The notes under the pieces were generated by a model. The model ran no database searches. It saw only the letters and a program-made list of their open reading frames with translations, and was not told where the DNA came from. Made by a program: the position numbers and the translations under genes. This document shows positions 1-64,000 of a DNA stretch of 64,000 nt, piece by piece; within the stretch, counting starts at the first letter, position 1, and each line of letters starts with the position of its first letter. Origin of the DNA: Micromonospora sp. WMMD1102 (lineage in GTDB: Bacteria; Actinomycetota; Actinomycetes; Mycobacteriales; Micromonosporaceae); NCBI RefSeq assembly GCF_029626265.1, contig NZ_JARUBN010000001.1:3224001-3288000 (forward strand), written 5' to 3'.

Positions 1-1
1 C

Positions 2-583
2 GAGATGGTGATGCGGGACGCGGAGCGGCGGATCACCGCCGAGGCGTCCGCCGCCGGCCGGGCGCTCGGCCCCGCCGAACTCGTCCGGACGCTGATGGTC
101 CAGATCCTGCCGCTGGACGAGCCCCGCCGACTCGAAGGCCACGTCACGCTCGCCTTCCTCGCCTACGCCGCCGTCAAGCCGGCCATCGCCGAAGGGCTGC
201 GCGGCAACGCCGGCCAGCTGCGGGCCTTCGTCGCCGACCAGATCCGCGCGGTGCAGGCCGGCAGTGACAGGGCGGCCCGGATCGATCCGGCCCACGCCGC
301 CACCGCGCTGCTCGCCCTGGTCGACGGACTCGGCATCCACGTCCTCGGTCGGCACTACACCGGTGAGAAGGCGGTCGCCGTCCTCGACGCCCACCTCGGA
401 CTCCTCTTCGGCGAGCCGGTCCAGGAACTCCCCGGAGCCGTCGTCGGCGCAGATCGTAAGGGTGAGCCGTCGCGGGACCGGCTGGTGCCGCACGGTGTGT
501 CCGGCGAGCCGCCGCCCCGGTCGCGGCGGACGACGAGCGGGACCGTCCACTCGGACGACGACCGCGCCCCGAGTGAGCCGTAA
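2..583 (+). CDS. TetR-type regulator, C-terminal part (5' end outside window)
   Basis: The reading frame is open at the window edge, so the N-terminal DNA-binding helices are missing. What remains is an all-helical, Ala/Leu-rich segment (for example ALLALVDGLGIHVLGR near residue 100) of the kind found in the ligand-binding/dimerisation half of TetR repressors (BetI-like C-terminal domain). After about residue 145 the sequence becomes a charged, low-complexity tail. It ends 23 bases before the AAC(3)-like gene, in the same direction, so it may regulate it. The family call rests on general helix pattern only, because no HTH is visible. Confidence 0.6.
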   Translation, partial: EMVMRDAERRITAEASAAGRALGPAELVRTLMVQILPLDEPRRLEGHVTLAFLAYAAVKPAIAEGLRGNAGQLRAFVADQIRAVQAGSDRAARIDPAHAATALLALVDGLGIHVLGRHYTGEKAVAVLDAHLGLLFGEPVQELPGAVVGADRKGEPSRDRLVPHGVSGEPPPRSRRTTSGTVHSDDDRAPSEP

Positions 584-606
584 CCGCCGGCGTCTACACT
601 GCCCGC

Positions 607-1407
607 GTGGAGCAGACGTCGCCGCACACGGTCCACTCGCTCGCGTCCGACCTGCGCCGACTCGGCCTCACGGCGGGCGACGTCGTCCTGCTGCACTCGT
701 CGATGCGCAGCCTGGGGTTCGTCGCCGGCGGGCCGCAGGCGGTCGTGCAGGCGTTGCTGGACGTGCTCGGCCCCGACGGGACGCTCGTCGTGCCCACCCA
801 CACCCCGGACAACAGCGATCCCGCCGGCTGGCGCAACCCGCCGGTCCCGCCCGCCTGGTGGGCGGAGATCCGGGACCGGATGCCGGGCTTCGACCCGGCC
901 CGTACGCCGAGCCGGTGGATGGGCGTCGTCGCCGAGACGGTGCGCAGCTGGCCCGACGCGGTGCGCAGCAGCCACCCGCAGGTCTCCTGCGCCGCGCTGG
1001 GCCGGCACGCCGACGAGATCGTCGGCTCCCATCCGCTCGACGACCCGCACGGCGAGCGGTCACCGCTCGGTGCGGTCAACCGGCTTGACGGCAGGGTGCT
1101 CCTGCTCGGCTGCGATCACGGCTCGAACACCTCGCTGCACCTGGCCGAGACGCGGCAGGAGGCACCGCCACGCAGTACCGCCGGGGCGTCCGTGCTCGGC
1201 CGGTACGGCGTCCGCCAGTGGCTGACCTGGGACGAGGTGGTCGCGGACGAGACCGACTTCGCGCGGCTCGGCGCGGCGTTCGACGCGACCGGTGCGGTGT
1301 CGGTCGGCCGGGTCGGCGAGGCGACCGGGCGGCTGATGTCGCAGCGGTCCCTGGTGGACTTCGGCACGGCCTGGCTCGCGGCCAACCGCGGCGCCGTACT
1401 GTCGTGA
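607..1407 (+). CDS. AAC(3)-family N-acetyltransferase
   Basis: The 266-residue product matches the aminoglycoside 3-N-acetyltransferase family (Antibiotic_NAT fold) over its full usual length. Family features seen are the N-terminal LLHSSMRSLGFVAGG segment, the GTLVVPTHTP strand near residue 60, the SSHPQVSCAALG region and the GRVLLLGCDHGSNTSLHLAE segment near residue 160. Enzymes of this family transfer acetyl from acetyl-CoA to the 3-amino group of 2-deoxystreptamine antibiotics, though many chromosomal members have other or unknown substrates. The start is GTG at 607. It follows the TetR-like gene closely. Resistance function is an inference. Confidence 0.85.
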   Translation: MEQTSPHTVHSLASDLRRLGLTAGDVVLLHSSMRSLGFVAGGPQAVVQALLDVLGPDGTLVVPTHTPDNSDPAGWRNPPVPPAWWAEIRDRMPGFDPARTPSRWMGVVAETVRSWPDAVRSSHPQVSCAALGRHADEIVGSHPLDDPHGERSPLGAVNRLDGRVLLLGCDHGSNTSLHLAETRQEAPPRSTAGASVLGRYGVRQWLTWDEVVADETDFARLGAAFDATGAVSVGRVGEATGRLMSQRSLVDFGTAWLAANRGAVLS

Positions 1408-1468
1408 CCCCGCCCGGCCGAGCTCGGACACCACTCGGCGGCACCGCCGCCCGGCGCTCCGGCGGACG

Positions 1469-2179
1469 TCAGTCCCGGACGCAGACGTATCCGGCGTAGG
1501 TGGCCGGGTCCCGGCTCGGCGTCGCCTCGACGATCCGGAAACCGGCCCGTTCCAGCATCGGTTCCAGCAGCCAGTTGAAGGTGCTGTACTCGGTGCGGAT
1601 GTGGGTGGCCAGTTCGGCCCGGGTCCAGCCGTCGGCACTCGACCCGGCCGCCCCGGCCAGCCAGGTCTCGAACTGTTGCGCCACCTGCCCCGGCTCGAAG
1701 GTGTAGACGAGGTCGCGCAGCAGCAGCACCCCGCCCGGCCGGAGCAGGTCGGCGACCTGGGTCAACGCGACCGCCTTCCAGAAGTCCGGCAACTGGTGCA
1801 GCGCGTGCCGGCTGTAGACCAGGTCGGCCGGTGGTCCCTGGTGGTGGTAGCCGAGGAACCCGGCCCGGACCACCTCGACGTTGGCCAGGCCGGCGCGCGC
1901 GGCGTCGGCCCGCAGCCGGGCCAGCATCGCCGCCGAGACGTCCACCGCCACCACCCGCCGGCACAGCGGCGCGGCGGCCAGGGTGAGCCGGCCGGTGCCG
2001 GCGCCGAGGTCGACGAGCGTGGCGTCGCCGTGCAGCCCGTGCCGGCGCAGGATCTCCAGGTCGGACCCCGGGTCGTGGCCGGCCTTGCGGTCGTAGCCGT
2101 CGACGTAGGTCGGGTCGAGGTGCTCCGGGCCGGCGTACGCCAGCTCGTCGAGCCACCAGTCGGGGCGCCGCCCGTCCAT
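1469..2179 (-). CDS. class I SAM-dependent methyltransferase
   Basis: The 236-residue protein carries SAM motif I (VDLGAGTGRLTLAAA, about residue 58), the acidic end of strand 2 (VVAVDVSAAMLARLR), and the motif around LLRPGGVLLLRDLVY. This is the Rossmann-like fold of small-molecule methyltransferases. The substrate cannot be read from the sequence. The start is ATG at 2179. It converges on the AAC(3)-like gene, with 61 bases between the two stops, and has no obvious operon partner. Confidence 0.8.
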   Translation of the reverse strand: MDGRRPDWWLDELAYAGPEHLDPTYVDGYDRKAGHDPGSDLEILRRHGLHGDATLVDLGAGTGRLTLAAAPLCRRVVAVDVSAAMLARLRADAARAGLANVEVVRAGFLGYHHQGPPADLVYSRHALHQLPDFWKAVALTQVADLLRPGGVLLLRDLVYTFEPGQVAQQFETWLAGAAGSSADGWTRAELATHIRTEYSTFNWLLEPMLERAGFRIVEATPSRDPATYAGYVCVRD

Positions 2180-2470
2180 CCGTCTCCTCCGTCCGCGCCC
2201 CGGCCCGTCCGGTACCTGCTGCCCGGGGCGAGGCGCCAGTATCGCCGCCGTGGCCGGGCGGGGACAGCCGATTTACCGCCGCCAGCGTCGGCCGCTCTCC
2301 ACCGGAGGCGGGTCGTGGTTGTTGTGCCAACCCATGAGACGGGCCAACCGCGTCTGGTGGTGGCGGGGTTGTGCGGGCTGCTGTCGGGTCGGCGGGGCCG
2401 TCGCGTGTGGGGTGCCGGGCCTGGGCGCGGGTGGTGCGCGGCTGGTTGCCGGGCGTGGGTGCGGTGGTGG

Positions 2471-2857
2471 TTATCGGGTGGCGCGTTTGCGGGGTGGTGG
2501 CTGGTTGGTATCGGTGAGTCGTACGTATCGGCGGCGGGTGTTGTGGCGGTCGGAGTCTCCGACGGCTTGGGCCAGTTCCTCCCAGGATGGCCGCTGCCCT
2601 TCTGGGAGGGCTCGGGCCAGGATGAGGGCTTGGTCGCTGGCTTGTGCGGCGGTGCGGGCGAGTTGGGCCAGGGTGGATGCCAACCGGAGGGCCTGGGCGG
2701 GGTCGGTGGTGGCGGTGGTGGCCTCGGGTAGCTGGCTGATGGTGTGGGCCATGTCGGTGGTGAGTTGGTCGATCCGGGCTGCTGTCTCGGCGCGGTGGGT
2801 GGCTTGTTGCCGGGCGGCGATGACGGCCGGGTCTTTGTCGATGGGGTTGCTCGGCAT
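2471..2857 (-). CDS. small helical hypothetical protein
   Basis: The product is 128 residues and unrecognised. It is predicted mostly helical, with a central Ala/Thr/Gln-rich stretch (TDMAHTISQLPEAT) and a basic C-terminus ending PPPRKRATR. I chose ATG 2857 because GGAAGGA lies just upstream, although the frame is open further. It is the last gene of the leftward block. It lies 69 bases past the stop of the neighbour at 2927, behind a strong hairpin, so it may be transcribed mainly by readthrough. Confidence 0.6.
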   Translation of the reverse strand: MPSNPIDKDPAVIAARQQATHRAETAARIDQLTTDMAHTISQLPEATTATTDPAQALRLASTLAQLARTAAQASDQALILARALPEGQRPSWEELAQAVGDSDRHNTRRRYVRLTDTNQPPPRKRATR

Positions 2858-2884
2858 GGTGGTTGTCCTTCCTGGAAGCCGGTG

Positions 2885-2910
2885 CCCGGCCACCTGGTGT
2901 GGTGGCCGGG
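2885..2910 (-). terminator. 10-bp perfect hairpin between genes
   Basis: CCCGGCCACC and GGTGGCCGGG form a perfect 10-bp stem with a six-base loop, just past the stop of the gene at 2927-3520. There is no T run, which is usual for actinomycete terminators. It could also be the leader hairpin of the next gene. Confidence 0.55.
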
Positions 2911-2926
2911 CGCGGGGCGGGTTGGA

Positions 2927-3520
2927 TTACTGGCTGGTGGGCGGGTTGGGTAGGTGGATGTCCCGTTCGGTGGCCACGTCGGCGACGACGGCGGCCAGGT
3001 GGTTGCAGCGGGTGATGTGGTGGCCGGCGTTGTGGGCCCAGACCTTGGCGGGGTCGGTGGAGTGGGGGTCGGGTTCCACGTCGGGGACGCGTCGGGCCAG
3101 GTCGTGGGCGTCCCGGACGGCGGTGGCGTGGATGTCGATGAGGTCGGCGGTGGGGGTGGTGGTGTAGAACTCGGGGAACTGTTGCTGCCAGCGGCCGGTG
3201 GTGGTGATCTCGGTTGGGTGGGCCACGGTTGCCGGGTTGGCGCTGGTCCGGGCCTGTTCGACGTACGGCTCCTCGGCGGTGGCCAGGGATCGCTGGCAGC
3301 AGGGGTCGGGGGTGCCGGTGAGTGGGCCGCAGTGCTTGCAGGGGGTGGGCTGGCGGTCGGGGGTGCCCCGGTGGCACCGGCCGCATCGGTTGTTCCACAT
3401 GGTGGGGGGCTCGGGGAGCGTGCGTCCGCAGCCGTTGCAGGAGTAGGTGGGGGCGGGGGTGAGCAGGTCCAGGAGGTCGCTCTGGCCGGTCGGTGGGGGG
3501 ATGTTGAACAGGGTGTTCAT
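2927..3520 (-). CDS. Cys-rich zinc-ribbon hypothetical protein
   Basis: The 197-residue protein is of unknown function. Its N-terminal third carries CxxC-type pairs (CNGCGRTLPEP near residue 28, CGRCHRG near 46, CKHCG and CC near 62-75), most simply read as two zinc ribbons. The C-terminal half is helical with several His residues (HNAGHHITRCNHL). A related CxxCGRxLPEP opening is seen in the next gene upstream, 3653-4099, so the two are probably paralogous at their N-termini. ATG 3520 is preceded by the shared leader. The frame stays open upstream, but the promoter layout argues against an earlier start. Confidence 0.7.
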   Translation of the reverse strand: MNTLFNIPPPTGQSDLLDLLTPAPTYSCNGCGRTLPEPPTMWNNRCGRCHRGTPDRQPTPCKHCGPLTGTPDPCCQRSLATAEEPYVEQARTSANPATVAHPTEITTTGRWQQQFPEFYTTTPTADLIDIHATAVRDAHDLARRVPDVEPDPHSTDPAKVWAHNAGHHITRCNHLAAVVADVATERDIHLPNPPTSQ

Positions 3521-3530
3521 GCCGGTGGTG

Positions 3531-3613
3531 CTCCGTTCGTCTGGCGTCCGCGCGGGGTAGTGGATCCCGCCCAATGTGGTCAATACCGTATCAGATGGTC
3601 TTTTTGACCACAA
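3531..3613 (-). promoter_or_regulatory. promoter-operator-leader cassette, copy 1
   Basis: Reading leftward: -35 TTGTGG (3613-3608), 17-base spacer, -10 TACGGT (3590-3585), half-site GACCACA (3581-3575) at the expected start of transcription, leader hairpin GCGGGATCCACTACCCCGC (3570-3552), then CCAGACGAACGGAG (3544-3531) ahead of the start codon. An imperfect palindrome of GTGGTC/GACCAT halves (3611-3595) overlaps the -35 and spacer. The same order recurs in front of four more genes in this block. Confidence 0.75.
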
Positions 3614-3652
3614 GCGGGTGCCCCGATCGGATGGCCGGGGCGCCCGGGGCGG

Positions 3653-4099
3653 TCAGTGGAGCCGGGGAGACATCGACCTCCAGCGCCGCACTTCCTCTTC
3701 CGGGTCGGTCTCGACCGGCATCAGGTCTCGCATGTAGAGCACCTTCTTGATGGCCGCCATCTCCTCCGGGTCCACCGGGTGGTCGTCGGCGGCCATCCCG
3801 GACAGGTACTCATACAGGCCCTGGACCACGTAGCCGGGCTGCACGGTCATCCAGTAGACCCGCCCCTCGGGCATGGTCAGGTCCGGTGCGCAGACCCGGC
3901 AGCAGTTCCCCCTGGCCGACGGGTCCAGGGTGGTTCCGCAGTCTCGGCACGGAACTCCACCCCCGTCCTCGGTGCCCCACAGACAGGTGCCGCAGGCGCC
4001 CATGAAGAGCGTGCCGGGCTCGGGTAGGCGGCGGCCGCACACTGGGCAGTTCTCGTGCTTGTGGGCCTGGTCGGTGTCGTTGGTGACGTTGTCGCTCAT
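3653..4099 (-). CDS. Cys-rich hypothetical protein
   Basis: The 148-residue protein has CPVCGRRLPEP (residue 18), CGTCLWG, CRDCGTTLDP and CCRVCAP within its first 75 residues. This suggests two zinc-binding ribbons. It is followed by an acidic helical C-terminus (MPVETDPEEEVRRW). The N-terminal ribbon resembles that of the downstream neighbour at 2927-3520. ATG 4099 is set by the leader layout. No enzymatic motif is visible. Confidence 0.7.
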   Translation of the reverse strand: MSDNVTNDTDQAHKHENCPVCGRRLPEPGTLFMGACGTCLWGTEDGGGVPCRDCGTTLDPSARGNCCRVCAPDLTMPEGRVYWMTVQPGYVVQGLYEYLSGMAADDHPVDPEEMAAIKKVLYMRDLMPVETDPEEEVRRWRSMSPRLH

Positions 4100-4109
4100 G
4101 ATGCTTCCG

Positions 4110-4183
4110 TTTTCGTCTGGTCCGGGGTAGTGATCCCCGATCACTGTGGTCAATGACATAACCCGTGGTCGATCCCACCACAA
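4110..4183 (-). promoter_or_regulatory. promoter-operator-leader cassette, copy 2
   Basis: Reading leftward: -35 TTGTGG (4183-4178), 17-base spacer, -10 TATGTC (4160-4155), half-site GACCACA (4151-4145), leader hairpin CGGGGATCACTACCCCG (4139-4123), then a CCAGACGAAAACGGA variant. The palindrome over the -35 is GTGGTC-N5-CACCAC (4165-4181 on the plus strand), with one arm imperfect. Confidence 0.75.
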
Positions 4184-4222
4184 CCGTGAAGGGTCGGACG
4201 ACCAGTTGGGTCCTTGGGGGAC

Positions 4223-4257
4223 CGCCCCGGGGCCGGCACGGTGCCGGCCCCGGGGCG
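4223..4257 (-). terminator. terminator hairpin after the 4264-5151 gene
   Basis: CGCCCCGGGGCCGGCAC is followed by its exact complement 17 bases long, directly downstream of the stop at 4264 and upstream of the next promoter. This separates the two transcription units. Confidence 0.7.
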
Positions 4258-4263
4258 GGTGTG

Positions 4264-5151
4264 TCAGTGCCGGACGAACCAGAGCGGCAGACCGGTTCGT
4301 GAGGCCCGGTCGGCCAGCACTCGGCGGGCCGTACGCTCGGCCGTCTCCCAGGCATTGATCCCCTCCCGCAGGCGCGGGGCCATGATCTCCGGCCACTGCT
4401 CGGCGGTGGCTACGCTGCGGTCCGGCCACACCAGACCGGGGCCGGCGCTGATCTGGACCGTCCGCCCCTCGGCGTAGGTCACGGTCACGATCACCGCCGC
4501 GCGGACACCCCTCATGTCCTCGGCGCTGGCGTCCGGGTAACGGGCCAGGATCGCCGCCGCCAGGCTGGTTACGTCCCAGACGGTCAACTCCTCCACCGGC
4601 GGCAGGCTCTGGCCTGCCGGCACTGGAGGGGCAAGGGGTCCCAGCCCGTGGTTGATCACCGTCACCCGGCGCGAGAAGCCGCCGTCGGTCCGCTCGTCGA
4701 CCACCCTGACCAGGTGGGCGGATTCCGGCCCCCGCGCCCCCGGGGGCGCCCACAGCTTGGCCCGTGCCGGGGCCAGGACGACACCCTCCCGGTAGCCCTT
4801 GTTCGGCAGGGTGGTGGGCCGCTTGGGGTGGGCACCTACCCATCCGGTGACCGCGCTCTGCGGGTGGTCGCCGGCAAGTAGAGCCCAGGCGAACCGCCCC
4901 GGGTAGCGGCTTGCCGGGGTCAGTTTTGCCGCCACCAGGTTGCCGGCAAGGTCGAACAGGGCCGGAAACGGGGCCACTCCCCCGGCCTGGGAGATCTCGG
5001 CGTTTCGGCGGTGCAGGGCGGCGGTGATCTCATCGGCCCAGCGGGCCAGTTCCGCGTCTGGTCCCGTCCGGTGGCGTCCGGCCCGGCGGGCGGCGTGGTC
5101 GGCGGCGCGCTGGTAGTCCCGGGCCCGGTCCGGGTTGTGGTGCTCGCTCAT
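4264..5151 (-). CDS. hypothetical protein, 295 residues
   Basis: I do not recognise this protein. The N-terminus is charged and helical (DYQRAADHAARRAGRHR). The middle holds a compact domain (FAWALLAGDHPQSAVTGWVGAHP) and a beta-rich stretch (RRVTVINHGLGPLAPPVP), and the C-terminal 100 residues are helical. It has no signal peptide, membrane segment or Cys cluster, unlike its neighbours. ATG 5151 has GGAG 7 bases upstream and is preceded by two CACTACC-loop hairpins rather than the full promoter cassette, so it may be co-transcribed with 5255-5776. Confidence 0.65.
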   Translation of the reverse strand: MSEHHNPDRARDYQRAADHAARRAGRHRTGPDAELARWADEITAALHRRNAEISQAGGVAPFPALFDLAGNLVAAKLTPASRYPGRFAWALLAGDHPQSAVTGWVGAHPKRPTTLPNKGYREGVVLAPARAKLWAPPGARGPESAHLVRVVDERTDGGFSRRVTVINHGLGPLAPPVPAGQSLPPVEELTVWDVTSLAAAILARYPDASAEDMRGVRAAVIVTVTYAEGRTVQISAGPGLVWPDRSVATAEQWPEIMAPRLREGINAWETAERTARRVLADRASRTGLPLWFVRH

Positions 5152-5163
5152 GGTGTCTCCTGT

Positions 5164-5239
5164 GCTCGTCTGGCGGTACCGGGCGGGTAGTGAGGCCGCC
5201 CGGGTGATGTTGGTGGGCGCCCCGGCCGGTAGTGGCCGG
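5164..5239 (-). promoter_or_regulatory. tandem CACTACC-loop leader hairpins
   Basis: Two hairpins lie between the 5255 stop and ATG 5151. The distal one (5239-5222) is CCGGCC-ACTACC-GGCCGG. The proximal one (5203-5179) has an 8-bp stem CCGGGCGG/CCGCCCGG with CCTCACTAC in the loop and is followed by CCAGACGAG and GGAG. No -10/-35 or GTGGTC palindrome is present here, so only the leader half of the cassette is kept. Confidence 0.6.
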
Positions 5240-5254
5240 TCCGGGACGCGGGTG

Positions 5255-5776
5255 TCAGGACAGCGGGGCGCCGTCCACGGTGATCACGTCGGCGGTGCCG
5301 ATAGGCATCCGCCACCCCTGGGGGGTGAGTACGGTCAGTGCCCGGCTGGTCCGGTGGACGATGTTGGCGGTCAACTGGTGGGCGTTGCCGTCCTGACCCC
5401 GGTAGACGATGACGCTAGCGCCGGGCTGGAACACCTGGTCGGTGGGGCCGGTTTCGTTGGCGTCCGTCTCGGCACGGCGGAAAATCTCGTCCTCGATGAG
5501 TTCCAGCGGGTAGTGGGTGGCCGGCACCTGCTGGCCCCGCTCGATGGTGGAGAAGGCGTGGGCGCGCAGGCTTTCCAGGGTGTCGGGGTTCATCCCCCGC
5601 ATGCGGCGGGAGATCTCCACCCGGACCGCGTTGAAGGGCCGGTCCAGGTAGGGCACCCCGTCCTTGGTCAGGGCGTTGAGGCTGTTGTATGCCCGGCACA
5701 GGTAGGTGGCGCTCATACCGCAGAGGTGGGGGTCGATGGCGGTTGCCGGCGGGTTGATGGGGGTTGCCTGGATCAC
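5255..5776 (-). CDS. hypothetical protein, 173 residues
   Basis: Unrecognised. The N-terminal half is helical with basic patches (VRVEISRRMRGMNPDTLESLRAHAF). The C-terminal half looks like a small beta-barrel (SVIVYRGQDGNAHQLTANIVHRTSRALTVLT). GTG 5776 is chosen because the GGAG of the shared leader sits seven bases upstream. It is a single-gene unit with its own promoter cassette. Confidence 0.65.
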   Translation of the reverse strand: MIQATPINPPATAIDPHLCGMSATYLCRAYNSLNALTKDGVPYLDRPFNAVRVEISRRMRGMNPDTLESLRAHAFSTIERGQQVPATHYPLELIEDEIFRRAETDANETGPTDQVFQPGASVIVYRGQDGNAHQLTANIVHRTSRALTVLTPQGWRMPIGTADVITVDGAPLS

Positions 5777-5781
5777 GGGTG

Positions 5782-5864
5782 CTCCGTTCGTCTGGCTTGT
5801 GTGCGGGGCAGTGACTCCCGCTCGCTGTGGTCGCGACTGTAGGAGGTGGTCTTTGGGACCATGG
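5782..5864 (-). promoter_or_regulatory. promoter-operator-leader cassette, copy 3
   Basis: Reading leftward: degenerate -35 CCATGG (5864-5859), 17-base spacer, -10 TACAGT (5841-5836), half-site GACCACA (5832-5826), leader hairpin GCGGGAGTCACTGCCCCGC (5821-5803), then CCAGACGAACGGAG (5795-5782). The palindrome is GTGGTC-N5-GACCAT (5846-5862 on the plus strand). Confidence 0.75.
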
Positions 5865-5959
5865 GTTTATTGCTGGTGAGGGCAGGGTGCCGGAGCCAAC
5901 CGACCCGGGACGCCCGGGAGCTCGGCACAGTGGGGCCGGGCCTTTGCTGTGTCAGGGGT

Positions 5960-5994
5960 GCGCCCCCGGGCCGGCCGGACCGGCCCGGGGGCGC
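5960..5994 (-). terminator. 15-bp terminator hairpin
   Basis: GCGCCCCCGGGCCGG and its exact complement enclose a five-base loop about 55 bases past the stop at 6049. This ends the 6049-6507 unit before the next promoter. Confidence 0.75.
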
Positions 5995-6048
5995 GGGTGG
6001 GTCAGAGCGTGTCGTACGGGTCGTAGCCGTTGCGCCGCTGACGCAGGT

Positions 6049-6507
6049 TCAGGCGTGGCGGCGGCACAGGTGACGTACGTCCTCGGGGGCCGACGGCGCC
6101 GGCCGGTCCTTGCCGTTGCTGTCGATCAGGTGCAGGCGCAGCGTGGCCACCCGGGGCAGCGCGCACGGGCCGTGGTCGGGCAGCCCGGGGTAGACCACGC
6201 CGTACTCAAGCCGGTCGGTGCACAGGCCGAGCAGCAGTGCGTCGCTGCCGCCCTGGCGGGTGATGGCGGCCAGTACCAGTTCTGCCGGATAGTCGCCCAC
6301 CTCCGGCAGGCTTCGCTGTCCCCGCTGCCCCATCCTGTAGAGGTCGTGGGGCTCCAGGTCGGCCAGCCGCCGTGCGATCTCCAGTTCCGGGGCCAGCAGG
6401 ATGCCGGCCGGGCTGTGCCCGCCCCGGACCTTGTCCAGGGCCCAGTGGTAGGCGCTGGACAAGGTCTGGGGGCTCATGTCGGCCAGGGTGGTGCCGAACG
6501 TGCTCAT
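6049..6507 (-). CDS. hypothetical protein, 152 residues
   Basis: Unrecognised soluble protein. It begins with a helical region (SPQTLSSAYHWALDKVRGG, then EIARRLADLEPHDLYRMGQRG), continues with a short beta segment (LEYGVVYPGLPDHGPCALPRV) and ends VRHLCRRHA. ATG 6507 has GGAG five bases upstream. It is a single-gene unit between its own cassette and a strong terminator. Confidence 0.65.
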   Translation of the reverse strand: MSTFGTTLADMSPQTLSSAYHWALDKVRGGHSPAGILLAPELEIARRLADLEPHDLYRMGQRGQRSLPEVGDYPAELVLAAITRQGGSDALLLGLCTDRLEYGVVYPGLPDHGPCALPRVATLRLHLIDSNGKDRPAPSAPEDVRHLCRRHA

Positions 6508-6520
6508 GGTTCTCCGATCT

Positions 6521-6601
6521 CGTTTCGTCTGGCTTCCGTGCGGGGCAGTGACTCCCGCGCGCTGTGGTCACTACTGTAACTCGTGGTCGCTACGACCACA
6601 A
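6521..6601 (-). promoter_or_regulatory. promoter-operator-leader cassette, copy 4 (perfect palindrome)
   Basis: Reading leftward: -35 TTGTGG (6601-6596), 17-base spacer, -10 TACAGT (6578-6573), half-site GACCACA (6569-6563), leader hairpin GCGGGAGTCACTGCCCCGC (6558-6540), then CCAGACGAAACGAG. The palindrome is perfect here: GTGGTCG-CTA-CGACCAC (6583-6599), which gives the best definition of the operator. Confidence 0.8.
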
Positions 6602-6677
6602 GGGCGAATCTGTTATCCGCCCTGACCAGCGCAAACCCGCTCCACGAGGCGGCTCGTCGGGCGCGGGATTGCGCCGG

Positions 6678-6890
6678 TCACCCCGTGACGACAGTCCCCG
6701 AGCCAGACTCCAACCGCTCCATCCGCCAGGCCCCGACCCCCTCGGCCTCGCCGACGGCACGCAGGTTCAGCCGCCGACACAGGTCACAGACCCCGGTCGC
6801 CTCCACCCGCAACACCTGTCCGCAACCCCAGACCGGCAGGCCCGGGTCCATCACCCGAGCCCGGCAGCCACAGACACGAAACGCCACCAT
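6678..6890 (-). CDS. small Cys-containing protein (tentative)
   Basis: A 70-residue frame starts at ATG 6890 after a G-rich Shine-Dalgarno. It contains FRVCGCRARV, VWGCGQV and GVCDLCRRL, arranged like a zinc-binding site. It overlaps the tail of the frameshifted gene at 6784-7450 and could instead be that gene's true C-terminus after a second frameshift. It reads more like a protein than the competing frame does. Confidence 0.45.
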   Translation of the reverse strand: MVAFRVCGCRARVMDPGLPVWGCGQVLRVEATGVCDLCRRLNLRAVGEAEGVGAWRMERLESGSGTVVTG

Positions 6891-7450
6891 GTCCCCCCGC
6901 CGAAACGTCCACCGTGACCGTCCGTTCCCCACCAACGGCACGGCGACCAGAGTCGGTCACGTCCCCGTCCGCGTCGAACCAGCCGGCGGCCTCACACCGC
7001 CGGGCCACGTCCCACGGCCCGGCACCCACCCAGTTGCCGCCACGGTTGATCACCGACACGATCAGCCGGGCCTGCTCGAACGTCGGGGAGCCGTCAGCGG
7101 CCCGCAGCGCCGCCCGGCGCGTTTCGTACTCCCGGTAAGCCCGGCGGCCGTCCTCGACCAGGGCCTCCTCGTGGCAGTCCTCGACCAGCCGCCGCCGGCC
7201 GGCCGGCCTCCCGGGAGACAGCCTCAGCCGCCTCGGCCGTCTGCCGGTCGGCCCGTAGCCGGGCCCGGCAGCTCGCACAGAACTGGGCGTAGGTGCTGGC
7301 CTCCACCTGCACATCGGTGCGCAGATCGGAGGCATCCAGCAAGATCGTCTGCTTGCACCGTGCGTGTGGGGCACCGTCGGACCCGGCCACCGCATGGAAG
7401 TTGAGGGAGCGGCTGCTGGCCTTGCGGGCATACCTGATGTCGCTGCTCAT
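6784..7450 (-). pseudogene. hypothetical gene split by a frameshift
   Basis: The N-terminal part starts at ATG 7450 (MSSDIRYARKASSRSL), has CxxC-like residues (FCASCRARL near residue 60) and reads to about SREAGRPAA. At a repeated GGCC tract near 7190-7206 the protein-like signal jumps to another frame, which continues LVEDCHEEALVEDGRRAYREYE and GGNWVGAGPWDVARRCEAAGWF. Either the gene is broken or the GGCC run is a sequencing error. The product is unrecognised. The N-terminal part follows promoter-leader copy 5. Confidence 0.55.
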
Positions 7451-7460
7451 GGGTGGTGCT

Positions 7461-7549
7461 CTCCGTTCGTCTGGCGCGGGGTAGTGAATCCCGCAGTGTG
7501 GCGATAGATGCGCGCTGTAGTGGTAGCGCACACTGTGGTCACGAAGGTA
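7461..7549 (-). promoter_or_regulatory. promoter-leader cassette, copy 5 (variant)
   Basis: The leader hairpin GCGGGATTCACTACCCCGC (7494-7476) and CCAGACGAACGGAG (7474-7461) are intact. A TACCTT -10-like box (7549-7544) followed by GACCACA (7540-7534) lies about 40 bases farther upstream than in the other copies. The GTGGTC palindrome is absent. The extra spacer contains GCGCGC and TAGTGGTAGCGC segments. Confidence 0.6.
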
Positions 7550-7560
7550 ACGAGAGGCCC

Positions 7561-8265
7561 CTACGCCGTCAACGTCGCCAGCGTCGACCACTCATCCCGC
7601 GCCCAGACATGCCGCCGCCCCCGCACCCGGGCCAGCACCCCGCACGGGCACCCCACTCCCCTACACACACACTCCCGGGACGCACACTCCGCCACCCACT
7701 CCCGGGCCTCCGTGGACTCCTGACGCACCCGCAGCGACCGCAACGCGCACACCGGACACTCCACTACTGACACCGGCACCCACACCGGCGTAAGCCCTGC
7801 TGCCAACTCCACTGCTCCGAGCACCGGCGCTAGGTCATCGACCAGCCCGGCCACCACCGCCCCCGGCAACGCTCCCGGCACCGACCGGGCCACCCCCGCC
7901 AGCACACCCAGCCCGGTCACCACCCGCACCGCCAGCCCACCGGCCGGGGCAGGCCACCCCCTGCCCGATACCGACCGGACTGCCTGATCGGCGGCCCGGG
8001 TGACCGACGCGTCCAGCGTCGTCCGCACGTCCAGCAGATCCACCGATGCCGGTGCCGGCATCGACGCCGACGGGGCCAGCCCGTCGCGCAGCCACCGATA
8101 CCTGTGCCCCCGCTCATACACCGCCCGAGCGTCTAGCGCCGCCCGCCGCTCATCCGACATCGTGGCCCCAGGTCGCGGCCCTGGGCGGTCCAAGGTGGAG
8201 GCGCCGGAGAGCGCCCGCCAGCCGGCCCGCAGTCGGCCCACCGTCAACAGCAGTTCTCCCCGCAC
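7561..8265 (-). CDS. Cys-rich hypothetical protein, 234 residues
   Basis: Unrecognised. The first 70 residues are basic and helical (VGRLRAGWRAL). The middle is Ala/Val/Gly-rich and could pack as helices (VVTGLGVLAGVARSVPGALPG). The C-terminal 70 residues hold CPVCALRSL and CASRECVCRGVGCPCG, a likely multi-zinc site. GTG 8265 follows GGGGG. It is the first gene of the leftward block, so the cassette downstream of it (copy 5) opens a new unit. Confidence 0.6.
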   Translation of the reverse strand: MRGELLLTVGRLRAGWRALSGASTLDRPGPRPGATMSDERRAALDARAVYERGHRYRWLRDGLAPSASMPAPASVDLLDVRTTLDASVTRAADQAVRSVSGRGWPAPAGGLAVRVVTGLGVLAGVARSVPGALPGAVVAGLVDDLAPVLGAVELAAGLTPVWVPVSVVECPVCALRSLRVRQESTEAREWVAECASRECVCRGVGCPCGVLARVRGRRHVWARDEWSTLATLTA

Positions 8266-8858
8266 GACATCCCCCGTGTTCGCTGATGGTGATCGTGTCC
8301 TATCGTCTCCTATGTTTGCGAGTCATTGCTGGTGCTTGCTTGTCTCTGCCGCCTAGCCGCTCCTCGTTGCGTTGGTTCGCCGAGTTGATCGATCTCGACC
8401 CCTTTTTTCAGGTTGGTGCTGAGACTGCCTTTCCTGATGAGGCTGTTGGCACAATGCGTAGCGCATCCTAGGACGCTAGCTTGAAGTCATCGCCTTCGAC
8501 CCGATCGATGGTCTCGGCGGCTCTACCCGACCGCAGGATCACAGTGGATGGTCAGTCGACGGGACCCTGCGGTCGGATCACTGGGCGATGACGCGATCCG
8601 AGGCGGCGGCCCGCGTGGTCCGGTCCGCCGTGAAGCCGCATCCTCTGGGTACCGCTTCAGCCCTCCCCCGGGGCCTTATTGGGTTGGCGGCGCGGACGGG
8701 TGACGTCGACCTGCGCGCGGGGCTGGTGGCTCCCCTGGCGGCACAGGTGTAGGGGGTCTATCAGGACGCTGATCCACAGACCCTCTTAAGCAGGCGCACC
8801 CGGATACGGAAGGGGTGCGGACGAGCGGGGAAATCCGCCCAGGCGACCTCGAAAACCG
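8266..8858. other. 593-base stretch without a supported gene
   Basis: I see no convincing coding frame. It holds a small palindrome, ATGCG-TAG-CGCAT, at 8454-8466, and marks the boundary between the leftward block and the Rhs locus. No direct repeat marking an integration site was recognised. Confidence 0.4.
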
Positions 8859-8859
8859 G

Positions 8860-9133
8860 TGCGAGCGGGCGGCAGCGGGGGTGTTCGTCCGGCAGGTGTC
8901 GCTGGCCGACGGGCAGCGGTTGCCATGGATTACTCGGGCCGGGAAGGACCGGTGAGGCTGCGGCGGGCCATCGTGGTGCTGATGTCCGCCCAGGGCCAGC
9001 CGGGGCCGGGCCTCGGCCACCTGCTGAAGGTGCCCGAGGACGACGTCTGGGACGTGATCCACGCGTTCAACGATGGATTTCGCGTCGGCCAGAAGCTCGC
9101 GCTCGCCCTCCGCTGTCCAAAGTGGCCTGAACA
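8860..9133 (+). pseudogene. IS630-family transposase N-terminal relic
   Basis: The frame encodes LRRAIVVLMSAQGQPG and VPEDDVWDVIHAFNDG, the typical helix-turn-helix start of actinobacterial IS630 transposases. It then degenerates (GFRVGQKLALALRCPKW, where the family has GF.ALDPKW). No DDE catalytic domain follows. It is a short remnant directly upstream of the Rhs promoter. Confidence 0.65.
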
Positions 9134-9157
9134 AGCGTTGAACGTTGCCTGTGAATA

Positions 9158-9186
9158 TTGACACGGACTGTGATCGCATCGATACT
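9158..9186 (+). promoter_or_regulatory. consensus-like promoter for the Rhs gene
   Basis: TTGACA (9158-9163) and GATACT (9181-9186) are separated by exactly 17 bases and lie about 39 bases before GTG 9225. This is close to the housekeeping sigma consensus. Confidence 0.65.
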
Positions 9187-9224
9187 CGTGGAACCTGCTG
9201 ATCATCTGGCCCACGGGGGTTCGC

Positions 9225-12200
9225 GTGTCTACGCACCGTAAGGCTTCTGCGCGCCGTCGCGCCCGTTTTCTGTCGTCGTTGCTTGTGGGGTCGTTGCTGG
9301 CTTCGTTGGTGGGTGTGGTGCCGGCGGTGCCGGCGGCGTTGGCGGCGGAGCCGGGTGGGCGGGAGCGTCCGGTGCGGGTGTCGTCGGCGGCGACGAAGCC
9401 GAAGCCGTTGCCGGCGATGCCGGTTTACAAGGGTGAGTCGGTGGAGTGGCCGTCCCGGGGCTCTGCGGTGGTGGACCTGCCGCTGTCATCTGACCGGTCG
9501 CGACGTCTGCCGGGGTCGGTGGAGCCGGGTGGTCTGCCGGTGACGGTGACGGCGGTGGACGATGTCGATCTGGATGTCCTGTCGAGTCGGGGGTTGGCGG
9601 ATGCGGCGGGCGCGTCGGAGTTGCCGGGCAGGGTGCGGGTCGAACTTCTCGATCGAAAGGTGGCCGGGCGTGCGGGGGTGCCGCTGGCGTTGAAGGTCGA
9701 GCGCGTTGATGGCGGCACCGGTGGCCGGGTGGAGCTTCGGGTGGATTATTCGGCTTTCGCGCATGCGTATGGGGGTGACTGGGCGTGGCGGCTGCGTCTG
9801 GCGACGATGCCGGCGTGTGTGTTGGCCAGCCCAGAGGTTGAGCAGTGTGGGCAGGTCGGTTGGCTTGACTCCGTCAATGACGGTGAGGCTGGTGTGATCA
9901 CCGCTGAGGTCGAGTTGCCTGCCAGGCCCGCCGCGGCGACCGGAGAGGACCAGACGGCGGGTGCCGGGGCACCGGCCAGAGACGTTGATCGACTGGTGGT
10001 GTTGGCTGCCAGTGGCTCTTCCACTGAGACGGGGGACTTTTCGAAGTCGGACTTGGAGGAGTCCTCGACGTGGGCGGTCAGCGGTAACTCGGGTGATTTC
10101 ACGTACTCGTATCCGATGGCGGCGCCGTCGGTGCCGGGTGGTCTGGTGCCGGAGGTGGGTCTGGCGTACAGCTCGGGGGCGGTGGATGGGCAGACGGCGG
10201 GATCGAACACCCAGCCGTCGACGTTTGGTGAGGGTTGGAATTACACTCCTGGCTTCATCGAGCGGACCTACCGGCCGTGCGCCGACGATTCGGAGCCGGC
10301 ACTGTCGCCGCACTGGACGGCGCTGGCCGCTACGGCGGACCTGTGTTGGCGGCAGCCGAACGCGCAGGTCACGCTTAATGGCACGGTTGGTGAGATCGTG
10401 CTGGCCAGTGACGGCAAGTGGCGGCTGGCCGACGATGACGGGTCGAAGGTCGAGTTGTTGACCGGTGCCTCGAACGGCGATGACAACGGTGAGCACTGGA
10501 AAATCACCACGGCGGACGGGACGCAGTACTGGTTCGGTCGGCAGACTCTGCCGAACGGCAAGGGGAACACCAACTCCGCTCCGGTGGTGCCGGTGTTCGC
10601 CAACCATTCGGGTGAGCCGTGTTTCAGTTCGTCGTCGGCGTCCGCGTCTCGGTGTCAGCAGGCGTGGCGGTGGATGCTCGACTACGTCGTGGACCGTAAC
10701 GGCAACGAGATCTCGTACTGGTACGACCGGGATACGGTGCGTACCGGGTTGATGAACTCGGCGTCGACGACGGTGGCCTACCACCGTGCGGTGCACCTGA
10801 ATCGAATCGAATACGGGACCCATACCTCTGATGGCTCGTCTGTGACGGCGCCGGCGCGGGTGGTGTTCACCAACTCCGACCGCTGTGTGACCAGTTCCTG
10901 TGGTACGCGGAACGAGACGAACTGGCCGGATACGCCGTGGGATCTCGAATGCCTGACCGCGCCGTGCGCGAATAACCTGGCGCCGACGTTCTGGTCAAGC
11001 AAGCGGGTGTCGAAGGTCACGACCCAGGTGCTGAAGAGTGGGACGTACTCACCGGTGGACGAGTGGGTGATAGGGCACTCTTTCCCGACGGCGCCGTCGC
11101 CGGTGCTGTGGCTGTCCAATATCGAACACAGCGGCAAGAGTGGCGGGTCGGTGACTCTGCCGAAGCTGTTGGCCTTTGGTACGAAGACCCAGAACCGGGC
11201 GGACTACGATCCGGCCGGCACGATGAAGTCGCACGAGAAGTACCGCATCACAAGGCTGCAGACGGAGACGGGCGGCCAGGTCGACGTCACCTATGCGGGC
11301 AATGACACCGGGTGCACGTTCGGTGGTACGTTCCCGGATCCCGACCAGAACTCCAAGCGCTGCTTCGCGCAGTACTACACCAACCCGTCGGGTGAGACCG
11401 GCTGGTCATGGTGGCACAAGCGGATCACGGCCAAGATCGTCGAATCCGACCTGGTCGGTGGCTCCCCGCCGATCACCACCGAATACGGCTATTCGACGGA
11501 GAACTCCTCCAGCAGCGTGCTGTGGGGGCTGTCGAAGGGCGCGGCGGTGTGGGGGGCGTCGTTGCCCAAGCGGTCCTGGTCGGAGTGGGCGGGCTACACC
11601 AACGTCACCGTGAGGAAGGGTAACCCGACCGCCGGTACCAGGTCCCAGACAGATTACCTGTATCTGCGCGGCCTGGATGGTGACGTCATCGATACCGGAA
11701 CCCGCTCGGTGAGCGTCACTCCGTTCGACTCAGTAGTTGGTGGCGGAGCGGCATGGGATACCGAGTATCGGCGTGGACATCTGCTCAACGAGCGGATCTA
11801 CGATCGTGCCGGCGGCACCGTGGTGCAGATTCTCAAGCATGATCCGTGGGCTGTCACCACCGGCACCCGGACGTTGTCGACGGATTGGGCGGTGCCGAAC
11901 GTCCACAAGTCATACATCACCCGGACGAAGGTCGAGACCCGGTGGGAGTGGGTCGACGGCGCCTGGTCGCAACGAGCCCGGGTCGATACCGGCTTCGACT
12001 CCACGTACGGGCGGGTCCTCACGGTCTCCGACGAAGGCAATTCCGCCGACGGTGACGAGACCTGTACCACGTACGCGTACGCCGACAACGCTACCGGGTA
12101 CAAGTACGAGTTCGTCAAGCAGCGGACGGATCGGGCGGAGGGCTGCGCGGAGACCCCGGGCGCCCTGCTGGGCGACACCCGCTACTACTACGACGGTCTG

Positions 12201-15200
12201 GCCCATGGTGGGGCGCCGGGCCGGGGCAACGTGACCAAGACCGAGAATTACGTCGATGGTGGTTGGCAGATCGCGTCACAAAACGTGGTCTACAACCCGC
12301 ATGGTCAGATCACCTCGTCCACCGATGCCCTGAACCGAACCACCACGACCATCTACACCGAGAACGCGGACCGGCTGAACACCCAGGTAGCGGTCACCAA
12401 CGCGGCCCTGCACACCACGACGACCACTCTCGATGTCTCCCGTGGTCTGCCGTTGACGGTGACTGACCCCAACACCAAAGTGACCACCGGTACCTACGAC
12501 CCGTTGGGCCGGTTGTTGACCGTCACCAGGCCGGGCAATACCACGGGCACTCCGGATGCGGCCTACACATACACCGTGTCCCAGACAGCGCCGTCCTGGA
12601 TCCGGACGAGGGCGTTGGGCCCGAACGGGAACCAGATCGAGTCGTACGACATCTACGGCGGGCTGTCGCAGCATCGCCAGACCCAGACGGTCGCGGCGGA
12701 TAGCAAGCGGATCATCACCGAGCGGGTGTTCGACGAGCGGGGCCTGACGGTGAAGGAGTCCGCTTTCTGGAATACCAACTCCGGACCGACGTCGACCCTG
12801 GTGACGGCGGCAGACTCGGCGATCGAGCGGCAGACCCGCTACACCTATGACGGCCGTGGTCGGCAGACAGAGGCCGAAAGTTGGTCACTGGGGCAGTACT
12901 CCTGGAAAACCACCACCTCCTACACCTGGAATTCCACCACCGTCGTACCACCGGCGGGCGGGTTCCCGACCCGAGCGATCGTCGACGATCGCGGACAGGT
13001 CGTGGAGAAGCGCCAGTACCACACCTCGGACCTCGACGGTGATTACGACCACACCGGGTATGACTACAACCTGCGCGGCGAGTTGACCTCAGTCACCGAT
13101 CCTGCCGGCAACACCTGGAGCTACGACTACGACCTGCTCGGTCGCAAGACCCAGGCGGCCGACCCGGACGCGGGCACCACACTCACCGAGTACCACAGCA
13201 CCGGCACCGTGAAGGCGACGACGGACGGGCGGGGCAAGAAGCACTACCACCACTACGACAACCTCGACCGCCACACCGAGATCCGGGAGGACAGCCCCAC
13301 CGGACGGTTGGCGGCCCAGTGGACCTACGACACCGCCGCCAAAGGCCAGCTGAGCAGCGCCACCCGATACGACACGGACGGGCTGGCCTACACCACCAGC
13401 GTCGGCTCGTACGACGACGGCTACCGGCCGCTGTCCTCGACGGTCTCCATTCCCGCGTCAACCAGCAACGGAGCCCTCGCCGGCAGCTACACCACGGGAA
13501 TGACCTACAAGGTCAACGGTGCGGTCGCGACCGTCACCCACCCCGGCGTCGGAGGGCTGCCCGCCGAGACTCTGACCTACAACTACCTCAACCAGGGCCT
13601 GCTCGACTCGATGAGCTCCGCCCAGCAGACCTACCTCGCTGACGTCGAATACGCCTACGACGGCCTCGCGTACCGCACCTACCTCGGCAACGCTGACAAG
13701 CGGGTCCGGGTCACCACCCAGCACGACACCGGACACCGTCGCCTGACCAACATCCAGGTCGACACGGAAAACCAAACCAGCCCCGGCAACTGGGACGACA
13801 AGTACACCACCGAGTACGGCTACCGGGACAACGGGCTGATCGCCGCCATCGCCGGCAAGACCAACGGCACCCGCGACCAGGTCGAGTGCTTCACCTACGA
13901 CCACCTGCAACGGTTGACCGAGGCGTGGACCGAAGCATCCTGGACCTGCGCCACCCCACAACGCGCGGGCGCGGACCCGTACTGGCGGAAGTGGACCTTC
14001 GACAAGGTGGGCAACCGGCTCACCCAGACCGACAAGGACCCCGCCGGCGACACCACCTGGACCTACACCACCCCCGCAGCGGGACAACCCCGCCCGCACA
14101 CCGTCACCGGCGTGACCGCGACCGGTCCCAAAGCCGGCACTCCCACCCGGGCCTTCACCTACGACACCGCCGGTAACACCCTCACCCGCACCACCGAGAC
14201 CGGCAACAGCCAAACCCTCACCTGGGACCCCGAGGGCCACCTCGCCACCCTGACCGAAAACGGGCAGACCACCAGCTACCTGTATGACGCCGACGGCAAC
14301 CGGCTCATCTCCCGGGCACCAGGCAAGACCACCCTCTACCTCGGCGGCACCGAACTCGCCCTCGCCACCGGCAGCGGCCAACCCGACGGCACCCGCTACT
14401 ACAACGGCTACGCCGTCCGCGACGTCACCGGACTCAAGTGGACCGTCAACAACCACCAGGGCACCGGCCAGCTCCAGATCGACGCCGGCACCTTGGCCTG
14501 CCAACGCCGCCGCACCATGCCCTACGGCGAAGACCGCGGCACCACCCCAACCCCCTGGCTCGGCACGAAAGGCTTCGTCGGCGGCACCAACGACGACACC
14601 AGCCTGGTCCACCTCGGCGCCCGCGAATACGACCCCACCCTCGGCCGCTTCATCAGCATCGACCCGGTCATGGACCTGACCGACCCCCAACAGATGCACG
14701 GCTACAGCTACGCCAACAACAACCCCAGCACCCTCAGCGACCCCGACGGATACCGACCCCTCGCCACCAACGGCGGCTACGAGGAGGACCGCTACTGGAG
14801 CAGCGGCGGCGGCAAGGGAACCAAACTCGCCAAGAACCCGAAGACCAATAAGTGGGGCGTAGCCAAGAAAAAGCCCACTGCCCCGAAACCGCCGCCGAAA
14901 AAGAAGCCGGCTATCATCCTCGGGGACAAGGTAATCGGGGCGCCGGACCGCAAGGCACTCGAGGACGCGATCAACAAGTGGTCCATCGACGGTGCCGGGC
15001 TTGGCCTTGGGGACAAGGAATACTACGTAGGCTTTAGGATTTGCCAGGAACACGCCGACTGGTGCTCGCAGTGGGCTCTCGAAAACACGGAGTGGGTCGG
15101 GCAGATCGATGGCTTGGGCTACTACGAGCAACGCGTAGCCTCAGATCCGTTCTTCAACCTGTTCGAGAGCCTGCAATCGGCTCCCGCCGGCGGTAAGGGC

Positions 15201-15977
15201 CGCGGCCGTTCCCGGCCAGGAGGCAGCTGCTTCCGCAGCTTCGCGGCAGACACCCAGATCCTCATGGCCGACGGCAGCACCAAACGTATCGAAGACATCA
15301 AGGTCGGCGACCTCGTCCTCGCAACCGATCCAGAAACCCGCGAGCACGGGCCGCGTGAAGTAACCCACATCTGGGTGCACGGGGACCAACTCGTAGACCT
15401 CAAGCTGGTCAACGGCACCACGATCACAACCACCGAAGACCACCCCTTCTGGAACCACACCGACCAACAGTGGCAAGACGCCCAACACCTCGACCAGGGC
15501 GACCTGCTCCTGACCGCCACAGGTGCAACCGTGCCCGTCGTCGGCCTGCTGAACACAACCGCGACCTTGGCGGCCGCCTACAACCTCACGGTCGACGACA
15601 TCCACACGTACTATGTGCTCGCCGGCAACACGCCCGTCCTCGTGCATAATACGAACCCGAGCGGTTGTGGCGTATCGACGACTATTAGCCGACAGAAGCA
15701 GAGTCGTCATGTGGCGGGCGATCCATTGCACAATGGAGGGGGATATTTTAGAACGCACGGCGAGGCGCAGGAGGTTCTAGATGCATACCACTCCGGTGGC
15801 GCCACCGTTCTTGGTCGGACCGCTAATGGCAATATCGTGGTCCGGTATAACGAAGTGACTGGATTCAACAATAACCCCCGCTCTGGCTATACCGACCAAC
15901 CAACGAATATCTTCATGATTAAGGGGACGAAGAGTCCTAGTGTTGTCCCTATAAACCCAAACTGGTCGGCTTCCTGA
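9225..15977 (+). CDS. secreted Rhs-repeat polymorphic toxin with HINT and C-terminal toxin domain
   Basis: The 2250-residue protein starts at GTG 9225 with a Sec-type signal (RRRARFLSSLLVGSLLASL, then an AxA-like site near residue 41). A large beta-rich N-terminal region follows. From about residue 1000 there are many YD-type repeats (YDPLGRLLTV, YDGRGRQ, YDLLGRKTQ), ending in the Rhs core signature LGAREYDPTLGRFISIDP near residue 1796. After a Lys/Pro-rich linker comes a HINT self-cleaving domain from Cys2002 (FAADTQILMADGSTKRIEDI) to VLVHN at 2142. The last 107 residues (2144-2250) are the toxin tip, with a KQSRHVAGDP motif resembling the Ntox50 RNase-like class (tentative). The tip is clearly lower in GC than the rest. 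The immunity gene follows directly. Confidence 0.9.
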   Translation: MSTHRKASARRRARFLSSLLVGSLLASLVGVVPAVPAALAAEPGGRERPVRVSSAATKPKPLPAMPVYKGESVEWPSRGSAVVDLPLSSDRSRRLPGSVEPGGLPVTVTAVDDVDLDVLSSRGLADAAGASELPGRVRVELLDRKVAGRAGVPLALKVERVDGGTGGRVELRVDYSAFAHAYGGDWAWRLRLATMPACVLASPEVEQCGQVGWLDSVNDGEAGVITAEVELPARPAAATGEDQTAGAGAPARDVDRLVVLAASGSSTETGDFSKSDLEESSTWAVSGNSGDFTYSYPMAAPSVPGGLVPEVGLAYSSGAVDGQTAGSNTQPSTFGEGWNYTPGFIERTYRPCADDSEPALSPHWTALAATADLCWRQPNAQVTLNGTVGEIVLASDGKWRLADDDGSKVELLTGASNGDDNGEHWKITTADGTQYWFGRQTLPNGKGNTNSAPVVPVFANHSGEPCFSSSSASASRCQQAWRWMLDYVVDRNGNEISYWYDRDTVRTGLMNSASTTVAYHRAVHLNRIEYGTHTSDGSSVTAPARVVFTNSDRCVTSSCGTRNETNWPDTPWDLECLTAPCANNLAPTFWSSKRVSKVTTQVLKSGTYSPVDEWVIGHSFPTAPSPVLWLSNIEHSGKSGGSVTLPKLLAFGTKTQNRADYDPAGTMKSHEKYRITRLQTETGGQVDVTYAGNDTGCTFGGTFPDPDQNSKRCFAQYYTNPSGETGWSWWHKRITAKIVESDLVGGSPPITTEYGYSTENSSSSVLWGLSKGAAVWGASLPKRSWSEWAGYTNVTVRKGNPTAGTRSQTDYLYLRGLDGDVIDTGTRSVSVTPFDSVVGGGAAWDTEYRRGHLLNERIYDRAGGTVVQILKHDPWAVTTGTRTLSTDWAVPNVHKSYITRTKVETRWEWVDGAWSQRARVDTGFDSTYGRVLTVSDEGNSADGDETCTTYAYADNATGYKYEFVKQRTDRAEGCAETPGALLGDTRYYYDGLAHGGAPGRGNVTKTENYVDGGWQIASQNVVYNPHGQITSSTDALNRTTTTIYTENADRLNTQVAVTNAALHTTTTTLDVSRGLPLTVTDPNTKVTTGTYDPLGRLLTVTRPGNTTGTPDAAYTYTVSQTAPSWIRTRALGPNGNQIESYDIYGGLSQHRQTQTVAADSKRIITERVFDERGLTVKESAFWNTNSGPTSTLVTAADSAIERQTRYTYDGRGRQTEAESWSLGQYSWKTTTSYTWNSTTVVPPAGGFPTRAIVDDRGQVVEKRQYHTSDLDGDYDHTGYDYNLRGELTSVTDPAGNTWSYDYDLLGRKTQAADPDAGTTLTEYHSTGTVKATTDGRGKKHYHHYDNLDRHTEIREDSPTGRLAAQWTYDTAAKGQLSSATRYDTDGLAYTTSVGSYDDGYRPLSSTVSIPASTSNGALAGSYTTGMTYKVNGAVATVTHPGVGGLPAETLTYNYLNQGLLDSMSSAQQTYLADVEYAYDGLAYRTYLGNADKRVRVTTQHDTGHRRLTNIQVDTENQTSPGNWDDKYTTEYGYRDNGLIAAIAGKTNGTRDQVECFTYDHLQRLTEAWTEASWTCATPQRAGADPYWRKWTFDKVGNRLTQTDKDPAGDTTWTYTTPAAGQPRPHTVTGVTATGPKAGTPTRAFTYDTAGNTLTRTTETGNSQTLTWDPEGHLATLTENGQTTSYLYDADGNRLISRAPGKTTLYLGGTELALATGSGQPDGTRYYNGYAVRDVTGLKWTVNNHQGTGQLQIDAGTLACQRRRTMPYGEDRGTTPTPWLGTKGFVGGTNDDTSLVHLGAREYDPTLGRFISIDPVMDLTDPQQMHGYSYANNNPSTLSDPDGYRPLATNGGYEEDRYWSSGGGKGTKLAKNPKTNKWGVAKKKPTAPKPPPKKKPAIILGDKVIGAPDRKALEDAINKWSIDGAGLGLGDKEYYVGFRICQEHADWCSQWALENTEWVGQIDGLGYYEQRVASDPFFNLFESLQSAPAGGKGRGRSRPGGSCFRSFAADTQILMADGSTKRIEDIKVGDLVLATDPETREHGPREVTHIWVHGDQLVDLKLVNGTTITTTEDHPFWNHTDQQWQDAQHLDQGDLLLTATGATVPVVGLLNTTATLAAAYNLTVDDIHTYYVLAGNTPVLVHNTNPSGCGVSTTISRQKQSRHVAGDPLHNGGGYFRTHGEAQEVLDAYHSGGATVLGRTANGNIVVRYNEVTGFNNNPRSGYTDQPTNIFMIKGTKSPSVVPINPNWSAS

Positions 15978-15990
15978 TGGAGTGAGGGTC

Positions 15991-16323
15991 ATGGCGTCTC
16001 GGCTCGAATATGAAAATGAGGTGGTGCTTGATGCGCTACAGGCATCCCTTGGCTTGATTTCCGAATACGTAAGAGCTGTCTCGGTACAAATTCATGAAGA
16101 TAAAATTACCCTGCACTTCGCTGTGCATGAGCAGAATGCGGGTGTCGATGAGGACATAGACGAGATGATTTTCGAGCTCGATGCTTTGCGGGACGGTTCG
16201 GTTAGGATAGAAGCGTCTGTGTACGTTGGTATCCCTGATGGCGCCTGGCCGGGTCGGGGTGGCCGACTGCTCTTCTTATCGAAAGACTTGGATGGCCAGT
16301 CCGATCAGACGGCCTTTGAGTAG
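15991..16323 (+). CDS. probable immunity protein of the Rhs toxin
   Basis: A 110-residue acidic protein (EDIDEMIFELDAL, DGSVRIEASVYVG) starting 13 bases after the Rhs stop, with GGAG eight bases before ATG 15991. It has no signal peptide, as expected for a cytoplasmic immunity protein. Its base composition matches the low-GC toxin tip rather than the Rhs body, so the two probably arrived together. The family is not recognised, and the role is inferred from position and composition. Confidence 0.7.
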   Translation: MASRLEYENEVVLDALQASLGLISEYVRAVSVQIHEDKITLHFAVHEQNAGVDEDIDEMIFELDALRDGSVRIEASVYVGIPDGAWPGRGGRLLFLSKDLDGQSDQTAFE

Positions 16324-16407
16324 ACCCCGTAGGGCACCGCCTTGCCCAGCCCATCAGCCGGAAAGTCATGTGTGCGCACGGGCGGGTGGCATCAGGCATC
16401 GTCGGTC

Positions 16408-16640
16408 GACACCGTTCGGTGGACCCCGGGGTGCCCAGCCGCCGGCTGGGCGGTGGCCGACGGAGAAGGGGTTTGTCAGGCACTCAGGACTCCACCACAG
16501 GTCTGACGCACCTCGGCGTCCGCGAGTACGACCCGACGATCGGTCGGTTCATCAGCGTCGACCGGTGCAGGACCTGTCGGATCCGCAGCAGTGGAACGGC
16601 TACAGCTACGCCGGCAACGATCCGATCAACCGCTTGGTGT
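16408..16640 (+). pseudogene. orphan Rhs core remnant, frameshifted
   Basis: Two frames together reproduce the end of the Rhs core seen in the big gene. TPFGGPRGAQPPAG corresponds to its MPYGEDRG region, then THLGVREYDPTIGRFISVD reads in one frame and VQDLSDPQQWNGYSYAGNDPIN in another. No toxin tip follows. This is the expected remnant of an older Rhs 3' end displaced when a new tip was acquired. Confidence 0.75.
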
Positions 16641-16901
16641 GGTGGCCCAGCCGGCGGTGCGTGGTGCTCGGGCACGCCAGGTGCCTCGGGTGTCGGGGGC
16701 GGTGGCCGGCCGGGGGGTGGCGTGGGCGGCAGTGCGCCTGTGTGCCCCTCGGTGGTGACGGGGGAGGTTGGCGCGGGCCTGTGCGGCCAGGCGGCCGAGT
16801 TCGTCGGCGATGGCGGCCAGGTCGGGACCGGGGATCGGGGTGCCGTGGGCGGGTGCCCGGCGCAGACGGTGAACCAGGCGGCCGTAGTTGAGACCGGTCA
16901 T
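16626..16901 (-). CDS. small hypothetical protein overlapping upstream gene
   Basis: 91 residues from ATG 16901, which overlaps the previous stop as ATGA. The first 45 residues look like real protein (LVHRLRRAPAHGTPIPGPDLAAIADELGRLAAQ). The rest is a basic, low-complexity tail that runs into the orphan Rhs remnant on the other strand, so the natural C-terminus may have been lost at that junction. Confidence 0.5.
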   Translation of the reverse strand: MTGLNYGRLVHRLRRAPAHGTPIPGPDLAAIADELGRLAAQARANLPRHHRGAHRRTAAHATPRPATAPDTRGTWRARAPRTAGWATTPSG

Positions 16902-17224
16902 CGGGGGTCGCCGGTGATGAGGCGGCGGATCGCCTTGTTCATGTGGTCTGGGCATTCGGCGAGGTGGGTGGGGCAGTTGAGCAGGTGGCCGTCGATGACG
17001 GCCAGGGCTTGGGTCAGGGCCTGGCTTGCCTGGGCGGCTTGCTGGCTGGACCGGATGGCGTGGGCGGTGGCGTCCTCGGCCCGCTGGTTGGCCTTGGCCT
17101 CCCGCTCCTGGGAGCTGCGGGTGCGGGTCCTGGCGCCGTCGACGAGCAGGGCCACGTAGAGGAGGCCCAGGAGCGAGGCGAGCAGTGCCCAGAGGAGTAC
17201 GGCGATGATCGTGCGTGTTGCCAT
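16898..17224 (-). CDS. small membrane-anchored coiled-coil protein
   Basis: 108 residues. One N-terminal membrane segment (IIAVLLWALLASLLGLLYVAL) is followed by a charged, Gln/Ala-rich helix likely to form a coiled coil (SSQEREAKANQRAEDATAHA). The end is short and Cys/His-containing (LLNCPTHLAECPDHMNKA). The topology suggests a single-pass protein with a cytoplasmic coil. It is translationally coupled to the next gene by ATGA. Function unknown. Confidence 0.65.
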   Translation of the reverse strand: MATRTIIAVLLWALLASLLGLLYVALLVDGARTRTRSSQEREAKANQRAEDATAHAIRSSQQAAQASQALTQALAVIDGHLLNCPTHLAECPDHMNKAIRRLITGDPR

Positions 17225-17261
17225 GTCGGGGTGTCTCCTGTGTCGTCTGGCGGTGCCCGCG

Positions 17262-17283
17262 CGGGCGCCGTGGGTGGCGCCCG
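17262..17283 (-). terminator. 8-bp hairpin between operon segments
   Basis: CGGGCGCC and GGCGCCCG enclose a six-base loop between the stop at 17296 and the start at 17224. CCAGACGA and GGAG follow as in the other leaders, but the CACTAC loop is replaced by ACCCAC. It can act as terminator or leader. Confidence 0.5.
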
Positions 17284-17295
17284 CCCGGGTGTCGG

Positions 17296-17646
17296 TCAGT
17301 GGCGGCCGGTAGTGGTGGCGGCCGGGGTGTCGGGTTCCTGTGTGGTGGCCAGGGCGGCGGCCTGCTGGCAGACGGCGACCGCCCAGTCGACGCCGAGGTG
17401 CGCCGCGTCGCTGTGGATGCGTCGGCGGGCGCTGTGAGGGCCGTACTGGTCGGGGTGGTGGCCCAGGACGGTCAACACGTAGCGGGTGGCGCTGTTGTTG
17501 GCCTGCTGGGGGTTGTCGGTGCCGGCGGCCGCCGTGGTGATCGCGGCGGGGATGCTGTAGCCGCCGTTGCCGATGCCGGCCGGGTGGTGGCCGTGGGTGC
17601 GGATGAGGTCGGCGGCCCGGGTGAGGGTGGGTGCGGCCCGGTTCAT
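17296..17646 (-). CDS. hypothetical protein, 116 residues
   Basis: Starts at ATG 17646, overlapping the preceding stop (ATGA). The sequence reads as a small helical protein (TLTRAADLIRTHGHHPAGIG, SATRYVLTVLGHHPDQYGPHSARRRIHSDAAHLGVDWAVAVCQQ) with several His residues. No known motif. Coupled to 17643-18146. Confidence 0.6.
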   Translation of the reverse strand: MNRAAPTLTRAADLIRTHGHHPAGIGNGGYSIPAAITTAAAGTDNPQQANNSATRYVLTVLGHHPDQYGPHSARRRIHSDAAHLGVDWAVAVCQQAAALATTQEPDTPAATTTGRH

Positions 17647-18146
17647 GGGGTGTTGCCGGTGAAGTGGACGTAGCCTGCCTGGATGGCGCCCGTGCCGAGG
17701 TCGAGTAGGGCGACGACTTCGGTCAGGTGGCGGTCCAGGGTGCCGGTGTCGGTGAAGCTGCTTTCCCGGCTGCTGTGGAACAGGGCGGCCACGGTGGCGT
17801 TGTCGCCGTTGCTGTAGGCGGCCAGGAATCGGGCCGCCCAGATGACGGGTTGTGCTTCGGTGGGTGCCTGGTCGGGTTCGATCACGTGGTCGTCGGGGCC
17901 GAGGACTGCCACCATGGTGCATCCGTCGCCGTCGGCGCTGATGCCGGCGATTGCGTAGGTGACGCGTCGGGTGGCCTCGGCCAGGGTGCGGCACAGGTTG
18001 TAGACGGCTGTTGGCCCGTGCTCGTTGTTGAGGGTGACCAGGGCGTTGATGGCCCCGTGCTGGTCGCCGTTGGCGGCCCTGATCACGATTTGGCGGATCT
18101 GTCGGGCGATCTGCGGGTGGGGGGTGGCTTGTTCTGGGGCGGTCAT
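17643..18146 (-). CDS. hypothetical protein, 167 residues
   Basis: Unrecognised soluble alpha/beta protein (IRQIVIRAANGDQHGAINAL, VTYAIAGISADGDGCTMVAVLG). ATG 18146 overlaps the upstream stop by four bases, and its own stop overlaps the downstream start, so the three genes are tightly coupled. Confidence 0.6.
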   Translation of the reverse strand: MTAPEQATPHPQIARQIRQIVIRAANGDQHGAINALVTLNNEHGPTAVYNLCRTLAEATRRVTYAIAGISADGDGCTMVAVLGPDDHVIEPDQAPTEAQPVIWAARFLAAYSNGDNATVAALFHSSRESSFTDTGTLDRHLTEVVALLDLGTGAIQAGYVHFTGNTP

Positions 18147-18667
18147 CGGGTGGCCTGGGCGGTGGTCGGGGTGGCGGCCGGGTTGACGGCGGTGGCGTTG
18201 AGCGCTTCCATGGCCAGGGCGGTCATGACCTCCCGGAAGGGGGCGGCCACCTTGATCTGGATGTTGTGGAACTGGCCGCCGGCTTTCCAGGCCAGTCCGG
18301 GGATCGGGTTGCCGTCCGGCCCGCAGACCTTGCCGTCGATGAGTTGGGCGGTGCGGCGGGCGGCCTTGACGTAGTCGGGGTTGGGGACCTTGATCACCTG
18401 GTCGGGGTGGCGCAGGATCAGCCAGTCGACCATGGCGTTCGGGTCGTCCAGGGTGGCGCTGGGTCGGGTGATGGCGGTGGTGAGGGTGGCAAGGCCCGGG
18501 ATGTCCCAGACTTTGGCCATGCCGGTGTCGAGCAGCAGGGACTTGGCGTCGGCGGCCAGTTCGGCTCGGAGAAGTTCGGCGCGGCGGCCGGCTTCAGCGG
18601 CCATCGCCTCAAGCCATGCGATCTGTTCGACCTTGGCGACGCGGTCGGTGTCGTTGATGGTGGTCAT
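18143..18667 (-). CDS. hypothetical protein partnered with the Sak4-like ATPase
   Basis: 174 residues from ATG 18667, which overlaps the ATPase stop (ATGA). The N-terminal half is a long helix (EQIAWLEAMAAEAGRRAELLRAEL). It is followed by WDIPGLATLTTAI and WLILRHPDQVIKVPNPDYVKAA. No family recognised. Strict coupling to an AAA_24/Sak4-like ATPase suggests a role in DNA recombination or replication, as for proteins neighbouring Sak4 in phages, but this is inference. Confidence 0.6.
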   Translation of the reverse strand: MTTINDTDRVAKVEQIAWLEAMAAEAGRRAELLRAELAADAKSLLLDTGMAKVWDIPGLATLTTAITRPSATLDDPNAMVDWLILRHPDQVIKVPNPDYVKAARRTAQLIDGKVCGPDGNPIPGLAWKAGGQFHNIQIKVAAPFREVMTALAMEALNATAVNPAATPTTAQATR

Positions 18668-19632
18668 GGTGTCTCCTCCGTCTGGCGGGTAGTGGCCGCC
18701 GGGTCGGTGTTCGTCTGGTCGGTGCTGGTCTGCGCGGCCTTCTGTGCTTCTCGTTCCTCGGCCAGCCGTCGTTTGCCGATCCGGTTGATCAGGTCGCGCA
18801 GGGTTAGGGGGTTGCCGTCTTCGTCGATGAGTGGCGCGGGCATCCACCCGGCCATGGCGGGGTCGTCGCGGATTGCCCTGAGGGTGGCGGTGTCGGTGGC
18901 CGGGTTCTCGATCACGGCGCGGATGTCGCGCAGGTCGGGTACCGGGATGCCCTGGCCCAGCCAGGCGGCCATGGTGTCGGCCAGTTCCGGGCCGGGGCGG
19001 TGGAACCGGCGGTCGGCCAGGTCCTCGCACGCGGATTTGGTGATCGTGAGTACGTGGTCGGTGTCCAGGTCTCCGACGGTCAGGAAGTCGTGCTCGACGC
19101 CTTCCCGGTGGTCGGGTTTGAGGCCGAGCCGCCGGGTGGTGGCCCGGCCCCGGTCGCCTGCCTCGGTGGCGGTGTACTCGGGTACGTGTTCGGTCTTGAC
19201 CCGCAGGGTGGCCAGCACGTGGCCTGGGAAGGTCCGCAGCGCTATCCGGATGGCGGCTTCGATGGGCCGGTACTCGGCCCAGCCGGTACGGCGGTCACTG
19301 TGGCGGTCCACCCGGTCCAGCGCCCCGCCCGGCCCCGACCAGTACAGGGAGTAGGAGTCGATGATCAGGGCGCCGGCGCCGGCGTGGTTGGCCTCGGCTA
19401 CCAGGGTGGGCAGGTCGGCGGGATCGGCCTCAAGCGGGGTGGTGTGGAGGAATGTGAACCGGTCGGCGTACTCGGCGGCCCGGCCGTCGGTGTCGATGAC
19501 GGCCACGGGGGCTTGTCCGGCAAGGGCGGTGGCCAGGGTGAGGGCCAGCGGGGTCTTGCCGGATCCGGGCGGACCTTGGATGGCGATCCGGCCGAACATC
19601 TGCTCCCGGCGGGCGGGGGCGTAGTGGGTCAC
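18664..19632 (-). CDS. AAA_24 / Sak4-like RecA-fold ATPase
   Basis: 322 residues from GTG 19632, which overlaps the previous stop (GTGA). The Walker A is GPPGSGKT about residue 18, followed by VIDTDGRAAEYAD and a Walker B-like strand GALIIDSYSLYW near residue 90. The order matches phage nucleotide-binding proteins of the AAA_24/Sak4 group, short RecA-like proteins that assist single-strand annealing. The C-terminal third is helical and Gln/Thr-rich. It heads the overlapping operon 19632-17296. The longer open frame upstream belongs to the MITE and is not coding for this protein. Confidence 0.75.
   Translation of the reverse strand: MTHYAPARREQMFGRIAIQGPPGSGKTPLALTLATALAGQAPVAVIDTDGRAAEYADRFTFLHTTPLEADPADLPTLVAEANHAGAGALIIDSYSLYWSGPGGALDRVDRHSDRRTGWAEYRPIEAAIRIALRTFPGHVLATLRVKTEHVPEYTATEAGDRGRATTRRLGLKPDHREGVEHDFLTVGDLDTDHVLTITKSACEDLADRRFHRPGPELADTMAAWLGQGIPVPDLRDIRAVIENPATDTATLRAIRDDPAMAGWMPAPLIDEDGNPLTLRDLINRIGKRRLAEEREAQKAAQTSTDQTNTDPAATTRQTEETP
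18674..18700 (-). promoter_or_regulatory. leader hairpin embedded in the ATPase coding end
   Basis: GGCGG-CCACTAC-CCGCC (18700-18684) is followed by AGACGGAGGAG before ATG 18667. It is the same hairpin-plus-CCAGACG arrangement as in the separate leaders, but it lies entirely inside the last codons of the upstream ATPase gene. This points to an RNA-level signal for the downstream gene. Confidence 0.55.
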
Positions 19633-20390
19633 CGCTGGCCCCGCAGGATGGGGCCGCCAAGGGGTCGTGGTCCTGTCCCGGTCTGGCCGGCTGCCCGTAG
19701 TTGTTCTCGCCGACTTGTTCGGGCCCCACTGCTCCATCGATTCCTGGACCCGCCACGTCGATTCCAGAAACCTGCGGCCCCACATGGGCGTCGATGGCTG
19801 GCGGCGTTATCGCGGCCCCACCGGTTCGCGTCGCTCAGCGCCGAGTTGCTGCCGCGCCGGTCTTCGACCGGCTTGCCACCGAATCGCCGCCCCAAGGCGT
19901 CGCTGGTCGGAGCGCAGCTCCACGGCGTTGGCGGGTTGGTGGCGGGTTGGTGGGGCTCCTCCGGCCGAAGTACGACCGTTCCGGCTTCTGGGACTGGTGG
20001 AGCCAACTGGAACTGGAGTTTCCATCGAGACATGGACACATTCCGTGGCTGGAGGGTCCAGAACTTGCTGGAGAGGTGGGGCCCGAAAGGCCCGGAGAGA
20101 ACACGTAGTTGCCGCCGTGCTTCGAGTTCCTGTGCCAGGCAGGGGCAGGCTTCTCCGCGTGGGCAGCCGCAGCCCTTGAGTTCGACGGTGACGGTGGTGG
20201 TGCCGCGCTGGTACAGGTGGAGCCGGTAGGCGCAGGTGACGTTGCCGGCGTACTGGTCTGCGACCCGGAACGGGCCGGTGGTGGGGATGCCCGGTACCGG
20301 TGTGCGTGGGTGCTGGTTGAGGGGGGCGCCGCAGCCGGGGGCGGCGCACGGGGTGGCGCCGTCCACGGTTTCGGGCAGGGTCGTACTCAC
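19629..20390 (-). CDS. Cys-containing hypothetical protein with an in-frame MITE insertion
   Basis: GTG 20390 follows AAGGAG. The native N-terminal 96 residues include CAAPGCGAPL and CGCPRGEACPCL (likely zinc sites). After EARRQLR the frame enters the 402-bp MITE (19702-20103) and crosses it without a stop. It then resumes in the native frame as AAGQTGTGPRPLGGPILRGQR and stops at the GTGA shared with the ATPase. Insertion plus duplication is 408 bp, so 136 residues are added and the present product would be 253 residues. Without the MITE the protein would be 117 residues. Whether the extended protein is stable is unknown. Confidence 0.65.
   Translation of the reverse strand: MSTTLPETVDGATPCAAPGCGAPLNQHPRTPVPGIPTTGPFRVADQYAGNVTCAYRLHLYQRGTTTVTVELKGCGCPRGEACPCLAQELEARRQLRVLSGPFGPHLSSKFWTLQPRNVSMSRWKLQFQLAPPVPEAGTVVLRPEEPHQPATNPPTPWSCAPTSDALGRRFGGKPVEDRRGSNSALSDANRWGRDNAASHRRPCGAAGFWNRRGGSRNRWSSGARTSRREQLRAAGQTGTGPRPLGGPILRGQR
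19702..20103 (+). mobile_element. 402-bp MITE, copy 1
   Basis: The element starts TGTTCTC and ends GAGAACA. The terminal 50 bases at the two ends are imperfect inverted repeats (38 of 50 positions match, including TTCGGGCCCCAC and TGGACCC). A 6-bp target duplication CGTAGT flanks it (19696-19701 and 20104-20109). No transposase domain is encoded. The second copy, at 42695-43096, is inverted and the same length. Confidence 0.85.
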
Positions 20391-20415
20391 TGGGTTGTTG
20401 CTCCTTGGGTGTGGT

Positions 20416-20449
20416 GCCGGCCCCGGCGGTAGTGGGCGCTGGGGCCGGC
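20416..20449 (-). promoter_or_regulatory. CACTACC-containing hairpin before the MITE-bearing gene
   Basis: GCCGGCCCC and GGGGCCGGC form a 9-bp stem around a loop with CCCACTACCGCC, between the XRE stop at 20473 and GTG 20390. It may be the XRE gene's terminator, the leader hairpin of the next gene, or both. The CCAGACGA tag is missing. Confidence 0.5.
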
Positions 20450-20472
20450 GTGCCTCGGGTGTCTGGGCCCGG

Positions 20473-20712
20473 TCAGGTGTGGAACACGTCGGGGATGTCG
20501 ACGTTGAGCACGGTGGCCACCCGGGCTGCTCCCCGGGGGCTGATGCGCCGCCGCCCGTGGGCGACGTTGCTCATGTGTCCCAGGGAGATCCCGGCCCGGT
20601 CGGCCAGGTCGGTCAGTGACAGTCCGGCGCGGGTACGCAGGTTTGCCATCTCCTCCGTGCGGGCGCTGATCCCCTGCGGGCCCTTTCGGGCCTGCCTGGT
20701 AGTGGCGTCCAT
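20473..20712 (-). CDS. small XRE-family regulator
   Basis: 79 residues from ATG 20712. It is almost entirely one Cro/CI-type helix-turn-helix (MANLRTRAGLSLTDLADRAG, ISLGHMSNVAHGRRRISPRGAARVATVLNV). TAGTCT, nine bases before the ATG, is a possible -10, so the transcript would be nearly leaderless. The CTAGCA direct repeat at 20723-20738 overlaps this promoter and is a good candidate for an autoregulatory site. It heads the second leftward block. Confidence 0.75.
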   Translation of the reverse strand: MDATTRQARKGPQGISARTEEMANLRTRAGLSLTDLADRAGISLGHMSNVAHGRRRISPRGAARVATVLNVDIPDVFHT

Positions 20713-20722
20713 GCGGAATAGA

Positions 20723-20738
20723 CTAGCAAACACTAGCA
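20723..20738. promoter_or_regulatory. CTAGCA direct-repeat operator candidate, site 1
   Basis: CTAGCA-AACA-CTAGCA overlaps the promoter of the small XRE gene. The same 16-mer with one change (AACA to ATCA) occurs at 32597-32612. A single TGCTAG half-site at 20861-20866 precedes the divergent double-HTH gene. Confidence 0.55.
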
Positions 20739-20886
20739 AAGGTCGAAACCCACTACTGGCAACGACCAGCAGCATTCGGAATCGGCGCGGTGTCCTCGTC
20801 CTCGCCGTGACCAGACAGATATCAAGTCAGAGGCGGACCTTCCGCTACCCTGCGTCTAACTGCTAGTCGTTTCCGCGAACGCATCG

Positions 20887-21711
20887 ATGGAGAGTGAAGT
20901 GGCGAACCAACGGCCCCCGTACGCCCGCCGCGTCGGCCTGGCAATCGCCGCCCGCCGCGCCGAACTGGGCCTCACCCAAGGGGAACTCGCCGCGCGCATC
21001 GAAGCGTCGGTCAGCCCGCGCACCCTCACCAACGTCGAGACCGGGGCCACCGCCATCCTCCCCAGACTGCGCCCGGCCTGGGACAGAGCCCTGGAGTGGC
21101 CCGCCGGCACCATCAACCGGGCCTACCACACCGGCAAGATCGACCCCACCGCCACAGACGACCTGGGATGGGCGGACAACGAAGAGCAGCCCAGCCAGCC
21201 CGTAGAGGAGATTGCCGGGGCCGAGGAGTCCCACGCCCACCGCAACCTCATCGCCGCCGGCACGGCGGTCGCCGCCCGCCGCGAGGAAATGGGACTCACC
21301 CAGGGCGAGCTGGCCGCTCGGATAGCGGCACCCGTGAGCACACGCACGGTAACCAACGTGGAGAGTGGCTCCACCGCCGTCCCGGCCCGGCTACGGCCCG
21401 TATGGGATGAGGCACTGGAATGGCCGGTCGGCACCCTGGACCACCTCTACCGGACCGGCACCCGCCCCTCAGGCAAGGAGAAGGACGCGGACGGGCGCGG
21501 CAAGAGGCGATCTCGAAGTAGCGGTCTGCTTGAGCGGGCAGGGGTGCCGGCAGAGCACCACGGGCACCAGGACGTGGCGGAGATTCTGGATTCGACGGTC
21601 CTGGGTGACGCGGACAAGGTCGCCCTCCTGCGGATGTGGACCAGCCAGCACCGGGCCTTCAGGGAGACGGTTGACCTGGTCATCTCCAAGACCACCAGCA
21701 CAGCCAGATAA
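20887..21711 (+). CDS. regulator with two tandem XRE helix-turn-helix domains
   Basis: 274 residues. The segment RRVGLAIAARRAELGLTQGELAARIEASVSPRT is split here only for length: residues about 15-81 contain GLTQGELAARIEASVS and NVETGATAI. Residues about 124-190 repeat it with GLTQGELAARIAAPVS and NVESGSTAV. Both end in similar W(D)xALEWPxGT segments, so an internal duplication produced two HTHs in one chain. The C-terminal 80 residues are charged, then helical (LLRMWTSQHRAFRETVDLVI). It is divergent from the small XRE gene. ATG 20887 is used, but GTG 20899 is possible. Confidence 0.75.
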   Translation: MESEVANQRPPYARRVGLAIAARRAELGLTQGELAARIEASVSPRTLTNVETGATAILPRLRPAWDRALEWPAGTINRAYHTGKIDPTATDDLGWADNEEQPSQPVEEIAGAEESHAHRNLIAAGTAVAARREEMGLTQGELAARIAAPVSTRTVTNVESGSTAVPARLRPVWDEALEWPVGTLDHLYRTGTRPSGKEKDADGRGKRRSRSSGLLERAGVPAEHHGHQDVAEILDSTVLGDADKVALLRMWTSQHRAFRETVDLVISKTTSTAR

Positions 21712-21785
21712 AGCCATCCCATCCAACCAGACGAGGCCTGGACCAAGCGGCGACGGCGACGCCCGCTGCTCTCCCCCAACCGCCG

Positions 21786-22229
21786 TTACCGCGGCGGGCG
21801 TGGCCCGTATTTCCTTTCGAGTTCGGCCTTGTCGGTGCCGTTGGGGTCGATGTCCCGGTCGACGCCGCGTTGTTGGGCTTCGGCCTCGTTGGCGGCGATG
21901 CTGATGATGCTGAGCGGGTGGAGTTTGCTGAGCCATATCAGGCGGGTCGCTTCCTCGATCACCGGCTCCACGTCACTTCCGGGGGTGACGGTGATCGTGA
22001 CGCTGGCCTGGGCTGAGGCGTTGAAGTTGTTCTGGTAGTTGACCTTGACTTGTACTACGTCGGGTCGCTGCGCCAGCGTCTCCTGAATGTCGGCGGCGAT
22101 GGCGTTGGACTCCTCCCGTTCCTGGGGTGAGTCGTTGACGTTGCAGCCTGACCCGAGTGTCAGCACCGCCAGCGCGGCCAGGATTGCTGTGGTGGTACGT
22201 CTGGCCGATCGCGTAGTCGTGTGCCGCAT
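21786..22229 (-). CDS. small lipoprotein
   Basis: 147 residues with a basic N-terminus, hydrophobic core AILAALAVLTLG and lipobox LGSGC (Cys29), so it should be lipid-anchored outside the membrane. The mature part is a small alpha/beta domain (PDVVQVKVNYQNNFNASAQASVTITVTPG). It follows the ESX-associated hydrolase remnant in the same direction with a 26-base gap and was probably in its operon. Confidence 0.7.
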   Translation of the reverse strand: MRHTTTRSARRTTTAILAALAVLTLGSGCNVNDSPQEREESNAIAADIQETLAQRPDVVQVKVNYQNNFNASAQASVTITVTPGSDVEPVIEEATRLIWLSKLHPLSIISIAANEAEAQQRGVDRDIDPNGTDKAELERKYGPRPPR

Positions 22230-22805
22230 GCCCGCTCCTTCACTGTCCGGCCGCGTCAGTGGATCCGGTTCAACTCATACACCTTCGACTCGACACTGTC
22301 GCCGCCGAGAAACGCGCCCGCGCTGTCGCGGAAGGCCTGCACTGACGGGTCGTTGCTGTGGTCCAGTGCCTGGGCCGCCGGCAGGTACGCCTCGCGGGTG
22401 TTGTGGTTCGCTCCGGCGGAGCCGAGTTGGCTGTCGAAGGTGACCGTGGTGCGGTTGGCCTGGTCGGGGTTGTCGCGGGCGTCCAGGTGCGGCACCAGGT
22501 CGTGGCCGTTCTCCAATGACAGGACCTGCACGTTCGGCGATACGTCGACGGCGCCGATGGGTGAGCCGGCGGTGACGACGTGGGTGACGTTGTACGGGAA
22601 GGCGCCGGTACCGGTGTCGTGGGCAGCCTGGGCGGCGACCATTCCGCCCTGACTGTGGCCGACGAGCATGACGGGGTCGTCGGTGCTGGCGCCGGCCATC
22701 CGTAGCGCGTCGGCGATCGCGTGTTGTCGGGTGGTGGTGTCGCCGCCGAGGACGTGGACGTTGGTGCCGGTGTCGTGTAGGTAGGGGCTGTCGCCCTGGA
22801 ACGGG

Positions 22806-24173
22806 CAGGGTCATTGCGTTCTGGGGTAGCTGCTGGTCATTGCAGTGATGAGGTCGTGCGGGCGACGGTCGGCGCGTCTGGTGGCGCGGGCGATGTTGGT
22901 ATCGCCGTTGGTGCGGTGGTAACTGGCCGCGGTGTTACGTAGCGTCGCCATGATTGCGGGGCCGGTGCCGGTTCTGGCTTGGTGGAGGTCTTCACGGAAC
23001 GTGACGTCGCGGACATGATGGACCTGATTCTCGATCAGCCACTCGTTTCGGGCCCAGGACTGCAGGTCCGCGGGTTGGGCGTGCTCGGCGGGGAGGGAGA
23101 TGGTGTAGTAGGCGGTTTCCCTGGTGGTCTTGCCCTTGAGGGTGCGGGTGCGGGTGATCCGGACGGCCTGCTCGGCGTGAGGGAACAGCAGACCGCCGGG
23201 GGTGGCTACGGTGAGCGCCTTGACCGTGCGGGTCTCCCGCCGGCCGTGACCGGTTTCGCGGCGTCGGTCACCCACCGGGACCTGGGCCCAGGGCAAGGCC
23301 TTGAGCTGGGCAAACACGGTCGGCTGGTTACCTTTGACCGGGATGAGCAGGTCGGCGCCGCGAGCGGCGACCTCGGTCGCGTGGCTGGTCTGTGTATGGA
23401 GGGCGTCGGCCACGAAGATGAGGCCGTCCAGGCTACCCAGAACCTGTTCGACCGCGTCCAGCAGTGGGGTGAACGCGGGGATTTCGTTGCTTTTCGCGGC
23501 CACGGTGACCTGAGCGAGCACGATGCCGGTGCTGGTGTCCAGCGCGGACAGCAGGTGGACCCGGCTGCCATCGGCGCGGCGGGCGCCGCGCATGGTCTTG
23601 CCGTCGATGGCGATGACGATCCGGTACCGCCGAGGTCGGGGCGTGACCGGAGGCGGGACGCGGGTACGCAGCCAGTCGGCGAGCACGGTGGCCAGCAGGT
23701 CAGCGTCCAACCTGGTCAGCAGCCGCCAGATCGTGGTCGCGGCCGGGACGGCGCGGATGAACCCGAGCCGGGCCCTGGCGAGGTCATCGAGGTCGTGCAG
23801 CCAGTCCGCGATGGCCGCGAACGATGATGCGCCGGCGGTCACGGCGCACACCGCGACGGTCAGTAGCCCGACGAGCGGGTAACGCGCCCCACGCGGGGAC
23901 CGGGGGTCCGCGATGGTGGCCAACGAGTGCTGGAGCCCAGCTTCTTCACCCTCGGTGACAAGGCGCGGTGGCGAGTCGGTGGGGGTGCGAACTGCGGACA
24001 GTACCTGAATCGGGCATGCTGACATCGCGGGTGAGGTCCTCAAGGTGTCCGGGAGCGTCGAGAACTCCATGATCACCTACAGGCCTCACCCGCCTTCCTC
24101 AACCCCGCAAGGGTCCGCCCACCCCGGGAATCCCCAGTTCAACGGCCACTCGACCAAACACGCAATAGCCCTG
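22806..24173 (-). mobile_element. ISAs1-family insertion sequence, copy 1
   Basis: 1368 bp with ends CAGGGTCATTGCGT and CAGGGCTATTGCGT (12 of 14 match) in inverted orientation, and a 10-bp target duplication CTGGAACGGG (22796-22805 and 24174-24183). It carries one transposase gene. The identical-length second copy is at 44001-45368. Confidence 0.9.
22811..24070 (-). CDS. ISAs1-family transposase
   Basis: The 419-residue product has the N-terminal DDE_Tnp_1-associated region (LATIADPRSPRGARYPLVGLL) and the signature VIAIDGKTMRGARRADG with its catalytic Asp. Later family blocks are FVADALHTQ, LIPVKGNQPTVF and the C-terminal WLIENQVHHVRDVTFREDL. Length is usual for the family. ATG 24070 with AGGTG upstream is used, and a GTG two codons earlier is possible. 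It reads the same as the product of copy 2. Confidence 0.9.
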   Translation of the reverse strand: MEFSTLPDTLRTSPAMSACPIQVLSAVRTPTDSPPRLVTEGEEAGLQHSLATIADPRSPRGARYPLVGLLTVAVCAVTAGASSFAAIADWLHDLDDLARARLGFIRAVPAATTIWRLLTRLDADLLATVLADWLRTRVPPPVTPRPRRYRIVIAIDGKTMRGARRADGSRVHLLSALDTSTGIVLAQVTVAAKSNEIPAFTPLLDAVEQVLGSLDGLIFVADALHTQTSHATEVAARGADLLIPVKGNQPTVFAQLKALPWAQVPVGDRRRETGHGRRETRTVKALTVATPGGLLFPHAEQAVRITRTRTLKGKTTRETAYYTISLPAEHAQPADLQSWARNEWLIENQVHHVRDVTFREDLHQARTGTGPAIMATLRNTAASYHRTNGDTNIARATRRADRRPHDLITAMTSSYPRTQ

Positions 24174-25002
24174 CTGGAACGGGTGGTTCCACTCCTTGGT
24201 GCCGGGGATGTCGACGACGTAGGCCCGGCTGCCGTCCGGGTTCGTGATCACCCGGACGTCGATCTGGTCGGGCTGGCCCGCGTTGGCCTCGCGGTTGCGC
24301 CAGTCGAGGCCGTCGATCAGGTCCGCGAAGTCCCGTGGCGGGAACCGCATCGAGTCGTGGGTGTCGTCGACGCCCCGCTCGACGGTCTGGTGGGTGCCGT
24401 CTTCGTAGAGTTGCCCGAGCAGGTCCGCCGCCCCCGGTACGTCGGAGACCATCGGTGTTCCGGGCAGGCTGCTGATCAGTCCGGGGCCGAGGCCGACGAG
24501 GTTGTCGACGATGCCGGGATGCTCGGTCATCAACTGGTCCCAGTCGATGTCGTCGCCGAACACGGCACCCGCGACGCCGAGCGGTGCGACCAGCGGCAGT
24601 GCCAGTCCGGGCGCGAGCACACCGGCTTGGAGTGCGCCGCCGAGGCCGTAGCCGGCGGCCCAGCGCAGGGTGTCGATCGCCCGGGCCTGGGCCTCGTCGA
24701 CGGCCTGGTAGGAGGTGACGACCGTCCGCAGTGCGATCGCCCGCTCGCCGAAGCCCAGCGACAGCGCCGACAGCCCGTCCGGGCCGTCCAGCGCGTTGAG
24801 CAGCCCCGCCTCGATCTTCGCGAACCCGCCGGGGTTGAGGACCGCAGAGGCGACCAGGTCCGGGTCGACGAGCATGTTGTGACCCTGGACGCTGATCCCG
24901 GCCAGGTCCCGGGCCAGGTCGTCGCTGTGGGCGGCGAGCACGCCGATGTCCTCATACCGGGCGCCGGTCCCACCGGCGCCGCCGCTGACCTGGAACTCCG
25001 GG

Positions 25003-25864
25003 TCACCCATCGCCACCCTCCAACAGTTGTCCCAGGTGCGGGGCCAGCCACATTCCGAACTCCTCCCGGGCCACCGGCAGCACCGTCACCATCCGCCGTC
25101 CGGAACCGTCCGGGTCCGGGCGTAGCCCGAGCCAGCCCTGGTCGGTAGCCAGCCACACCACCTGCGCCAGGCCGGCCCCGTTGCCGACGCGGCCGGAGAC
25201 CACAACCCGCAGCACACCCGTGGCCCGGCTGGTCACCTGCTCGGCCAGCCGCGCCTGCGCCGCCGTGAGTTGCAGCGCCTCCCACCACCCGATGCCGGCC
25301 CGCCGTTCCCGCCAACTCACCGGCTGGCCCGTATTCCAGCAACGCCTCCACCGGCAACCGCCCCGACACCGACGATCCGACCGTGCCGCCGCCGAGCGCG
25401 TGACCGATCCGCGCCGACTGCGCCCCGACCAGGTCGCGCACCGCCGGCACCACCCGGACCAACTCCGGGCCGAGCGTCACCGCCTCGAACATCGACAGCT
25501 CAACGGCGCCATCGGCTAACGCGACCAGGCCGGCGCCCGCGTGGCCGGCTACCGCGAACAGCGCCCGTGTCCACCGGTCGGCGACCGACGCCTCCACCTG
25601 GATCAGCGCCTGAGCGGCAAGGAACGCCGCGAGGTTGACCGCGACCGGCTCGACGGGCCGCCACAGTGGCGGATCGCTCCCGTCTGCCGTCACCACGTTC
25701 CTGGCGGCCAGGCGGGCCTCGACCTGCGGCACCTGTGCGTCATCGAGGTCGACGACCGGCAGTCCCGGTGGGGGCCGCATCCCGGCCTGCCGTATGAGCA
25801 GTGACCACTCCTGCGCGGACAACACCAGCCGGCGAGCCAGCGGCCCCTCGTTGGCCGAATCCAC
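25003..25864 (-). pseudogene. EspG-like ESX chaperone gene with a frameshift
   Basis: The first frame (from 25864) encodes the EspG-type start RRLVLSAQEWSLLIRQAG, continues through about 180 residues to LPVEALLEYGP, then turns to low-complexity sequence. The family-like sequence resumes in another frame from about 25320 (RERRAGIGWWEALQLTAAQ, VVWLATDQGWLGLRPDPDG) and ends at 25003. Together they give about 285 residues, the normal size for EspG proteins, which bind ESX substrates before secretion. A single frameshift near 25320-25340, real or sequencing error, explains it. The stop is followed closely by the hydrolase start. Confidence 0.65.
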
Positions 25865-26329
25865 TCAGAGCACGCCCTTGCCCCGCATGAACTCGCCGAC
25901 CTCCAACCACCGCCGGTCCCCCGAGGCGGGCAGGTTGCCGGGCTGAACCGACCAGCCCGCCCACGGCGCCTCCACCGCCGCCTTGAGTAACGGGCCCCCC
26001 GCCAGCGGCGCCAGGTCTCGGAGTCGCTGGGCGGCGGAGTCGAACCAGCCGGTGACCTGTTCCTCGATTCGCGCGATCCGGGCGATCAGCTCCCGGACGT
26101 CCTGCGCGTGCGCCACGACGGCGTCCGCGACCCGGTCCAGTTCGTCGGCGGTCTGGTCCGCCCGCCTCCGGTCCTGTGTGACCCGATCCCGGTACACCTG
26201 CGCCGACACCGACACCCACCGCGCCGTGTGTCCCTGACGTTCATGATCGGCGGCCCGCTCACGGACCTCCCCCGCGCGTTGACGCAGCCGACCCGCCAGC
26301 CGGTCCAACTCGTCCGGATCCCCGTACAT
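25865..26329 (-). CDS. WXG100-like ESX secretion substrate
   Basis: 154 residues from ATG 26329. A long amphipathic helical hairpin (DPDELDRLAGRLRQRAGEVRE, then VSVSAQVYRDRVTQDRRRADQ and VADAVVAHAQDVREL) is typical of WXG100/PPE-type substrates of type VII secretion. A Trp/Gly turn appears as RWVSVSA. The C-terminus extends 50 residues beyond a classic 100-residue WXG protein. The gene immediately precedes the EspG-like gene, so the order substrate, chaperone, effector is kept. Confidence 0.65.
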   Translation of the reverse strand: MYGDPDELDRLAGRLRQRAGEVRERAADHERQGHTARWVSVSAQVYRDRVTQDRRRADQTADELDRVADAVVAHAQDVRELIARIARIEEQVTGWFDSAAQRLRDLAPLAGGPLLKAAVEAPWAGWSVQPGNLPASGDRRWLEVGEFMRGKGVL

Positions 26330-26401
26330 CCGAAGCACGAACCGCCCCTTCCGCCACTGCCTACTCGGACCAGCGCCGGGAACACAGGGCACGTGATCCA
26401 T

Positions 26402-26797
26402 AGCCGTCCGTCAACATCGCGGGTCCAGGGTGCCTGACCTGGTCAAGCTGTCGCAACCCCGATCCCGCACCGACGGACCAGGAATGCCTATGCAGGTCGG
26501 CGGGGAACACCGCGTGCGTCTGCCAGCCCGCCAGGTTGGCTGGCGTGCGGACCAGCCACCGCAACGTGTGGACAGGCAGGCGTGAACTGGCGGGTGAGGG
26601 AATGGCGTGCCCGTCACTCGCCAGCCCCCAATGGCCGGTTCCGGCACGGGATGACCTGCCTCAGGAGGATGCCGCTGAGGGTGACGTCGGCACCGGCCGC
26701 CGACCTTCGGGCATAGTCGGCGTCGGTGTCGCCGCGACGGTGCCCGCCCAGGAGGTCGGGCGCCCCCGCGTCGACCTCCACATGCGAGGATCAGCTC
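26402..26797. other. 396-base intergenic stretch
   Basis: No gene is supported. It holds the divergent start regions of the ESX-like set and the nuclease-like gene. GCGAGGA at 26784-26790 is the ribosome binding site for ATG 26798. I could not define a promoter with confidence. Confidence 0.4.
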
Positions 26798-28363
26798 ATG
26801 GCACTGATCTCTGTCGATGCCTTGGCCGGGTATCTTCTCGAGGAGGCGATCGCCTTCCTGCTCAGCGCGAACGGATACCGGCTCCTGCAGGACTCGGACG
26901 CTGACGGACAAGCCCTGCGTCAGGCGGGACACGGTCTGCTCGTTCGGGGCCGAGGCGCCGATCACCAGGCTGACGTGTTGGGTGATCTGTTGATGCCGAC
27001 ACCGTTCTCCCTCCCTGTTCGGCTGTTCGTCGAGGCGAAGAACCGGGGATCGAAGGTCGGCCTGGCGGAGGTGCGCAACGCCCACGGCGTCATCGACGAC
27101 GTCAACCAGCAGTACTCGACCGAACTGTCGGCAACGTACCGGCATCCGTTACGCCGGTACCAGTACCGGTACGCGTTGTTCTCGGCCGCCGGTTTCAAGC
27201 GGGAGGCGCAAGGTTACGCGCTCGCCCAACAGATCTCCCTCGTCGACCTATCCGGGCCCGCGTTCGAACCCCTCATCGCCACCGTGGAAAGGGCCGCGAG
27301 GCTGGTCCTCGCCGAGGCTTTGGCCGCGAATCTCACGACTTTTCCCGTCCGGCAGGTACGGCTGGCGCTGCGAACCGCATTCAGCAGCGCAGGAGCCGAG
27401 ATGACTGTGGCCGGAGAGCCCTCTCAAGGTGGAGACGGCGGCCTGCCCGCGGATACCCTGGCCTCCTGGGCGGCCCGGGTGACCGCCGAGCTGCAGGACT
27501 CCGCTACCGGTGAAGGGCTGATCCTGGGCTTCCCCGCAGCGCCGTTCATCCTGGCCATGCGCCCCGACAGCATGGAGGACTTCGAGGCTTTCATCGCAGA
27601 GCACGGCACCTACATCCCGGTGGACATTCGCTTCGGGCGAGAAGGGGATCGTGGAGATTGGACCATCACCCCCACGGCGGATCCTGACGCTTTCCGGCTG
27701 TCGTTCGGTCTCCCCGGCGCGCTCGAGGCCTGGTTGTTGTCCGTGCCCGAGCAGGAACGTCGACGTGCCGCCGACGCGAGAGAGATCTTGTTACCGACGA
27801 TCAGCCTGTTTCTGGAAGACCGGCTGGTCCAGTTGCGGTATCAACCGGTACAAGCCCCACCCCGGCCTTCGGGCGAGGAGCAGGTTGAGGGCGGCGCGGG
27901 GACTGACGCGGCCGATACCTCCTTCCTGCGACGCAACCTCCCGGCACGACCTCGGCGGCGGGAACGTCCCGAGGTGCGGATCGTGGCCGATGATCGGTCT
28001 GAGCGGGTGCCAGGCGAGGTTCGAGGCTGGTCGGTGCGGGCGGCTCAGAGGTTGATGACGGTGCTCGACAACCTTTACCCGATGCGGGCGGCTCTGATCC
28101 GAACCGCAGCGCAGCAGCACGGTCGGCTGGAGCGGGATCAGGTGTATGCGATCGCCGAGTTCCCACCGGATCGCACGCTGCGCGGACTGACACGTCCCAC
28201 TAACCGCATCACGGCCTCTCTCATCGAGCAAGGCCACGTTCCCGAGGAAGTGGAGTACCCGTTCCAGACAGGCTACGACCACGGGGTGAAGGCGACGCAC
28301 TTCACTGTTCCGCCCGATCTCGTGGCCGCGCTCCGCGCGCTCGGGCCCCCCCAAGGCTCCTGA
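26798..28363 (+). CDS. PD-(D/E)XK nuclease-like protein
   Basis: 521 residues. The N-terminal 150 residues read as a restriction-endonuclease-like fold: helix LEEAIAFLLSANGYRLLQ, then ADHQADVLGDLL with a candidate catalytic Asp, and LFVEAKNRGSKVGLAEVRNAHG giving the E-x-K pair on the next strand. This resembles Mrr-type or DNA-targeting nuclease domains. The middle is beta-rich and unassigned. The C-terminal 150 residues are basic then helical (RPRRRERPEVRI, WSVRAAQRLMTVL). A stand-alone defence or repair role is possible but not shown. Confidence 0.55.
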   Translation: MALISVDALAGYLLEEAIAFLLSANGYRLLQDSDADGQALRQAGHGLLVRGRGADHQADVLGDLLMPTPFSLPVRLFVEAKNRGSKVGLAEVRNAHGVIDDVNQQYSTELSATYRHPLRRYQYRYALFSAAGFKREAQGYALAQQISLVDLSGPAFEPLIATVERAARLVLAEALAANLTTFPVRQVRLALRTAFSSAGAEMTVAGEPSQGGDGGLPADTLASWAARVTAELQDSATGEGLILGFPAAPFILAMRPDSMEDFEAFIAEHGTYIPVDIRFGREGDRGDWTITPTADPDAFRLSFGLPGALEAWLLSVPEQERRRAADAREILLPTISLFLEDRLVQLRYQPVQAPPRPSGEEQVEGGAGTDAADTSFLRRNLPARPRRRERPEVRIVADDRSERVPGEVRGWSVRAAQRLMTVLDNLYPMRAALIRTAAQQHGRLERDQVYAIAEFPPDRTLRGLTRPTNRITASLIEQGHVPEEVEYPFQTGYDHGVKATHFTVPPDLVAALRALGPPQGS

Positions 28364-28486
28364 CCAGGTCTTGCCATTGGCTGAGCGAGCACCTGGGACG
28401 GCAGACTCCTTCGCGCTGCCTGGCGTCCGATGGGCCCTCCGGTGATCGTACGGCCGGGGGGCCGCCGCCGGGCATCGCCGGTTGCG

Positions 28487-29113
28487 TTAGGTGAGGGCGA
28501 GGAAGACCGCCGCGGCGGTGGTGGTGCCGATGGCCGCTCCGGCGATGACCTGGGCAATGGTGTGGTCGTGCAGGTGTACCCGGGACCAGCTGACGGCGGC
28601 GACGGCCAGCCACGCGGGGGCCAGGACCCAGCCGAAGATGATCGTTAGCACGGTGGCGCTGCCGGCGGACACGGCGGCGTGCGCGGAGAGCTTCCAGCGC
28701 AGGTTGACCATGGTGATCATGAGGAGGACGGCCAGCATCACCGAGACCATGGCGGTCAGTTGCCGTGGCGCTCCGGTGACGGCGAACAGGATCAGGCTGG
28801 CCAGTACTGACGCCAGCCCGATCAGCATCGGGGTGCGCCGCTGTTCGCGGCGGCCCACGTGGTGGTCGGTGAGCTTGCCGCGCCTTACTCCGACGAGGAT
28901 CGCACCGAACGGGATCACCGCCGAGAACAGGGCGGCCAGGGCTCCCCAGCCAAGGCCTGCGGTCAGTGTCGGGGCGGCGGTGACGGCGACGATGACGGGC
29001 ATGGCCGCCGCGAGGACGGCGGGTGCGAGGACTTCGGTGGCGACCCGGGCGGCTCTCAGGAGGCGATGCCGGTTCGGCTGATTCCCAGTGCCTGTAGTTG
29101 GGTTTCCACCCAT
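28487..29113 (-). CDS. PAP2-superfamily membrane phosphatase-like protein
   Basis: 208 residues from ATG 29113 with about five membrane segments (VLAPAVLAAAMPVIVAV, GWGALAALFSAVIPFGAILV, PMLIGLASVLASLILFAV). The pattern KLSAHAAVSAGSAT followed by SWSRVHLHDHTIAQVIAG matches PAP2 phosphatase motifs 2 and 3 (S-x-H and R-x5-H-x3-[DQ]) loosely. The first motif is not clear, so activity is uncertain. The start overlaps the upstream membrane-protein gene by 58 bases, indicating coupling. Confidence 0.65.
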   Translation of the reverse strand: MGGNPTTGTGNQPNRHRLLRAARVATEVLAPAVLAAAMPVIVAVTAAPTLTAGLGWGALAALFSAVIPFGAILVGVRRGKLTDHHVGRREQRRTPMLIGLASVLASLILFAVTGAPRQLTAMVSVMLAVLLMITMVNLRWKLSAHAAVSAGSATVLTIIFGWVLAPAWLAVAAVSWSRVHLHDHTIAQVIAGAAIGTTTAAAVFLALT

Positions 29114-30309
29114 GATGGCTGGTTGAGTCCGTCCAGGACCTGCCGTACCACCGTCGACTTCGCGCACGCCCGAGCTACCTGTGACAGCCACCGTGCCTCA
29201 CCTTTCATGTCCTCGGCCCCGACCTCTACCTGCCCGGTGCCGGCCGGCTGCCGGCCGGCGGCTTTGGCTTGTAGTGCCGCCAGTACCGTTGCCGCTTCGA
29301 CGACCGCGGCTGCCTTCCTACCACGTAGCCCGGCCTGGTCGGCCAGGTGCCTGCTGATGGCGGAGACCTCCTCGTCATACCAGGGGCGCAGTTCGAGGTA
29401 TCCGTCGCGGATTTCGATGATCATGCGGTGCAGCGGGTAGTCGTCGGTTGCCCTCAGACCGGTCCAGATGGCGTCGATGAGGTTTTTCGGTGGCGGCTTG
29501 AGCAGGTACGGGAAAACTTTGCGGAATGCCTGCCAGAGGGGTTCCAGGCGGGCGGCGGCGATGGCGCGGCGGGATCTGGTGGTGGCGGCGCCGATGCCGG
29601 GGATGACGGCGGCGGCGGCGATGAGGACGACGCACACGTTCTGGGAGATGAGGACGGTGGTGTGGTAGATCGTCTGCGGTAGTGGTTTGTCGATGGCGGT
29701 GGCGGCGACGTTGGCGATCTGGGTGACCACGTACACCATGCCGATCCAGCCGGCGAGGGCGAACAGGCGCAGACTGACACGTGTGCGGCGACGGCCTTGG
29801 ATCTGTTGGGCGTATCGCCAGGAGAGGCGGCCGAGTTCGAAGAGCAGCCAGCCGAGCGCGGTGTTGAACGTGATGATGTAGACGATGACCAGTGGCAGGT
29901 GGCCGTACCGGTCCTGCCAGGGACCGGGTTCGTGTTCGGTGTCGGCGACGCTGGTGAAGAACGCGATGACCATGATCATGGCGAGGGTGCCGGAGATCCA
30001 CTGTTGGCGGCGCACGGCTCGTCGCGCGGTGTCGGGCGGGTATACCCAGTGGCGGAGCATGCACATGGCGGCGCCGGTGGAGGCGATGCCGGCGATGAGG
30101 TGGAACAGGAGCCGGGCGAGGTTGGGTACTGCGGTGAGGTCGGTGATCGGGTCGTAGAGCCACCAGGCGACGATGCCGGTGAATGCCAGGAGCAGGGCGG
30201 CGGCCATCCAGGCGCGGGCGGGTGTGCGGCTAGCGGGGCGTGTGGCCAGACCATAGGTGACGTAGAGCCCAGCGGCGCCGATGAGGGCGAACGCGATGCT
30301 GCTGAACAT
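29056..30309 (-). CDS. MAB_1171c-like multi-pass membrane protein
   Basis: 417 residues from ATG 30309 with GGAGG seven bases upstream. About seven membrane helices fill the first 250 residues (MFSSIAFALIGAAGLYVTYGL, AAALLLAFTGIVAWWLY, ISGTLAMIMVIAFFTSV). A cytoplasmic helical domain follows (LEPLWQAFRKVFPYLLKPPP, then DYPLHRMIIEIRDGYLELRPW). This order matches actinobacterial MAB_1171c-type putative transporters, which are commonly next to ImmA/IrrE and XRE genes, as here. Transport function is not demonstrated for the family. Confidence 0.65.
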   Translation of the reverse strand: MFSSIAFALIGAAGLYVTYGLATRPASRTPARAWMAAALLLAFTGIVAWWLYDPITDLTAVPNLARLLFHLIAGIASTGAAMCMLRHWVYPPDTARRAVRRQQWISGTLAMIMVIAFFTSVADTEHEPGPWQDRYGHLPLVIVYIITFNTALGWLLFELGRLSWRYAQQIQGRRRTRVSLRLFALAGWIGMVYVVTQIANVAATAIDKPLPQTIYHTTVLISQNVCVVLIAAAAVIPGIGAATTRSRRAIAAARLEPLWQAFRKVFPYLLKPPPKNLIDAIWTGLRATDDYPLHRMIIEIRDGYLELRPWYDEEVSAISRHLADQAGLRGRKAAAVVEAATVLAALQAKAAGRQPAGTGQVEVGAEDMKGEARWLSQVARACAKSTVVRQVLDGLNQPSWVETQLQALGISRTGIAS

Positions 30310-30763
30310 CAGGATCCTCCGGGTCGAGGCTGGCCACGATGCGGGCCGTGGCGGGGTCGGCGGGGGCGGGGCGTTCACGGCCGAGGCGCAGCAGCAGTTC
30401 GTCGGCGAAGGTTTCCGCCCACTGTTCCTGGTAGTCGTTGTAGGGGGTTCGTCTTCCGCCGGACACCCAGCTTGAGTCCAGGGGTTTGCCGGGGTGCCGG
30501 CCCAGGATGTGTCCGAGTTCGTGGAGGATGATCTGTTGCTGGTGCGGCAGTGATGTGCGTTCCTCGTATGCGATGTAGTCGGCCTGTTCGGTTTCCACCC
30601 ACATGCCGCAGATCCCGCCGGAGGTGTCGGTGGGCAGGAGCAGGATCGGGCGTCCGGTGGCTTTGCCTACCGTGTCAAGGAAGCCGAGGAGGTCCCAGGG
30701 CCTCGGCAGCGCGAACGTCTCCACCAGCGGGCTTATGGACCGCCGGAGGTCATCGATGGGCAT
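30230..30763 (-). CDS. ImmA/IrrE-family metallopeptidase
   Basis: 177 residues from ATG 30763. The zinc motif HELGHILGRH (HExxH) lies near residue 95, followed by the downstream acidic segment QEQWAETFADELLLRLG. Members cleave or sense partner XRE repressors. The XRE gene 107 bases upstream is the likely partner. Its 3' end overlaps the start of the membrane protein gene by 80 bases. Confidence 0.8.
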   Translation of the reverse strand: MPIDDLRRSISPLVETFALPRPWDLLGFLDTVGKATGRPILLLPTDTSGGICGMWVETEQADYIAYEERTSLPHQQQIILHELGHILGRHPGKPLDSSWVSGGRRTPYNDYQEQWAETFADELLLRLGRERPAPADPATARIVASLDPEDPDVQQHRVRPHRRRWALRHLWSGHTPR

Positions 30764-30869
30764 GTGCGGCTTCTGCTCCCGCTGTGGGTTGTCCAGGGGG
30801 TCGGGCCAGGAGTGGGCGGCCGGCGACGGGGCGATGCGTGGGTGTTCTGGGGCGTTGGTTGCCGGTGTG

Positions 30870-31280
30870 TCAGGAGTCCGCGTCGGTCCCTGGGGCCGGG
30901 GTGGGGCCTCGTTCCAGTTGCCGTATCCGTTCCAGGATTCCCAGGACCATTTCTTGGCTGCCTTCGGAGATGCCGATGGAGCGGTGGGCGATCCGGCGCA
31001 CGCCGAGGTCCTGCATGGCGGCGCGTAGTTCCGGGTCGGGGCCGGCGTCGCCGCCGAAGAAGTAGTCGGGGTTGACGCCGAAGAACGTGGCCAGGGCCTG
31101 GATGGTGGTGTAGGTGGGGTTGCCGTCGCCCTTGAGGAGGTTGCCGATCTGGGTTTTGGACAGCCCGGCACTCTTGGCCACCTCGGCGTTGGTGTAGGGC
31201 TCGCCGGTTCTGGGGTTGGTGCGTTCGGCGAACAGTGCCCGGAGGTGGTGGGCGAAGGTGTGGGGTGGTGGCGTCGACAT
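30870..31280 (-). CDS. XRE-family regulator
   Basis: 136 residues. An N-terminal helix-turn-helix (YTNAEVAKSAGLSKTQIGNLLKGDGNPT, cut here only for description) is followed by FFGVNPDYFFGG, a usual ending for Cro/CI domains. The C-terminal part is helical (EGSQEMVLGILERIRQLERG). It pairs with the ImmA/IrrE gene downstream. Together they form a classic repressor plus peptidase switch controlling the membrane-protein genes. Confidence 0.75.
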   Translation of the reverse strand: MSTPPPHTFAHHLRALFAERTNPRTGEPYTNAEVAKSAGLSKTQIGNLLKGDGNPTYTTIQALATFFGVNPDYFFGGDAGPDPELRAAMQDLGVRRIAHRSIGISEGSQEMVLGILERIRQLERGPTPAPGTDADS

Positions 31281-31597
31281 CGCCGTCCAGCTTTTCGCAT
31301 GCCTTCCCCGGCGTCAACCAGATTGGACGGTTTCGGAAACTTAACGTCCAGTGTGGTTGACGGAGTCATTGTGGATCACCGTATGCTCACTCCTCGAAAC
31401 GGTGCGTTGTCGGTCGCTGTGGACCGGGACGCGCATGGTGTGGCTTGGGGCAGGGGGACATGTCGGGGTGGATGGCTGCTGCCATGAGGGTCGGCCGCAC
31501 CGTGCGCGGCACTCCTCGGCGGTCCGCGCGACGCCACCGATCACCCTCACGACCAGTCCCCAGGCCCCCATGTTCATCAACACGGGGAGAGTGAGCC

Positions 31598-31990
31598 TTG
31601 CTGCGGTGGCCCACCCAGACCACGATCTGGCCAGCGGTCCTTGCCGTGTCCATCACCGGACTCGGACTTGACCTCATCGGCGCTATCACCAGTGGTTGGA
31701 AACTCCTGCCTGAGCTGTACGGGATCTTTCTGGCCTCGGCGATCACGTCCGCGGTGATGACCGGTCTGATGCGCAAGGTCGGGCCGGTGACCGAGGCCTA
31801 CCGGCTGGGGGTTCTGGCCGGTGCCCGGCAGCAGCGTCAGCAGTGCCGGGGCCACCGGTGTGATCGGCAGTGCGGTCAGTTTCCTCCCACGGCCACGGCG
31901 CACACGACCAGCGGGCCCGCCGTCCCGGGCACCCATTGCGCCGGGAGCGATACGGGTGAGCTGCGGGTGTTGACGTTGGTGCGGCGCTGA
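31598..31990 (+). CDS. small membrane protein (tentative)
   Basis: 130 residues with two likely membrane segments (TIWPAVLAVSITGLGLDLIGA, then GIFLASAITSAVMTGLM) and a Cys-rich, unstructured tail (QQCRGHRCDRQCG). TTG 31598 is the start in this frame, and the Shine-Dalgarno is weak. The membrane half is convincing while the tail may be out of frame. Divergent from the XRE gene. Confidence 0.4.
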   Translation: MLRWPTQTTIWPAVLAVSITGLGLDLIGAITSGWKLLPELYGIFLASAITSAVMTGLMRKVGPVTEAYRLGVLAGARQQRQQCRGHRCDRQCGQFPPTATAHTTSGPAVPGTHCAGSDTGELRVLTLVRR

Positions 31991-32120
31991 GTGCAGGCGT
32001 GGACGGGTAGCGGCCTGGCGTGTGACGTCCACGCCCCCGGGCACTGGGTGGGCTGGCCGGTGGCGGCGGTCGGGCTGGGGCGGTGTCGTGAACGAGACGA
32101 GCCGGGTCGCGGAGACAGTG

Positions 32121-32159
32121 AAGCGGCCCCTCCCGAACGCGTTTCGGACGGGGCCGCTT
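32121..32159 (+). terminator. 10-bp hairpin, probable terminator
   Basis: AAGCGGCCCC and GGGGCCGCTT pair perfectly. Part of the interior (TCCCGAA, TTTCGGA) can also pair. It lies in a stretch without genes (31991-32705) and could act in either direction. Confidence 0.55.
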
Positions 32160-32596
32160 CATGTCCCGGGGCCGGGCCACTACTCCTGGCCGTCCGGGCT
32201 TCCAGACACCCCGGGGCACTACCCCCGGGTGAGGCACCCAGGAAGTTGCCTCCCTGGGACCACAGCGCAACCCGCCAGACGAATGAACGGAGATGCGGTT
32301 GCCACGATAGCGCTGACGGCGGGTAGGGGTCCAACTGCGGCCCGCCTGCGGGGGCCGGCGTGTCGGGCAACTGTCGGTGCCGCGCGCCGCCGGGCGGGCA
32401 CGGGGCCGGCAACTCACAGCGGACATGCGCCGACAGCGGTGACCCGTGTCAACGGTCCTCCGGCACGGAGGCAGGCCGTCATCGGTTCCGGGGCTGTGGC
32501 GATCGGTGCTGGTGCGAACCGTCCGGCGTGGCGGCCCGGCGTCTGTGGCCGTGCCGCTCCCCCGTGGGGTAGACAGATCGGTTAGGGTGGCAGCAG

Positions 32597-32612
32597 CTAG
32601 CAATCACTAGCA
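32597..32612. promoter_or_regulatory. CTAGCA direct-repeat operator candidate, site 2
   Basis: CTAGCA-ATCA-CTAGCA, one base different from the site over the small XRE promoter at 20723-20738. It lies about 95 bases before the tentative gene at 32706. Two near-identical 16-mers suggest one regulator acting at both places. Confidence 0.55.
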
Positions 32613-32705
32613 GACTTTGAGGATGAGCCGGAAACGAAACCGGCGACCCCGGGGACCGACGCCAATCTGATCCCGGAGCCGCCGCCTTCACCAGAGAGGC
32701 CCGCC

Positions 32706-33755
32706 GTGAAGCGGTTCCCATCTGGGGAGCCCTCGCATGCCTGCACGCGAGGGCAGCTCCCCGTGAGAATACCTGAACGCACCCACGTCCGCGTGCCCGA
32801 GCCCCGGTCCGCGTACGTGTCACCTGCGGTGGACCGGGCCGCTGATCTAGGGTTCTGCACCGAGTGCGCGTACGCGGGCCAGTACGTTGCCGCTGGGCCT
32901 GGCGGCGGTTGCCGGTCCCACACCGGCCGCCCCGAGCACTGTCTCAAGGTGGCCGCCGGCCTGTCCAGGAGAGGGCCGGCGGACGTCGTCGACACCACTG
33001 CCGAGCCGGACCGGACCGTCGGCACCAGGGGGTGCCGGCCCCCGGGAAGGCCGGCCGTCCACGCTACGGCGCCTCGCCGCCGGCGACGGCGTCACGCCCA
33101 GGCCCCGCCCCCGGACGGCACGTTCGCCGCGCCCGGGATGGTGGCCATCGTGTACGCGCTGCCGCCGCGCGGTGTGCGGGCCACCAGCCAGCGGCACGCC
33201 CTGCGAGCCTTCGAGGATCACCCGGCGCGGCTGGAGTTGAGGAACGACCGGGACCACAACTTCCACCAGAGCCCGCCGCACTGCCCGTGGAGTGGCCCTG
33301 GCCAAAATGATGCTGGTGGGGACAGTGACGTCCTCCAACGAGGACGGGAATGGACTCAGGCCGTAGCGGCCCGACGCTGGTGCAACTACCGCGCCGTGGC
33401 CTTGTCCTGGTCAGGGGTTGACGGGTCCGAACGGGGGCACGTCGGGTGTGTCGCGCGCCGCAGGGCGCACTTCCCGGACGTGGAAGCGGCCGGTGTCGGC
33501 GTCGCTGACGTGGTAGGTGTCGGGGTACGGCCTGGAGTGCAGAGCTACGTACAGCTGATCTTGCAGAGGTGCGCACCGTTTGTCCGTCGTCAGCGGGTGA
33601 CTGAGGGTGAGGCTGCTCGGGTCGTGATCGGACCGGCGTGGGGCGGCTGGCGGTGGGGGCGTTGGATGAACAGCGGTGGCTGGATGTGCGTCGGTTCCGG
33701 GCGTTGCACGAGGCTGGTGCGAATGTTTCGGAGATCGCTCGTGAGACGGGCCTGA
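32706..33755 (+). CDS. doubtful Cys-containing open frame
   Basis: The frame from GTG 32706 encodes a zinc-ribbon-like start (LGFCTECAYAGQYV, GGGCRSHTGRPEHC) and then mostly basic low-complexity sequence. It runs into the IS21 element at 33518, so the native C-terminus, if any, is lost. The reverse strand is also open. Only the first 100 residues look protein-like. The CTAGCA site upstream mildly supports a real gene. Confidence 0.3.
   Translation: MKRFPSGEPSHACTRGQLPVRIPERTHVRVPEPRSAYVSPAVDRAADLGFCTECAYAGQYVAAGPGGGCRSHTGRPEHCLKVAAGLSRRGPADVVDTTAEPDRTVGTRGCRPPGRPAVHATAPRRRRRRHAQAPPPDGTFAAPGMVAIVYALPPRGVRATSQRHALRAFEDHPARLELRNDRDHNFHQSPPHCPWSGPGQNDAGGDSDVLQRGREWTQAVAARRWCNYRAVALSWSGVDGSERGHVGCVARRRAHFPDVEAAGVGVADVVGVGVRPGVQSYVQLILQRCAPFVRRQRVTEGEAARVVIGPAWGGWRWGRWMNSGGWMCVGSGRCTRLVRMFRRSLVRRA
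33415..33517 (-). pseudogene. C-terminal gene remnant cut by IS21
   Basis: Reading leftward from the IS21 boundary, 33 codons encode YHVSDADTGRFHVREVRPA and end PPFGPVNP-stop. The sequence has a natural protein character but no start, so it is the tail of a gene lost when the sequence at this IS end was rearranged. Confidence 0.45.
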
Positions 33756-35080
33756 ACTGGCGGACGGTGAAGAAGTACCTGGCTGCTGGTGGCGGCGAGG
33801 TGGTGCCGCCGGTTGCGGCGAGGCCGGCTCGTGGGCAGCTGATCGATGTGTTCGCGCATGTGGTCGATGCGTGGTTGCGGGCGGAGTTGCTGCTCAAGGG
33901 CACGGTGATCCATGAACGTCTGGTCGAGCAGTACGGGTTCACCGGTAACTACCAGCGGGTGAAGTTGTATCTGCAGCAGGCCCGTCCGCGGATCGCGGCG
34001 GAGTTGGGGATCAGCCCGGATCAGCTGGCCGGGCTGCATCGGCGGTTCGAGGTCGTTCCGGGTGCGCAGGCCCAGGTGGACTGGGGCGACGAAGGCGACA
34101 TCCTGGCTCACGTCGGGATCCCGAAGGTGTACTCGTTCCACATGGTGCTGTCGTACTCGCGGGATCCGTTCTGCTGCTTCACCACCAGCCAGGACCTGGC
34201 CGCGTTCTGGGAGTGTCACCGGCGGGCGTTCGCGCACTTCGGCGGGGTTCCCGGTGCGATCGTCTACGACCGGACCAAGACCGTGGTCCGCCGGCACGTC
34301 GCTCCGGGCCTGGCGGTGCCGCTGCACCCGGAAGCGGTCGCCTTCGCCGGGCACTACGACTTCGACATCGATGTGCTGGCCGCCTACCGGCCGACTGGCA
34401 AAGGGCGGGTCGAACGGCAGGTCACCATCGTCCGTGATCATGTCCTGGCCGGGCGGGCGTTCTCGTCGCTGGCCGAGCTCGACGCCACGTTCGTGGCCTG
34501 GGTTCCGCAGCGGCGGGCCGTGCGGCATCGCACCCACGGTGAGATCATCGGCGTGCGGGCGGTCCGGGACCACGCCGCGCTGCGACCGATCCCGGCCAGG
34601 GCGTATGTGGTCGCCGACCGGCATCTGCGGCACGTTGGCAAGGACTGCCTGGTCGCCTACGCCGGCAACCTCTACTCCGTGCCGGCCCGGCGGGTCCGCC
34701 ACCGCCAGCTCGTGGAGATCCGGGCGACCGCCGCCACCATCGCCATCCACGCCACCGTCGACGGCCTGGACGGCGCCACGCTGCTGGCCACGCACCAGCG
34801 GGCCGTCGGCCGCGGCGCCCGCGTCGTCGACGAAACCCACTGGGACGGTCTTCCCGACGGGCACACCCGTGCCGTCACCACCGGCGACCCCGACGGCGGG
34901 CAGTCGACCACACGCCGACCGGCCCGCCACAACGGCGGCCAGGGACCGCTGCAAGCCCTACTCAACCGGGCCGCCGCCGCCCAGATCGCCGTCGAGGCCC
35001 GGCCGCTGTCGGTCTATGAGCAGATCGCTGCCGCCAGCCCGTTTACCCACCGCCCACACCTGAAGGACGCCTCGAAGTGA
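33638..35080 (+). CDS. istA: IS21 transposase IstA
   Basis: 480 residues from GTG 33638. N-terminal HTH (VSEIARETGLNWRTVKKYLA), then the rve-type catalytic core beginning QAQVDWGDEGDILAHVG (first catalytic Asp in DWGD), VVLSYSRDPFCCF, GAIVYDRTKTVV (second Asp) and GKGRVERQVTIVRDHVL (Glu). The C-terminal basic region follows. Its stop overlaps the istB GTG (GTGA). Length is normal for the family. Confidence 0.95.
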   Translation: MGRLAVGALDEQRWLDVRRFRALHEAGANVSEIARETGLNWRTVKKYLAAGGGEVVPPVAARPARGQLIDVFAHVVDAWLRAELLLKGTVIHERLVEQYGFTGNYQRVKLYLQQARPRIAAELGISPDQLAGLHRRFEVVPGAQAQVDWGDEGDILAHVGIPKVYSFHMVLSYSRDPFCCFTTSQDLAAFWECHRRAFAHFGGVPGAIVYDRTKTVVRRHVAPGLAVPLHPEAVAFAGHYDFDIDVLAAYRPTGKGRVERQVTIVRDHVLAGRAFSSLAELDATFVAWVPQRRAVRHRTHGEIIGVRAVRDHAALRPIPARAYVVADRHLRHVGKDCLVAYAGNLYSVPARRVRHRQLVEIRATAATIAIHATVDGLDGATLLATHQRAVGRGARVVDETHWDGLPDGHTRAVTTGDPDGGQSTTRRPARHNGGQGPLQALLNRAAAAQIAVEARPLSVYEQIAAASPFTHRPHLKDASK

Positions 35081-35838
35081 GTGAGCTGGTCACCAACCGC
35101 ATCCACGCCAGCGCCACCAAGCTCGGCCTGCCTCACCTGGCCAAGACGCTGCGGGAACTCACCGGCCGAGCCGACACCGAGGCCATGGGCTACCTGGAGT
35201 TCCTCGACCTCGTACTGGAAGAGGAACTCGCCGTCCGCGACGAACGCCGCTTCCGCGCCGGGCTGCGCCTGTCGAAACTGCCGCACCACAAAACCCTCGA
35301 CGACTACGACTTCAGCTTCCAACCCGACCTGGACCCCCGCAAAGTTCGTGACCTCGCGACCCTCGCGTTCGTGCAGGCCAAAGCCAACGTCGCTCTCCTC
35401 GGCCCACCCGGCGTCGGCAAGACCCACATCGCCGTGTCCCTCGCGGTCGCCGCCTGCCGAGCCGGATTCACCGTCTACTTCACCACCCTCGACGACATGG
35501 TCCGCCACCTCACCGCCGCCGACGCGATCGGCCGACTCGCCCGCAAGCTGCAAACCTACCTACGCCCCACCGTCCTGGTCATCGACGAAGTGGGCTACCA
35601 ACCCCTCGAACGGCCCGAGGCCAACCTCGTCTTCCAGGTGATCTCCAAACGCTACGAGAAAGGCTCCACCCTGCTCACCTCGAACAAGGGCTTCGGCGAA
35701 TGGGGCCAGGCCTTCGGCGACGAGGTCCTGGCCACCGCCATCCTCGACCGACTCCTGCACCACTGCGACGTCGTCCCGATCAACGGCCCCAGCTACCGAC
35801 TCAAGAACCGCCTCACCGCCATCGAGAACGTCGCCTAA
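35077..35838 (+). CDS. istB: IS21 helper ATPase IstB
   Basis: 253 residues. DnaC-like AAA+ ATPase with Walker A LLGPPGVGKTHIAV near residue 107, Walker B VLVIDEVGYQPLE near 166 and sensor-like LLTSNKGFGEWG. IstB regulates target choice by the IstA transposase. It overlaps istA at its start, and its TAA overlaps the next ATG as TAATG. Confidence 0.95.
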   Translation: MSELVTNRIHASATKLGLPHLAKTLRELTGRADTEAMGYLEFLDLVLEEELAVRDERRFRAGLRLSKLPHHKTLDDYDFSFQPDLDPRKVRDLATLAFVQAKANVALLGPPGVGKTHIAVSLAVAACRAGFTVYFTTLDDMVRHLTAADAIGRLARKLQTYLRPTVLVIDEVGYQPLERPEANLVFQVISKRYEKGSTLLTSNKGFGEWGQAFGDEVLATAILDRLLHHCDVVPINGPSYRLKNRLTAIENVA

Positions 35839-36098
35839 TGCCCACCCCGGCCACCCCGAACGACCCCGCGGCCACCGGCGACACCCACCACCGCGACCTG
35901 CTACAACTCCTGCTCCAGATCTGCGAGGACTTCCTCGCCAACACCGGGCCGGCGACCCACCACGAGGTCGACACCCTCCTACGCGCCCGCGGCATCACCG
36001 GCGGACCCGGATGGCTGATCGACATGCTCGGCCTCACACGCCTGCGCCTGCAAGACGCAACCCACCGTGACGAACAAGGCGTCCACCACGACACCTGA
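35838..36098 (+). CDS. third small gene of the IS21 element
   Basis: 86 residues (HHRDLLQLLLQICEDFLANT, VDTLLRARGITGGPGWLID, LTRLRLQDATHRDEQG). It is translationally coupled to istB (TAATG) and sits inside the terminal repeat boundary, so it moves with the element. It is conserved in copy 2. Typical IS21 elements carry only istA and istB. Function unknown; helical with no catalytic motif. Confidence 0.65.
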   Translation: MPTPATPNDPAATGDTHHRDLLQLLLQICEDFLANTGPATHHEVDTLLRARGITGGPGWLIDMLGLTRLRLQDATHRDEQGVHHDT

Positions 36099-36109
36099 CC
36101 TCTGCAAGA

Positions 36110-37489
36110 TCAGCCGTACTCACCTCTGCACTCCAACGAGTACCCCGACATCCCGGCCCCCACCAGCGCCGAGGACACTCCCCCGACATCCGGATCCGGC
36201 CCTTCCCCCGGCACCCCGTACGCCGACAACCGCTGCCGGAACAGATACCGGTCCTCACGCCACCGGGGCGCCAACCCGCGCACGAACGACGGCAGACGCG
36301 GGTCGGCCAGCGGGGCCACCGGCCAGATCCCCTCGGCCAGCCAGACGGGGTTACGGGCAGCCGCGGCCATCAACGCCGCCCCCGCCACCATGCTCGGCGG
36401 GGCCACCCCCTCCCCCAACCCGTCCAACGTCTGGCCGGCCCGCCACCCCAGCCACCCCGGCAGCGGCTCATCCCCGCCCAACCCGTCATCCGCGCCAAGC
36501 AGTGCGTTGCCGCCGGTGCCGGTATACAGCAGCTTCACCCCGTACTGGCTGGCCCGCCCCGCCAACGCCGCCAAGGCCTCCACCTCACGCGGGCCGGCCG
36601 GATCATGCACCCGCTCACGGCGGCCCCCGGGCAGGAACGGCCGATGGTCACCGGCGGTCAACCCCAGATCCCGCAGCCGGAACCGGGTGACGTAGCGGAG
36701 CCTCCGCTGAATCTGGGCTGTCCCGGCCGCCCCCGGCACCACCAGACCAACGGAGATCACCTGCCCCCAGGGCCGGGCCACCGCCCCGGCCACCACCGCC
36801 GAGGAGATTCCGCCCGACAACTCCACCCCGACGTTGTCGGATACCGCCCGCCGCGTCACCGTCTGGGCCAGTAGCTCGTCCATGGCGTCGAGGACGTCGG
36901 AGTCCTCGCCCGGTCCACCCGGCAGGACCGGCGTGGGTTTGGGCGCCGGACGGGGGTAGCTGACGCTCAGACGCTGGCCGTCGAAGACGACCTCGGCCCG
37001 CTCGGTCACCCGCAGCACCCCGTCGAACACCGTCTCGGCGGTGTACCGGTGCCGGCCCGTCAACAGACGGGTCACCTGCCGGTCGCACAGCCGGTCCGGC
37101 CGGCACAGGGGTCCCAGCGCGGTCACATCCCAGGAGCCGTAGAGGACGGTGCCGTCACGGGCCACATGGACGGGTGCGGTGCCGAACGGGCCGGCCTGCA
37201 CCCGGATCCCGGACCAGCCGACCTGCACCAGCGTGTACTCGACGGCCTGCTCCCAGGCCAGGGACAGCCACCAGCGGACGTCGGCGATGGCGCACGGGCT
37301 CTGCGGTGGGGGCGGCCCGTGGCGTTCGAAGACGCCGAAAAACACCTGGCCGTCGGCGAGGACGGCGAAGTCGGCCAAGGCCGGGTTGTTCAGCGGTTCG
37401 ACGAAGCCGTGCTCGCCTATCCGCCACCGGTCATGGCTCCAGACCGGAGCGGTCGGCGGATCGGACGAGTCCAGACGGAACGTGAGCAA
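36110..37489 (-). pseudogene. asparagine-synthetase-like protein truncated by IS21
   Basis: TTG 37489 is preferred because GGGAGGA lies seven bases upstream; GTG 37549 is also open. N-terminal residues about 1-180 form an Ntn-like region without a Cys2 nucleophile (FFGVFERHG, VGWSGIRVQAGPFGTAPVHVA). The ATP-binding domain has VELSGGISSAVVAGAVA where active enzymes have SGG-x-DS, so the Asp is replaced by Ser. YTGTGGNALLG stands where GxGGDEL is usual. From 36150 the frame runs into the IS21 end (SLECRGEYG) and stops at 36110, so the natural C-terminus is gone. Such proteins occur as amide-bond formers in peptide natural-product pathways, but none is evident next to it. Confidence 0.7.
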
Positions 37490-37602
37490 GGGTTGTCCTC
37501 CCTGGATGGCGGCGGTGGCGCCCCGGGGGTTCGGGTTCCCCCAGGCCACCGGCAGAGGCAGGCTTCGCCGTCATCGACGGCGGCAGGTCCACATCCGCCC
37601 CG

Positions 37603-37848
37603 TCACCGCCGGCTTGAGGCAGCCTGGGCCGCCAGGAGTCGGAGAGTGGCTGCCACCGGCCGGCACGGCCCCGTTGAGCAGCCGGTGGTTGTGCGGCGAT
37701 CCGATACCGGTACAGGGACATCTGGAGGCTGGTGACGCCGGCCCTGTTCGCTGCCGTAGTCGGGACAATCCGGCCTCAGCCCGGTGCGCGGCAGCCAGCC
37801 GGGCAGGTGTTGTCCCACCCGCTTGCCACGGCCGGAGGGTCGGTTCAT
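37603..37848 (-). CDS. small hypothetical open frame (weak)
   Basis: 81 codons from ATG 37848, which overlaps the previous stop (ATGA). The sequence (RVGQHLPGWLPRTGLRPDCPD) has no known motif, and other frames are also open here. The overlap is the main support. Confidence 0.3.
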   Translation of the reverse strand: MNRPSGRGKRVGQHLPGWLPRTGLRPDCPDYGSEQGRRHQPPDVPVPVSDRRTTTGCSTGPCRPVAATLRLLAAQAASSRR

Positions 37849-38132
37849 GACCGGCCCGCACCGTTCGATGCCTGACAGGGGCCGGTGGCGGGTCTGGACG
37901 GATACGGCTGCTGGCGGAGCCGGAAGGTGTGGTAGCCGTTGAGCTGGCCGACGGTGAGGATCGGCTCTCCGTGCCAGGGGGTGGCGACATCCCATCCGGC
38001 TCGAGCCGCCTTACCGGCGGTGACGACGACGCCGACGGAAGGCGGCACCGGGGCGATCAGGAGCCGCGTCACGGAGTGTCCGCTCGAAGGCTCGCTCCAC
38101 AGCGTCCACCACAACCGCACGTCCACGTCCAC
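37845..38132 (-). CDS. small hypothetical protein upstream of the AsnB-like gene
   Basis: 95 residues from GTG 38132 (VDVDVRLWWTLWSEPSSGHS, LLIAPVPPSVGVVVTAGKAARAG, GQLNGYHTFRLRQQ). The first 70 residues look like a compact alpha/beta protein. It is in the same direction as the AsnB-like gene and may belong to its operon. I could not identify it as a known peptide-modification partner. Confidence 0.4.
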   Translation of the reverse strand: MDVDVRLWWTLWSEPSSGHSVTRLLIAPVPPSVGVVVTAGKAARAGWDVATPWHGEPILTVGQLNGYHTFRLRQQPYPSRPATGPCQASNGAGRS

Positions 38133-38430
38133 GCCTCCACACCGCCGAGGGGGCGGCCGGGCCCTCCCCGGCGCCGGCCGCGCCCGTTCGATGGGCGCCA
38201 CCGTCGGGAAACCGTGTCGGGGGCGACGCCCAGATCCTGGGCCGGCCCCGCACCTCCGGGGCGGGCGTGCGAGGTCCGGCCGTGAGACGGCCGGCTGTGA
38301 CGAATGGATCACGCAACCGAACGCCTCACTGCCGATCGTTGCGGACCAACGGCAGACAGTTGTAGAGGCAGGACGTACGGAAATGGGGCCGATCAGCGGG
38401 ATCTCGGACGTGGCGTCCAGGTTCCCGAGG

Positions 38431-39660
38431 TCAGGACTTCATACCCACCAGAGTCGCCAACTGGGCCAGCTTGTCGCCGTGGGCCCGCTTACGGCCGGTG
38501 GAGATCCTCCCAACGATGTCCTGGGCGTACCGCTGGTGGCGAAGCCACGTCGGGGCCCGGTCGCCGAGATCGACCAGGACCCCGGTGGCGGCCGGCCACT
38601 GGGCCAGCTCGGCGTGGGCCCAGGCCACATCCAGCCGGTGTCGCTGCCAGCAGGACGCATACGCCGGCCGGCCGACGGTGATCCGCTCCGACAGCTGCAG
38701 GACCCGTCGCGGGTCGCCGGCGATTGCCGCCGCCTCCACCCGGGCCATGGCCACCTTGGCCGCCCCAACCCCTTGCCCGTCGATGTTGTCGATGCGGGTG
38801 GCGGCCACCGAGGCCATGTCCAGTGCCCGGGTAGCATCGTCGTCTCGGCCGTCCCGGGACATCGCCGCCGCCGCCTCAAGCAGCATCCAGCTCCACGCTT
38901 CGACCTCGGCGGTGGAGGCGCGGCTGATGTGTCTGGGCTCCACCTCATCGGCAGTTGACGTTGCCAGCCCTTCCGCTTCGGCGAGCCGGCCCTGACGTAG
39001 CAGCAGCCAGCACATCGGCCACGCGGCGGCGGCGACTGCCGGCACGTCACCTGACTGGGCGGCCTGTTGCCGGGCGGCGGTGACCGCCACGTAGGCCAGG
39101 TCGTGGACCCGCAACTGGATGAGCAGCCGCCCGGCCAGGTGGTAGGCCTGCGAGGCCACCACGTGGGCGGCCAGCTGGTCGTCGCCGTCGGTGTCGGCGA
39201 CCAGCGTCCGCACCTCGGCCAGCAGGCCGGGCAGGGCGGCGGCGGTGGTGCCGAAGTCGTTGCGGTGGTAGGCCTCGTTGGCCGCCTCCACTGACAGTCG
39301 TGCCCGTTCCAGGTTCGGCGGCCCGCTGTCGGCCTGCTCGTCGAGGAGCCTGCCGTCGGCTCCGGCAACCGGGGTCAGCGCCCTGCGTAGATCCAGCAGC
39401 CCCAGGGAGGCATACCCGGGTTCGCGGCGGGTGACCGCCGCCGACCCGTCCCCGAGGAGGCTGGACGTGGACACCTTGAGAGCTCTGGCCAGGGCGCCGA
39501 TGGTGTTCATGCGGGCTGTGGTGCGTGCACCCCGCTCCAGCTTGCCAATCGTGTCCATGCTCAGGCCGGAGGCTGCGGCCAACTGTTCCTGGGTGAGTTG
39601 TCGCTGGCGGCGGATCCGGGCCACGTTCTCGCCGAGCGTCGGTCCAACTGTCGGTCGCAT
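38431..39660 (-). CDS. XRE regulator with TPR-like helical C-terminus
   Basis: 409 residues from ATG 39660. N-terminal Cro/CI HTH (LTQEQLAAASGLSMDTIGKLE, cut for length; then ARALKVSTSSLLG). From residue about 110 there are repeated helix pairs rich in Ala (VEAANEAYHRNDFGTTAAAL, AEAEGLATSTADEVEPRH, ARVEAAAIAGDPRRVLQLSE) typical of the large TPR-bearing regulators of actinomycetes. The ligand is unknown. IS21 copy 2 inserted about 120 bases upstream and may have separated its promoter. Confidence 0.75.
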   Translation of the reverse strand: MRPTVGPTLGENVARIRRQRQLTQEQLAAASGLSMDTIGKLERGARTTARMNTIGALARALKVSTSSLLGDGSAAVTRREPGYASLGLLDLRRALTPVAGADGRLLDEQADSGPPNLERARLSVEAANEAYHRNDFGTTAAALPGLLAEVRTLVADTDGDDQLAAHVVASQAYHLAGRLLIQLRVHDLAYVAVTAARQQAAQSGDVPAVAAAAWPMCWLLLRQGRLAEAEGLATSTADEVEPRHISRASTAEVEAWSWMLLEAAAAMSRDGRDDDATRALDMASVAATRIDNIDGQGVGAAKVAMARVEAAAIAGDPRRVLQLSERITVGRPAYASCWQRHRLDVAWAHAELAQWPAATGVLVDLGDRAPTWLRHQRYAQDIVGRISTGRKRAHGDKLAQLATLVGMKS

Positions 39661-39836
39661 GTGGTTGCTCCTCCTGCACGAGGTCGGCGCGTGAGATCGA
39701 CGGTACGCGCCGTCACCCTCCGCAGCTAACGTGGGAGGCGCGTCCGGACGAACCGTTGAGGGCCGCGACGGCACACCCGACGGCCTGTCGGGGTACTCGT
39801 TGGAGTGCAGAGGTGAGTAGGCTGATCTTGCAGAGG

Positions 39837-40097
39837 TCAGGTGTCGTGGTGGACGCCTTGTTCGTCACGGTGGGTTGCGTCTTGCAGGCGCAGGCGTGTG
39901 AGGCCGAGCATGTCGATCAGCCATCCGGGTCCGCCGGTGATGCCGCGGGCGCGTAGGAGGGTGTCGACCTCGTGGTGGGTCGCCGGCCCGGTGTTGGCGA
40001 GGAAGTCCTCGCAGATCTGGAGCAGGAGTTGTAGCAGGTCGCGGTGGTGGGTGTCGCCGGTGGCCGCGGGGTCGTTCGGGGTGGCCGGGGTGGGCAT
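39837..40097 (-). CDS. third small gene of IS21, copy 2
   Basis: Same 86-residue product as at 35838-36098, coupled to istB by TAATG. Its conservation in both copies only shows recent common origin. Confidence 0.65.
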   Translation of the reverse strand: MPTPATPNDPAATGDTHHRDLLQLLLQICEDFLANTGPATHHEVDTLLRARGITGGPGWLIDMLGLTRLRLQDATHRDEQGVHHDT

Positions 40098-40858
40098 TAG
40101 GCGACGTTCTCGATGGCGGTGAGGCGGTTCTTGAGTCGGTAGCTGGGGCCGTTGATCGGGACGACGTCGCAGTGGTGCAGGAGTCGGTCGAGGATGGCGG
40201 TGGCCAGGACCTCGTCGCCGAAGGCCTGGCCCCATTCGCCGAAGCCCTTGTTCGAGGTGAGCAGGGTGGAGCCTTTCTCGTAGCGTTTGGAGATCACCTG
40301 GAAGACGAGGTTGGCCTCGGGCCGTTCGAGGGGTTGGTAGCCCACTTCGTCGATGACCAGGACGGTGGGGCGTAGGTAGGTTTGCAGCTTGCGGGCGAGT
40401 CGGCCGATCGCGTCGGCGGCGGTGAGGTGGCGGACCATGTCGTCGAGGGTGGTGAAGTAGACGGTGAATCCGGCTCGGCAGGCGGCGACCGCGAGGGACA
40501 CGGCGATGTGGGTCTTGCCGACGCCGGGTGGGCCGAGGAGAGCGACGTTGGCTTTGGCCTGCACGAACGCGAGGGTCGCGAGGTCACGAACTTTGCGGGG
40601 GTCCAGGTCGGGTTGGAAGCTGAAGTCGTAGTCGTCGAGGGTTTTGTGGTGCGGCAGTTTCGACAGGCGCAGCCCGGCGCGGAAGCGGCGTTCGTCGCGG
40701 ACGGCGAGTTCCTCTTCCAGTACGAGGTCGAGGAACTCCAGGTAGCCCATGGCCTCGGTGTCGGCTCGGCCGGTGAGTTCCCGCAGCGTCTTGGCCAGGT
40801 GAGGCAGGCCGAGCTTGGTGGCGCTGGCGTGGATGCGGTTGGTGACCAGCTCACTCAC
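40097..40858 (-). CDS. istB: IS21 helper ATPase IstB, copy 2
   Basis: 253 residues, same sequence as copy 1, with the intact Walker A GPPGVGKT and Walker B VLVIDEVGY. Overlaps istA at GTGA. Confidence 0.95.
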   Translation of the reverse strand: MSELVTNRIHASATKLGLPHLAKTLRELTGRADTEAMGYLEFLDLVLEEELAVRDERRFRAGLRLSKLPHHKTLDDYDFSFQPDLDPRKVRDLATLAFVQAKANVALLGPPGVGKTHIAVSLAVAACRAGFTVYFTTLDDMVRHLTAADAIGRLARKLQTYLRPTVLVIDEVGYQPLERPEANLVFQVISKRYEKGSTLLTSNKGFGEWGQAFGDEVLATAILDRLLHHCDVVPINGPSYRLKNRLTAIENVA

Positions 40859-42297
40859 TTCGAGGCGTCCTTCAGGTGTGGGCGGTGGGTAAACGGGCTG
40901 GCGGCAGCGATCTGCTCATAGACCGACAGCGGCCGGGCCTCGACGGCGATCTGGGCGGCGGCGGCCCGGTTGAGTAGGGCTTGCAGCGGTCCCTGGCCGC
41001 CGTTGTGGCGGGCCGGTCGGCGTGTGGTCGACTGCCCGCCGTCGGGGTCGCCGGTGGTGACGGCACGGGTGTGCCCGTCGGGAAGACCGTCCCAGTGGGT
41101 TTCGTCGACGACGCGGGCGCCGCGGCCGACGGCCCGCTGGTGCGTGGCCAGCAGCGTGGCGCCGTCCAGGCCGTCGACGGTGGCGTGGATGGCGATGGTG
41201 GCGGCGGTCGCCCGGATCTCCACGAGCTGGCGGTGGCGGACCCGCCGGGCCGGCACGGAGTAGAGGTTGCCGGCGTAGGCGACCAGGCAGTCCTTGCCAA
41301 CGTGCCGCAGATGCCGGTCGGCGACCACATACGCCCTGGCCGGGATCGGTCGCAGCGCGGCGTGGTCCCGGACCGCCCGCACGCCGATGATCTCACCGTG
41401 GGTGCGGTGCCGCACGGCCCGCCGCTGCGGAACCCAGGCCACGAACGTGGCGTCGAGCTCGGCCAGCGACGAGAACGCCCGCCCGGCCAGGACATGATCA
41501 CGGACGATGGTGACCTGCCGTTCGACCCGCCCTTTGCCAGTCGGCCGGTAGGCGGCCAGCACATCGATGTCGAAGTCGTAGTGCCCGGCGAAGGCGACCG
41601 CTTCCGGGTGCAGCGGCACCGCCAGGCCCGGAGCGACGTGCCGGCGGACCACGGTCTTGGTCCGGTCGTAGACGATCGCACCGGGAACCCCGCCGAAGTG
41701 CGCGAACGCCCGCCGGTGACACTCCCAGAACGCGGCCAGGTCCTGGCTGGTGGTGAAGCAGCAGAACGGATCCCGCGAGTACGACAGCACCATGTGGAAC
41801 GAGTACACCTTCGGGATCCCGACGTGAGCCAGGATGTCGCCTTCGTCGCCCCAGTCCACCTGGGCCTGCGCACCCGGAACGACCTCGAACCGCCGATGCA
41901 GCCCGGCCAGCTGATCCGGGCTGATCCCCAACTCCGCCGCGATCCGCGGACGGGCCTGCTGCAGATACAACTTCACCCGCTGGTAGTTACCGGTGAACCC
42001 GTACTGCTCGACCAGACGTTCATGGATCACCGTGCCCTTGAGCAGCAACTCCGCCCGCAACCACGCATCGACCACATGCGCGAACACATCGATCAGCTGC
42101 CCACGAGCCGGCCTCGCCGCAACCGGCGGCACCACCTCGCCGCCACCAGCAGCCAGGTACTTCTTCACCGTCCGCCAGTTCAGGCCCGTCTCACGAGCGA
42201 TCTCCGAAACATTCGCACCAGCCTCGTGCAACGCCCGGAACCGACGCACATCCAGCCACCGCTGTTCATCCAACGCCCCCACCGCCAGCCGCCCCAC
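40855..42297 (-). CDS. istA: IS21 transposase IstA, copy 2
   Basis: 480 residues, protein identical to copy 1 despite one silent change (CAT versus CAC at a His codon). Intact catalytic DWGD, VYDRTK and VERQ blocks suggest the element is still active. Confidence 0.95.
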   Translation of the reverse strand: MGRLAVGALDEQRWLDVRRFRALHEAGANVSEIARETGLNWRTVKKYLAAGGGEVVPPVAARPARGQLIDVFAHVVDAWLRAELLLKGTVIHERLVEQYGFTGNYQRVKLYLQQARPRIAAELGISPDQLAGLHRRFEVVPGAQAQVDWGDEGDILAHVGIPKVYSFHMVLSYSRDPFCCFTTSQDLAAFWECHRRAFAHFGGVPGAIVYDRTKTVVRRHVAPGLAVPLHPEAVAFAGHYDFDIDVLAAYRPTGKGRVERQVTIVRDHVLAGRAFSSLAELDATFVAWVPQRRAVRHRTHGEIIGVRAVRDHAALRPIPARAYVVADRHLRHVGKDCLVAYAGNLYSVPARRVRHRQLVEIRATAATIAIHATVDGLDGATLLATHQRAVGRGARVVDETHWDGLPDGHTRAVTTGDPDGGQSTTRRPARHNGGQGPLQALLNRAAAAQIAVEARPLSVYEQIAAASPFTHRPHLKDASK

Positions 42298-42425
42298 GCC
42301 GGTCCGATCACGACCCGAGCAGCCTCACCCTCAGTCACCCGCTGACGACGGACAAACGGTGCGCACCTCTGCAAGATCAGCTGTACGTAGCTCTGCACTC
42401 CAGGCCGTACCCCGACAGACGGCCC

Positions 42426-43123
42426 TCACACGTAGCCCAGGTGCAACCGCTGACCGTCAGTGGGACGGCTGCCCGCTCCCTTGGCCGGGCGTCCACCGCC
42501 GGAACCCCGGCCGGGCCGGGTAGCCTTCCAGGCCAGGTAGGTGTCCCGGTACCAGCCCGGTGTGCGGCCCAACGCGGCATCAGGATCGGGCAGGTCATCC
42601 GGTCGGGAGCGGCCGGCGCGGCGGTTGCGGCGGGCCCGCTTCAGGTAGGTGTTGATCGTCGCCCTGTTCAGCCCTTCCCCTGGCTGATGTCGGCTGTTCT
42701 CTCCGGGCCTTTCGGGCCCCACCTCTCCAGCAAGTTCTGGACCCTCCAGCCACGGAATGTGTCCATGTCTCGATGGAAACTCCAGTTCCAGTTGGCTCCA
42801 CCAGTCCCAGAAGCCGGAACGGTCGTACTTCGGCCGGAGGAGCCCCACCAACCCGCCACCAACCCGCCAACGCCGTGGAGCTGCGCTCCGACCAGCGACG
42901 CCTTGGGGCGGCGATTCGGTGGCAAGCCGGTCGAAGACCGGCGCGGCAGCAACTCGGCGCTGAGCGACGCGAACCGGTGGGGCCGCGATAACGCCGCCAG
43001 CCATCGACGCCCATGTGGGGCCGCAGGTTTCTGGAATCGACGTGGCGGGTCCAGGAATCGATGGAGCAGTGGGGCCCGAACAAGTCGGCGAGAACAGTCG
43101 GCCATGGGTAACCGTTCAGGCAT
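42426..43123 (-). pseudogene. small gene broken by the MITE and a frameshift
   Basis: The start ATG 43123 with AGGAG upstream encodes MPERLPMAD before the MITE. Beyond the MITE the sequence continues ISQGKG-stop in that frame, while the adjacent frame gives LNRATINTYLKRARRNRR, PDDLPDPDAALGRTPGWYRD and ends HLGYV at 42426. One missing base in the GGGGAAGGG run would join them. The tail looks like an HTH (LNRATINTYLKRA) plus a Trp/Tyr-containing segment. The gene therefore carries both a frameshift and the MITE. Confidence 0.6.
42695..43096 (-). mobile_element. 402-bp MITE, copy 2 (inverted)
   Basis: Same length and near-identical sequence to copy 1, opposite orientation. It starts TGTTCTC and ends GAGAACA, with 6-bp target duplication GTCGGC (42689-42694 and 43097-43102). 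Confidence 0.85.
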
Positions 43124-43183
43124 GGTGCTCTCCTGTGGATCGGCCCTCCGACTGTCACGGTGTAAGGCGGGTGGAGCCGGAAA

Positions 43184-43214
43184 CGGCACCCCGACCACAC
43201 CGGTCGGGGTGCCG
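43184..43214 (-). terminator. 13-bp terminator hairpin
   Basis: CGGCACCCCGACC and its exact complement enclose a five-base loop, directly downstream of the stop at 43228. Confidence 0.75.
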
Positions 43215-44000
43215 GGATACTCGACGCCTACACCACGGCGAGGTCGCTCTCCAGCGTGCCGAGCAGGTTGATGTACCCGCGCCGGGCCTGATGCTCGTCG
43301 CCGAACGGTTCCTCCCGACGCTGACCGTCAACGATGACAGCCACGGTGGCACCGAACCGGGCCAGGACGTAACTCTTGCCGGCCAGGGTGGTGCCGGTGG
43401 TGGTGGCGTCGGCCTTGGCGCCGCTGCCCTTGCGGGCCTCGGTGCCACCGGGGCCGAACCGTTCCGGCCGGGCGGCGATCACCAGTGCTTCACCGTCGAC
43501 AGGCTCGCCTGCGGCGATGACCACCTGGAAGTCGTCGGGCTTGACCAGGGCGACCTCCCGGCGGCGGTGGGAAAGGGACCGATGCTTGATCAGGAACTGC
43601 TTGCCGGTGACGTTGACGGTCCCGTCGACCTTGACGGTGGCGGTGTCCACCCGGAACAGGATCGACTTGGTGGCCCCGACGCCGGGGGCAAGCAGCAGGT
43701 AGTCACCGCTTGCCGGCGGGGTCAGCGTGACGGCGTCGGCGGTGCTGGCCCCGGCCCTGGTGGGCGCCGCCTGCTTGCCGCTGGTCGCCGTAGTGGCCCG
43801 CTTGGTTGGAGCGGTCGCCTTGGCCGGAGCGGTCTGCATACCGTTGGTGGCCTTGGCGATGGTCGCCTTACTCGACGGGTTCTCCTTCACGCCGGCCGTC
43901 TTGGCCGGCTTCGCGGCGGTCGTCCGGGCCGGCCTGGTTGCCTTGGCGGCAGCCCGCCTGGATGGCCCGGCCGGCTTCCCGGACGACACCTCCGTGGCCT

Positions 44001-45368
44001 CAGGGTCATTGCGTTCTGGGGTAGCTGCTGGTCATTGCAGTGATGAGGTCGTGCGGGCGACGGTCGGCGCGTCTGGTGGCGCGGGCGATGTTGGTATCGC
44101 CGTTGGTGCGGTGGTAACTGGCCGCGGTGTTACGTAGCGTCGCCATGATTGCGGGGCCGGTGCCGGTTCTGGCTTGGTGGAGGTCTTCACGGAACGTGAC
44201 GTCGCGGACATGATGGACCTGATTCTCGATCAGCCACTCGTTTCGGGCCCAGGACTGCAGGTCCGCGGGTTGGGCGTGCTCGGCGGGGAGGGAGATGGTG
44301 TAGTAGGCGGTTTCCCTGGTGGTCTTGCCCTTGAGGGTGCGGGTGCGGGTGATCCGGACGGCCTGCTCGGCGTGAGGGAACAGCAGACCGCCGGGGGTGG
44401 CTACGGTGAGCGCCTTGACCGTGCGGGTCTCCCGCCGGCCGTGACCGGTTTCGCGGCGTCGGTCACCCACCGGGACCTGGGCCCAGGGCAAGGCCTTGAG
44501 CTGGGCAAACACGGTCGGCTGGTTACCTTTGACCGGGATGAGCAGGTCGGCGCCGCGAGCGGCGACCTCGGTCGCGTGGCTGGTCTGTGTATGGAGGGCG
44601 TCGGCCACGAAGATGAGGCCGTCCAGGCTACCCAGAACCTGTTCGACCGCGTCCAGCAGTGGGGTGAACGCGGGGATTTCGTTGCTTTTCGCGGCCACGG
44701 TGACCTGAGCGAGCACGATGCCGGTGCTGGTGTCCAGCGCGGACAGCAGGTGGACCCGGCTGCCATCGGCGCGGCGGGCGCCGCGCATGGTCTTGCCGTC
44801 GATGGCGATGACGATCCGGTACCGCCGAGGTCGGGGCGTGACCGGAGGCGGGACGCGGGTACGCAGCCAGTCGGCGAGCACGGTGGCCAGCAGGTCAGCG
44901 TCCAACCTGGTCAGCAGCCGCCAGATCGTGGTCGCGGCCGGGACGGCGCGGATGAACCCGAGCCGGGCCCTGGCGAGGTCATCGAGGTCGTGCAGCCAGT
45001 CCGCGATGGCCGCGAACGATGATGCGCCGGCGGTCACGGCGCACACCGCGACGGTCAGTAGCCCGACGAGCGGGTAACGCGCCCCACGCGGGGACCGGGG
45101 GTCCGCGATGGTGGCCAACGAGTGCTGGAGCCCAGCTTCTTCACCCTCGGTGACAAGGCGCGGTGGCGAGTCGGTGGGGGTGCGAACTGCGGACAGTACC
45201 TGAATCGGGCATGCTGACATCGCGGGTGAGGTCCTCAAGGTGTCCGGGAGCGTCGAGAACTCCATGATCACCTACAGGCCTCACCCGCCTTCCTCAACCC
45301 CGCAAGGGTCCGCCCACCCCGGGAATCCCCAGTTCAACGGCCACTCGACCAAACACGCAATAGCCCTG
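44001..45368 (-). mobile_element. ISAs1-family insertion sequence, copy 2
   Basis: 1368 bp, same orientation and length as copy 1, with target duplication TCCGTGGCCT (43991-44000 and 45369-45378). Confidence 0.9.
44006..45265 (-). CDS. ISAs1-family transposase, copy 2
   Basis: The protein is the same as that of copy 1 throughout, with the IAIDGKTMRGA block, so both copies are recent and probably functional. Confidence 0.9.
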   Translation of the reverse strand: MEFSTLPDTLRTSPAMSACPIQVLSAVRTPTDSPPRLVTEGEEAGLQHSLATIADPRSPRGARYPLVGLLTVAVCAVTAGASSFAAIADWLHDLDDLARARLGFIRAVPAATTIWRLLTRLDADLLATVLADWLRTRVPPPVTPRPRRYRIVIAIDGKTMRGARRADGSRVHLLSALDTSTGIVLAQVTVAAKSNEIPAFTPLLDAVEQVLGSLDGLIFVADALHTQTSHATEVAARGADLLIPVKGNQPTVFAQLKALPWAQVPVGDRRRETGHGRRETRTVKALTVATPGGLLFPHAEQAVRITRTRTLKGKTTRETAYYTISLPAEHAQPADLQSWARNEWLIENQVHHVRDVTFREDLHQARTGTGPAIMATLRNTAASYHRTNGDTNIARATRRADRRPHDLITAMTSSYPRTQ

Positions 45369-45619
45369 TCCGTGGCCTGCTTTGCCGATGCCGCATTCCG
45401 CTCTGCGAGTACCGGCGCGTCCATCGGCTGCTGGCTGTCGAAGTACGCGGACAGCCCAGCCATCAAGTCACCCCGGGATGCCCGGGACCGGGAGGGAATC
45501 CCGAGCCGGTCACTGAGGCTTCGCAGGTTGCCGTCGGTCAACTCCAGCCGCTCGATGACCTGACCGGCATTCTGCGGGTCGCGGCCGATTTCGGCGATGA
45601 CGTGCTTGGGGTCAAACAT

Positions 45620-45982
45620 GTAATTCCTCCGTGGCGTCGGTCGGGAATTGTCCCGCTCAGGGGTATGAAGTTACGTTCTCGCCCGGCGATCGCAACGCCG
45701 CACGTCCTTTGTGCGCGACGCGCAATGCCGGCGCGGACACCCGACACCTGACCTGGGCGAACTGCGACCGTCTCACAAAGCTGTGACCGCCAACCTGGCA
45801 CCCGGGGCCTCAGCCCAACGGTCATTCCGGCGCCAGTTCAGCCTCGACGTGTGGCGGTACCTCGGCGTTATTTCGCAGCAACTCCGGGTCGTCTACCGCA
45901 CCGCCGCTCAACGACGACCTCTCACGGACGCTGGCAGGGAATGAAAGCGACACGATCATCCGCTAGTTGTCCCGCTGCCCAA
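45620..45982. other. 363-base intergenic stretch
   Basis: No gene supported. A possible leftward promoter, TTGCGA then TAACTT 16 bases later, lies near 45670-45700 and would serve the SAP-like gene. Nothing else stands out. Confidence 0.35.
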
Positions 45983-46345
45983 TCACGCACCGGCGACAAT
46001 GTCGCCCTGTCTCTCCTGGCCCGTATCGAAGAACCGCGTCAGGTACGCCGGCGCCTCCAGTTCGCTCGCCCGGACCAACGAAAAGACCTCCGCCCCGTGA
46101 CCCGGCTCATCAAAAAGCCGATACGCCTGGGAAAGTCCCACAAAGTCCATGCCGGTCTGCTCACCCGCGTACCCGAACGCCTCGTCCTCCGCCAAGGCAA
46201 TGGCCTGGTCGAAACCCTGCGCTCGCCACAACGTCAGGCGCTCCTCATACAACTGACTCGCCGAGTCAACCCCCACCCGGAAGACGCATCGAACCGCGAA
46301 CCAGCCGCTCTCGTTCCCCAGCGCCGCATCTCTTGGGCCTGCCAT
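45983..46345 (-). CDS. DUF4288-type protein
   Basis: 120 residues from ATG 46345. The pattern WFAVRCVFRVG, YEERLTLWRAQGFDQAIALAEDEA, then FVGLSQAYRLFDEPGHGAEVFSL and FFDTGQERQ matches the DUF4288 family. Its members are small cytoplasmic proteins without known activity. Separate from the restriction genes by 135 bases but in the same direction. Confidence 0.7.
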   Translation of the reverse strand: MAGPRDAALGNESGWFAVRCVFRVGVDSASQLYEERLTLWRAQGFDQAIALAEDEAFGYAGEQTGMDFVGLSQAYRLFDEPGHGAEVFSLVRASELEAPAYLTRFFDTGQERQGDIVAGA

Positions 46346-46480
46346 CCACCCATCCTGTCGCCCTGACCTGTCCATGGCGATCTGATTACGGAAGGCACCC
46401 GCCGACGCTGCCGGCGGCGGTTACGCGGTTGTTGTACCTGCCCAACCTGCACCCCGCTCGGCCCCACGGGATCCGGCTGA

Positions 46481-49400
46481 TCACATCTCCTCCTGCTGAT
46501 CGATCGCTGCCTCGTAGAAGGCGTCGGCGAGCGCCATGATGACAGCGCTGATGCCAGGGCCGTCGCTGAAGAAGTAGTCGGCCATGGTGTTGTGGGCCTC
46601 CTGGTTGTCGACGACCGCCTCGGTGACCGCCGCCTGGAAGTCCTGCGACTCCATGAACTGCTTCTTCGAGTTCACCTTGGTCTGGTTGACCAGGTCCGGG
46701 TGGGCGAGCAGCCGCTGCAACAGTCCCTGCACGAACTCACGGACCTGGGACTCGGCGAACGACTCGGCGCCGAACAGGTCGTTCATCTTGTCGATGACGA
46801 CCTGTAGTGCGACGTACTTCGGCTCCTTTCGTGCGCCGGTGCCGGCGGCGCCGATGCCCTTGAGCTGGCCGTCACCGGTCAGCGAGATGTCGACTCCGGT
46901 CGCCTTGGTGTGCTTGACCCCGACGAGGACCACGTCGGACAGGTCGACCTCCGCGGCCCAGGAGGATTCGGCGATGACCTTCTCCAGGAGCCGCAGGAAG
47001 ATCGACAACATCTCCATGTACGGGTCGCCGTAGTCGACTATCTGGCTCATGAAGTCGTAGAGCCGGACGTAGGTGGAGACGTCCTTGCGGAACAGGTCGA
47101 GGGTGTTGAGGGCGACCTTGTCGTCGGCCTCGATCGCCGCCGCGTACCGGCGGGCGAAGTCGTTCTTGGCCGGGCTGATCGCGGCCGAGAGCGCGTTGTT
47201 GCCTTTGCGGGCGTACCACAGTTCGGCGACCTCGCGCACCTGCTCAGGCGTGTAGATCCCGGCCTGGGCGAGCTTGTTGGCGAGGTGGACGACGATGTAC
47301 GGGTCGGTCTCGGTCTCCAGGGTGGCGTTTGTGAAGTACGGCTCGAACGCGGTCCGGATGTCCTCCGGCTTGTTCACGAAGTCGATGACGAACGTCTTGT
47401 GCTTCTGCTCCCCACCCGCAGTGCGATGGGTGCGGTTGAGCCGGGACAGCGTCTGCACGGCGGTGACCCCGGACAGCTTTCTGTCGACGTACATCGCCGA
47501 GAGCAACGGCTGGTCGAACCCTGTCTGGAACTTGTTGGCGACCAACATGATCTTGTACGTCCCGCCCTTGAACGCGGCGGCCAGGTCCGCGCCAGCGCCG
47601 GGGTTGAGGTTGGCCTCGGTGAACTCGTCGTCCTTGCTCGGCTGCGGCCCCCAGTCCGAAGCCCACTTCTCGTCCTCGGCCATGGTCACCGAGTTGGAGA
47701 AGACGACCAGGGTGCGGTAGCTGTACGAGGGGTCCTTGGCGGCCCGCTTGGCGATGTAGGCGTCGATCGCCTTCTTGTACTTCACCGCGGCCTTGCGCGA
47801 GTCGGTCACGACCATCGCCTTCGCCTTGCCCTCCAGCAGGTGGGCGACGTTGGCATGGAAGTGCTCGACGATGATCTGCACTTTCTGGCTGATGTTGGTC
47901 GGGTGCAGCTTCACCCACCGCATCAGCCCCTTGCGCGCTGCGGTCTCCTCCACCACCTCGTCGCCGTCGCCGCTCTCGGCTCGGCCGGCGATCTTCAACG
48001 CGGTGTCGTAGGACTGGTAGCCCCTGAGCACGTCGAGGATGTAGCCCTCCTCGATCGCCTGCCGCATCGAGTAGAGGTGGAACTCGACCGGCGTTCCGTC
48101 AGGACCCCTGCGGCCGAACAGCTCCAGGGTCTTGTTCTTCGGCGTCGCCGTGAACGCGAAGTAGGAGATGTGCTTCGACTCGGCCCGCTCGGTCATCTCC
48201 GCGGCCAGGATCGCCTCGACGTCGACCTCGCCGCCGTCCTCGATCTCCTTGATCTCCTCTGCGGTCAGCACGGCCCTCAGCTTGGCGGAGATCTGGCCGG
48301 ACTGCGAGGAGTGCGCCTCGTCGGCGATCACCGCGAACCGCTTACCTTTCAGGCTCCTGTTGGCCCGGATCTCGTCGAGGGCGTGCGGGAAGGTCTGCAC
48401 CGTCACCGCGATGATCAGCTCGCCGTTCTTCAACGCGGTCGCCAGCAGCCCGGATTTCGACTTCGCTCCCGCCTTGCGGACGTCCTCCGGGCTGATCGTG
48501 GCCACGATCTTCCCCGACCCGTCGATCTGCCGGATCGCCTCCTGGAGCTGCCCGTCGAGCACGTTGCGGTCCACCACCACGATCACCGAGTCGAAGACCT
48601 TCTCGTCGTTGATGTGCAGCCGTGCCAGTCGGTGCGCGGTCCAGGCGATGGTGTTCGTCTTCCCCGACCCTGCCGAGTGCTCGATCAGGTAGCGATGTCC
48701 CACCCCCTCCTCGCGCACCGCTGCCACGATCTTCGTCACGGCCTCCCACTGGTGGAACCGAGGGAAGAGCATGCTCGTACGGCGTACCGATGTCCCGGTC
48801 GCGACGTCCCACTCCTCCCTGGTCTCCACGATCATCAGCCGGCCGATGATGGTGAGCCAGGCGTCCTTCTCCCAGACCCGCTCCCACAGGTACGCCGTCG
48901 CCGACCGCCCGCCCTCACCCGGCGGGTTCCCCGCGCCACTCTCGTACCCCATGTCGAAGGGCAGGAACTGCGTCTTGTCGCCCTCCAACCTGGTGGTCAT
49001 CGCGGCCCGATCGTTGGAGACCGCGAAGTGCACCAGCGCCCGATGCCCGAACGACAACAGCGGCTCCGGCCGCCCGTTGGTCAGCGGATGCCGATGCTTG
49101 CGGTACTGGTTGATCGCCTCGTCGAGAGACTGGGTGAAGTCGGTCTTCAGCTCGACGGTGGCCACCGGGAGCCCGTTGACGAAGAAGACCAGGTCGATGC
49201 TGCGTCGGTCGGCGGTGGAGAAGTGCACCTGCCGCATCACCCGCACCCGCATCGCCGCGTACTGCTCGGTGGTGGTCGCGTTCAGGCTGGTCTCGGGACG
49301 GAACTGCGCCATCTTCAACCGGCCACCACTGATGTACTGCACCCCGTTGCGCAGGATGTTCAGCGTCCCGCCGCCGTGTTCGAGAGGCTTGTCGAGCGCC

Positions 49401-49618
49401 GTGGTCAGCACGTCGAGGAACTTCGCCTGCGACCCCGCAGCCTTCAGAGCCTTCGCGTACGCCGCCGACTGAGTCGCCTCCAGCCACGCGAACAGGTCCT
49501 CGGGGAAGAGCGCCCGCTCCCGGTCGTAGCCGGTGTCGCTCGCCGAGTACAGCCACCCGTGGGCTTCCAGGTATGCGCAGATCTCGGACTCGAAGACGAC
49601 CTCGTGGTGGTCGGCCAT
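46481..49618 (-). CDS. hsdR: type I restriction enzyme R subunit
   Basis: 1045 residues from ATG 49618, overlapping the hsdS stop as TGATG. The N-terminal nuclease domain shows SIDLVFFVNGLPVATVELKTDF (D...E-x-K). The motor domain has Walker A EHSAGSGKTNTIAWTAHRL near residue 315, DEAH box IADEAHSSQSG, and helicase motifs VTDSRKAAVKYKKA and KFQTGFDQPLLSAMYVD with LSRLNRTHR. The C-terminal helical domain would dock on HsdM/HsdS. Length and domain order are normal. The IS66 insertion upstream may reduce its expression. Confidence 0.95.
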   Translation of the reverse strand: MADHHEVVFESEICAYLEAHGWLYSASDTGYDRERALFPEDLFAWLEATQSAAYAKALKAAGSQAKFLDVLTTALDKPLEHGGGTLNILRNGVQYISGGRLKMAQFRPETSLNATTTEQYAAMRVRVMRQVHFSTADRRSIDLVFFVNGLPVATVELKTDFTQSLDEAINQYRKHRHPLTNGRPEPLLSFGHRALVHFAVSNDRAAMTTRLEGDKTQFLPFDMGYESGAGNPPGEGGRSATAYLWERVWEKDAWLTIIGRLMIVETREEWDVATGTSVRRTSMLFPRFHQWEAVTKIVAAVREEGVGHRYLIEHSAGSGKTNTIAWTAHRLARLHINDEKVFDSVIVVVDRNVLDGQLQEAIRQIDGSGKIVATISPEDVRKAGAKSKSGLLATALKNGELIIAVTVQTFPHALDEIRANRSLKGKRFAVIADEAHSSQSGQISAKLRAVLTAEEIKEIEDGGEVDVEAILAAEMTERAESKHISYFAFTATPKNKTLELFGRRGPDGTPVEFHLYSMRQAIEEGYILDVLRGYQSYDTALKIAGRAESGDGDEVVEETAARKGLMRWVKLHPTNISQKVQIIVEHFHANVAHLLEGKAKAMVVTDSRKAAVKYKKAIDAYIAKRAAKDPSYSYRTLVVFSNSVTMAEDEKWASDWGPQPSKDDEFTEANLNPGAGADLAAAFKGGTYKIMLVANKFQTGFDQPLLSAMYVDRKLSGVTAVQTLSRLNRTHRTAGGEQKHKTFVIDFVNKPEDIRTAFEPYFTNATLETETDPYIVVHLANKLAQAGIYTPEQVREVAELWYARKGNNALSAAISPAKNDFARRYAAAIEADDKVALNTLDLFRKDVSTYVRLYDFMSQIVDYGDPYMEMLSIFLRLLEKVIAESSWAAEVDLSDVVLVGVKHTKATGVDISLTGDGQLKGIGAAGTGARKEPKYVALQVVIDKMNDLFGAESFAESQVREFVQGLLQRLLAHPDLVNQTKVNSKKQFMESQDFQAAVTEAVVDNQEAHNTMADYFFSDGPGISAVIMALADAFYEAAIDQQEEM

Positions 49619-49733
49619 CACACCATCTCTCGTACGTCGATCTGCCCCGTCACCGCCGCCGTAATCAACGCCGCCCGCCGCTCCTTGGAGAGTTCGATGA
49701 ACAGCTCCGTCTCCGCAATGAGATTGTCGATTT

Positions 49734-51235
49734 GTGACTACTCAGGTCATCAGTTGATTGCGGGGATCCAGGGTCGGCCCGATGTTAGCTGGACGAGGGC
49801 GTCGTAGAGATTGATGCCGTGTTTGGCGGCGGTGGCGAGATATGAGCGCAGGTGGCAGAACTGCTCCGCGCCGGTCAGGGTGCGCATCGCGCCGGAGATT
49901 TTCTGCCGGATTTTGACCATGCGGACTTCCCGTTCGGCGGCGTTGTTGTCGAACGGGCAGTGTCCTGGCTGGTGCGCGAATCGGAGGTAGTCGTCGATGC
50001 GTTCGGTCATCCGGCGGGCCAGCGCGGCCAGTTTCTTGCCGATCGCTGTGGTTTGGCCGGTGTGGTCCTTGACCCCGACCAGAGCGGCGTGGCGGAACGA
50101 GGCGACCCCCGCGGCCAGAATCTCGGGATCGATGCGATCGTGGCCGGCTGCCACAGCATCGTCCGTGGCCTTCTTGAGGGCCAGCAGGGCGTCGATGCCT
50201 TGCGCGGCCCAGGTTGCCGACGGGTCGAGCTCGGCGGCGGCTACCAGTTCCCGCAGCAGATGGGCGCAGCACAGGGCGTGGGTGGCCTGTGGGTAGCAGT
50301 CATAAGGTGCCCAGGCGTCGTGCACGGCGATCCCGGTGAAAGCGGGCAGGACCCCGCCGGCGTCGATGGCGTCCCGGCCGCGTTTCGGGTGCACGTAGAG
50401 CAGGCTGTACTTACCTGTCGATGCGGAGTGAACCCAGTGCAGTTTGCCTGCGACCCGGAACCCGGTCTCGTCGAAATGCACCAGCGGTGCCGCCGTCAGC
50501 GCGGTGCGGATCGCGGCCAGAAAGTCACCCTCGAGCCGGCGGGCGGCGCGGGCGGTCAACGCCGCGACGCTGCCCTGCGAGATCGGCACCCCGAACAGAT
50601 CCCCGACGGCCTGGGCGACGCGTTTCTGCGCCCCGAACTGCGCGACCAGCAGATACACCACGATCGCGGCCAGCCTCGGCCCGTACTGCACCGGCGCGTC
50701 CACCCCGGCCGGGCCGTCCGCGCAGGTCACCGCACCACACCCGCACCGGCGAATGTTCAGCCGGTGCTCGGTGACCCGGGCTACGACCGAGGGAATCTCG
50801 AACACCTGACGGCGGGTCACCGCGGCCAGCGGCGCGCCGGCCAGCCCGCCGCCGCACCCGCCACACGCGACCGGCTCATGAACAACGGTCTCGTCCGGGC
50901 TCTCGACCTGCCGCAACGTACGACCCGGATGGCCGTCCTGGCCACCCGAGCGGCGCCCGGACCGGCCCCGCAACGACTTCGGCGCGGGCTTGTCCAACCC
51001 CTGCGCCGAGGGCGGCATGTTCGAGTTCCGCGGAGACTGACCCAGACGACGCCGCAACTCGGCATTCTCCGCTTCCAGGACCGCGATCCGGGCATCCCGC
51101 TCCGCGACGGCCTTCTCCAACGCGACGAGCCGCTCCAGCAACTCCACGATGGACGGCATCTCCGGCACCCGGACATCCTGCCCAACAACCCCGCCAAGAT
51201 CAAACCGGCCCGAACCGACCGACCTGATTAGTTAC
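49734..51235 (-). mobile_element. IS66-family insertion sequence (single-gene)
   Basis: 1502 bp with ends GTGACTACTCAGGTC and GTAACTAATCAGGTC in inverted orientation, and the 8-bp target duplication GTCGATTT typical of IS66 (49726-49733 and 51236-51243). It carries only the large transposase, not tnpA/tnpB. Confidence 0.9.
49750..51168 (-). CDS. IS66-family transposase (TnpC type)
   Basis: 472 residues. N-terminal leucine-zipper-like helix (LVALEKAVAERDARIAVLE), LGQSPRNSNMPPSAQG motif, the zinc-binding CGGCGGGL and RRCGCG region, and the DDE core starting VHFDETGFRVAGKLHWVH, then AVHDAWAPYDCY and NNAAEREVRMVKIRQKISG with the catalytic Glu. Complete. Confidence 0.95.
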   Translation of the reverse strand: MPEMPSIVELLERLVALEKAVAERDARIAVLEAENAELRRRLGQSPRNSNMPPSAQGLDKPAPKSLRGRSGRRSGGQDGHPGRTLRQVESPDETVVHEPVACGGCGGGLAGAPLAAVTRRQVFEIPSVVARVTEHRLNIRRCGCGAVTCADGPAGVDAPVQYGPRLAAIVVYLLVAQFGAQKRVAQAVGDLFGVPISQGSVAALTARAARRLEGDFLAAIRTALTAAPLVHFDETGFRVAGKLHWVHSASTGKYSLLYVHPKRGRDAIDAGGVLPAFTGIAVHDAWAPYDCYPQATHALCCAHLLRELVAAAELDPSATWAAQGIDALLALKKATDDAVAAGHDRIDPEILAAGVASFRHAALVGVKDHTGQTTAIGKKLAALARRMTERIDDYLRFAHQPGHCPFDNNAAEREVRMVKIRQKISGAMRTLTGAEQFCHLRSYLATAAKHGINLYDALVQLTSGRPWIPAIN

Positions 51236-52368
51236 GTCGATTTTTGCAGTCTGCTGGTCGAGATACGCAGCGATACTTCGCTGCGCATCGATCGACGGTA
51301 GTGGGATTGGCGTCCGTGCCAACGTGCCGAGATTCAGGCGGCGGAACGTCGCCCCCATAATCTGGTAGTCCCAGTATTCGGAGGTTTGCCGTGACAGCAG
51401 GGCCCAAACAACGAACCGCGTGTCCACCAGGTCCGGCCGTAGCGCCACCCGCACCGTATCTTGCGTCAGATTCGCACCCGTCAGGTCGTCCGACACAACG
51501 GCGACCTTCCCGTACGCCGGTCCAATCGAAACGACAACGTCTCCGCCAGCGAGAACTGACCTCTGATAAGCGCTCGCGATCTCAGGCGTTGTCGTCCGTA
51601 GGGCATCCCGCTCCGGTGATACGCCCTCACCGATGATGTCCGAGGGTCCGACGTAGGCAACCCCTCCATCGACCGGCTCGCCGCACTGCAGAATCCCGTA
51701 GGTCATGGGCCTCTTGTGGTTGACGAGCCGCCGGAGGCGGGTCATTTCGTAGCCGTCCAACGCCTCTGCGATCGTCGCGACCCGCCGCTCGCGGAGCATC
51801 TCGATCAGGCGCTGCTGCTCCTCGATGAGCGTGTCGATGCGGGCGGTCTCGCGGTCGAGGTAATCGGCGATGGCGCGCTGCTCCTCGATCTGGGGAAGGA
51901 GAACGGGCATGGCCCGGTAGAGATCATTGTCAATCTCGGCCTGGCCGATCCTAACGCCCCGAGACTGCAAGGCGTAGCCGGCTGCGTAGGTGGGGCTCCG
52001 GAAGAGCCAATTCAGGTATCGAGAGTCTGCATCGTGTCGAGGAGCGAAGCAGATGTAGTGTCCCGAAACAATTCCTTGCAACCCGGATATGCCGACTGAT
52101 CCTTGCCAAGCCTTCATCCGGTTTGTGACCAGCCATCCGGGGTGAACGAGCTGATAGATGTTCCGGTTCTCGGCGGTCTTGTTGATGTTGTCCCTGGAGT
52201 CCTTCGCAACGACACCGTAGTCGCGGAACACCGAGAGCATCTGTTCATCGGGGTGCCCTGTGTCTTTGATCCGCTCGAACATCGACCACAATGGCCTCAT
52301 CGTCCAGCCTGTGGGAATATCGCCAAGCCAGGGCACGCCCGAGTCGACGTACTCGGTGTAACGCTTGC

Positions 52369-54114
52369 TCATCCCTCGACCTCGCGCAGCAGGTCGAGGA
52401 TCTTGGCGACCTGCTTCTCCAGGTCGGCGTCGATCTCGGCGAGGGGGCGGGGTGGGACGTACTTGTAGAAGTGGCGGGTGAAGGGGATCTCGTAGCCGGT
52501 TTTGACCTTTGTCCAGTCGATCCAGGCGTCAGGAACGTGCGGCTTCACCTCGGCCTCGAAGTAGGCCCGGATGACCTCGATCTTGCCGGCCGCACCGGCG
52601 GTCGAGCCGCCGTAGGTGAACGGCACGTTCTCGGTGTCACGCTTCTTGGTGTCCGATTTGGGCTTGCCCTTGCGGTCGACGACGGGGTTGCCGTCCTCGT
52701 CGTGAAGGGGGCATTCGACGGTGACGGCCCAGTAGCCGAACTCGTCGGTGCGCAGCACCTTGGAGTAGTCCGGATCGGCGTCGGTGAAGTCGGCGTACAA
52801 CTTCACCACCTTGGCGCGGTCGGCGTCGCTGATCTCGCGGCCCTTGGCGCCGAGGTTCTTGCGCATCTTGGTCCAGAAGGACGTGCCGTCGATGAGCTGG
52901 AGCAGGCCCTTGCGGTCGGGATGCTTGGCGTTGTCGAGGATCCAGATGTAGGTGACGATGCCGGTGTTGAAGAACATGTTCGTCGGCAGCGCGACGATGG
53001 CATCGACCAGGTCGTTCTCCAGCAGCCACTTGCGGATGTTGGAGGGGCCGGACTCGGCGGCGCCGTTGAACAGCGGCGAGCCGTTCATCACGATGCCGGC
53101 TCGGCCGCCGCCGTCCTCCGGCTTCCGCATCTTGTGGGCCAGGTGGAGCAGGAAGAGCATCTGCCCGTCCGATGTCGCCGGGAGGCCAGGAGCGAACCGG
53201 CCGTAGGGGCCGGCTTCGTCGCGCTCCTTCGTGACCGCCTTGGCGTACTGCTTCCAGTCGACGCCGTACGGCGGGTTGGACATGCAGAAGTCGAACTGGC
53301 GGCCCTTGAACGCGTCGTCGGTGAGGGTGTTGCCGAAGGCGATGTTGGTCGCGTCGTGCCCCTTGGCCAGCAGGTCGGACTTGCAGATCGCGTACGACTG
53401 CGGGTTGTACTCCTGGCCGTACAGGCTCAGCCCTGCGTCGGGGTTGTGTGCGAGCAGGTGCTCCTCGGCCAGGGCGAGCATGCCGCCGGTGCCCGCTGTG
53501 GGGTCGTACAGCGAGCGGACGATGTCGGCCTCGGCCAGCTCGGCGTCCTTCTCGGCGAAGAGCAGGTCGACCAGCAGCCGGATCGCGTCCCGTGGGGTGT
53601 AATGATCACCGGAGGTCTCGTTCGCGGCCTCGTTGAACTTGCGGATGATGTACTCGAACGCATCGCCCATGTCGGCGTTGGAGACGACCTCTGGGTGCAG
53701 GTCGATGGCCTGGAAGGACTTGATGACCTCGCGCAGCAGCTCCGCCTTCTCCAGGGCGAGAATTTCCTTCTTGAAGTCGAAGTATTGGAACACGTCGACA
53801 TCGGGCGAGAACCGGTCGATGTAATCGGCCAGGTTGTCGGCCAGCCCATCAGCGTCAGCCAGCAGGTTGGCGAAGGAGTAGTTCGAGGTGTTGTAGAACG
53901 GCCTGCCGGTTGCCTTCTTGATCTCGATCTTGAGCCGGACGGGGTTGTCGTACTTCGCCGCCAGCGCGCGCACAGTCTCCCGGTCGGGCTCAAGGATGCA
54001 GTCGAGGCGTCGCAGGATTGTGAGCGGGAGGATCACGTTGCCGTACTGGTTGGGGCGGTAGGGGCCCCGAAGCTGGTCGGCGATCGACCAGATGAAACCA
54101 CCGAGGGTGCTCAC
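52369..54114 (-). CDS. hsdM: type I N6-adenine methyltransferase subunit M
   Basis: 581 residues. GTG 54114 is preferred because AAGGAG sits five bases upstream, giving STLGGFIWSIADQLRGPYRP. Helical N-terminal domain to about residue 150, SAM motif LYDPTAGTGGMLALAEEHLL and catalytic NPPY in FDFCMSNPPYGVDWK. Modifies adenine in complex with HsdS. First gene of the hsdM-hsdS-hsdR operon, with overlapping junctions. Intact. Confidence 0.95.
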   Translation of the reverse strand: MSTLGGFIWSIADQLRGPYRPNQYGNVILPLTILRRLDCILEPDRETVRALAAKYDNPVRLKIEIKKATGRPFYNTSNYSFANLLADADGLADNLADYIDRFSPDVDVFQYFDFKKEILALEKAELLREVIKSFQAIDLHPEVVSNADMGDAFEYIIRKFNEAANETSGDHYTPRDAIRLLVDLLFAEKDAELAEADIVRSLYDPTAGTGGMLALAEEHLLAHNPDAGLSLYGQEYNPQSYAICKSDLLAKGHDATNIAFGNTLTDDAFKGRQFDFCMSNPPYGVDWKQYAKAVTKERDEAGPYGRFAPGLPATSDGQMLFLLHLAHKMRKPEDGGGRAGIVMNGSPLFNGAAESGPSNIRKWLLENDLVDAIVALPTNMFFNTGIVTYIWILDNAKHPDRKGLLQLIDGTSFWTKMRKNLGAKGREISDADRAKVVKLYADFTDADPDYSKVLRTDEFGYWAVTVECPLHDEDGNPVVDRKGKPKSDTKKRDTENVPFTYGGSTAGAAGKIEVIRAYFEAEVKPHVPDAWIDWTKVKTGYEIPFTRHFYKYVPPRPLAEIDADLEKQVAKILDLLREVEG

Positions 54115-54584
54115 AGGGCTCCTTACGACGATCACTCACGACAGATGCTGGACGCGCAAGCCCGTCCGTGACGTCGAGCAGGCGGCGGCGCACACTCTGC
54201 AACAGCCGGCGCGTCAGAGAGCATCATCGCGCATCTCGACACCCACGTGCTACGGGGCCGGCAGCAGCGACCGGCTTAGCGAATCCGCCACGACCGGTGC
54301 CCTCGCTGTGAAGGGATTGATCCGGTTTGAAGGCAAAGGTCCGTAAGTTGATCTCACGCTACCTTGGGCGGCTGGCCTGCGCTGATAGACGGTCACCGGC
54401 GGGGCTGGGTGCTGGTCATGCCTCTCGCCGTCTCGGTTGCCACCGCCCCGCCCGCCACTCCGACCTGTACAGGTGGCGTGTCGATCGGGCGCGGACTGCG
54501 GCCGCATGCTGATCGTCGGATACGTGAGCGGACGTCGGTGGCTGCCGGTGACGGTGTCGTGGACTCGACGGGTACGTGGGCGGT
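54115..54584. other. 470-base intergenic stretch
   Basis: No supported gene. It separates the restriction operon from the lanthipeptide regulator, whose stop is at 54585. No promoter for hsdM could be placed with confidence. Confidence 0.4.
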
Positions 54585-55919
54585 TTACACAGCCAGAGCC
54601 GCCGCGAGGGCTCGCGCGGGCGGAGCGTTGCGGAGCTTGGCGGGCACCCGGTTATGAAGATCGGTGGCGCGGCGGTGGGCCAACCCGGTACGGAAGCGTG
54701 CCGGTGCGTCGGTAAGCGCGTCAACGGCCGCCTCGCACGCCTCCAGGGTGTTGCCGTCGTGGTGTCGGCAGGCCGCCGCGTCCAGGCGCAGGAGGGTGCG
54801 GGTGAGTGTGCTGGTAGGACTGGACAGGTTCAGGGCGTGCTCCTGAACCTCGTTGGCACGCCTGGTCAGTCCGAGGGTGGTCAGGGCGTGGGAGAGATGC
54901 ACTCCGTGCTTCTGCTCGCAGTGACCGAACCACGTGTCGGCGCGTTCTTCGCCCGGCAGCGCGTCGGCGAGGCGGTCGGCGTCGCGTAGGGCGTCCTGGG
55001 CGTCCTCGCTGCGCCCGGCCAGGGCGTAGGCACGGGCGGCGACCGCGGCGGCCAGGGTGGCCGCGGCGCTGTCGGCGGTCCCTGCGGTGTGTCTGGCCCT
55101 TTCGGCGAGGTCGACCGCCGCCACTGGGGCGCCGAAGTTGATGGGCACCATCGCCTTGCGGGCGATGATCCACGTGTGCAGGTGGCGGTCGCCGGCCTCC
55201 TCTGCGGCGCGGGCGGCGGTGTCGAACCAGGCGTAGGCGTTGCGGCGGTCGCTGAGGTCATGCAGAACGACGCCGACCATGCCTCCGAGCTGGCCCATGA
55301 TCCGGCACAGTTCGGTGCGGGTGGCCGTGCGCTGCGGGCGCCGCATGAGGGGGGTGACGTCGGCGAAGTCGGCGACGAGGTCGACGAGGACATCGGCGGG
55401 GGCACGGCCGCCGTAGCCGTAGCTGTGCTGCTCGGTGACTGCCTGCAGGTGGGCCAGGTCGGGCACGTCGGTGTCGGTGAGGGTCTGGCTGGCAGCTGTC
55501 AGCACGTCGGTGATCGGTGTGAGGGATGAGGCGGCCAGGCCGGCGGTGAGTGCGCCGCGTAGGAGTTGACGGCGTTGCATGGGCTCTGCCTCCTTCGCGG
55601 TCGGCGGGTCGGTGGTGGCCTTGCCCTCCCAGGATCGCTTAGCAAGCCCCAGCATGTGGCCTGGGATGCGCAGGCCGTCGGCTACTCGCTCAATGATATC
55701 GATGCTGGTTATGGAGGCGTTGCCGTGTGCGATCTGGCTGACCCTGTCGGCCTTGATCCCGGTGGCCGAGGCGATGGCTTTGTAGCTGAGCCCGGCAGCC
55801 TTGGCGGCGGCGAAGACGGTGCTGAAGGTGCGAGTGGAAAGGGCACGCACCAGTGTGGGGTCCGCCAGGAGCGTGCGGGGAAGAGGGCGGGGAAGAGGGC
55901 GGGGAGTCCAGGTGTCCAC
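54585..55919 (-). CDS. XRE regulator with TPR-like domain, next to the lanthipeptide cluster
   Basis: 444 residues from GTG 55919. HTH at residues about 35-85 (AAGLSYKAIASATGIKADRVS, cut for length; then IERVADGLRIPGHMLGLA). A Tat/Sec-like hydrophobic stretch (RRQLLRGALTAGLAASSL) near 115 is usual in this regulator class and probably not a signal. The rest is paired Ala-rich helices of TPR type (AYAWFDTAARAAEEAGDRHL, AARAYALAGRSEDAQDALRD). It is divergent from lanA, the normal place for a cluster-specific regulator. Function inferred from position. Confidence 0.75.
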   Translation of the reverse strand: MDTWTPRPLPRPLPRTLLADPTLVRALSTRTFSTVFAAAKAAGLSYKAIASATGIKADRVSQIAHGNASITSIDIIERVADGLRIPGHMLGLAKRSWEGKATTDPPTAKEAEPMQRRQLLRGALTAGLAASSLTPITDVLTAASQTLTDTDVPDLAHLQAVTEQHSYGYGGRAPADVLVDLVADFADVTPLMRRPQRTATRTELCRIMGQLGGMVGVVLHDLSDRRNAYAWFDTAARAAEEAGDRHLHTWIIARKAMVPINFGAPVAAVDLAERARHTAGTADSAAATLAAAVAARAYALAGRSEDAQDALRDADRLADALPGEERADTWFGHCEQKHGVHLSHALTTLGLTRRANEVQEHALNLSSPTSTLTRTLLRLDAAACRHHDGNTLEACEAAVDALTDAPARFRTGLAHRRATDLHNRVPAKLRNAPPARALAAALAV

Positions 55920-55951
55920 AGGCTTCCCTTGGGCGCGCGGGCGGTCGGCTG

Positions 55952-55980
55952 ACTATAGCGCCGACACCCACAGCAGGTAA
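55952..55980 (-). promoter_or_regulatory. promoter of the lanthipeptide-linked XRE gene
   Basis: TTACCT (55980-55975), 17-base spacer and TATAGT (55957-55952), about 30 bases before GTG 55919. Confidence 0.6.
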
Positions 55981-56013
55981 CCCCCCGTGATGGGGACCCC
56001 TCGATGAGGTTAC
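55977..56013. promoter_or_regulatory. GTAACC...GGTTAC inverted repeat between regulator and lanA
   Basis: GTAACC (55977-55982) overlaps the XRE -35 box and its complement GGTTAC lies at 56008-56013 on the lanA side, 25 bases apart. It is placed to affect both divergent promoters and is a candidate binding site for the XRE regulator. Confidence 0.4.
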
Positions 56014-56081
56014 GTGGGTGGTTGTTCATGTGGTGGGGTGAGCGGCGTCCCCAACACCATCACCACACAGGAAGGACCCTC

Positions 56082-56213
56082 ATGGACGACCTCTCGGACT
56101 TCGACCTGGACGTGCAGGTGACCACCGACGTGGCCGACGGCAACACGGGCCGGGCCTGCGCCACCGACGACGGCTGCGCCTCCACCTGCGCCTCCTCCTG
56201 CGCCAGTAGCTGA
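56082..56213 (+). CDS. lanA: FxLD-family class I lanthipeptide precursor
   Basis: 43 residues from ATG 56082 with GGAAGGA upstream. The leader has DFDLDVQV at residues 6-13, the FxLD motif that LanB/LanC recognise in actinobacterial class I lanthipeptides. The likely core begins after about residue 20. It has Cys at 26, 32, 36 and 40 and Ser/Thr at 22, 28, 34, 35, 38, 39, 42 and 43, enough for four thioether rings. Asp30-Gly31, just before Cys32, is the preferred sequence for isoaspartate/aspartimide formation and fits the methyltransferase encoded downstream. The leader cleavage site is not known, and no protease or exporter gene is in the window. Confidence 0.9.
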   Translation: MDDLSDFDLDVQVTTDVADGNTGRACATDDGCASTCASSCASS

Positions 56214-56225
56214 CCAGCAGCAGCC

Positions 56226-56264
56226 AGGGCGGGGTGCCGGTCAGAGCCCCCGGCGCCCCGCCCT
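56226..56264 (+). terminator. 15-bp hairpin between lanA and lanB
   Basis: AGGGCGGGG pairs with CCCCGCCCT, and the inner TGCCGG pairs with CCGGCG (one G-U pair), around a nine-base loop. Its position just after lanA suggests partial termination or RNA protection, making precursor mRNA more abundant than mRNA for the enzymes. Confidence 0.65.
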
Positions 56265-56292
56265 CCCGCGCAGCCGAGCACAGGAGTGGACC

Positions 56293-59200
56293 GTGGACGG
56301 GAATGAACCAGTGTTGTACCGGCACGCCGGTGGCGGCATGCTCCGCGCCGCCGCTTTGCACCCCACCGCCGTCGACTGGCCGGCCCTGCCCGACCCCGAC
56401 TCCTGCCAGGCATGGCTGGGCCGTGTGTGGGCGCTACCGGGATTCGCCGACGCGGTCCGCCATGCCAGCGTCCCGTTCGCCGACCTGGTGGACAGGGTCG
56501 TGCACGGGCAGGTGGAGGATCCCAGCAAGGTACGGCGGGCCGCGCTGTCCGTTCTCCGCTACCTGCTGCGGGCCATGGGCCGCCCCACCCCGTTCGGACT
56601 GTTCGCCGGAGTAGCCCCTATTCATGTCGGTGACGGTGCGCGGGTGGTGTGGGGCGATGACCACCGGCTGATGATCAGGCCTGACACCCTGTGGCTGGAT
56701 GACGTCATCGGGCGGCTGGAGAGGAAGACAGACCTACTCCCCCACCTGGCCGTGGCATGGTCGGACCTGGCGGTGGACCGTGGCCCCCGCATCGAGGTGC
56801 CCCGGCCGCCAGGACGGGTGACGGTACGCAACACCGCCGTCGTCCGCCTGGCGGCCCACCTGGCGGCCAGCCCGGTCACCGTCAGCGTGCTGGCCGCCAA
56901 GGTCGCCGGGGCGTTCCCGGCCGCCCCTGCCACGGTGATCGACCAGACCCTGACGACCCTGATCGCCCACGGTGTGCTGATCACCAGCCTGCGGGCACCG
57001 ATGACAGTCACCGACCCCCTCGGCTACCTGCTAGCCGCGTTGGAGCCCCACCGTGGCCTCGTCGACGACATCACCAAGGCACTCGGTGAGATGGCGCGGG
57101 CGGTCCAGACCCACAACGCCGACGCCGCCGGCCCGGCCGAGCGGGTCCGGCTCCGGCAGACGGTGACCGAACAGGGCAGGCAGGTGTCATCCGGGGGACG
57201 GACGGTGTTCGCCGGAGACCTGCACCTTGACTGCCAGGTGACGGTCCCCGCCGGGCTGGTCCAGGAGATGGCGTACGCGGCCGGTGCGCTGGTCCGGTTG
57301 ACCCGCCAGCCAGGGCCGAACCCGGTCTGGGATGACTGGTCCCGCCGGTTCTGTGACAGGTACGGCATCGGCGCCGTCGTGCCTGTGCTGCAGGCCGTGC
57401 ACCCCGATGCCGGTCTGGGATTCCCGGCCGGCTACCCGGGCAGCGTCTACCCCACCGGTCAGGAGCGGGTACTCCGCCGGGACGGCGAGCTGCTGCGGCT
57501 GGCGTGGGAGGCGGTCAACGACGGCCGGGACGAGATCGTCGTCACCGACGAGATTATCGGCGACATCGTGGGAGGGGACGGCGTCGACCCGCTAAGGATT
57601 CCGCCGCATCTGGAACTCGCCGCCACGGTGCACGCCGGCAGCGCTCAGGCGGTGCAGGGCGGCGACTACACGTTCACCGTCCGTCCGGCCTGGTCCCTGG
57701 GCACACTCACGTCCCGGTTCGGTCCGACGGTCTCCCAGGCCAACCTTCACGGCGTCTATGCGGCCACCCCGGCCGGTGTCGTCGGGGCGTTGAGTGTGCA
57801 GCTGTCGAGCCCGCCGCTGTACCCGCACTCGGAGAACGTCTCCAGGCTGCCTGCCTGGCTGCCTGATGTGCTGTCGGTCGGCGAGCACCGCGCCGACCAT
57901 GACCCGGCCGTCATCACGCTCAACGATCTCGGGATCGTGGCGGCGGTCGACGGGCTGCACCTGGTCAGCATCTCCCGGCGTCGGCTCGTCGAGCCGCAGG
58001 TGTTGCACGCCCTGGCGTTGGAGAAGCAGGTGCCGCCCATCGTCCGGTTCCTGGCCACCCTCACGCGTGGCTTCCGGGCCGCGCTCACCGCCTTCGAATG
58101 GGGGCCGCACGGGGCCGGGCTGCCGTTCCTGCCCCGAGTCCGGTATCGGCGGGCGATCCTGTCCCCGGCCCGGTGGCAGGTCACCGCCCAGGACGTGACG
58201 GTTGCCGGTGAGGGCCAGGGGTGGAACTTGGCCTTCAACGCCTGGCGCCGGCGGTGGCGATGCCCGGACACCGTCGACCTGCATGACGAGGACCGTCCGC
58301 TGCGGCTGGACCTGACGGTGGATGCCCACTTGACGCTGCTACGGGAGCGCCTCCACGCCCGGGGCACCGCTGTGCTGACGCAGGCGCCGTCACGGGCGGA
58401 TTCGGCGTGGATGGGCGGGCGTGCCCACGAGATCGTGATGCCGTTCCTCGCCGCCGCCGGGCCGGCACCTGACCTCGTCACCGGGTCGCTTCCACTGGTC
58501 AGCAACACCAGTGGTGTCCACATACCGGGGTCACCACTGGCGTCCTGGCTGTATGTGCAGGTGTACTCCCACCCGGAGAGGCTGGATGACATCATCGGCG
58601 TCCACCTGCCGGCGCTGCTTGCCGACCTCGGCCAGGATCCGGTGTACTGGTTCGCCCGCTACCGAAATCCTGAGGAGACCGACCATCTGCGGCTGCGGCT
58701 GCGGGTGACTGACGGCCACCAGCGTGCCGTGGCGGTGAACGCGGTGGGCCGGTGGGGGCAGCACCTCTGCGACCAGGGTGTGGCCTCCGGTCTGGCTGTG
58801 GACACGTACCGGCCGGAGGTGGGCCGGTACGGCCACGGGCGGGCGTTGCGTGCCGCCGAGGATGTCTTCGCCGCCGACTCCGCCGCGGTGGTCTTGGGGA
58901 TGAGGCTCCTGCCCCCGCGTGTGATCAGCCCTCTCGCGTTGGCGGCGGTCGGGATGGTGGAGATCGCGGACGCGTTTCACGACGATCCGGCCCGGTCGGC
59001 GGGATGGCTTGTCGACCGGCTGGCCGCCCGGGTCGCCGCCTCCGCTGACCGGCTGGTGGCAAGCCAGGTTGCCGGCTGGTCGGCGGGCGGCCGCCTCCCT
59101 GATGGCGGAATGCTGCCGGATCCGCTGGCGGCGGCCTGGGAGGGCCGCCGTGGAGCGGTGGCCCGGTACCGGCAGGCTCTGCCCGGTGACGCCGACGTCG

Positions 59201-59337
59201 ACCGGGTGCTGTCGGCGCTGCTGCACATGCACCACAACAGGGCCCGGCTCATCGACCGCGGCGACGAGGCGGTGTGTCTGCGTCTGGCCCGGCAGGTTGG
59301 CCTGGCCCGGCAGGCGAGCGGGGGTGGTGGTCGGTGA
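56293..59337 (+). CDS. lanB: class I lantibiotic dehydratase LanB
   Basis: 1014 residues from GTG 56293 with AGGAG upstream, full length for the family. The N-terminal glutamylation domain fills about 700 residues (YLLRAMGRPTPFGLFAGVAP is the conserved region near residue 95). The C-terminal elimination domain (SpaB_C/thiopeptide type) has PVYWFARYRNPEETDHLRLR near residue 780. LanB activates Ser/Thr of the precursor with glutamate from glutamyl-tRNA and eliminates it to give dehydroalanine/dehydrobutyrine. The stop overlaps lanC (GTGA). Confidence 0.95.
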   Translation: MDGNEPVLYRHAGGGMLRAAALHPTAVDWPALPDPDSCQAWLGRVWALPGFADAVRHASVPFADLVDRVVHGQVEDPSKVRRAALSVLRYLLRAMGRPTPFGLFAGVAPIHVGDGARVVWGDDHRLMIRPDTLWLDDVIGRLERKTDLLPHLAVAWSDLAVDRGPRIEVPRPPGRVTVRNTAVVRLAAHLAASPVTVSVLAAKVAGAFPAAPATVIDQTLTTLIAHGVLITSLRAPMTVTDPLGYLLAALEPHRGLVDDITKALGEMARAVQTHNADAAGPAERVRLRQTVTEQGRQVSSGGRTVFAGDLHLDCQVTVPAGLVQEMAYAAGALVRLTRQPGPNPVWDDWSRRFCDRYGIGAVVPVLQAVHPDAGLGFPAGYPGSVYPTGQERVLRRDGELLRLAWEAVNDGRDEIVVTDEIIGDIVGGDGVDPLRIPPHLELAATVHAGSAQAVQGGDYTFTVRPAWSLGTLTSRFGPTVSQANLHGVYAATPAGVVGALSVQLSSPPLYPHSENVSRLPAWLPDVLSVGEHRADHDPAVITLNDLGIVAAVDGLHLVSISRRRLVEPQVLHALALEKQVPPIVRFLATLTRGFRAALTAFEWGPHGAGLPFLPRVRYRRAILSPARWQVTAQDVTVAGEGQGWNLAFNAWRRRWRCPDTVDLHDEDRPLRLDLTVDAHLTLLRERLHARGTAVLTQAPSRADSAWMGGRAHEIVMPFLAAAGPAPDLVTGSLPLVSNTSGVHIPGSPLASWLYVQVYSHPERLDDIIGVHLPALLADLGQDPVYWFARYRNPEETDHLRLRLRVTDGHQRAVAVNAVGRWGQHLCDQGVASGLAVDTYRPEVGRYGHGRALRAAEDVFAADSAAVVLGMRLLPPRVISPLALAAVGMVEIADAFHDDPARSAGWLVDRLAARVAASADRLVASQVAGWSAGGRLPDGGMLPDPLAAAWEGRRGAVARYRQALPGDADVDRVLSALLHMHHNRARLIDRGDEAVCLRLARQVGLARQASGGGGR

Positions 59338-60527
59338 ACGGCCTATCGAATGATGGCCTGGCTGTAGGCGCTTCAGCCGGACCGGTGGCCGGGTGGAGGC
59401 AGTCTCTGGCCGACGGCGCCCCTGGTGCCGCCCTCCCGCTCATCGAACGTGCCCGTGCCGGCGGGGTCGGCTGGGAGCCGGCGCACCAGCTGGTGAGGGC
59501 CATGGTCAGCGAGCCCGTGCAGGCCCATCCTGACGTTGCCGGACTGTTCTACGGGGCCCCGGCGGTCGCGTACGTGCTGCATGCCGCCGGTCATCCCGGT
59601 TACCGGACGGCACTTGCCACCCTCGACCGGGCCGTCACCACCCTGATCCACGCTCGCCTGGACGCCGCCCACCGGCGCATAGACCAGGGGCTGCCGCCTT
59701 CGGCACGGGAGTATGACCTGATCGGCGGCCTCACCGGCCTCGGTGTCTACCTGATGCGCCGTGGCCGGGACCCCGACCTGCTGCGGCAGGTCCTCGCGTA
59801 CCTGGTCCGGCTCACCCAGCCCGTCAGAGTCGGGGGTCAGGAGGTGCCGGGGTGGTGGGCGTCCGGCAGCCCCGACGTACGCCAGTTGCCACGTTGGGCG
59901 GACGGCCATGCCGGGTTCGGCATGGCACACGGTGTCACCGGCCCCCTGGCGCTACTGTCGGTGACGATGAGGGGTGGCGTCGTCGTTGACGGACAGACTG
60001 AGGCCATCCTGACGATCTGCGGCTGGCTGGACCGGTGGCGTACCGGCCACGGACGCAACGCCTGGTGGCCGGAGGCGATCAGCGGCGAGGAGCTGCGGGC
60101 CGGGGTCTGCACTGCCACCGGTCCGCGACGGCCGTCGTGGTGCTACGGCACTCCCGGCATCACCCGTGCCCTGCAACTGGCCGCAATCGCTGTCGGTGAC
60201 AGCGGCCGGGCCCGGTCCGCGCAGGAGGCCTTTCTTGGCTGCCTGGCCGACGAGCAGCAGCTTTCCCAACTCGCCGAGGTGGGGCTCTGCCACGGCTGGG
60301 CGGGACTGGCCCAGACAGCCCGCCGCATGGCCTCAGATTCCGGCACCGTCGAGCTTTCCGACGCGGCCCGGGACATGATCGGCAGGCTGGGGCACCGTCT
60401 GGGCGGCCACGGCGCACCCGCCGATGGATTCCTGGACGGCGCGGTCGGCGCCGAACTGGTCGCCGAGGCCACCGCCACGACACCCGGCGGACACACCACC
60501 TGGGATGGCTGCCTGCTGCTCATCTGA
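59334..60527 (+). CDS. lanC: lanthionine synthetase LanC
   Basis: 397 residues from GTG 59334. The family motifs are FGMAHGVTGPLAL (conserved GxxHG), RPSWCYGTPGI with zinc-ligand Cys, and VGLCHGWAGL with zinc-ligand Cys-His. LanC binds zinc and adds precursor cysteines to the dehydrated residues, closing the thioether rings. Translationally coupled to lanB. Confidence 0.95.
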   Translation: MNGLSNDGLAVGASAGPVAGWRQSLADGAPGAALPLIERARAGGVGWEPAHQLVRAMVSEPVQAHPDVAGLFYGAPAVAYVLHAAGHPGYRTALATLDRAVTTLIHARLDAAHRRIDQGLPPSAREYDLIGGLTGLGVYLMRRGRDPDLLRQVLAYLVRLTQPVRVGGQEVPGWWASGSPDVRQLPRWADGHAGFGMAHGVTGPLALLSVTMRGGVVVDGQTEAILTICGWLDRWRTGHGRNAWWPEAISGEELRAGVCTATGPRRPSWCYGTPGITRALQLAAIAVGDSGRARSAQEAFLGCLADEQQLSQLAEVGLCHGWAGLAQTARRMASDSGTVELSDAARDMIGRLGHRLGGHGAPADGFLDGAVGAELVAEATATTPGGHTTWDGCLLLI

Positions 60528-60584
60528 ACGCCGCCCACCGACAGGTGAACGCCAGACTCAAGATTGTCGAAACGAGAGGACATC

Positions 60585-61784
60585 ATGAACGACACCGCCA
60601 CCGACACCCCTCCCGAGGTGCTGCGAGCCCGGATGGTTGACCGTCTCCGCACCCGGATGGCCCTGGCCCCGACCGTGGTAGACGCGATGCTGGCGGTGGA
60701 GCGGCACCGGTACGTGCCGCAGGCCCCGCTCGCCGAGGCCTACGACGAGTCGGCGGTGATCACCCACCGCTTCCCGGACGGCACGAGTCTGAGCTGCGCC
60801 TCCGACCCGCACATCGTCTCCGCCATGCTCAACGCCCTCCAGGTGCGCCCACGGCAGAAGATCATGGAGGTTGGCGCCGGCACCGGCTACAACGCCGCCC
60901 TGCTGTCCACCCTCACCGGCCGGGACGGCCACGTCACCACGATCGACATCAACGCCGATGTGACCGCGAACGCCCGCCGGAACCTGGACTCCACCGGGTT
61001 CAACGCGGTCACCGTCCTTATCGGCGACGGGGCGCGGGGGGCGGCCCAAGGCGGGCCCTACGACCGGATCATCGTCACAGTCGGGGCCTGGGATTTGCCC
61101 CGGGCCTGGTGGGATCAGCTTGTCGTCGGCGGCCGGCTCGTCGTGCCGCTGCGCTGGCGCGGCACCACCAGGGCGATCTCGTTCATCAAACGCGAGGACC
61201 GGTGGGAGTCGGACTGGATGTTCCTGTGCGGGTTCGTGCCGATGCTCGGCCAGACCGGTGAGCGCAACACCACCATCGACCCGGACGGCCTGGTGACCCT
61301 GCACTACGACATCGACCAAAACGTCGACGTCGATGCCCTTTCCGGGGTGCTGGACGGGCAGCGTTCGGCCCGCTGGTCGGATGTCACCGTGCACGGCCAG
61401 GAGTCCTTCGACCGGGTGTGGCTTCACCTGAGCGTGGCCGAGGCCGGCACCGTCCGGATCCAGGCCGACCGCGCCGCTGTCGACGCCGGCCTGTGCACAC
61501 CGGCGATCCCGGTGCGGTCCCCGGCCATCATCGACGGCGGCTCGCTGGCCTACCTGGCCATCCGCCGCTCCGAAACCGAGCAGGGGCGGTGGCAGCTCGG
61601 CGCGATCGGCCACGGACCCGCCGCTGACACACTCGCCGGGCGTGTGGTCGACCAGATCCACGCATGGGACCGGGACCGTGACGCTGACCCCGACGTCGCC
61701 GCCTACCCGGCCGGCATGGCGGTGCCGGAAGAGGCGGCCAGGATCATTGACAAACCGGACATCCGTCTGCTGCTGAGGTACTGA
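60585..61784 (+). CDS. FxLD-system methyltransferase (protein-isoaspartate O-methyltransferase-like)
   Basis: 399 residues from ATG 60585 with GAGAGGA upstream. It has the PCMT-type N-terminus (LAPTVVDAMLAVERHRYVP), the PIMT-style loop (SCASDPHIVSAMLNAL), SAM motif I KIMEVGAGTGYNAALL and DGARGAAQGGPYDRIIVTVGA. An extra 170-residue C-terminal domain is unlike housekeeping PIMT. Homologues in class I lanthipeptide clusters (LanS_A, e.g. the S. olivaceus OlvS_A work) methylate a core Asp, which then forms a succinimide and isoaspartate. Asp30-Gly31 of LanA is the expected target. The cluster order is A, B, C, S. Confidence 0.85.
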   Translation: MNDTATDTPPEVLRARMVDRLRTRMALAPTVVDAMLAVERHRYVPQAPLAEAYDESAVITHRFPDGTSLSCASDPHIVSAMLNALQVRPRQKIMEVGAGTGYNAALLSTLTGRDGHVTTIDINADVTANARRNLDSTGFNAVTVLIGDGARGAAQGGPYDRIIVTVGAWDLPRAWWDQLVVGGRLVVPLRWRGTTRAISFIKREDRWESDWMFLCGFVPMLGQTGERNTTIDPDGLVTLHYDIDQNVDVDALSGVLDGQRSARWSDVTVHGQESFDRVWLHLSVAEAGTVRIQADRAAVDAGLCTPAIPVRSPAIIDGGSLAYLAIRRSETEQGRWQLGAIGHGPAADTLAGRVVDQIHAWDRDRDADPDVAAYPAGMAVPEEAARIIDKPDIRLLLRY

Positions 61785-61798
61785 CGGCGGGCCGGCCG

Positions 61799-62734
61799 GT
61801 GACCGCTCACCGATGGGATCCACTCCTGGTAGACGGGCTGGCCGTGGACCTGTGCGCGGTCGCCGGCCTTGCACGGCCCCGCCGTCGGGAGCCGGTTCGG
61901 GTCCACCGGTTGTCGGGGGTGGAGCGCCTGTACCTGGGCGGACAGCGGACCAGGATCCTCAAGTACACCCGACCCCGGCCCCCGTTCCCCGGAGAGGACC
62001 GGGCTCTGGCGTTGGCCGCCGCCCGGGGAGTGCCGGTGCCGCGTATGGAGGCGGCCACCGTCCGGAACGGTGTACTCGGCATCCTGCTGGAGGACCTGGG
62101 CGGCACGCTGCGGGCGGCAAGGCCGGTGGACGGGGCAACAGTGGTGGCCAGGCTCCACAAGGGCGGGCCGGCACACGGACTGCCGGTGCTGGACCGGCCA
62201 ACGCTGGCAGCCCTGCCGGGCCGGGCCTTGACACTCGTCGACCATCTGCGCCACCGCGACCGGCTCGACAACCACGCGATCCTCCACCGGGCATTGAACG
62301 CGCTGGTGGCGGTGGCGGCCCGCCGCGCCTGCGGCGCCGACATCCCACCCTTCGGTGTATGCCACGGCCAACTGCACCCGTCTGCGGTCCACATCGGCAG
62401 CCGTGGCGCGCGGCTGCTTGACCTGGCCATGGCCCACAACGGGCCAGGGCTGCTCGACATCGCCTCCTGGGTCGGTGCCGGCCGCCCGCCCAACACTCAC
62501 GCCATGGGCCACCTCATCGGCCTCTACAGGGCATTGGCCGGGATCCCGGAAGCCGACACCAACCGGGGCGGGCTGCCGGCCTCGGTGTGGGCGCTGGGCT
62601 GGCAACGGATGCACGCCGCCGTCTGCCACCTACACCAAGCGGTCAACGGCGACAGCGACGAACGGGCGGTACGGGCGGACGTGGAGGCGGCCACCCGGCA
62701 CATCGTGTCGGCAGCCGTCCTGCTGGCCAAGTAG
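61799..62734 (+). CDS. APH-fold kinase-like protein lacking the catalytic Asp
   Basis: 311 residues from GTG 61799, 14 bases after the methyltransferase stop. The fold is that of aminoglycoside phosphotransferase/choline-kinase proteins: N-lobe TRILKYTRPRPPFPGEDRAL with a possible ATP-binding Lys, hinge ILLEDLGGTLRAA, then the catalytic loop VCHGQLHPSAVHIG and LLDLAMAHNGPGLLDIASW. Active enzymes have HGD-L-H-x-x-N. Here the base Asp is Gln and the metal-binding Asn is Ala, though the later Asp (LLDLA) remains. It is probably a binding or scaffold protein of the lanthipeptide pathway, or phosphorylation proceeds differently. Confidence 0.7.
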   Translation: MTAHRWDPLLVDGLAVDLCAVAGLARPRRREPVRVHRLSGVERLYLGGQRTRILKYTRPRPPFPGEDRALALAAARGVPVPRMEAATVRNGVLGILLEDLGGTLRAARPVDGATVVARLHKGGPAHGLPVLDRPTLAALPGRALTLVDHLRHRDRLDNHAILHRALNALVAVAARRACGADIPPFGVCHGQLHPSAVHIGSRGARLLDLAMAHNGPGLLDIASWVGAGRPPNTHAMGHLIGLYRALAGIPEADTNRGGLPASVWALGWQRMHAAVCHLHQAVNGDSDERAVRADVEAATRHIVSAAVLLAK

Positions 62735-62743
62735 CCGGCACCA

Positions 62744-62777
62744 CCCTGCCCCCTCCTCCCGAAGGGAGGGGGCAGGG
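62744..62777 (+). terminator. terminator of the lanthipeptide operon
   Basis: CCCTGCCCCCTCC pairs with GGGGGCAGGG across TCCCGAAGGGA, just after the stop at 62734. Confidence 0.75.
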
Positions 62778-62901
62778 TTGGGTAGGGCAGGGGTACCGTG
62801 ACTCACGCGTCTGTCACGCGTGACGTGCCGGCACGGGACCGGCGGCGGCCAACCCGGCAATCACCGGGGCCGTTGGCTGCGAGTTGCACCGGGGCGGTCA
62901 A

Positions 62902-63894
62902 ATGGACGCCATGCCAACCCTGCGTGATCGGCTTGCCGCCGCCCGTGCCGGCTGGAGATCTGGCCGCCCCTCCCCCTGGCATCCGCCCAACCCGCCGTCC
63001 CGCCGATGGCGAGTCAAGGGCACCGGCAGGCGCCAGATCCGTCCCACCCCAACGGCCAGGGCCGACCAACCCGGCAGGTGGGCCAAAATCCGCGACGGCA
63101 TACACACCGTCTTCCAAGGCGTCACGGCAATCACCGCAGTGGCCGCGCTGCTGTTCACCGCCCGCTCGCTCGACTACACCGCCGAGGCGACCAACGCCAA
63201 CCGCGAACAGGTACGCCTCGCCGAACGCGGCCAGGTCACCGAGCGATTCAGCCGCGCCATCGACCAACTCGGCCAAGCCGGCGACGACAAGCTGGCCATT
63301 CGCCTGGGCGGCATCTACGCCCTGGAGCGACTGATGCGCGACTCCCCGCCCGATGAGCCGGCAGTGATCGAAGTGCTGTGCGCGTTCGTACGCATCGCCG
63401 CCCCCCGGCCACGACCGCTGACCTTAGGGGAGGTGCTCCCGTCGCGGCCAGATGTCCGTGCGGCGGTAACCGTACTGGCCCGGCGCCCCGAACCAGACGC
63501 CACCGAAAACGTACGCCTGGATTTGACCGGCACACTCCTCGGGCTCCAGGGCATCCACATGCCCGCAGCCGACCTGTCCCGCGCGTACCTGTTCAACGCA
63601 GACCTGCGCTACGCGGACCTGTCCCGCGCTGACCTACACGACGCGGGTCTGTCCCGCGCGGATCTGCGCTACGCGGACCTGTCCGGCGCGGATCTGCGCG
63701 ACACGGACCTGCGCGACACGGACCTGCGCGGTGCGGACCTACGCGACGCGGATTTGCGTGGCGCAGACCTACGCGGCGCGAATTTGTGGAATGCGATTGG
63801 CTTGACAAACGAGGTTTTGACCACCACGCGCTTTGACGATGAGACCCGCCTGCCGCCGGGCGTGGTCCGGCCATCCCCTGTACCGACCCGATGA
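62902..63894 (+). CDS. membrane-anchored pentapeptide-repeat protein
   Basis: About 330 residues from ATG 62902 (ATG 62911 also possible). A basic, Pro-rich N-terminus precedes one membrane segment ([21 protein letters not shown]). A helical region like those of actinobacterial pentapeptide membrane proteins follows ([37 protein letters not shown]). From about residue 215 there are some 18 tandem A(D/N)Lxx pentapeptides ([20 protein letters not shown] and on), predicted to form a right-handed quadrilateral beta-helix. Function of this class is mostly unknown. It lies beyond the lanthipeptide terminator, so it is a separate unit. Resistance roles of other pentapeptide proteins do not transfer automatically. 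Confidence 0.8.
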
Positions 63895-64000
63895 GTACTT
63901 CACTGACGCACCGGAACGACGATGAACGGCGTGACCGAATCCAGGTGGCGCCGTATGGCGATAGGGCTGGGGCCGGCCACACCGGAAGCGGCCGTCCTGC

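Follow-up and report, generated by a model that had tools for sequence, protein, structure and literature searches.

Constant-loop hairpin leaders repeated before small genes of a phage-like element in Micromonospora sp. WMMD1102

Results

Hairpin and tag leaders in two gene blocks

The analysed window is a 64,000-nt stretch of DNA from Micromonospora sp. WMMD1102, in which hairpins with a CACU(A/G)C loop and compensated, varying stems lie upstream of seven minus-strand starts (3520, 4099, 5151, 5776, 6507, 7450 and 18667). Each of the seven is followed by a CCAGACG(A/G) tag that merges into the Shine-Dalgarno (SD) sequence. All hairpins listed in the original prediction, which took the leaders for an RNA regulatory element, are present where it had placed them. 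Three further copies were found: a 9-bp hairpin 5′ of that of gene 7450, the leader of gene 17224 with a diverged loop, and a relic on the plus strand at 32210–32292. The formula GCGGG-A-N-TCACT(A/G)C-CCCGC, predicted for the hairpins before 3520, 4099, 5776, 6507 and 7450, fails as an exact fit for 4099 and 3520. The features of the first block are as follows.

2927–3520, minus: gene 3520, 197 aa, Cys-rich, without Pfam match
3531–3544, minus: tag CCAGACGAACGGAG and SD, gene 3520
3552–3570, minus: hairpin GCGGG-AUCCACUAC-CCCGC, gene 3520
3572–3590, minus: GACCACATTG (3572–3581) and -10-like TACGGT (3585–3590), 3520 unit
3595–3611, no strand assigned: candidate operator GTGGTC-N5-GACCAC, 1 mismatch, 3520 unit
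3653–4099, minus: gene 4099, 148 aa, Cys-rich, paralogue of 3520
4104–4120, minus: tag CCAGACGAAAACGGAAG, gene 4099
4122–4140, minus: hairpin UCGGGG-AUCACUA-CCCCGG, gene 4099
4142–4160, minus: GACCACAGTG (4142–4151) and -10-like TATGTC (4155–4160), 4099 unit
4165–4181, no strand assigned: candidate operator palindrome, 1 mismatch, 4099 unit
4264–5151, minus: gene 5151, 295 aa, phage family phrog_5855
5157–5173, minus: tag CCAGACGAGCACAGGAG, gene 5151
5179–5203, minus: hairpin 5151B, CCGGGCGG-CCUCACUAC-CCGCCCGG
5217–5249, minus: hairpin 5151A, 13 bp, one bulge, loop CCACUA
5782–5795, minus: tag, gene 5776
5803–5821, minus: hairpin GCGGG-AGUCACUGC-CCCGC, gene 5776
5823–5841, minus: GACCACAGCG (5823–5832) and -10-like TACAGT (5836–5841), 5776 unit
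5846–5862, no strand assigned: candidate operator palindrome, 1 mismatch, 5776 unit
6512–6532, minus: tag CCAGACGAAACGAGATCGGAG, gene 6507
6540–6558, minus: hairpin GCGGG-AGUCACUGC-CCCGC, gene 6507
6560–6578, minus: GACCACAGCG (6560–6569) and -10-like TACAGT (6573–6578), 6507 unit
6583–6599, no strand assigned: operator-like palindrome GTGGTC-N5-GACCAC, perfect, 6507 unit
7461–7474, minus: tag, gene 7450
7475–7495, minus: hairpin 7450B, UGCGGG-AUUCACUAC-CCCGCG
7508–7533, minus: hairpin 7450A, GUGUGCGCU-ACCACUAC-AGCGCGCAU, 9 pairs including two G-U, newly found
7531–7549, minus: GACCACAGTG (7531–7540) and -10-like TACCTT (7544–7549), 7450 unit

In the second block (17224–20390), the 20390 leader, previously described as loop-only, instead has a stem and lacks the tag, and at 18667, where loop and tag had both been called the same as elsewhere, the hairpin is present but the tag reads CCAGACGG. 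The reading frame behind the tag of the plus-strand relic ends at a stop after five codons.

17235–17250, minus: tag CCAGACGACACAGGAG, gene 17224
17261–17284, minus: hairpin GCGGGCGCC-ACCCAC-GGCGCCCGC, diverged loop, gene 17224
18664–19599, minus: AAA/Sak4-like ATPase, phrog_1366
18673–18685, minus: tag CCAGACGGAGGAG, gene 18667
18684–18700, minus: hairpin GGCGG-CCACUAC-CCGCC, gene 18667, within the 3′ end of the upstream ATPase gene
20416–20449, minus: hairpin of gene 20390, 9+3 bp, loop CCCACUAC, tagless
32210–32229, plus: relic hairpin CCCGGGG-CACUAC-CCCCGGG
32258–32292, plus: relic GACCACAGCG (32258–32267) and tag CCAGACGAATGAACGGAG (32275–32292)

The genes behind the leaders are mutually unrelated except for p3520/p4099, which are clear relatives, and p5776/p6507, which match weakly (E = 0.013). 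Most are orphans, and those with relatives point to actinophages: the ATPase family is represented in 145 phage and 37 plasmid records, and p5151 in 10 actinophage records (Streptomyces and Rhodococcus phages) and in a phage locus of the same genus, G113. No relative of p5776 or of the ATPase was confirmed among viral contigs, p5776 had no match among plasmids, and p4099, p18667 and p6507 had none among phages; p5776 (348 genomes searched) and p4099 (345 genomes) were found only as the window's own copies. Among 12 leader-block proteins scanned with Pfam (p17646, p18146 and p20716 not among them), there was neither an RNA-binding nor a recombinase domain. No virion gene was detected among the window proteins scanned, and two genes belong to phage families. 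The host element looks like decayed phage remains in an actinomycete-type bacterium, and since it is decayed, the present copies may be inactive.

Stems vary with compensation around a constant loop

The window contains 11 copies of the motif CCAGACGA, compared with 3.1 expected, a number that none of 100 shuffles reached. Six occurrences are in the leaders of 3520–7450, one precedes 17224 and one lies in the relic at 32275; the others are within the ATPase gene (18711) and elsewhere (21727 and 51042). The tag starts 18–26 nt before the start codon in all 8 cases. The heptamer of the loop, CACTRCC, is not rare by itself (30 copies versus 21.5 expected, with 8 of 100 shuffles attaining as many). 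Among the 70 CACT(A/G)C sites of the window, stems of at least 5 Watson-Crick pairs surround 8 of the 11 marked leader sites versus 3 of the 59 others, and in 12 control loci 8 of 189 sites have such a stem. The marked sites below this threshold are 5234 (4 pairs), 20434 (3 pairs adjoining the loop) and 17314, which was dropped as a leader loop because no stem surrounds it. Of the three unmarked sites with such a stem, 7522 is an additional leader hairpin, and the other two lie in the two copies of one transposase coding sequence. GYAGTG hairpins of at least 5 pairs number nine in the window, and each is a leader hairpin read from the opposite strand; the sense-strand loop is therefore CACTRC.

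Compensation was assessed by re-dealing the 3′ flanks among copies and re-fitting the register in each permutation. Stems matched their own copy, with a summed stem length of 59 for 11 hairpins against a permuted mean of 35.2 (p = 2e-4). The predicted compensation with a constant loop also held for seven distinct stems, in which the identical GCGGG/CCCGC stems (3520, 5776, 6507 and 7450B) were counted as one (39 versus 19.6, p = 2e-4). In the MAFFT alignment of the seven leaders, where 18667 is poorly aligned, 3 of 5 pairs change on both sides, and the covariation score is 0.286 compared with 0.045 for shuffled alignments (0 of 500 reaching it). Independent changes are nevertheless few, because four stems are identical and only 4099, 5151 and 18667 vary among the hairpins that carry both tag and loop.

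Folding is exceptional relative to shuffles for 5151, 17224, 20390 and 2857 (z from -3.4 to -3.8) and unexceptional for 3520 (+0.86), 4099 (-0.93), 5776 (+0.10), 6507 (-0.01), 7450 (-1.38), 18667 (-1.62) and the relic (-0.97). Two strong-stem leaders, 2857 (loop ACACCA) and 17224 (loop ACCCAC), are without the constant loop.

A common promoter-like module

Five leaders are preceded by GACCACA and a -10-like box, and four of these by a GTGGTC-N5-GACCAC palindrome. This promoter side did not figure in the original prediction. All five occurrences of GACCACAGYG in the window are in leader units, and all four palindromes with at most 1 mismatch stand before leaders; with up to 2 mismatches, there are 11 sites, no more than by chance. 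A sigma-70 scan of 2400–8400 called no promoter, and no U-run terminator was called on the minus strand of the same region, the second block (16.8–20.5 kb) lying outside the scan. At 5151 and 18667, the latter inside a gene, hairpin and tag are kept and no such module was seen; they are thus not merely promoter parts.

The leader family seems private to the element

No Rfam 15 family matched the window above the gathering score. The exact motif matched 8 of 300 family genomes, one of them the window's own; the remaining 7 gave a single match apiece, which does not exceed the reversed control. It was further found once each in 45 viral contigs, 6 of which have at least 4 pairs around the loop (5 pairs in L024), and in 17 genome contigs, none convincing, with an Actinomadura match inside a long reading frame. 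In another of these six viral contigs, L045 (10.8 kb, 51% G+C), a 4-bp stem with its loop is followed in the expected order by tag, GGAG and ATG, shortly before a 530-aa frame that looks terminase-like; as a single copy, it was counted as a chance look-alike, though it may be a distant member.

A covariance model (R1) searched against the own genome, 200 relatives and 62 viral or genome loci gave only weak matches outside the locus, in 39 of the 200 other genomes (E up to 0.05, at most two each, maximum 26.7 bits). Six of the own leaders score 42–59 bits; the training leader 18667 reaches only 25.8, no better than the best stray matches, so that this short model could miss divergent members. 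A scan of 19 weak-match loci showed a CACTRC stem of at least 4 pairs close to a tag-like octamer (2 mismatches) in 4, which have no common layout; in another locus, L203, SD and ATG are preceded by a tag, and such a loop is absent. Stricter filters applied to searches over 40 genomes. No loop 5-mer was shared by more than 3 leaders in three ATPase-bearing loci (L087, L088 and L089; L086 was left out) or in the phages Satis, Tonitrus and TG1. The leader family therefore lacks cross-species conservation and seems private to this element in the collections searched. The original prediction had named a lack of further members, or of covarying pairs, as counting against it: pairs covary within the locus, but neither patterns nor the model yielded a convincing member elsewhere, so that one half of this was found.

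Relation to start-associated repeats of actinophages

The closest known kind are the start-associated sequences (SAS) and their extended form (ESAS), described in actinophages in 2011 (PMC3203893), with the role of SAS still termed ill-defined in 2024 (PMC11373665). The SAS of Cluster K mycobacteriophages, which are the 13-mer GGGATAGGAGCCC (PMC3203893; PMC11373665), occur in one actinophage group, are mostly in sense and adjoin the starts of non-structural genes from different families, holding the SD; several sense copies in one element, just before starts of different non-structural genes, were also found here. The ESAS add an inverted-repeat part and a putative promoter farther upstream on a subset; here, four leaders have a palindrome and a -10-like box, with no sigma-70 consensus promoter called in 2400–8400. 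Unlike the ESAS, whose arms do not favour RNA pairing according to their authors, the leaders described here have another sequence and RNA covariation, with a variable-stem, constant-loop hairpin between promoter box and ribosome-binding site (RBS). The Cluster K 13-mer is not enriched in the window, and the merged pattern GGGAWAGGASCCC (GGGATAGGAGCCC/GGGAAAGGACCCC) has 59 loose matches, all with at least 2 mismatches, versus 85 expected.

Microbacterium phage motifs similarly lie at the RBS (EF) or typically 14–22 bp before the start (EG), but read GGGAAAGGACCCC and GATCAACCNNGGTTGATC, with constant EG arms (PMC7302621). Cluster O mycobacteriophages carry many 17-bp dyad repeats per genome, but with invariant arms and no close tie to start codons (PMC4351075); their consensus TGTTCGG-N3-CCGAACA has 3 matches at 3 mismatches in the window versus 3.85 expected. 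Literature titles and the openings of abstracts yielded the SAS/ESAS papers and no constant-loop hairpin leader.

The G113 phage locus (contig C111, about 65–92 kb) resembles ours in its small leftward genes, including one p5151 relative; the majority carry structured leaders ahead of the SD, with compensated changes in the stems, and 39 aligned leaders of another sequence show strong covariation. In contrast to the leaders studied here, they comprise two hairpins, of which the second bears a GG-type loop, and no CACUAC-loop/CCAGACGA layout was seen. As a search query, the G113 pattern proved too generic (80 viral contigs, one match each).

Discussion

The leaders are characterized by compensated pairing, sense orientation, near-constant position and a common promoter module and, as far as the searched collections show, are confined to this locus. 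Judging from its layout, each promoter-hairpin-tag unit is an expression cassette, and the leader most likely represents an RNA element that would act after transcription on phage-type genes. The earlier interpretation as an RNA regulatory element is partly supported: pairing survives two-sided changes in sense orientation, but part of the conservation is at the DNA level, since the promoter/operator module is common to the leaders. Whether the cassette, repeated in one mobile element of probably phage origin, makes the small genes a single regulon is in our judgement an even call.

In at least five units, the probable transcription start is GACCACA, immediately downstream of the -10-like box, and a DNA-binding protein may control transcription at the GACCAC half-sites. 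The mRNA would carry the hairpin near its 5′ end, with a stem that need only pair and a constant CACU(A/G)C loop, and the tag would lead into the SD. A varying stem with a constant loop across unrelated small genes suggests that one factor reads the loop for joint control. This putative trans factor, protein or RNA, most likely reads loop and tag after transcription and would set translation start or mRNA life for all leader genes; the hairpin may also protect the mRNA against 5′-end-dependent decay. Phage coat proteins and the N-boxB system read a loop on a free stem. They provide a working analogy for the constant loop on a free stem, no such protein having been found here; nor did the window contain a complementary small RNA hairpin as antisense partner.

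Alternatively, the leaders could be DNA sites only, a promoter with operators (GACCAC half-sites and the hairpin palindrome) for one phage repressor or activator, RNA pairing being a by-product of dyad symmetry. Palindrome, -10-like box and GACCACA are tightly common to four units; the ESAS of the Cluster K phage Adephagia are interpreted as SigA-like promoters with inverted repeats (PMC11373665), and the discoverers of ESAS regarded them as DNA sites, given the lack of compensation between the arms (PMC3203893). A DNA site, however, needs constant arms, whereas here the arms vary with compensation around an asymmetric loop that stays constant in the sense orientation; this and the module-free leaders at 5151 and 18667 make a purely DNA-level role unlikely.

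We also consider it improbable that the hairpins are passive stabilizers of mRNA 5′ ends or insulators between genes, with the tag an efficient RBS spread by upstream duplication and no trans factor. The closeness of the hairpin to the inferred 5′ end of the mRNA in five units, the strong stems without the constant loop and the four identical stems, which are compatible with duplication, agree with this, but a stabilizer has no need of a constant loop, nor an RBS of CCAGACGA, for which no anti-SD pairing is visible by eye. A recombination cassette, in which the leader would be a folded or repeated site for swapping small genes, would account for mostly unrelated orphan genes behind one common upstream part; it is very unlikely, given that the 12 leader-block proteins scanned with Pfam include no recombinase domain and that the conserved part stops at the SD, as expected for expression. 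Chance in G+C-rich sequence, where short GC stems are common, the loop alone is not significantly enriched and several leaders are no stabler than shuffles, is hardly credible against the CCAGACGA enrichment, leader-site stems, covariation score, tag position and permutation tests, which oppose it for the whole set.

Returning to an RNA element read through its loop, covarying stems with a fixed loop suggest that at least some start-associated leaders act as RNA. A wider, tentative possibility is that actinophages of the host genus wire most small accessory genes into post-transcriptional regulons via free-stem, fixed-loop leaders, with a phage-coded reader and a lineage-specific loop 'address' (CACUAC here, GG-type in G113). 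If true, translation or mRNA stability would be controlled at a new, phage-specific level that evolves by address swapping.

Hairpin leaders in the window

The small genes considered here lie on the minus strand in two blocks, 2.4-8.3 and 16.9-20.7 kb, that flank an Rhs gene. As the original prediction had it, seven starts are preceded by a leader, that is, a hairpin with the loop (N0-3)CACU(A/G)C followed by the tag CCAGACG(A/G), which runs into the SD. The leader of 17224 (leaders and genes are named by start-codon position) was newly found and is tagged, with the loop ACCCAC. The 20390 start has an upstream hairpin without the tag, and the leader of the 2857 gene contains a hairpin of 11 bp with a different loop and no tag. 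The Rhs gene and two further newly found hairpins are located as follows.

9372-15977, between the two minus-strand blocks: Rhs gene, with RHS repeats and a pretoxin HINT domain
7508-7533, minus strand: second hairpin before 7450, 9 pairs, loop ACCACUAC
32210-32292, plus strand: relic, consisting of a hairpin, GACCACAGCG, the tag and then a five-codon frame

The tag occurs once more, as CCAGACGA, in the interior of the ATPase gene (18711-18718), ahead of the 18667 hairpin.

Chance occurrence, pairing and covariation

The tag occurs 11 times in the window versus 3.1 expected; the loop heptamer alone showed no significant enrichment there (30 versus 21.5 expected). A stem of at least 5 Watson-Crick pairs encloses the loop at 8 of the 11 marked sites, compared with 3 of the 59 other window sites and 8 of 189 loop sites in 12 control loci. 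Two DDE transposase genes of 421 aa, alike in start and length (22811-24076 and 44006-45271; Pfam on one), each contain a chance CACTGC hairpin in their coding sequence.

To compare each stem with its own copy, 3' flanks were re-dealt among the copies and the register was re-fitted every time. The summed stem length of 11 hairpins was 59 versus a permuted mean of 35.2 (p = 2e-4), a test somewhat favoured by the inclusion of the hairpin at 7522 (the second one of 7450), which was itself found by its stem; the stemless site 17314 and the leaders of 17224 and 2857, which have other loops, were excluded. For the 7 distinct stems, the sum was 39 versus 19.6 (p = 2e-4). When the seven tagged leaders are aligned, 96.9% of the cells pair and 3 of the 5 pairs change on both sides, with a covariation of 0.286 versus 0.045 in shuffles (reached in 0 of 500) that fell when the partner was slid, although the structure was picked from the same sequences and the value leans towards it. 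Two observations are on the side of chance: one stem is common to four leaders, and for most of the short leaders folding does not surpass that of shuffles. The own-copy fit and the both-sided changes bear out the claim that stems differ with compensation around a constant loop.

Promoter side and proposed mechanism

The motif GACCACA, at which transcription is inferred to start, lies 52-90 nt upstream of five starts, with a -10-like hexamer (TACGGT, TATGTC, TACAGT, TACAGT and TACCTT) three bases upstream of it. The sequence GACCACAG(C/T)G has five occurrences in the window, of which four lie at leaders on the minus strand and the fifth in the relic; 3520 carries GACCACATTG. Four units also have the palindrome GTGGTC-N5-GACCAC ahead of the -10-like hexamer. 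With 4-6 bp spacing, the palindrome occurs at 26 places genome-wide versus 10 for the reversed control, so that its placing, rather than its sequence alone, is informative. A scan of 2400-8400 found no sigma-70 consensus promoter.

Transcription would be set by the promoter and a possible operator, and the fixed-loop hairpin and fixed tag next to the SD would be read on the mRNA. The most likely reading is that one factor recognizes them, which would place translation start or decay under common control. A DNA site or a terminator would account for the leaders less well, because the fixed loop sits on a free stem in sense orientation, the leader is present at 5151, where the promoter module is missing, and at 18667 within a gene, and no U-run was called on the first block's minus strand (2400-8400).

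Search for the leader outside the locus

Among 299 other family genomes, exact patterns yielded single scattered matches in 7; single matches also occurred in 45 viral and 17 genome contigs. A stem of at least 4 pairs was present in 6 of the 45 viral matches. One of these six, in viral contig IMGVR_UViG_3300015371_000392, has at 5806-5850 a 4-bp stem, the CACTAC loop, CCAGACGA, GGAG and ATG, followed shortly by a terminase-like frame. All parts are in order before the ATG, but the copy is alone in its contig and is counted as a chance look-alike, a distant member being the less probable reading.

A covariance model trained on the seven tagged leaders recovered six leaders in the genome itself at E < 1e-6, the next best hit reaching only E = 0.048. 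Among 200 other genomes, 39 gave weak matches (at most 2 each, up to 26.7 bits), and none of the 19 weak-match loci scanned had the leader layout; the best score in 62 viral and genome loci was 24.3 bits. Divergent members could escape this model, since 18667, a training sequence, scores just 25.8 bits. Within the reach of these pattern and covariance searches, no convincing member was found outside the locus, an outcome that the original prediction itself named as speaking against it, and the family cannot be credited with evolutionary depth.

A parallel in a genome of the same genus

A relative of p5151, the protein of the 5151 gene, was found in 1 of 249 other family genomes, G113, which belongs to the same genus. 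On its contig C111 (~65-92 kb; loci L105 and L094), some 40 small leftward genes lie beside terminase, portal and capsid genes. Their leader sequences are unlike those of the window, and L094 had no Rfam match. Most form a hairpin with a varying stem. In an alignment of 39 leaders (those with a short or very long gap or an unclear start were left out), 88.9% of the cells are paired versus 68.5% in shuffles, both-sided changes affect 9 of 10 pairs, and the covariation, stronger than that in the window, is 0.504 versus 0.195 (reached in 0 of 500 shuffles); this alignment also supplied the predicted structure. The next hairpin along has a GG loop, with at least 5 pairs in 28 of 38 leaders versus 4.7 when permuted, a count biased upwards by an anchor that favoured long stems. 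Stems of at least 6 pairs were present in 38 of 55 leaders in G113 and 6 of 13 in the window, versus 8-23% in shuffles; six other loci gave 18-45% versus 17-29%.

Comparison with known phage repeats

The nearest known systems are the start-associated and extended start-associated sequences (SAS and ESAS) of Cluster K phages (PMC3203893), the latter subsequently read as putative promoters (PMC11373665), the SAS-like motifs and the repeats described for clusters EF and EG, respectively (PMC7302621), and the Cluster O repeats (PMC4351075). They resemble the window leaders in position and regulon logic; the RNA covariation of the leaders differs from what these accounts describe, and the repeat sequences tested in the window fail to match. 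The leader is thus a relative in kind and no member of SAS.

Nature of the element

Elsewhere in the window, an inverted pair of three-gene transposon copies (33638-36098 and 39837-42297; 480, 253 and 86 aa) is IS21-like by appearance. Type I restriction-modification genes (HsdR and HsdM by Pfam) occupy 46481-54114, and a lantibiotic dehydratase gene at 56293-59337 begins a lanthipeptide-like cluster. Two HTH proteins have their genes at 20473-20715 and 20899-21711.

Relatives of the ATPase are carried by 88-92 kb plasmids of Streptomyces (e.g., NZ_CP108500.1) that may be phage-plasmids; in the one examined, the relative lies beside ParA/ParB and integrase genes.

The element itself has decayed. 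The frame behind 7450 appears broken (7094-7450 and 6784-7431), the coding signal seeming to shift frame; a repeat of ~140 codons, with 95% protein identity to 42.70-43.12 kb, is inserted after p20390 (19.70-20.12 kb); and the gene of the plus-strand relic is gone. Neither p5776 (348 genomes) nor p4099 (345 genomes) has a relative. Relatives of the ATPase p19599, an AAA/Sak4-like protein (PF13479, phrog_1366), occur in 145 phage records and 37 plasmid records, and weak relatives of p18667 adjoin the ATPase in three loci (L087, L088 and L089). p5151 matches phrog_5855, with relatives in nine Streptomyces phage records and one Rhodococcus phage record. The element is likely the remnant early region of a phage or phage-plasmid.
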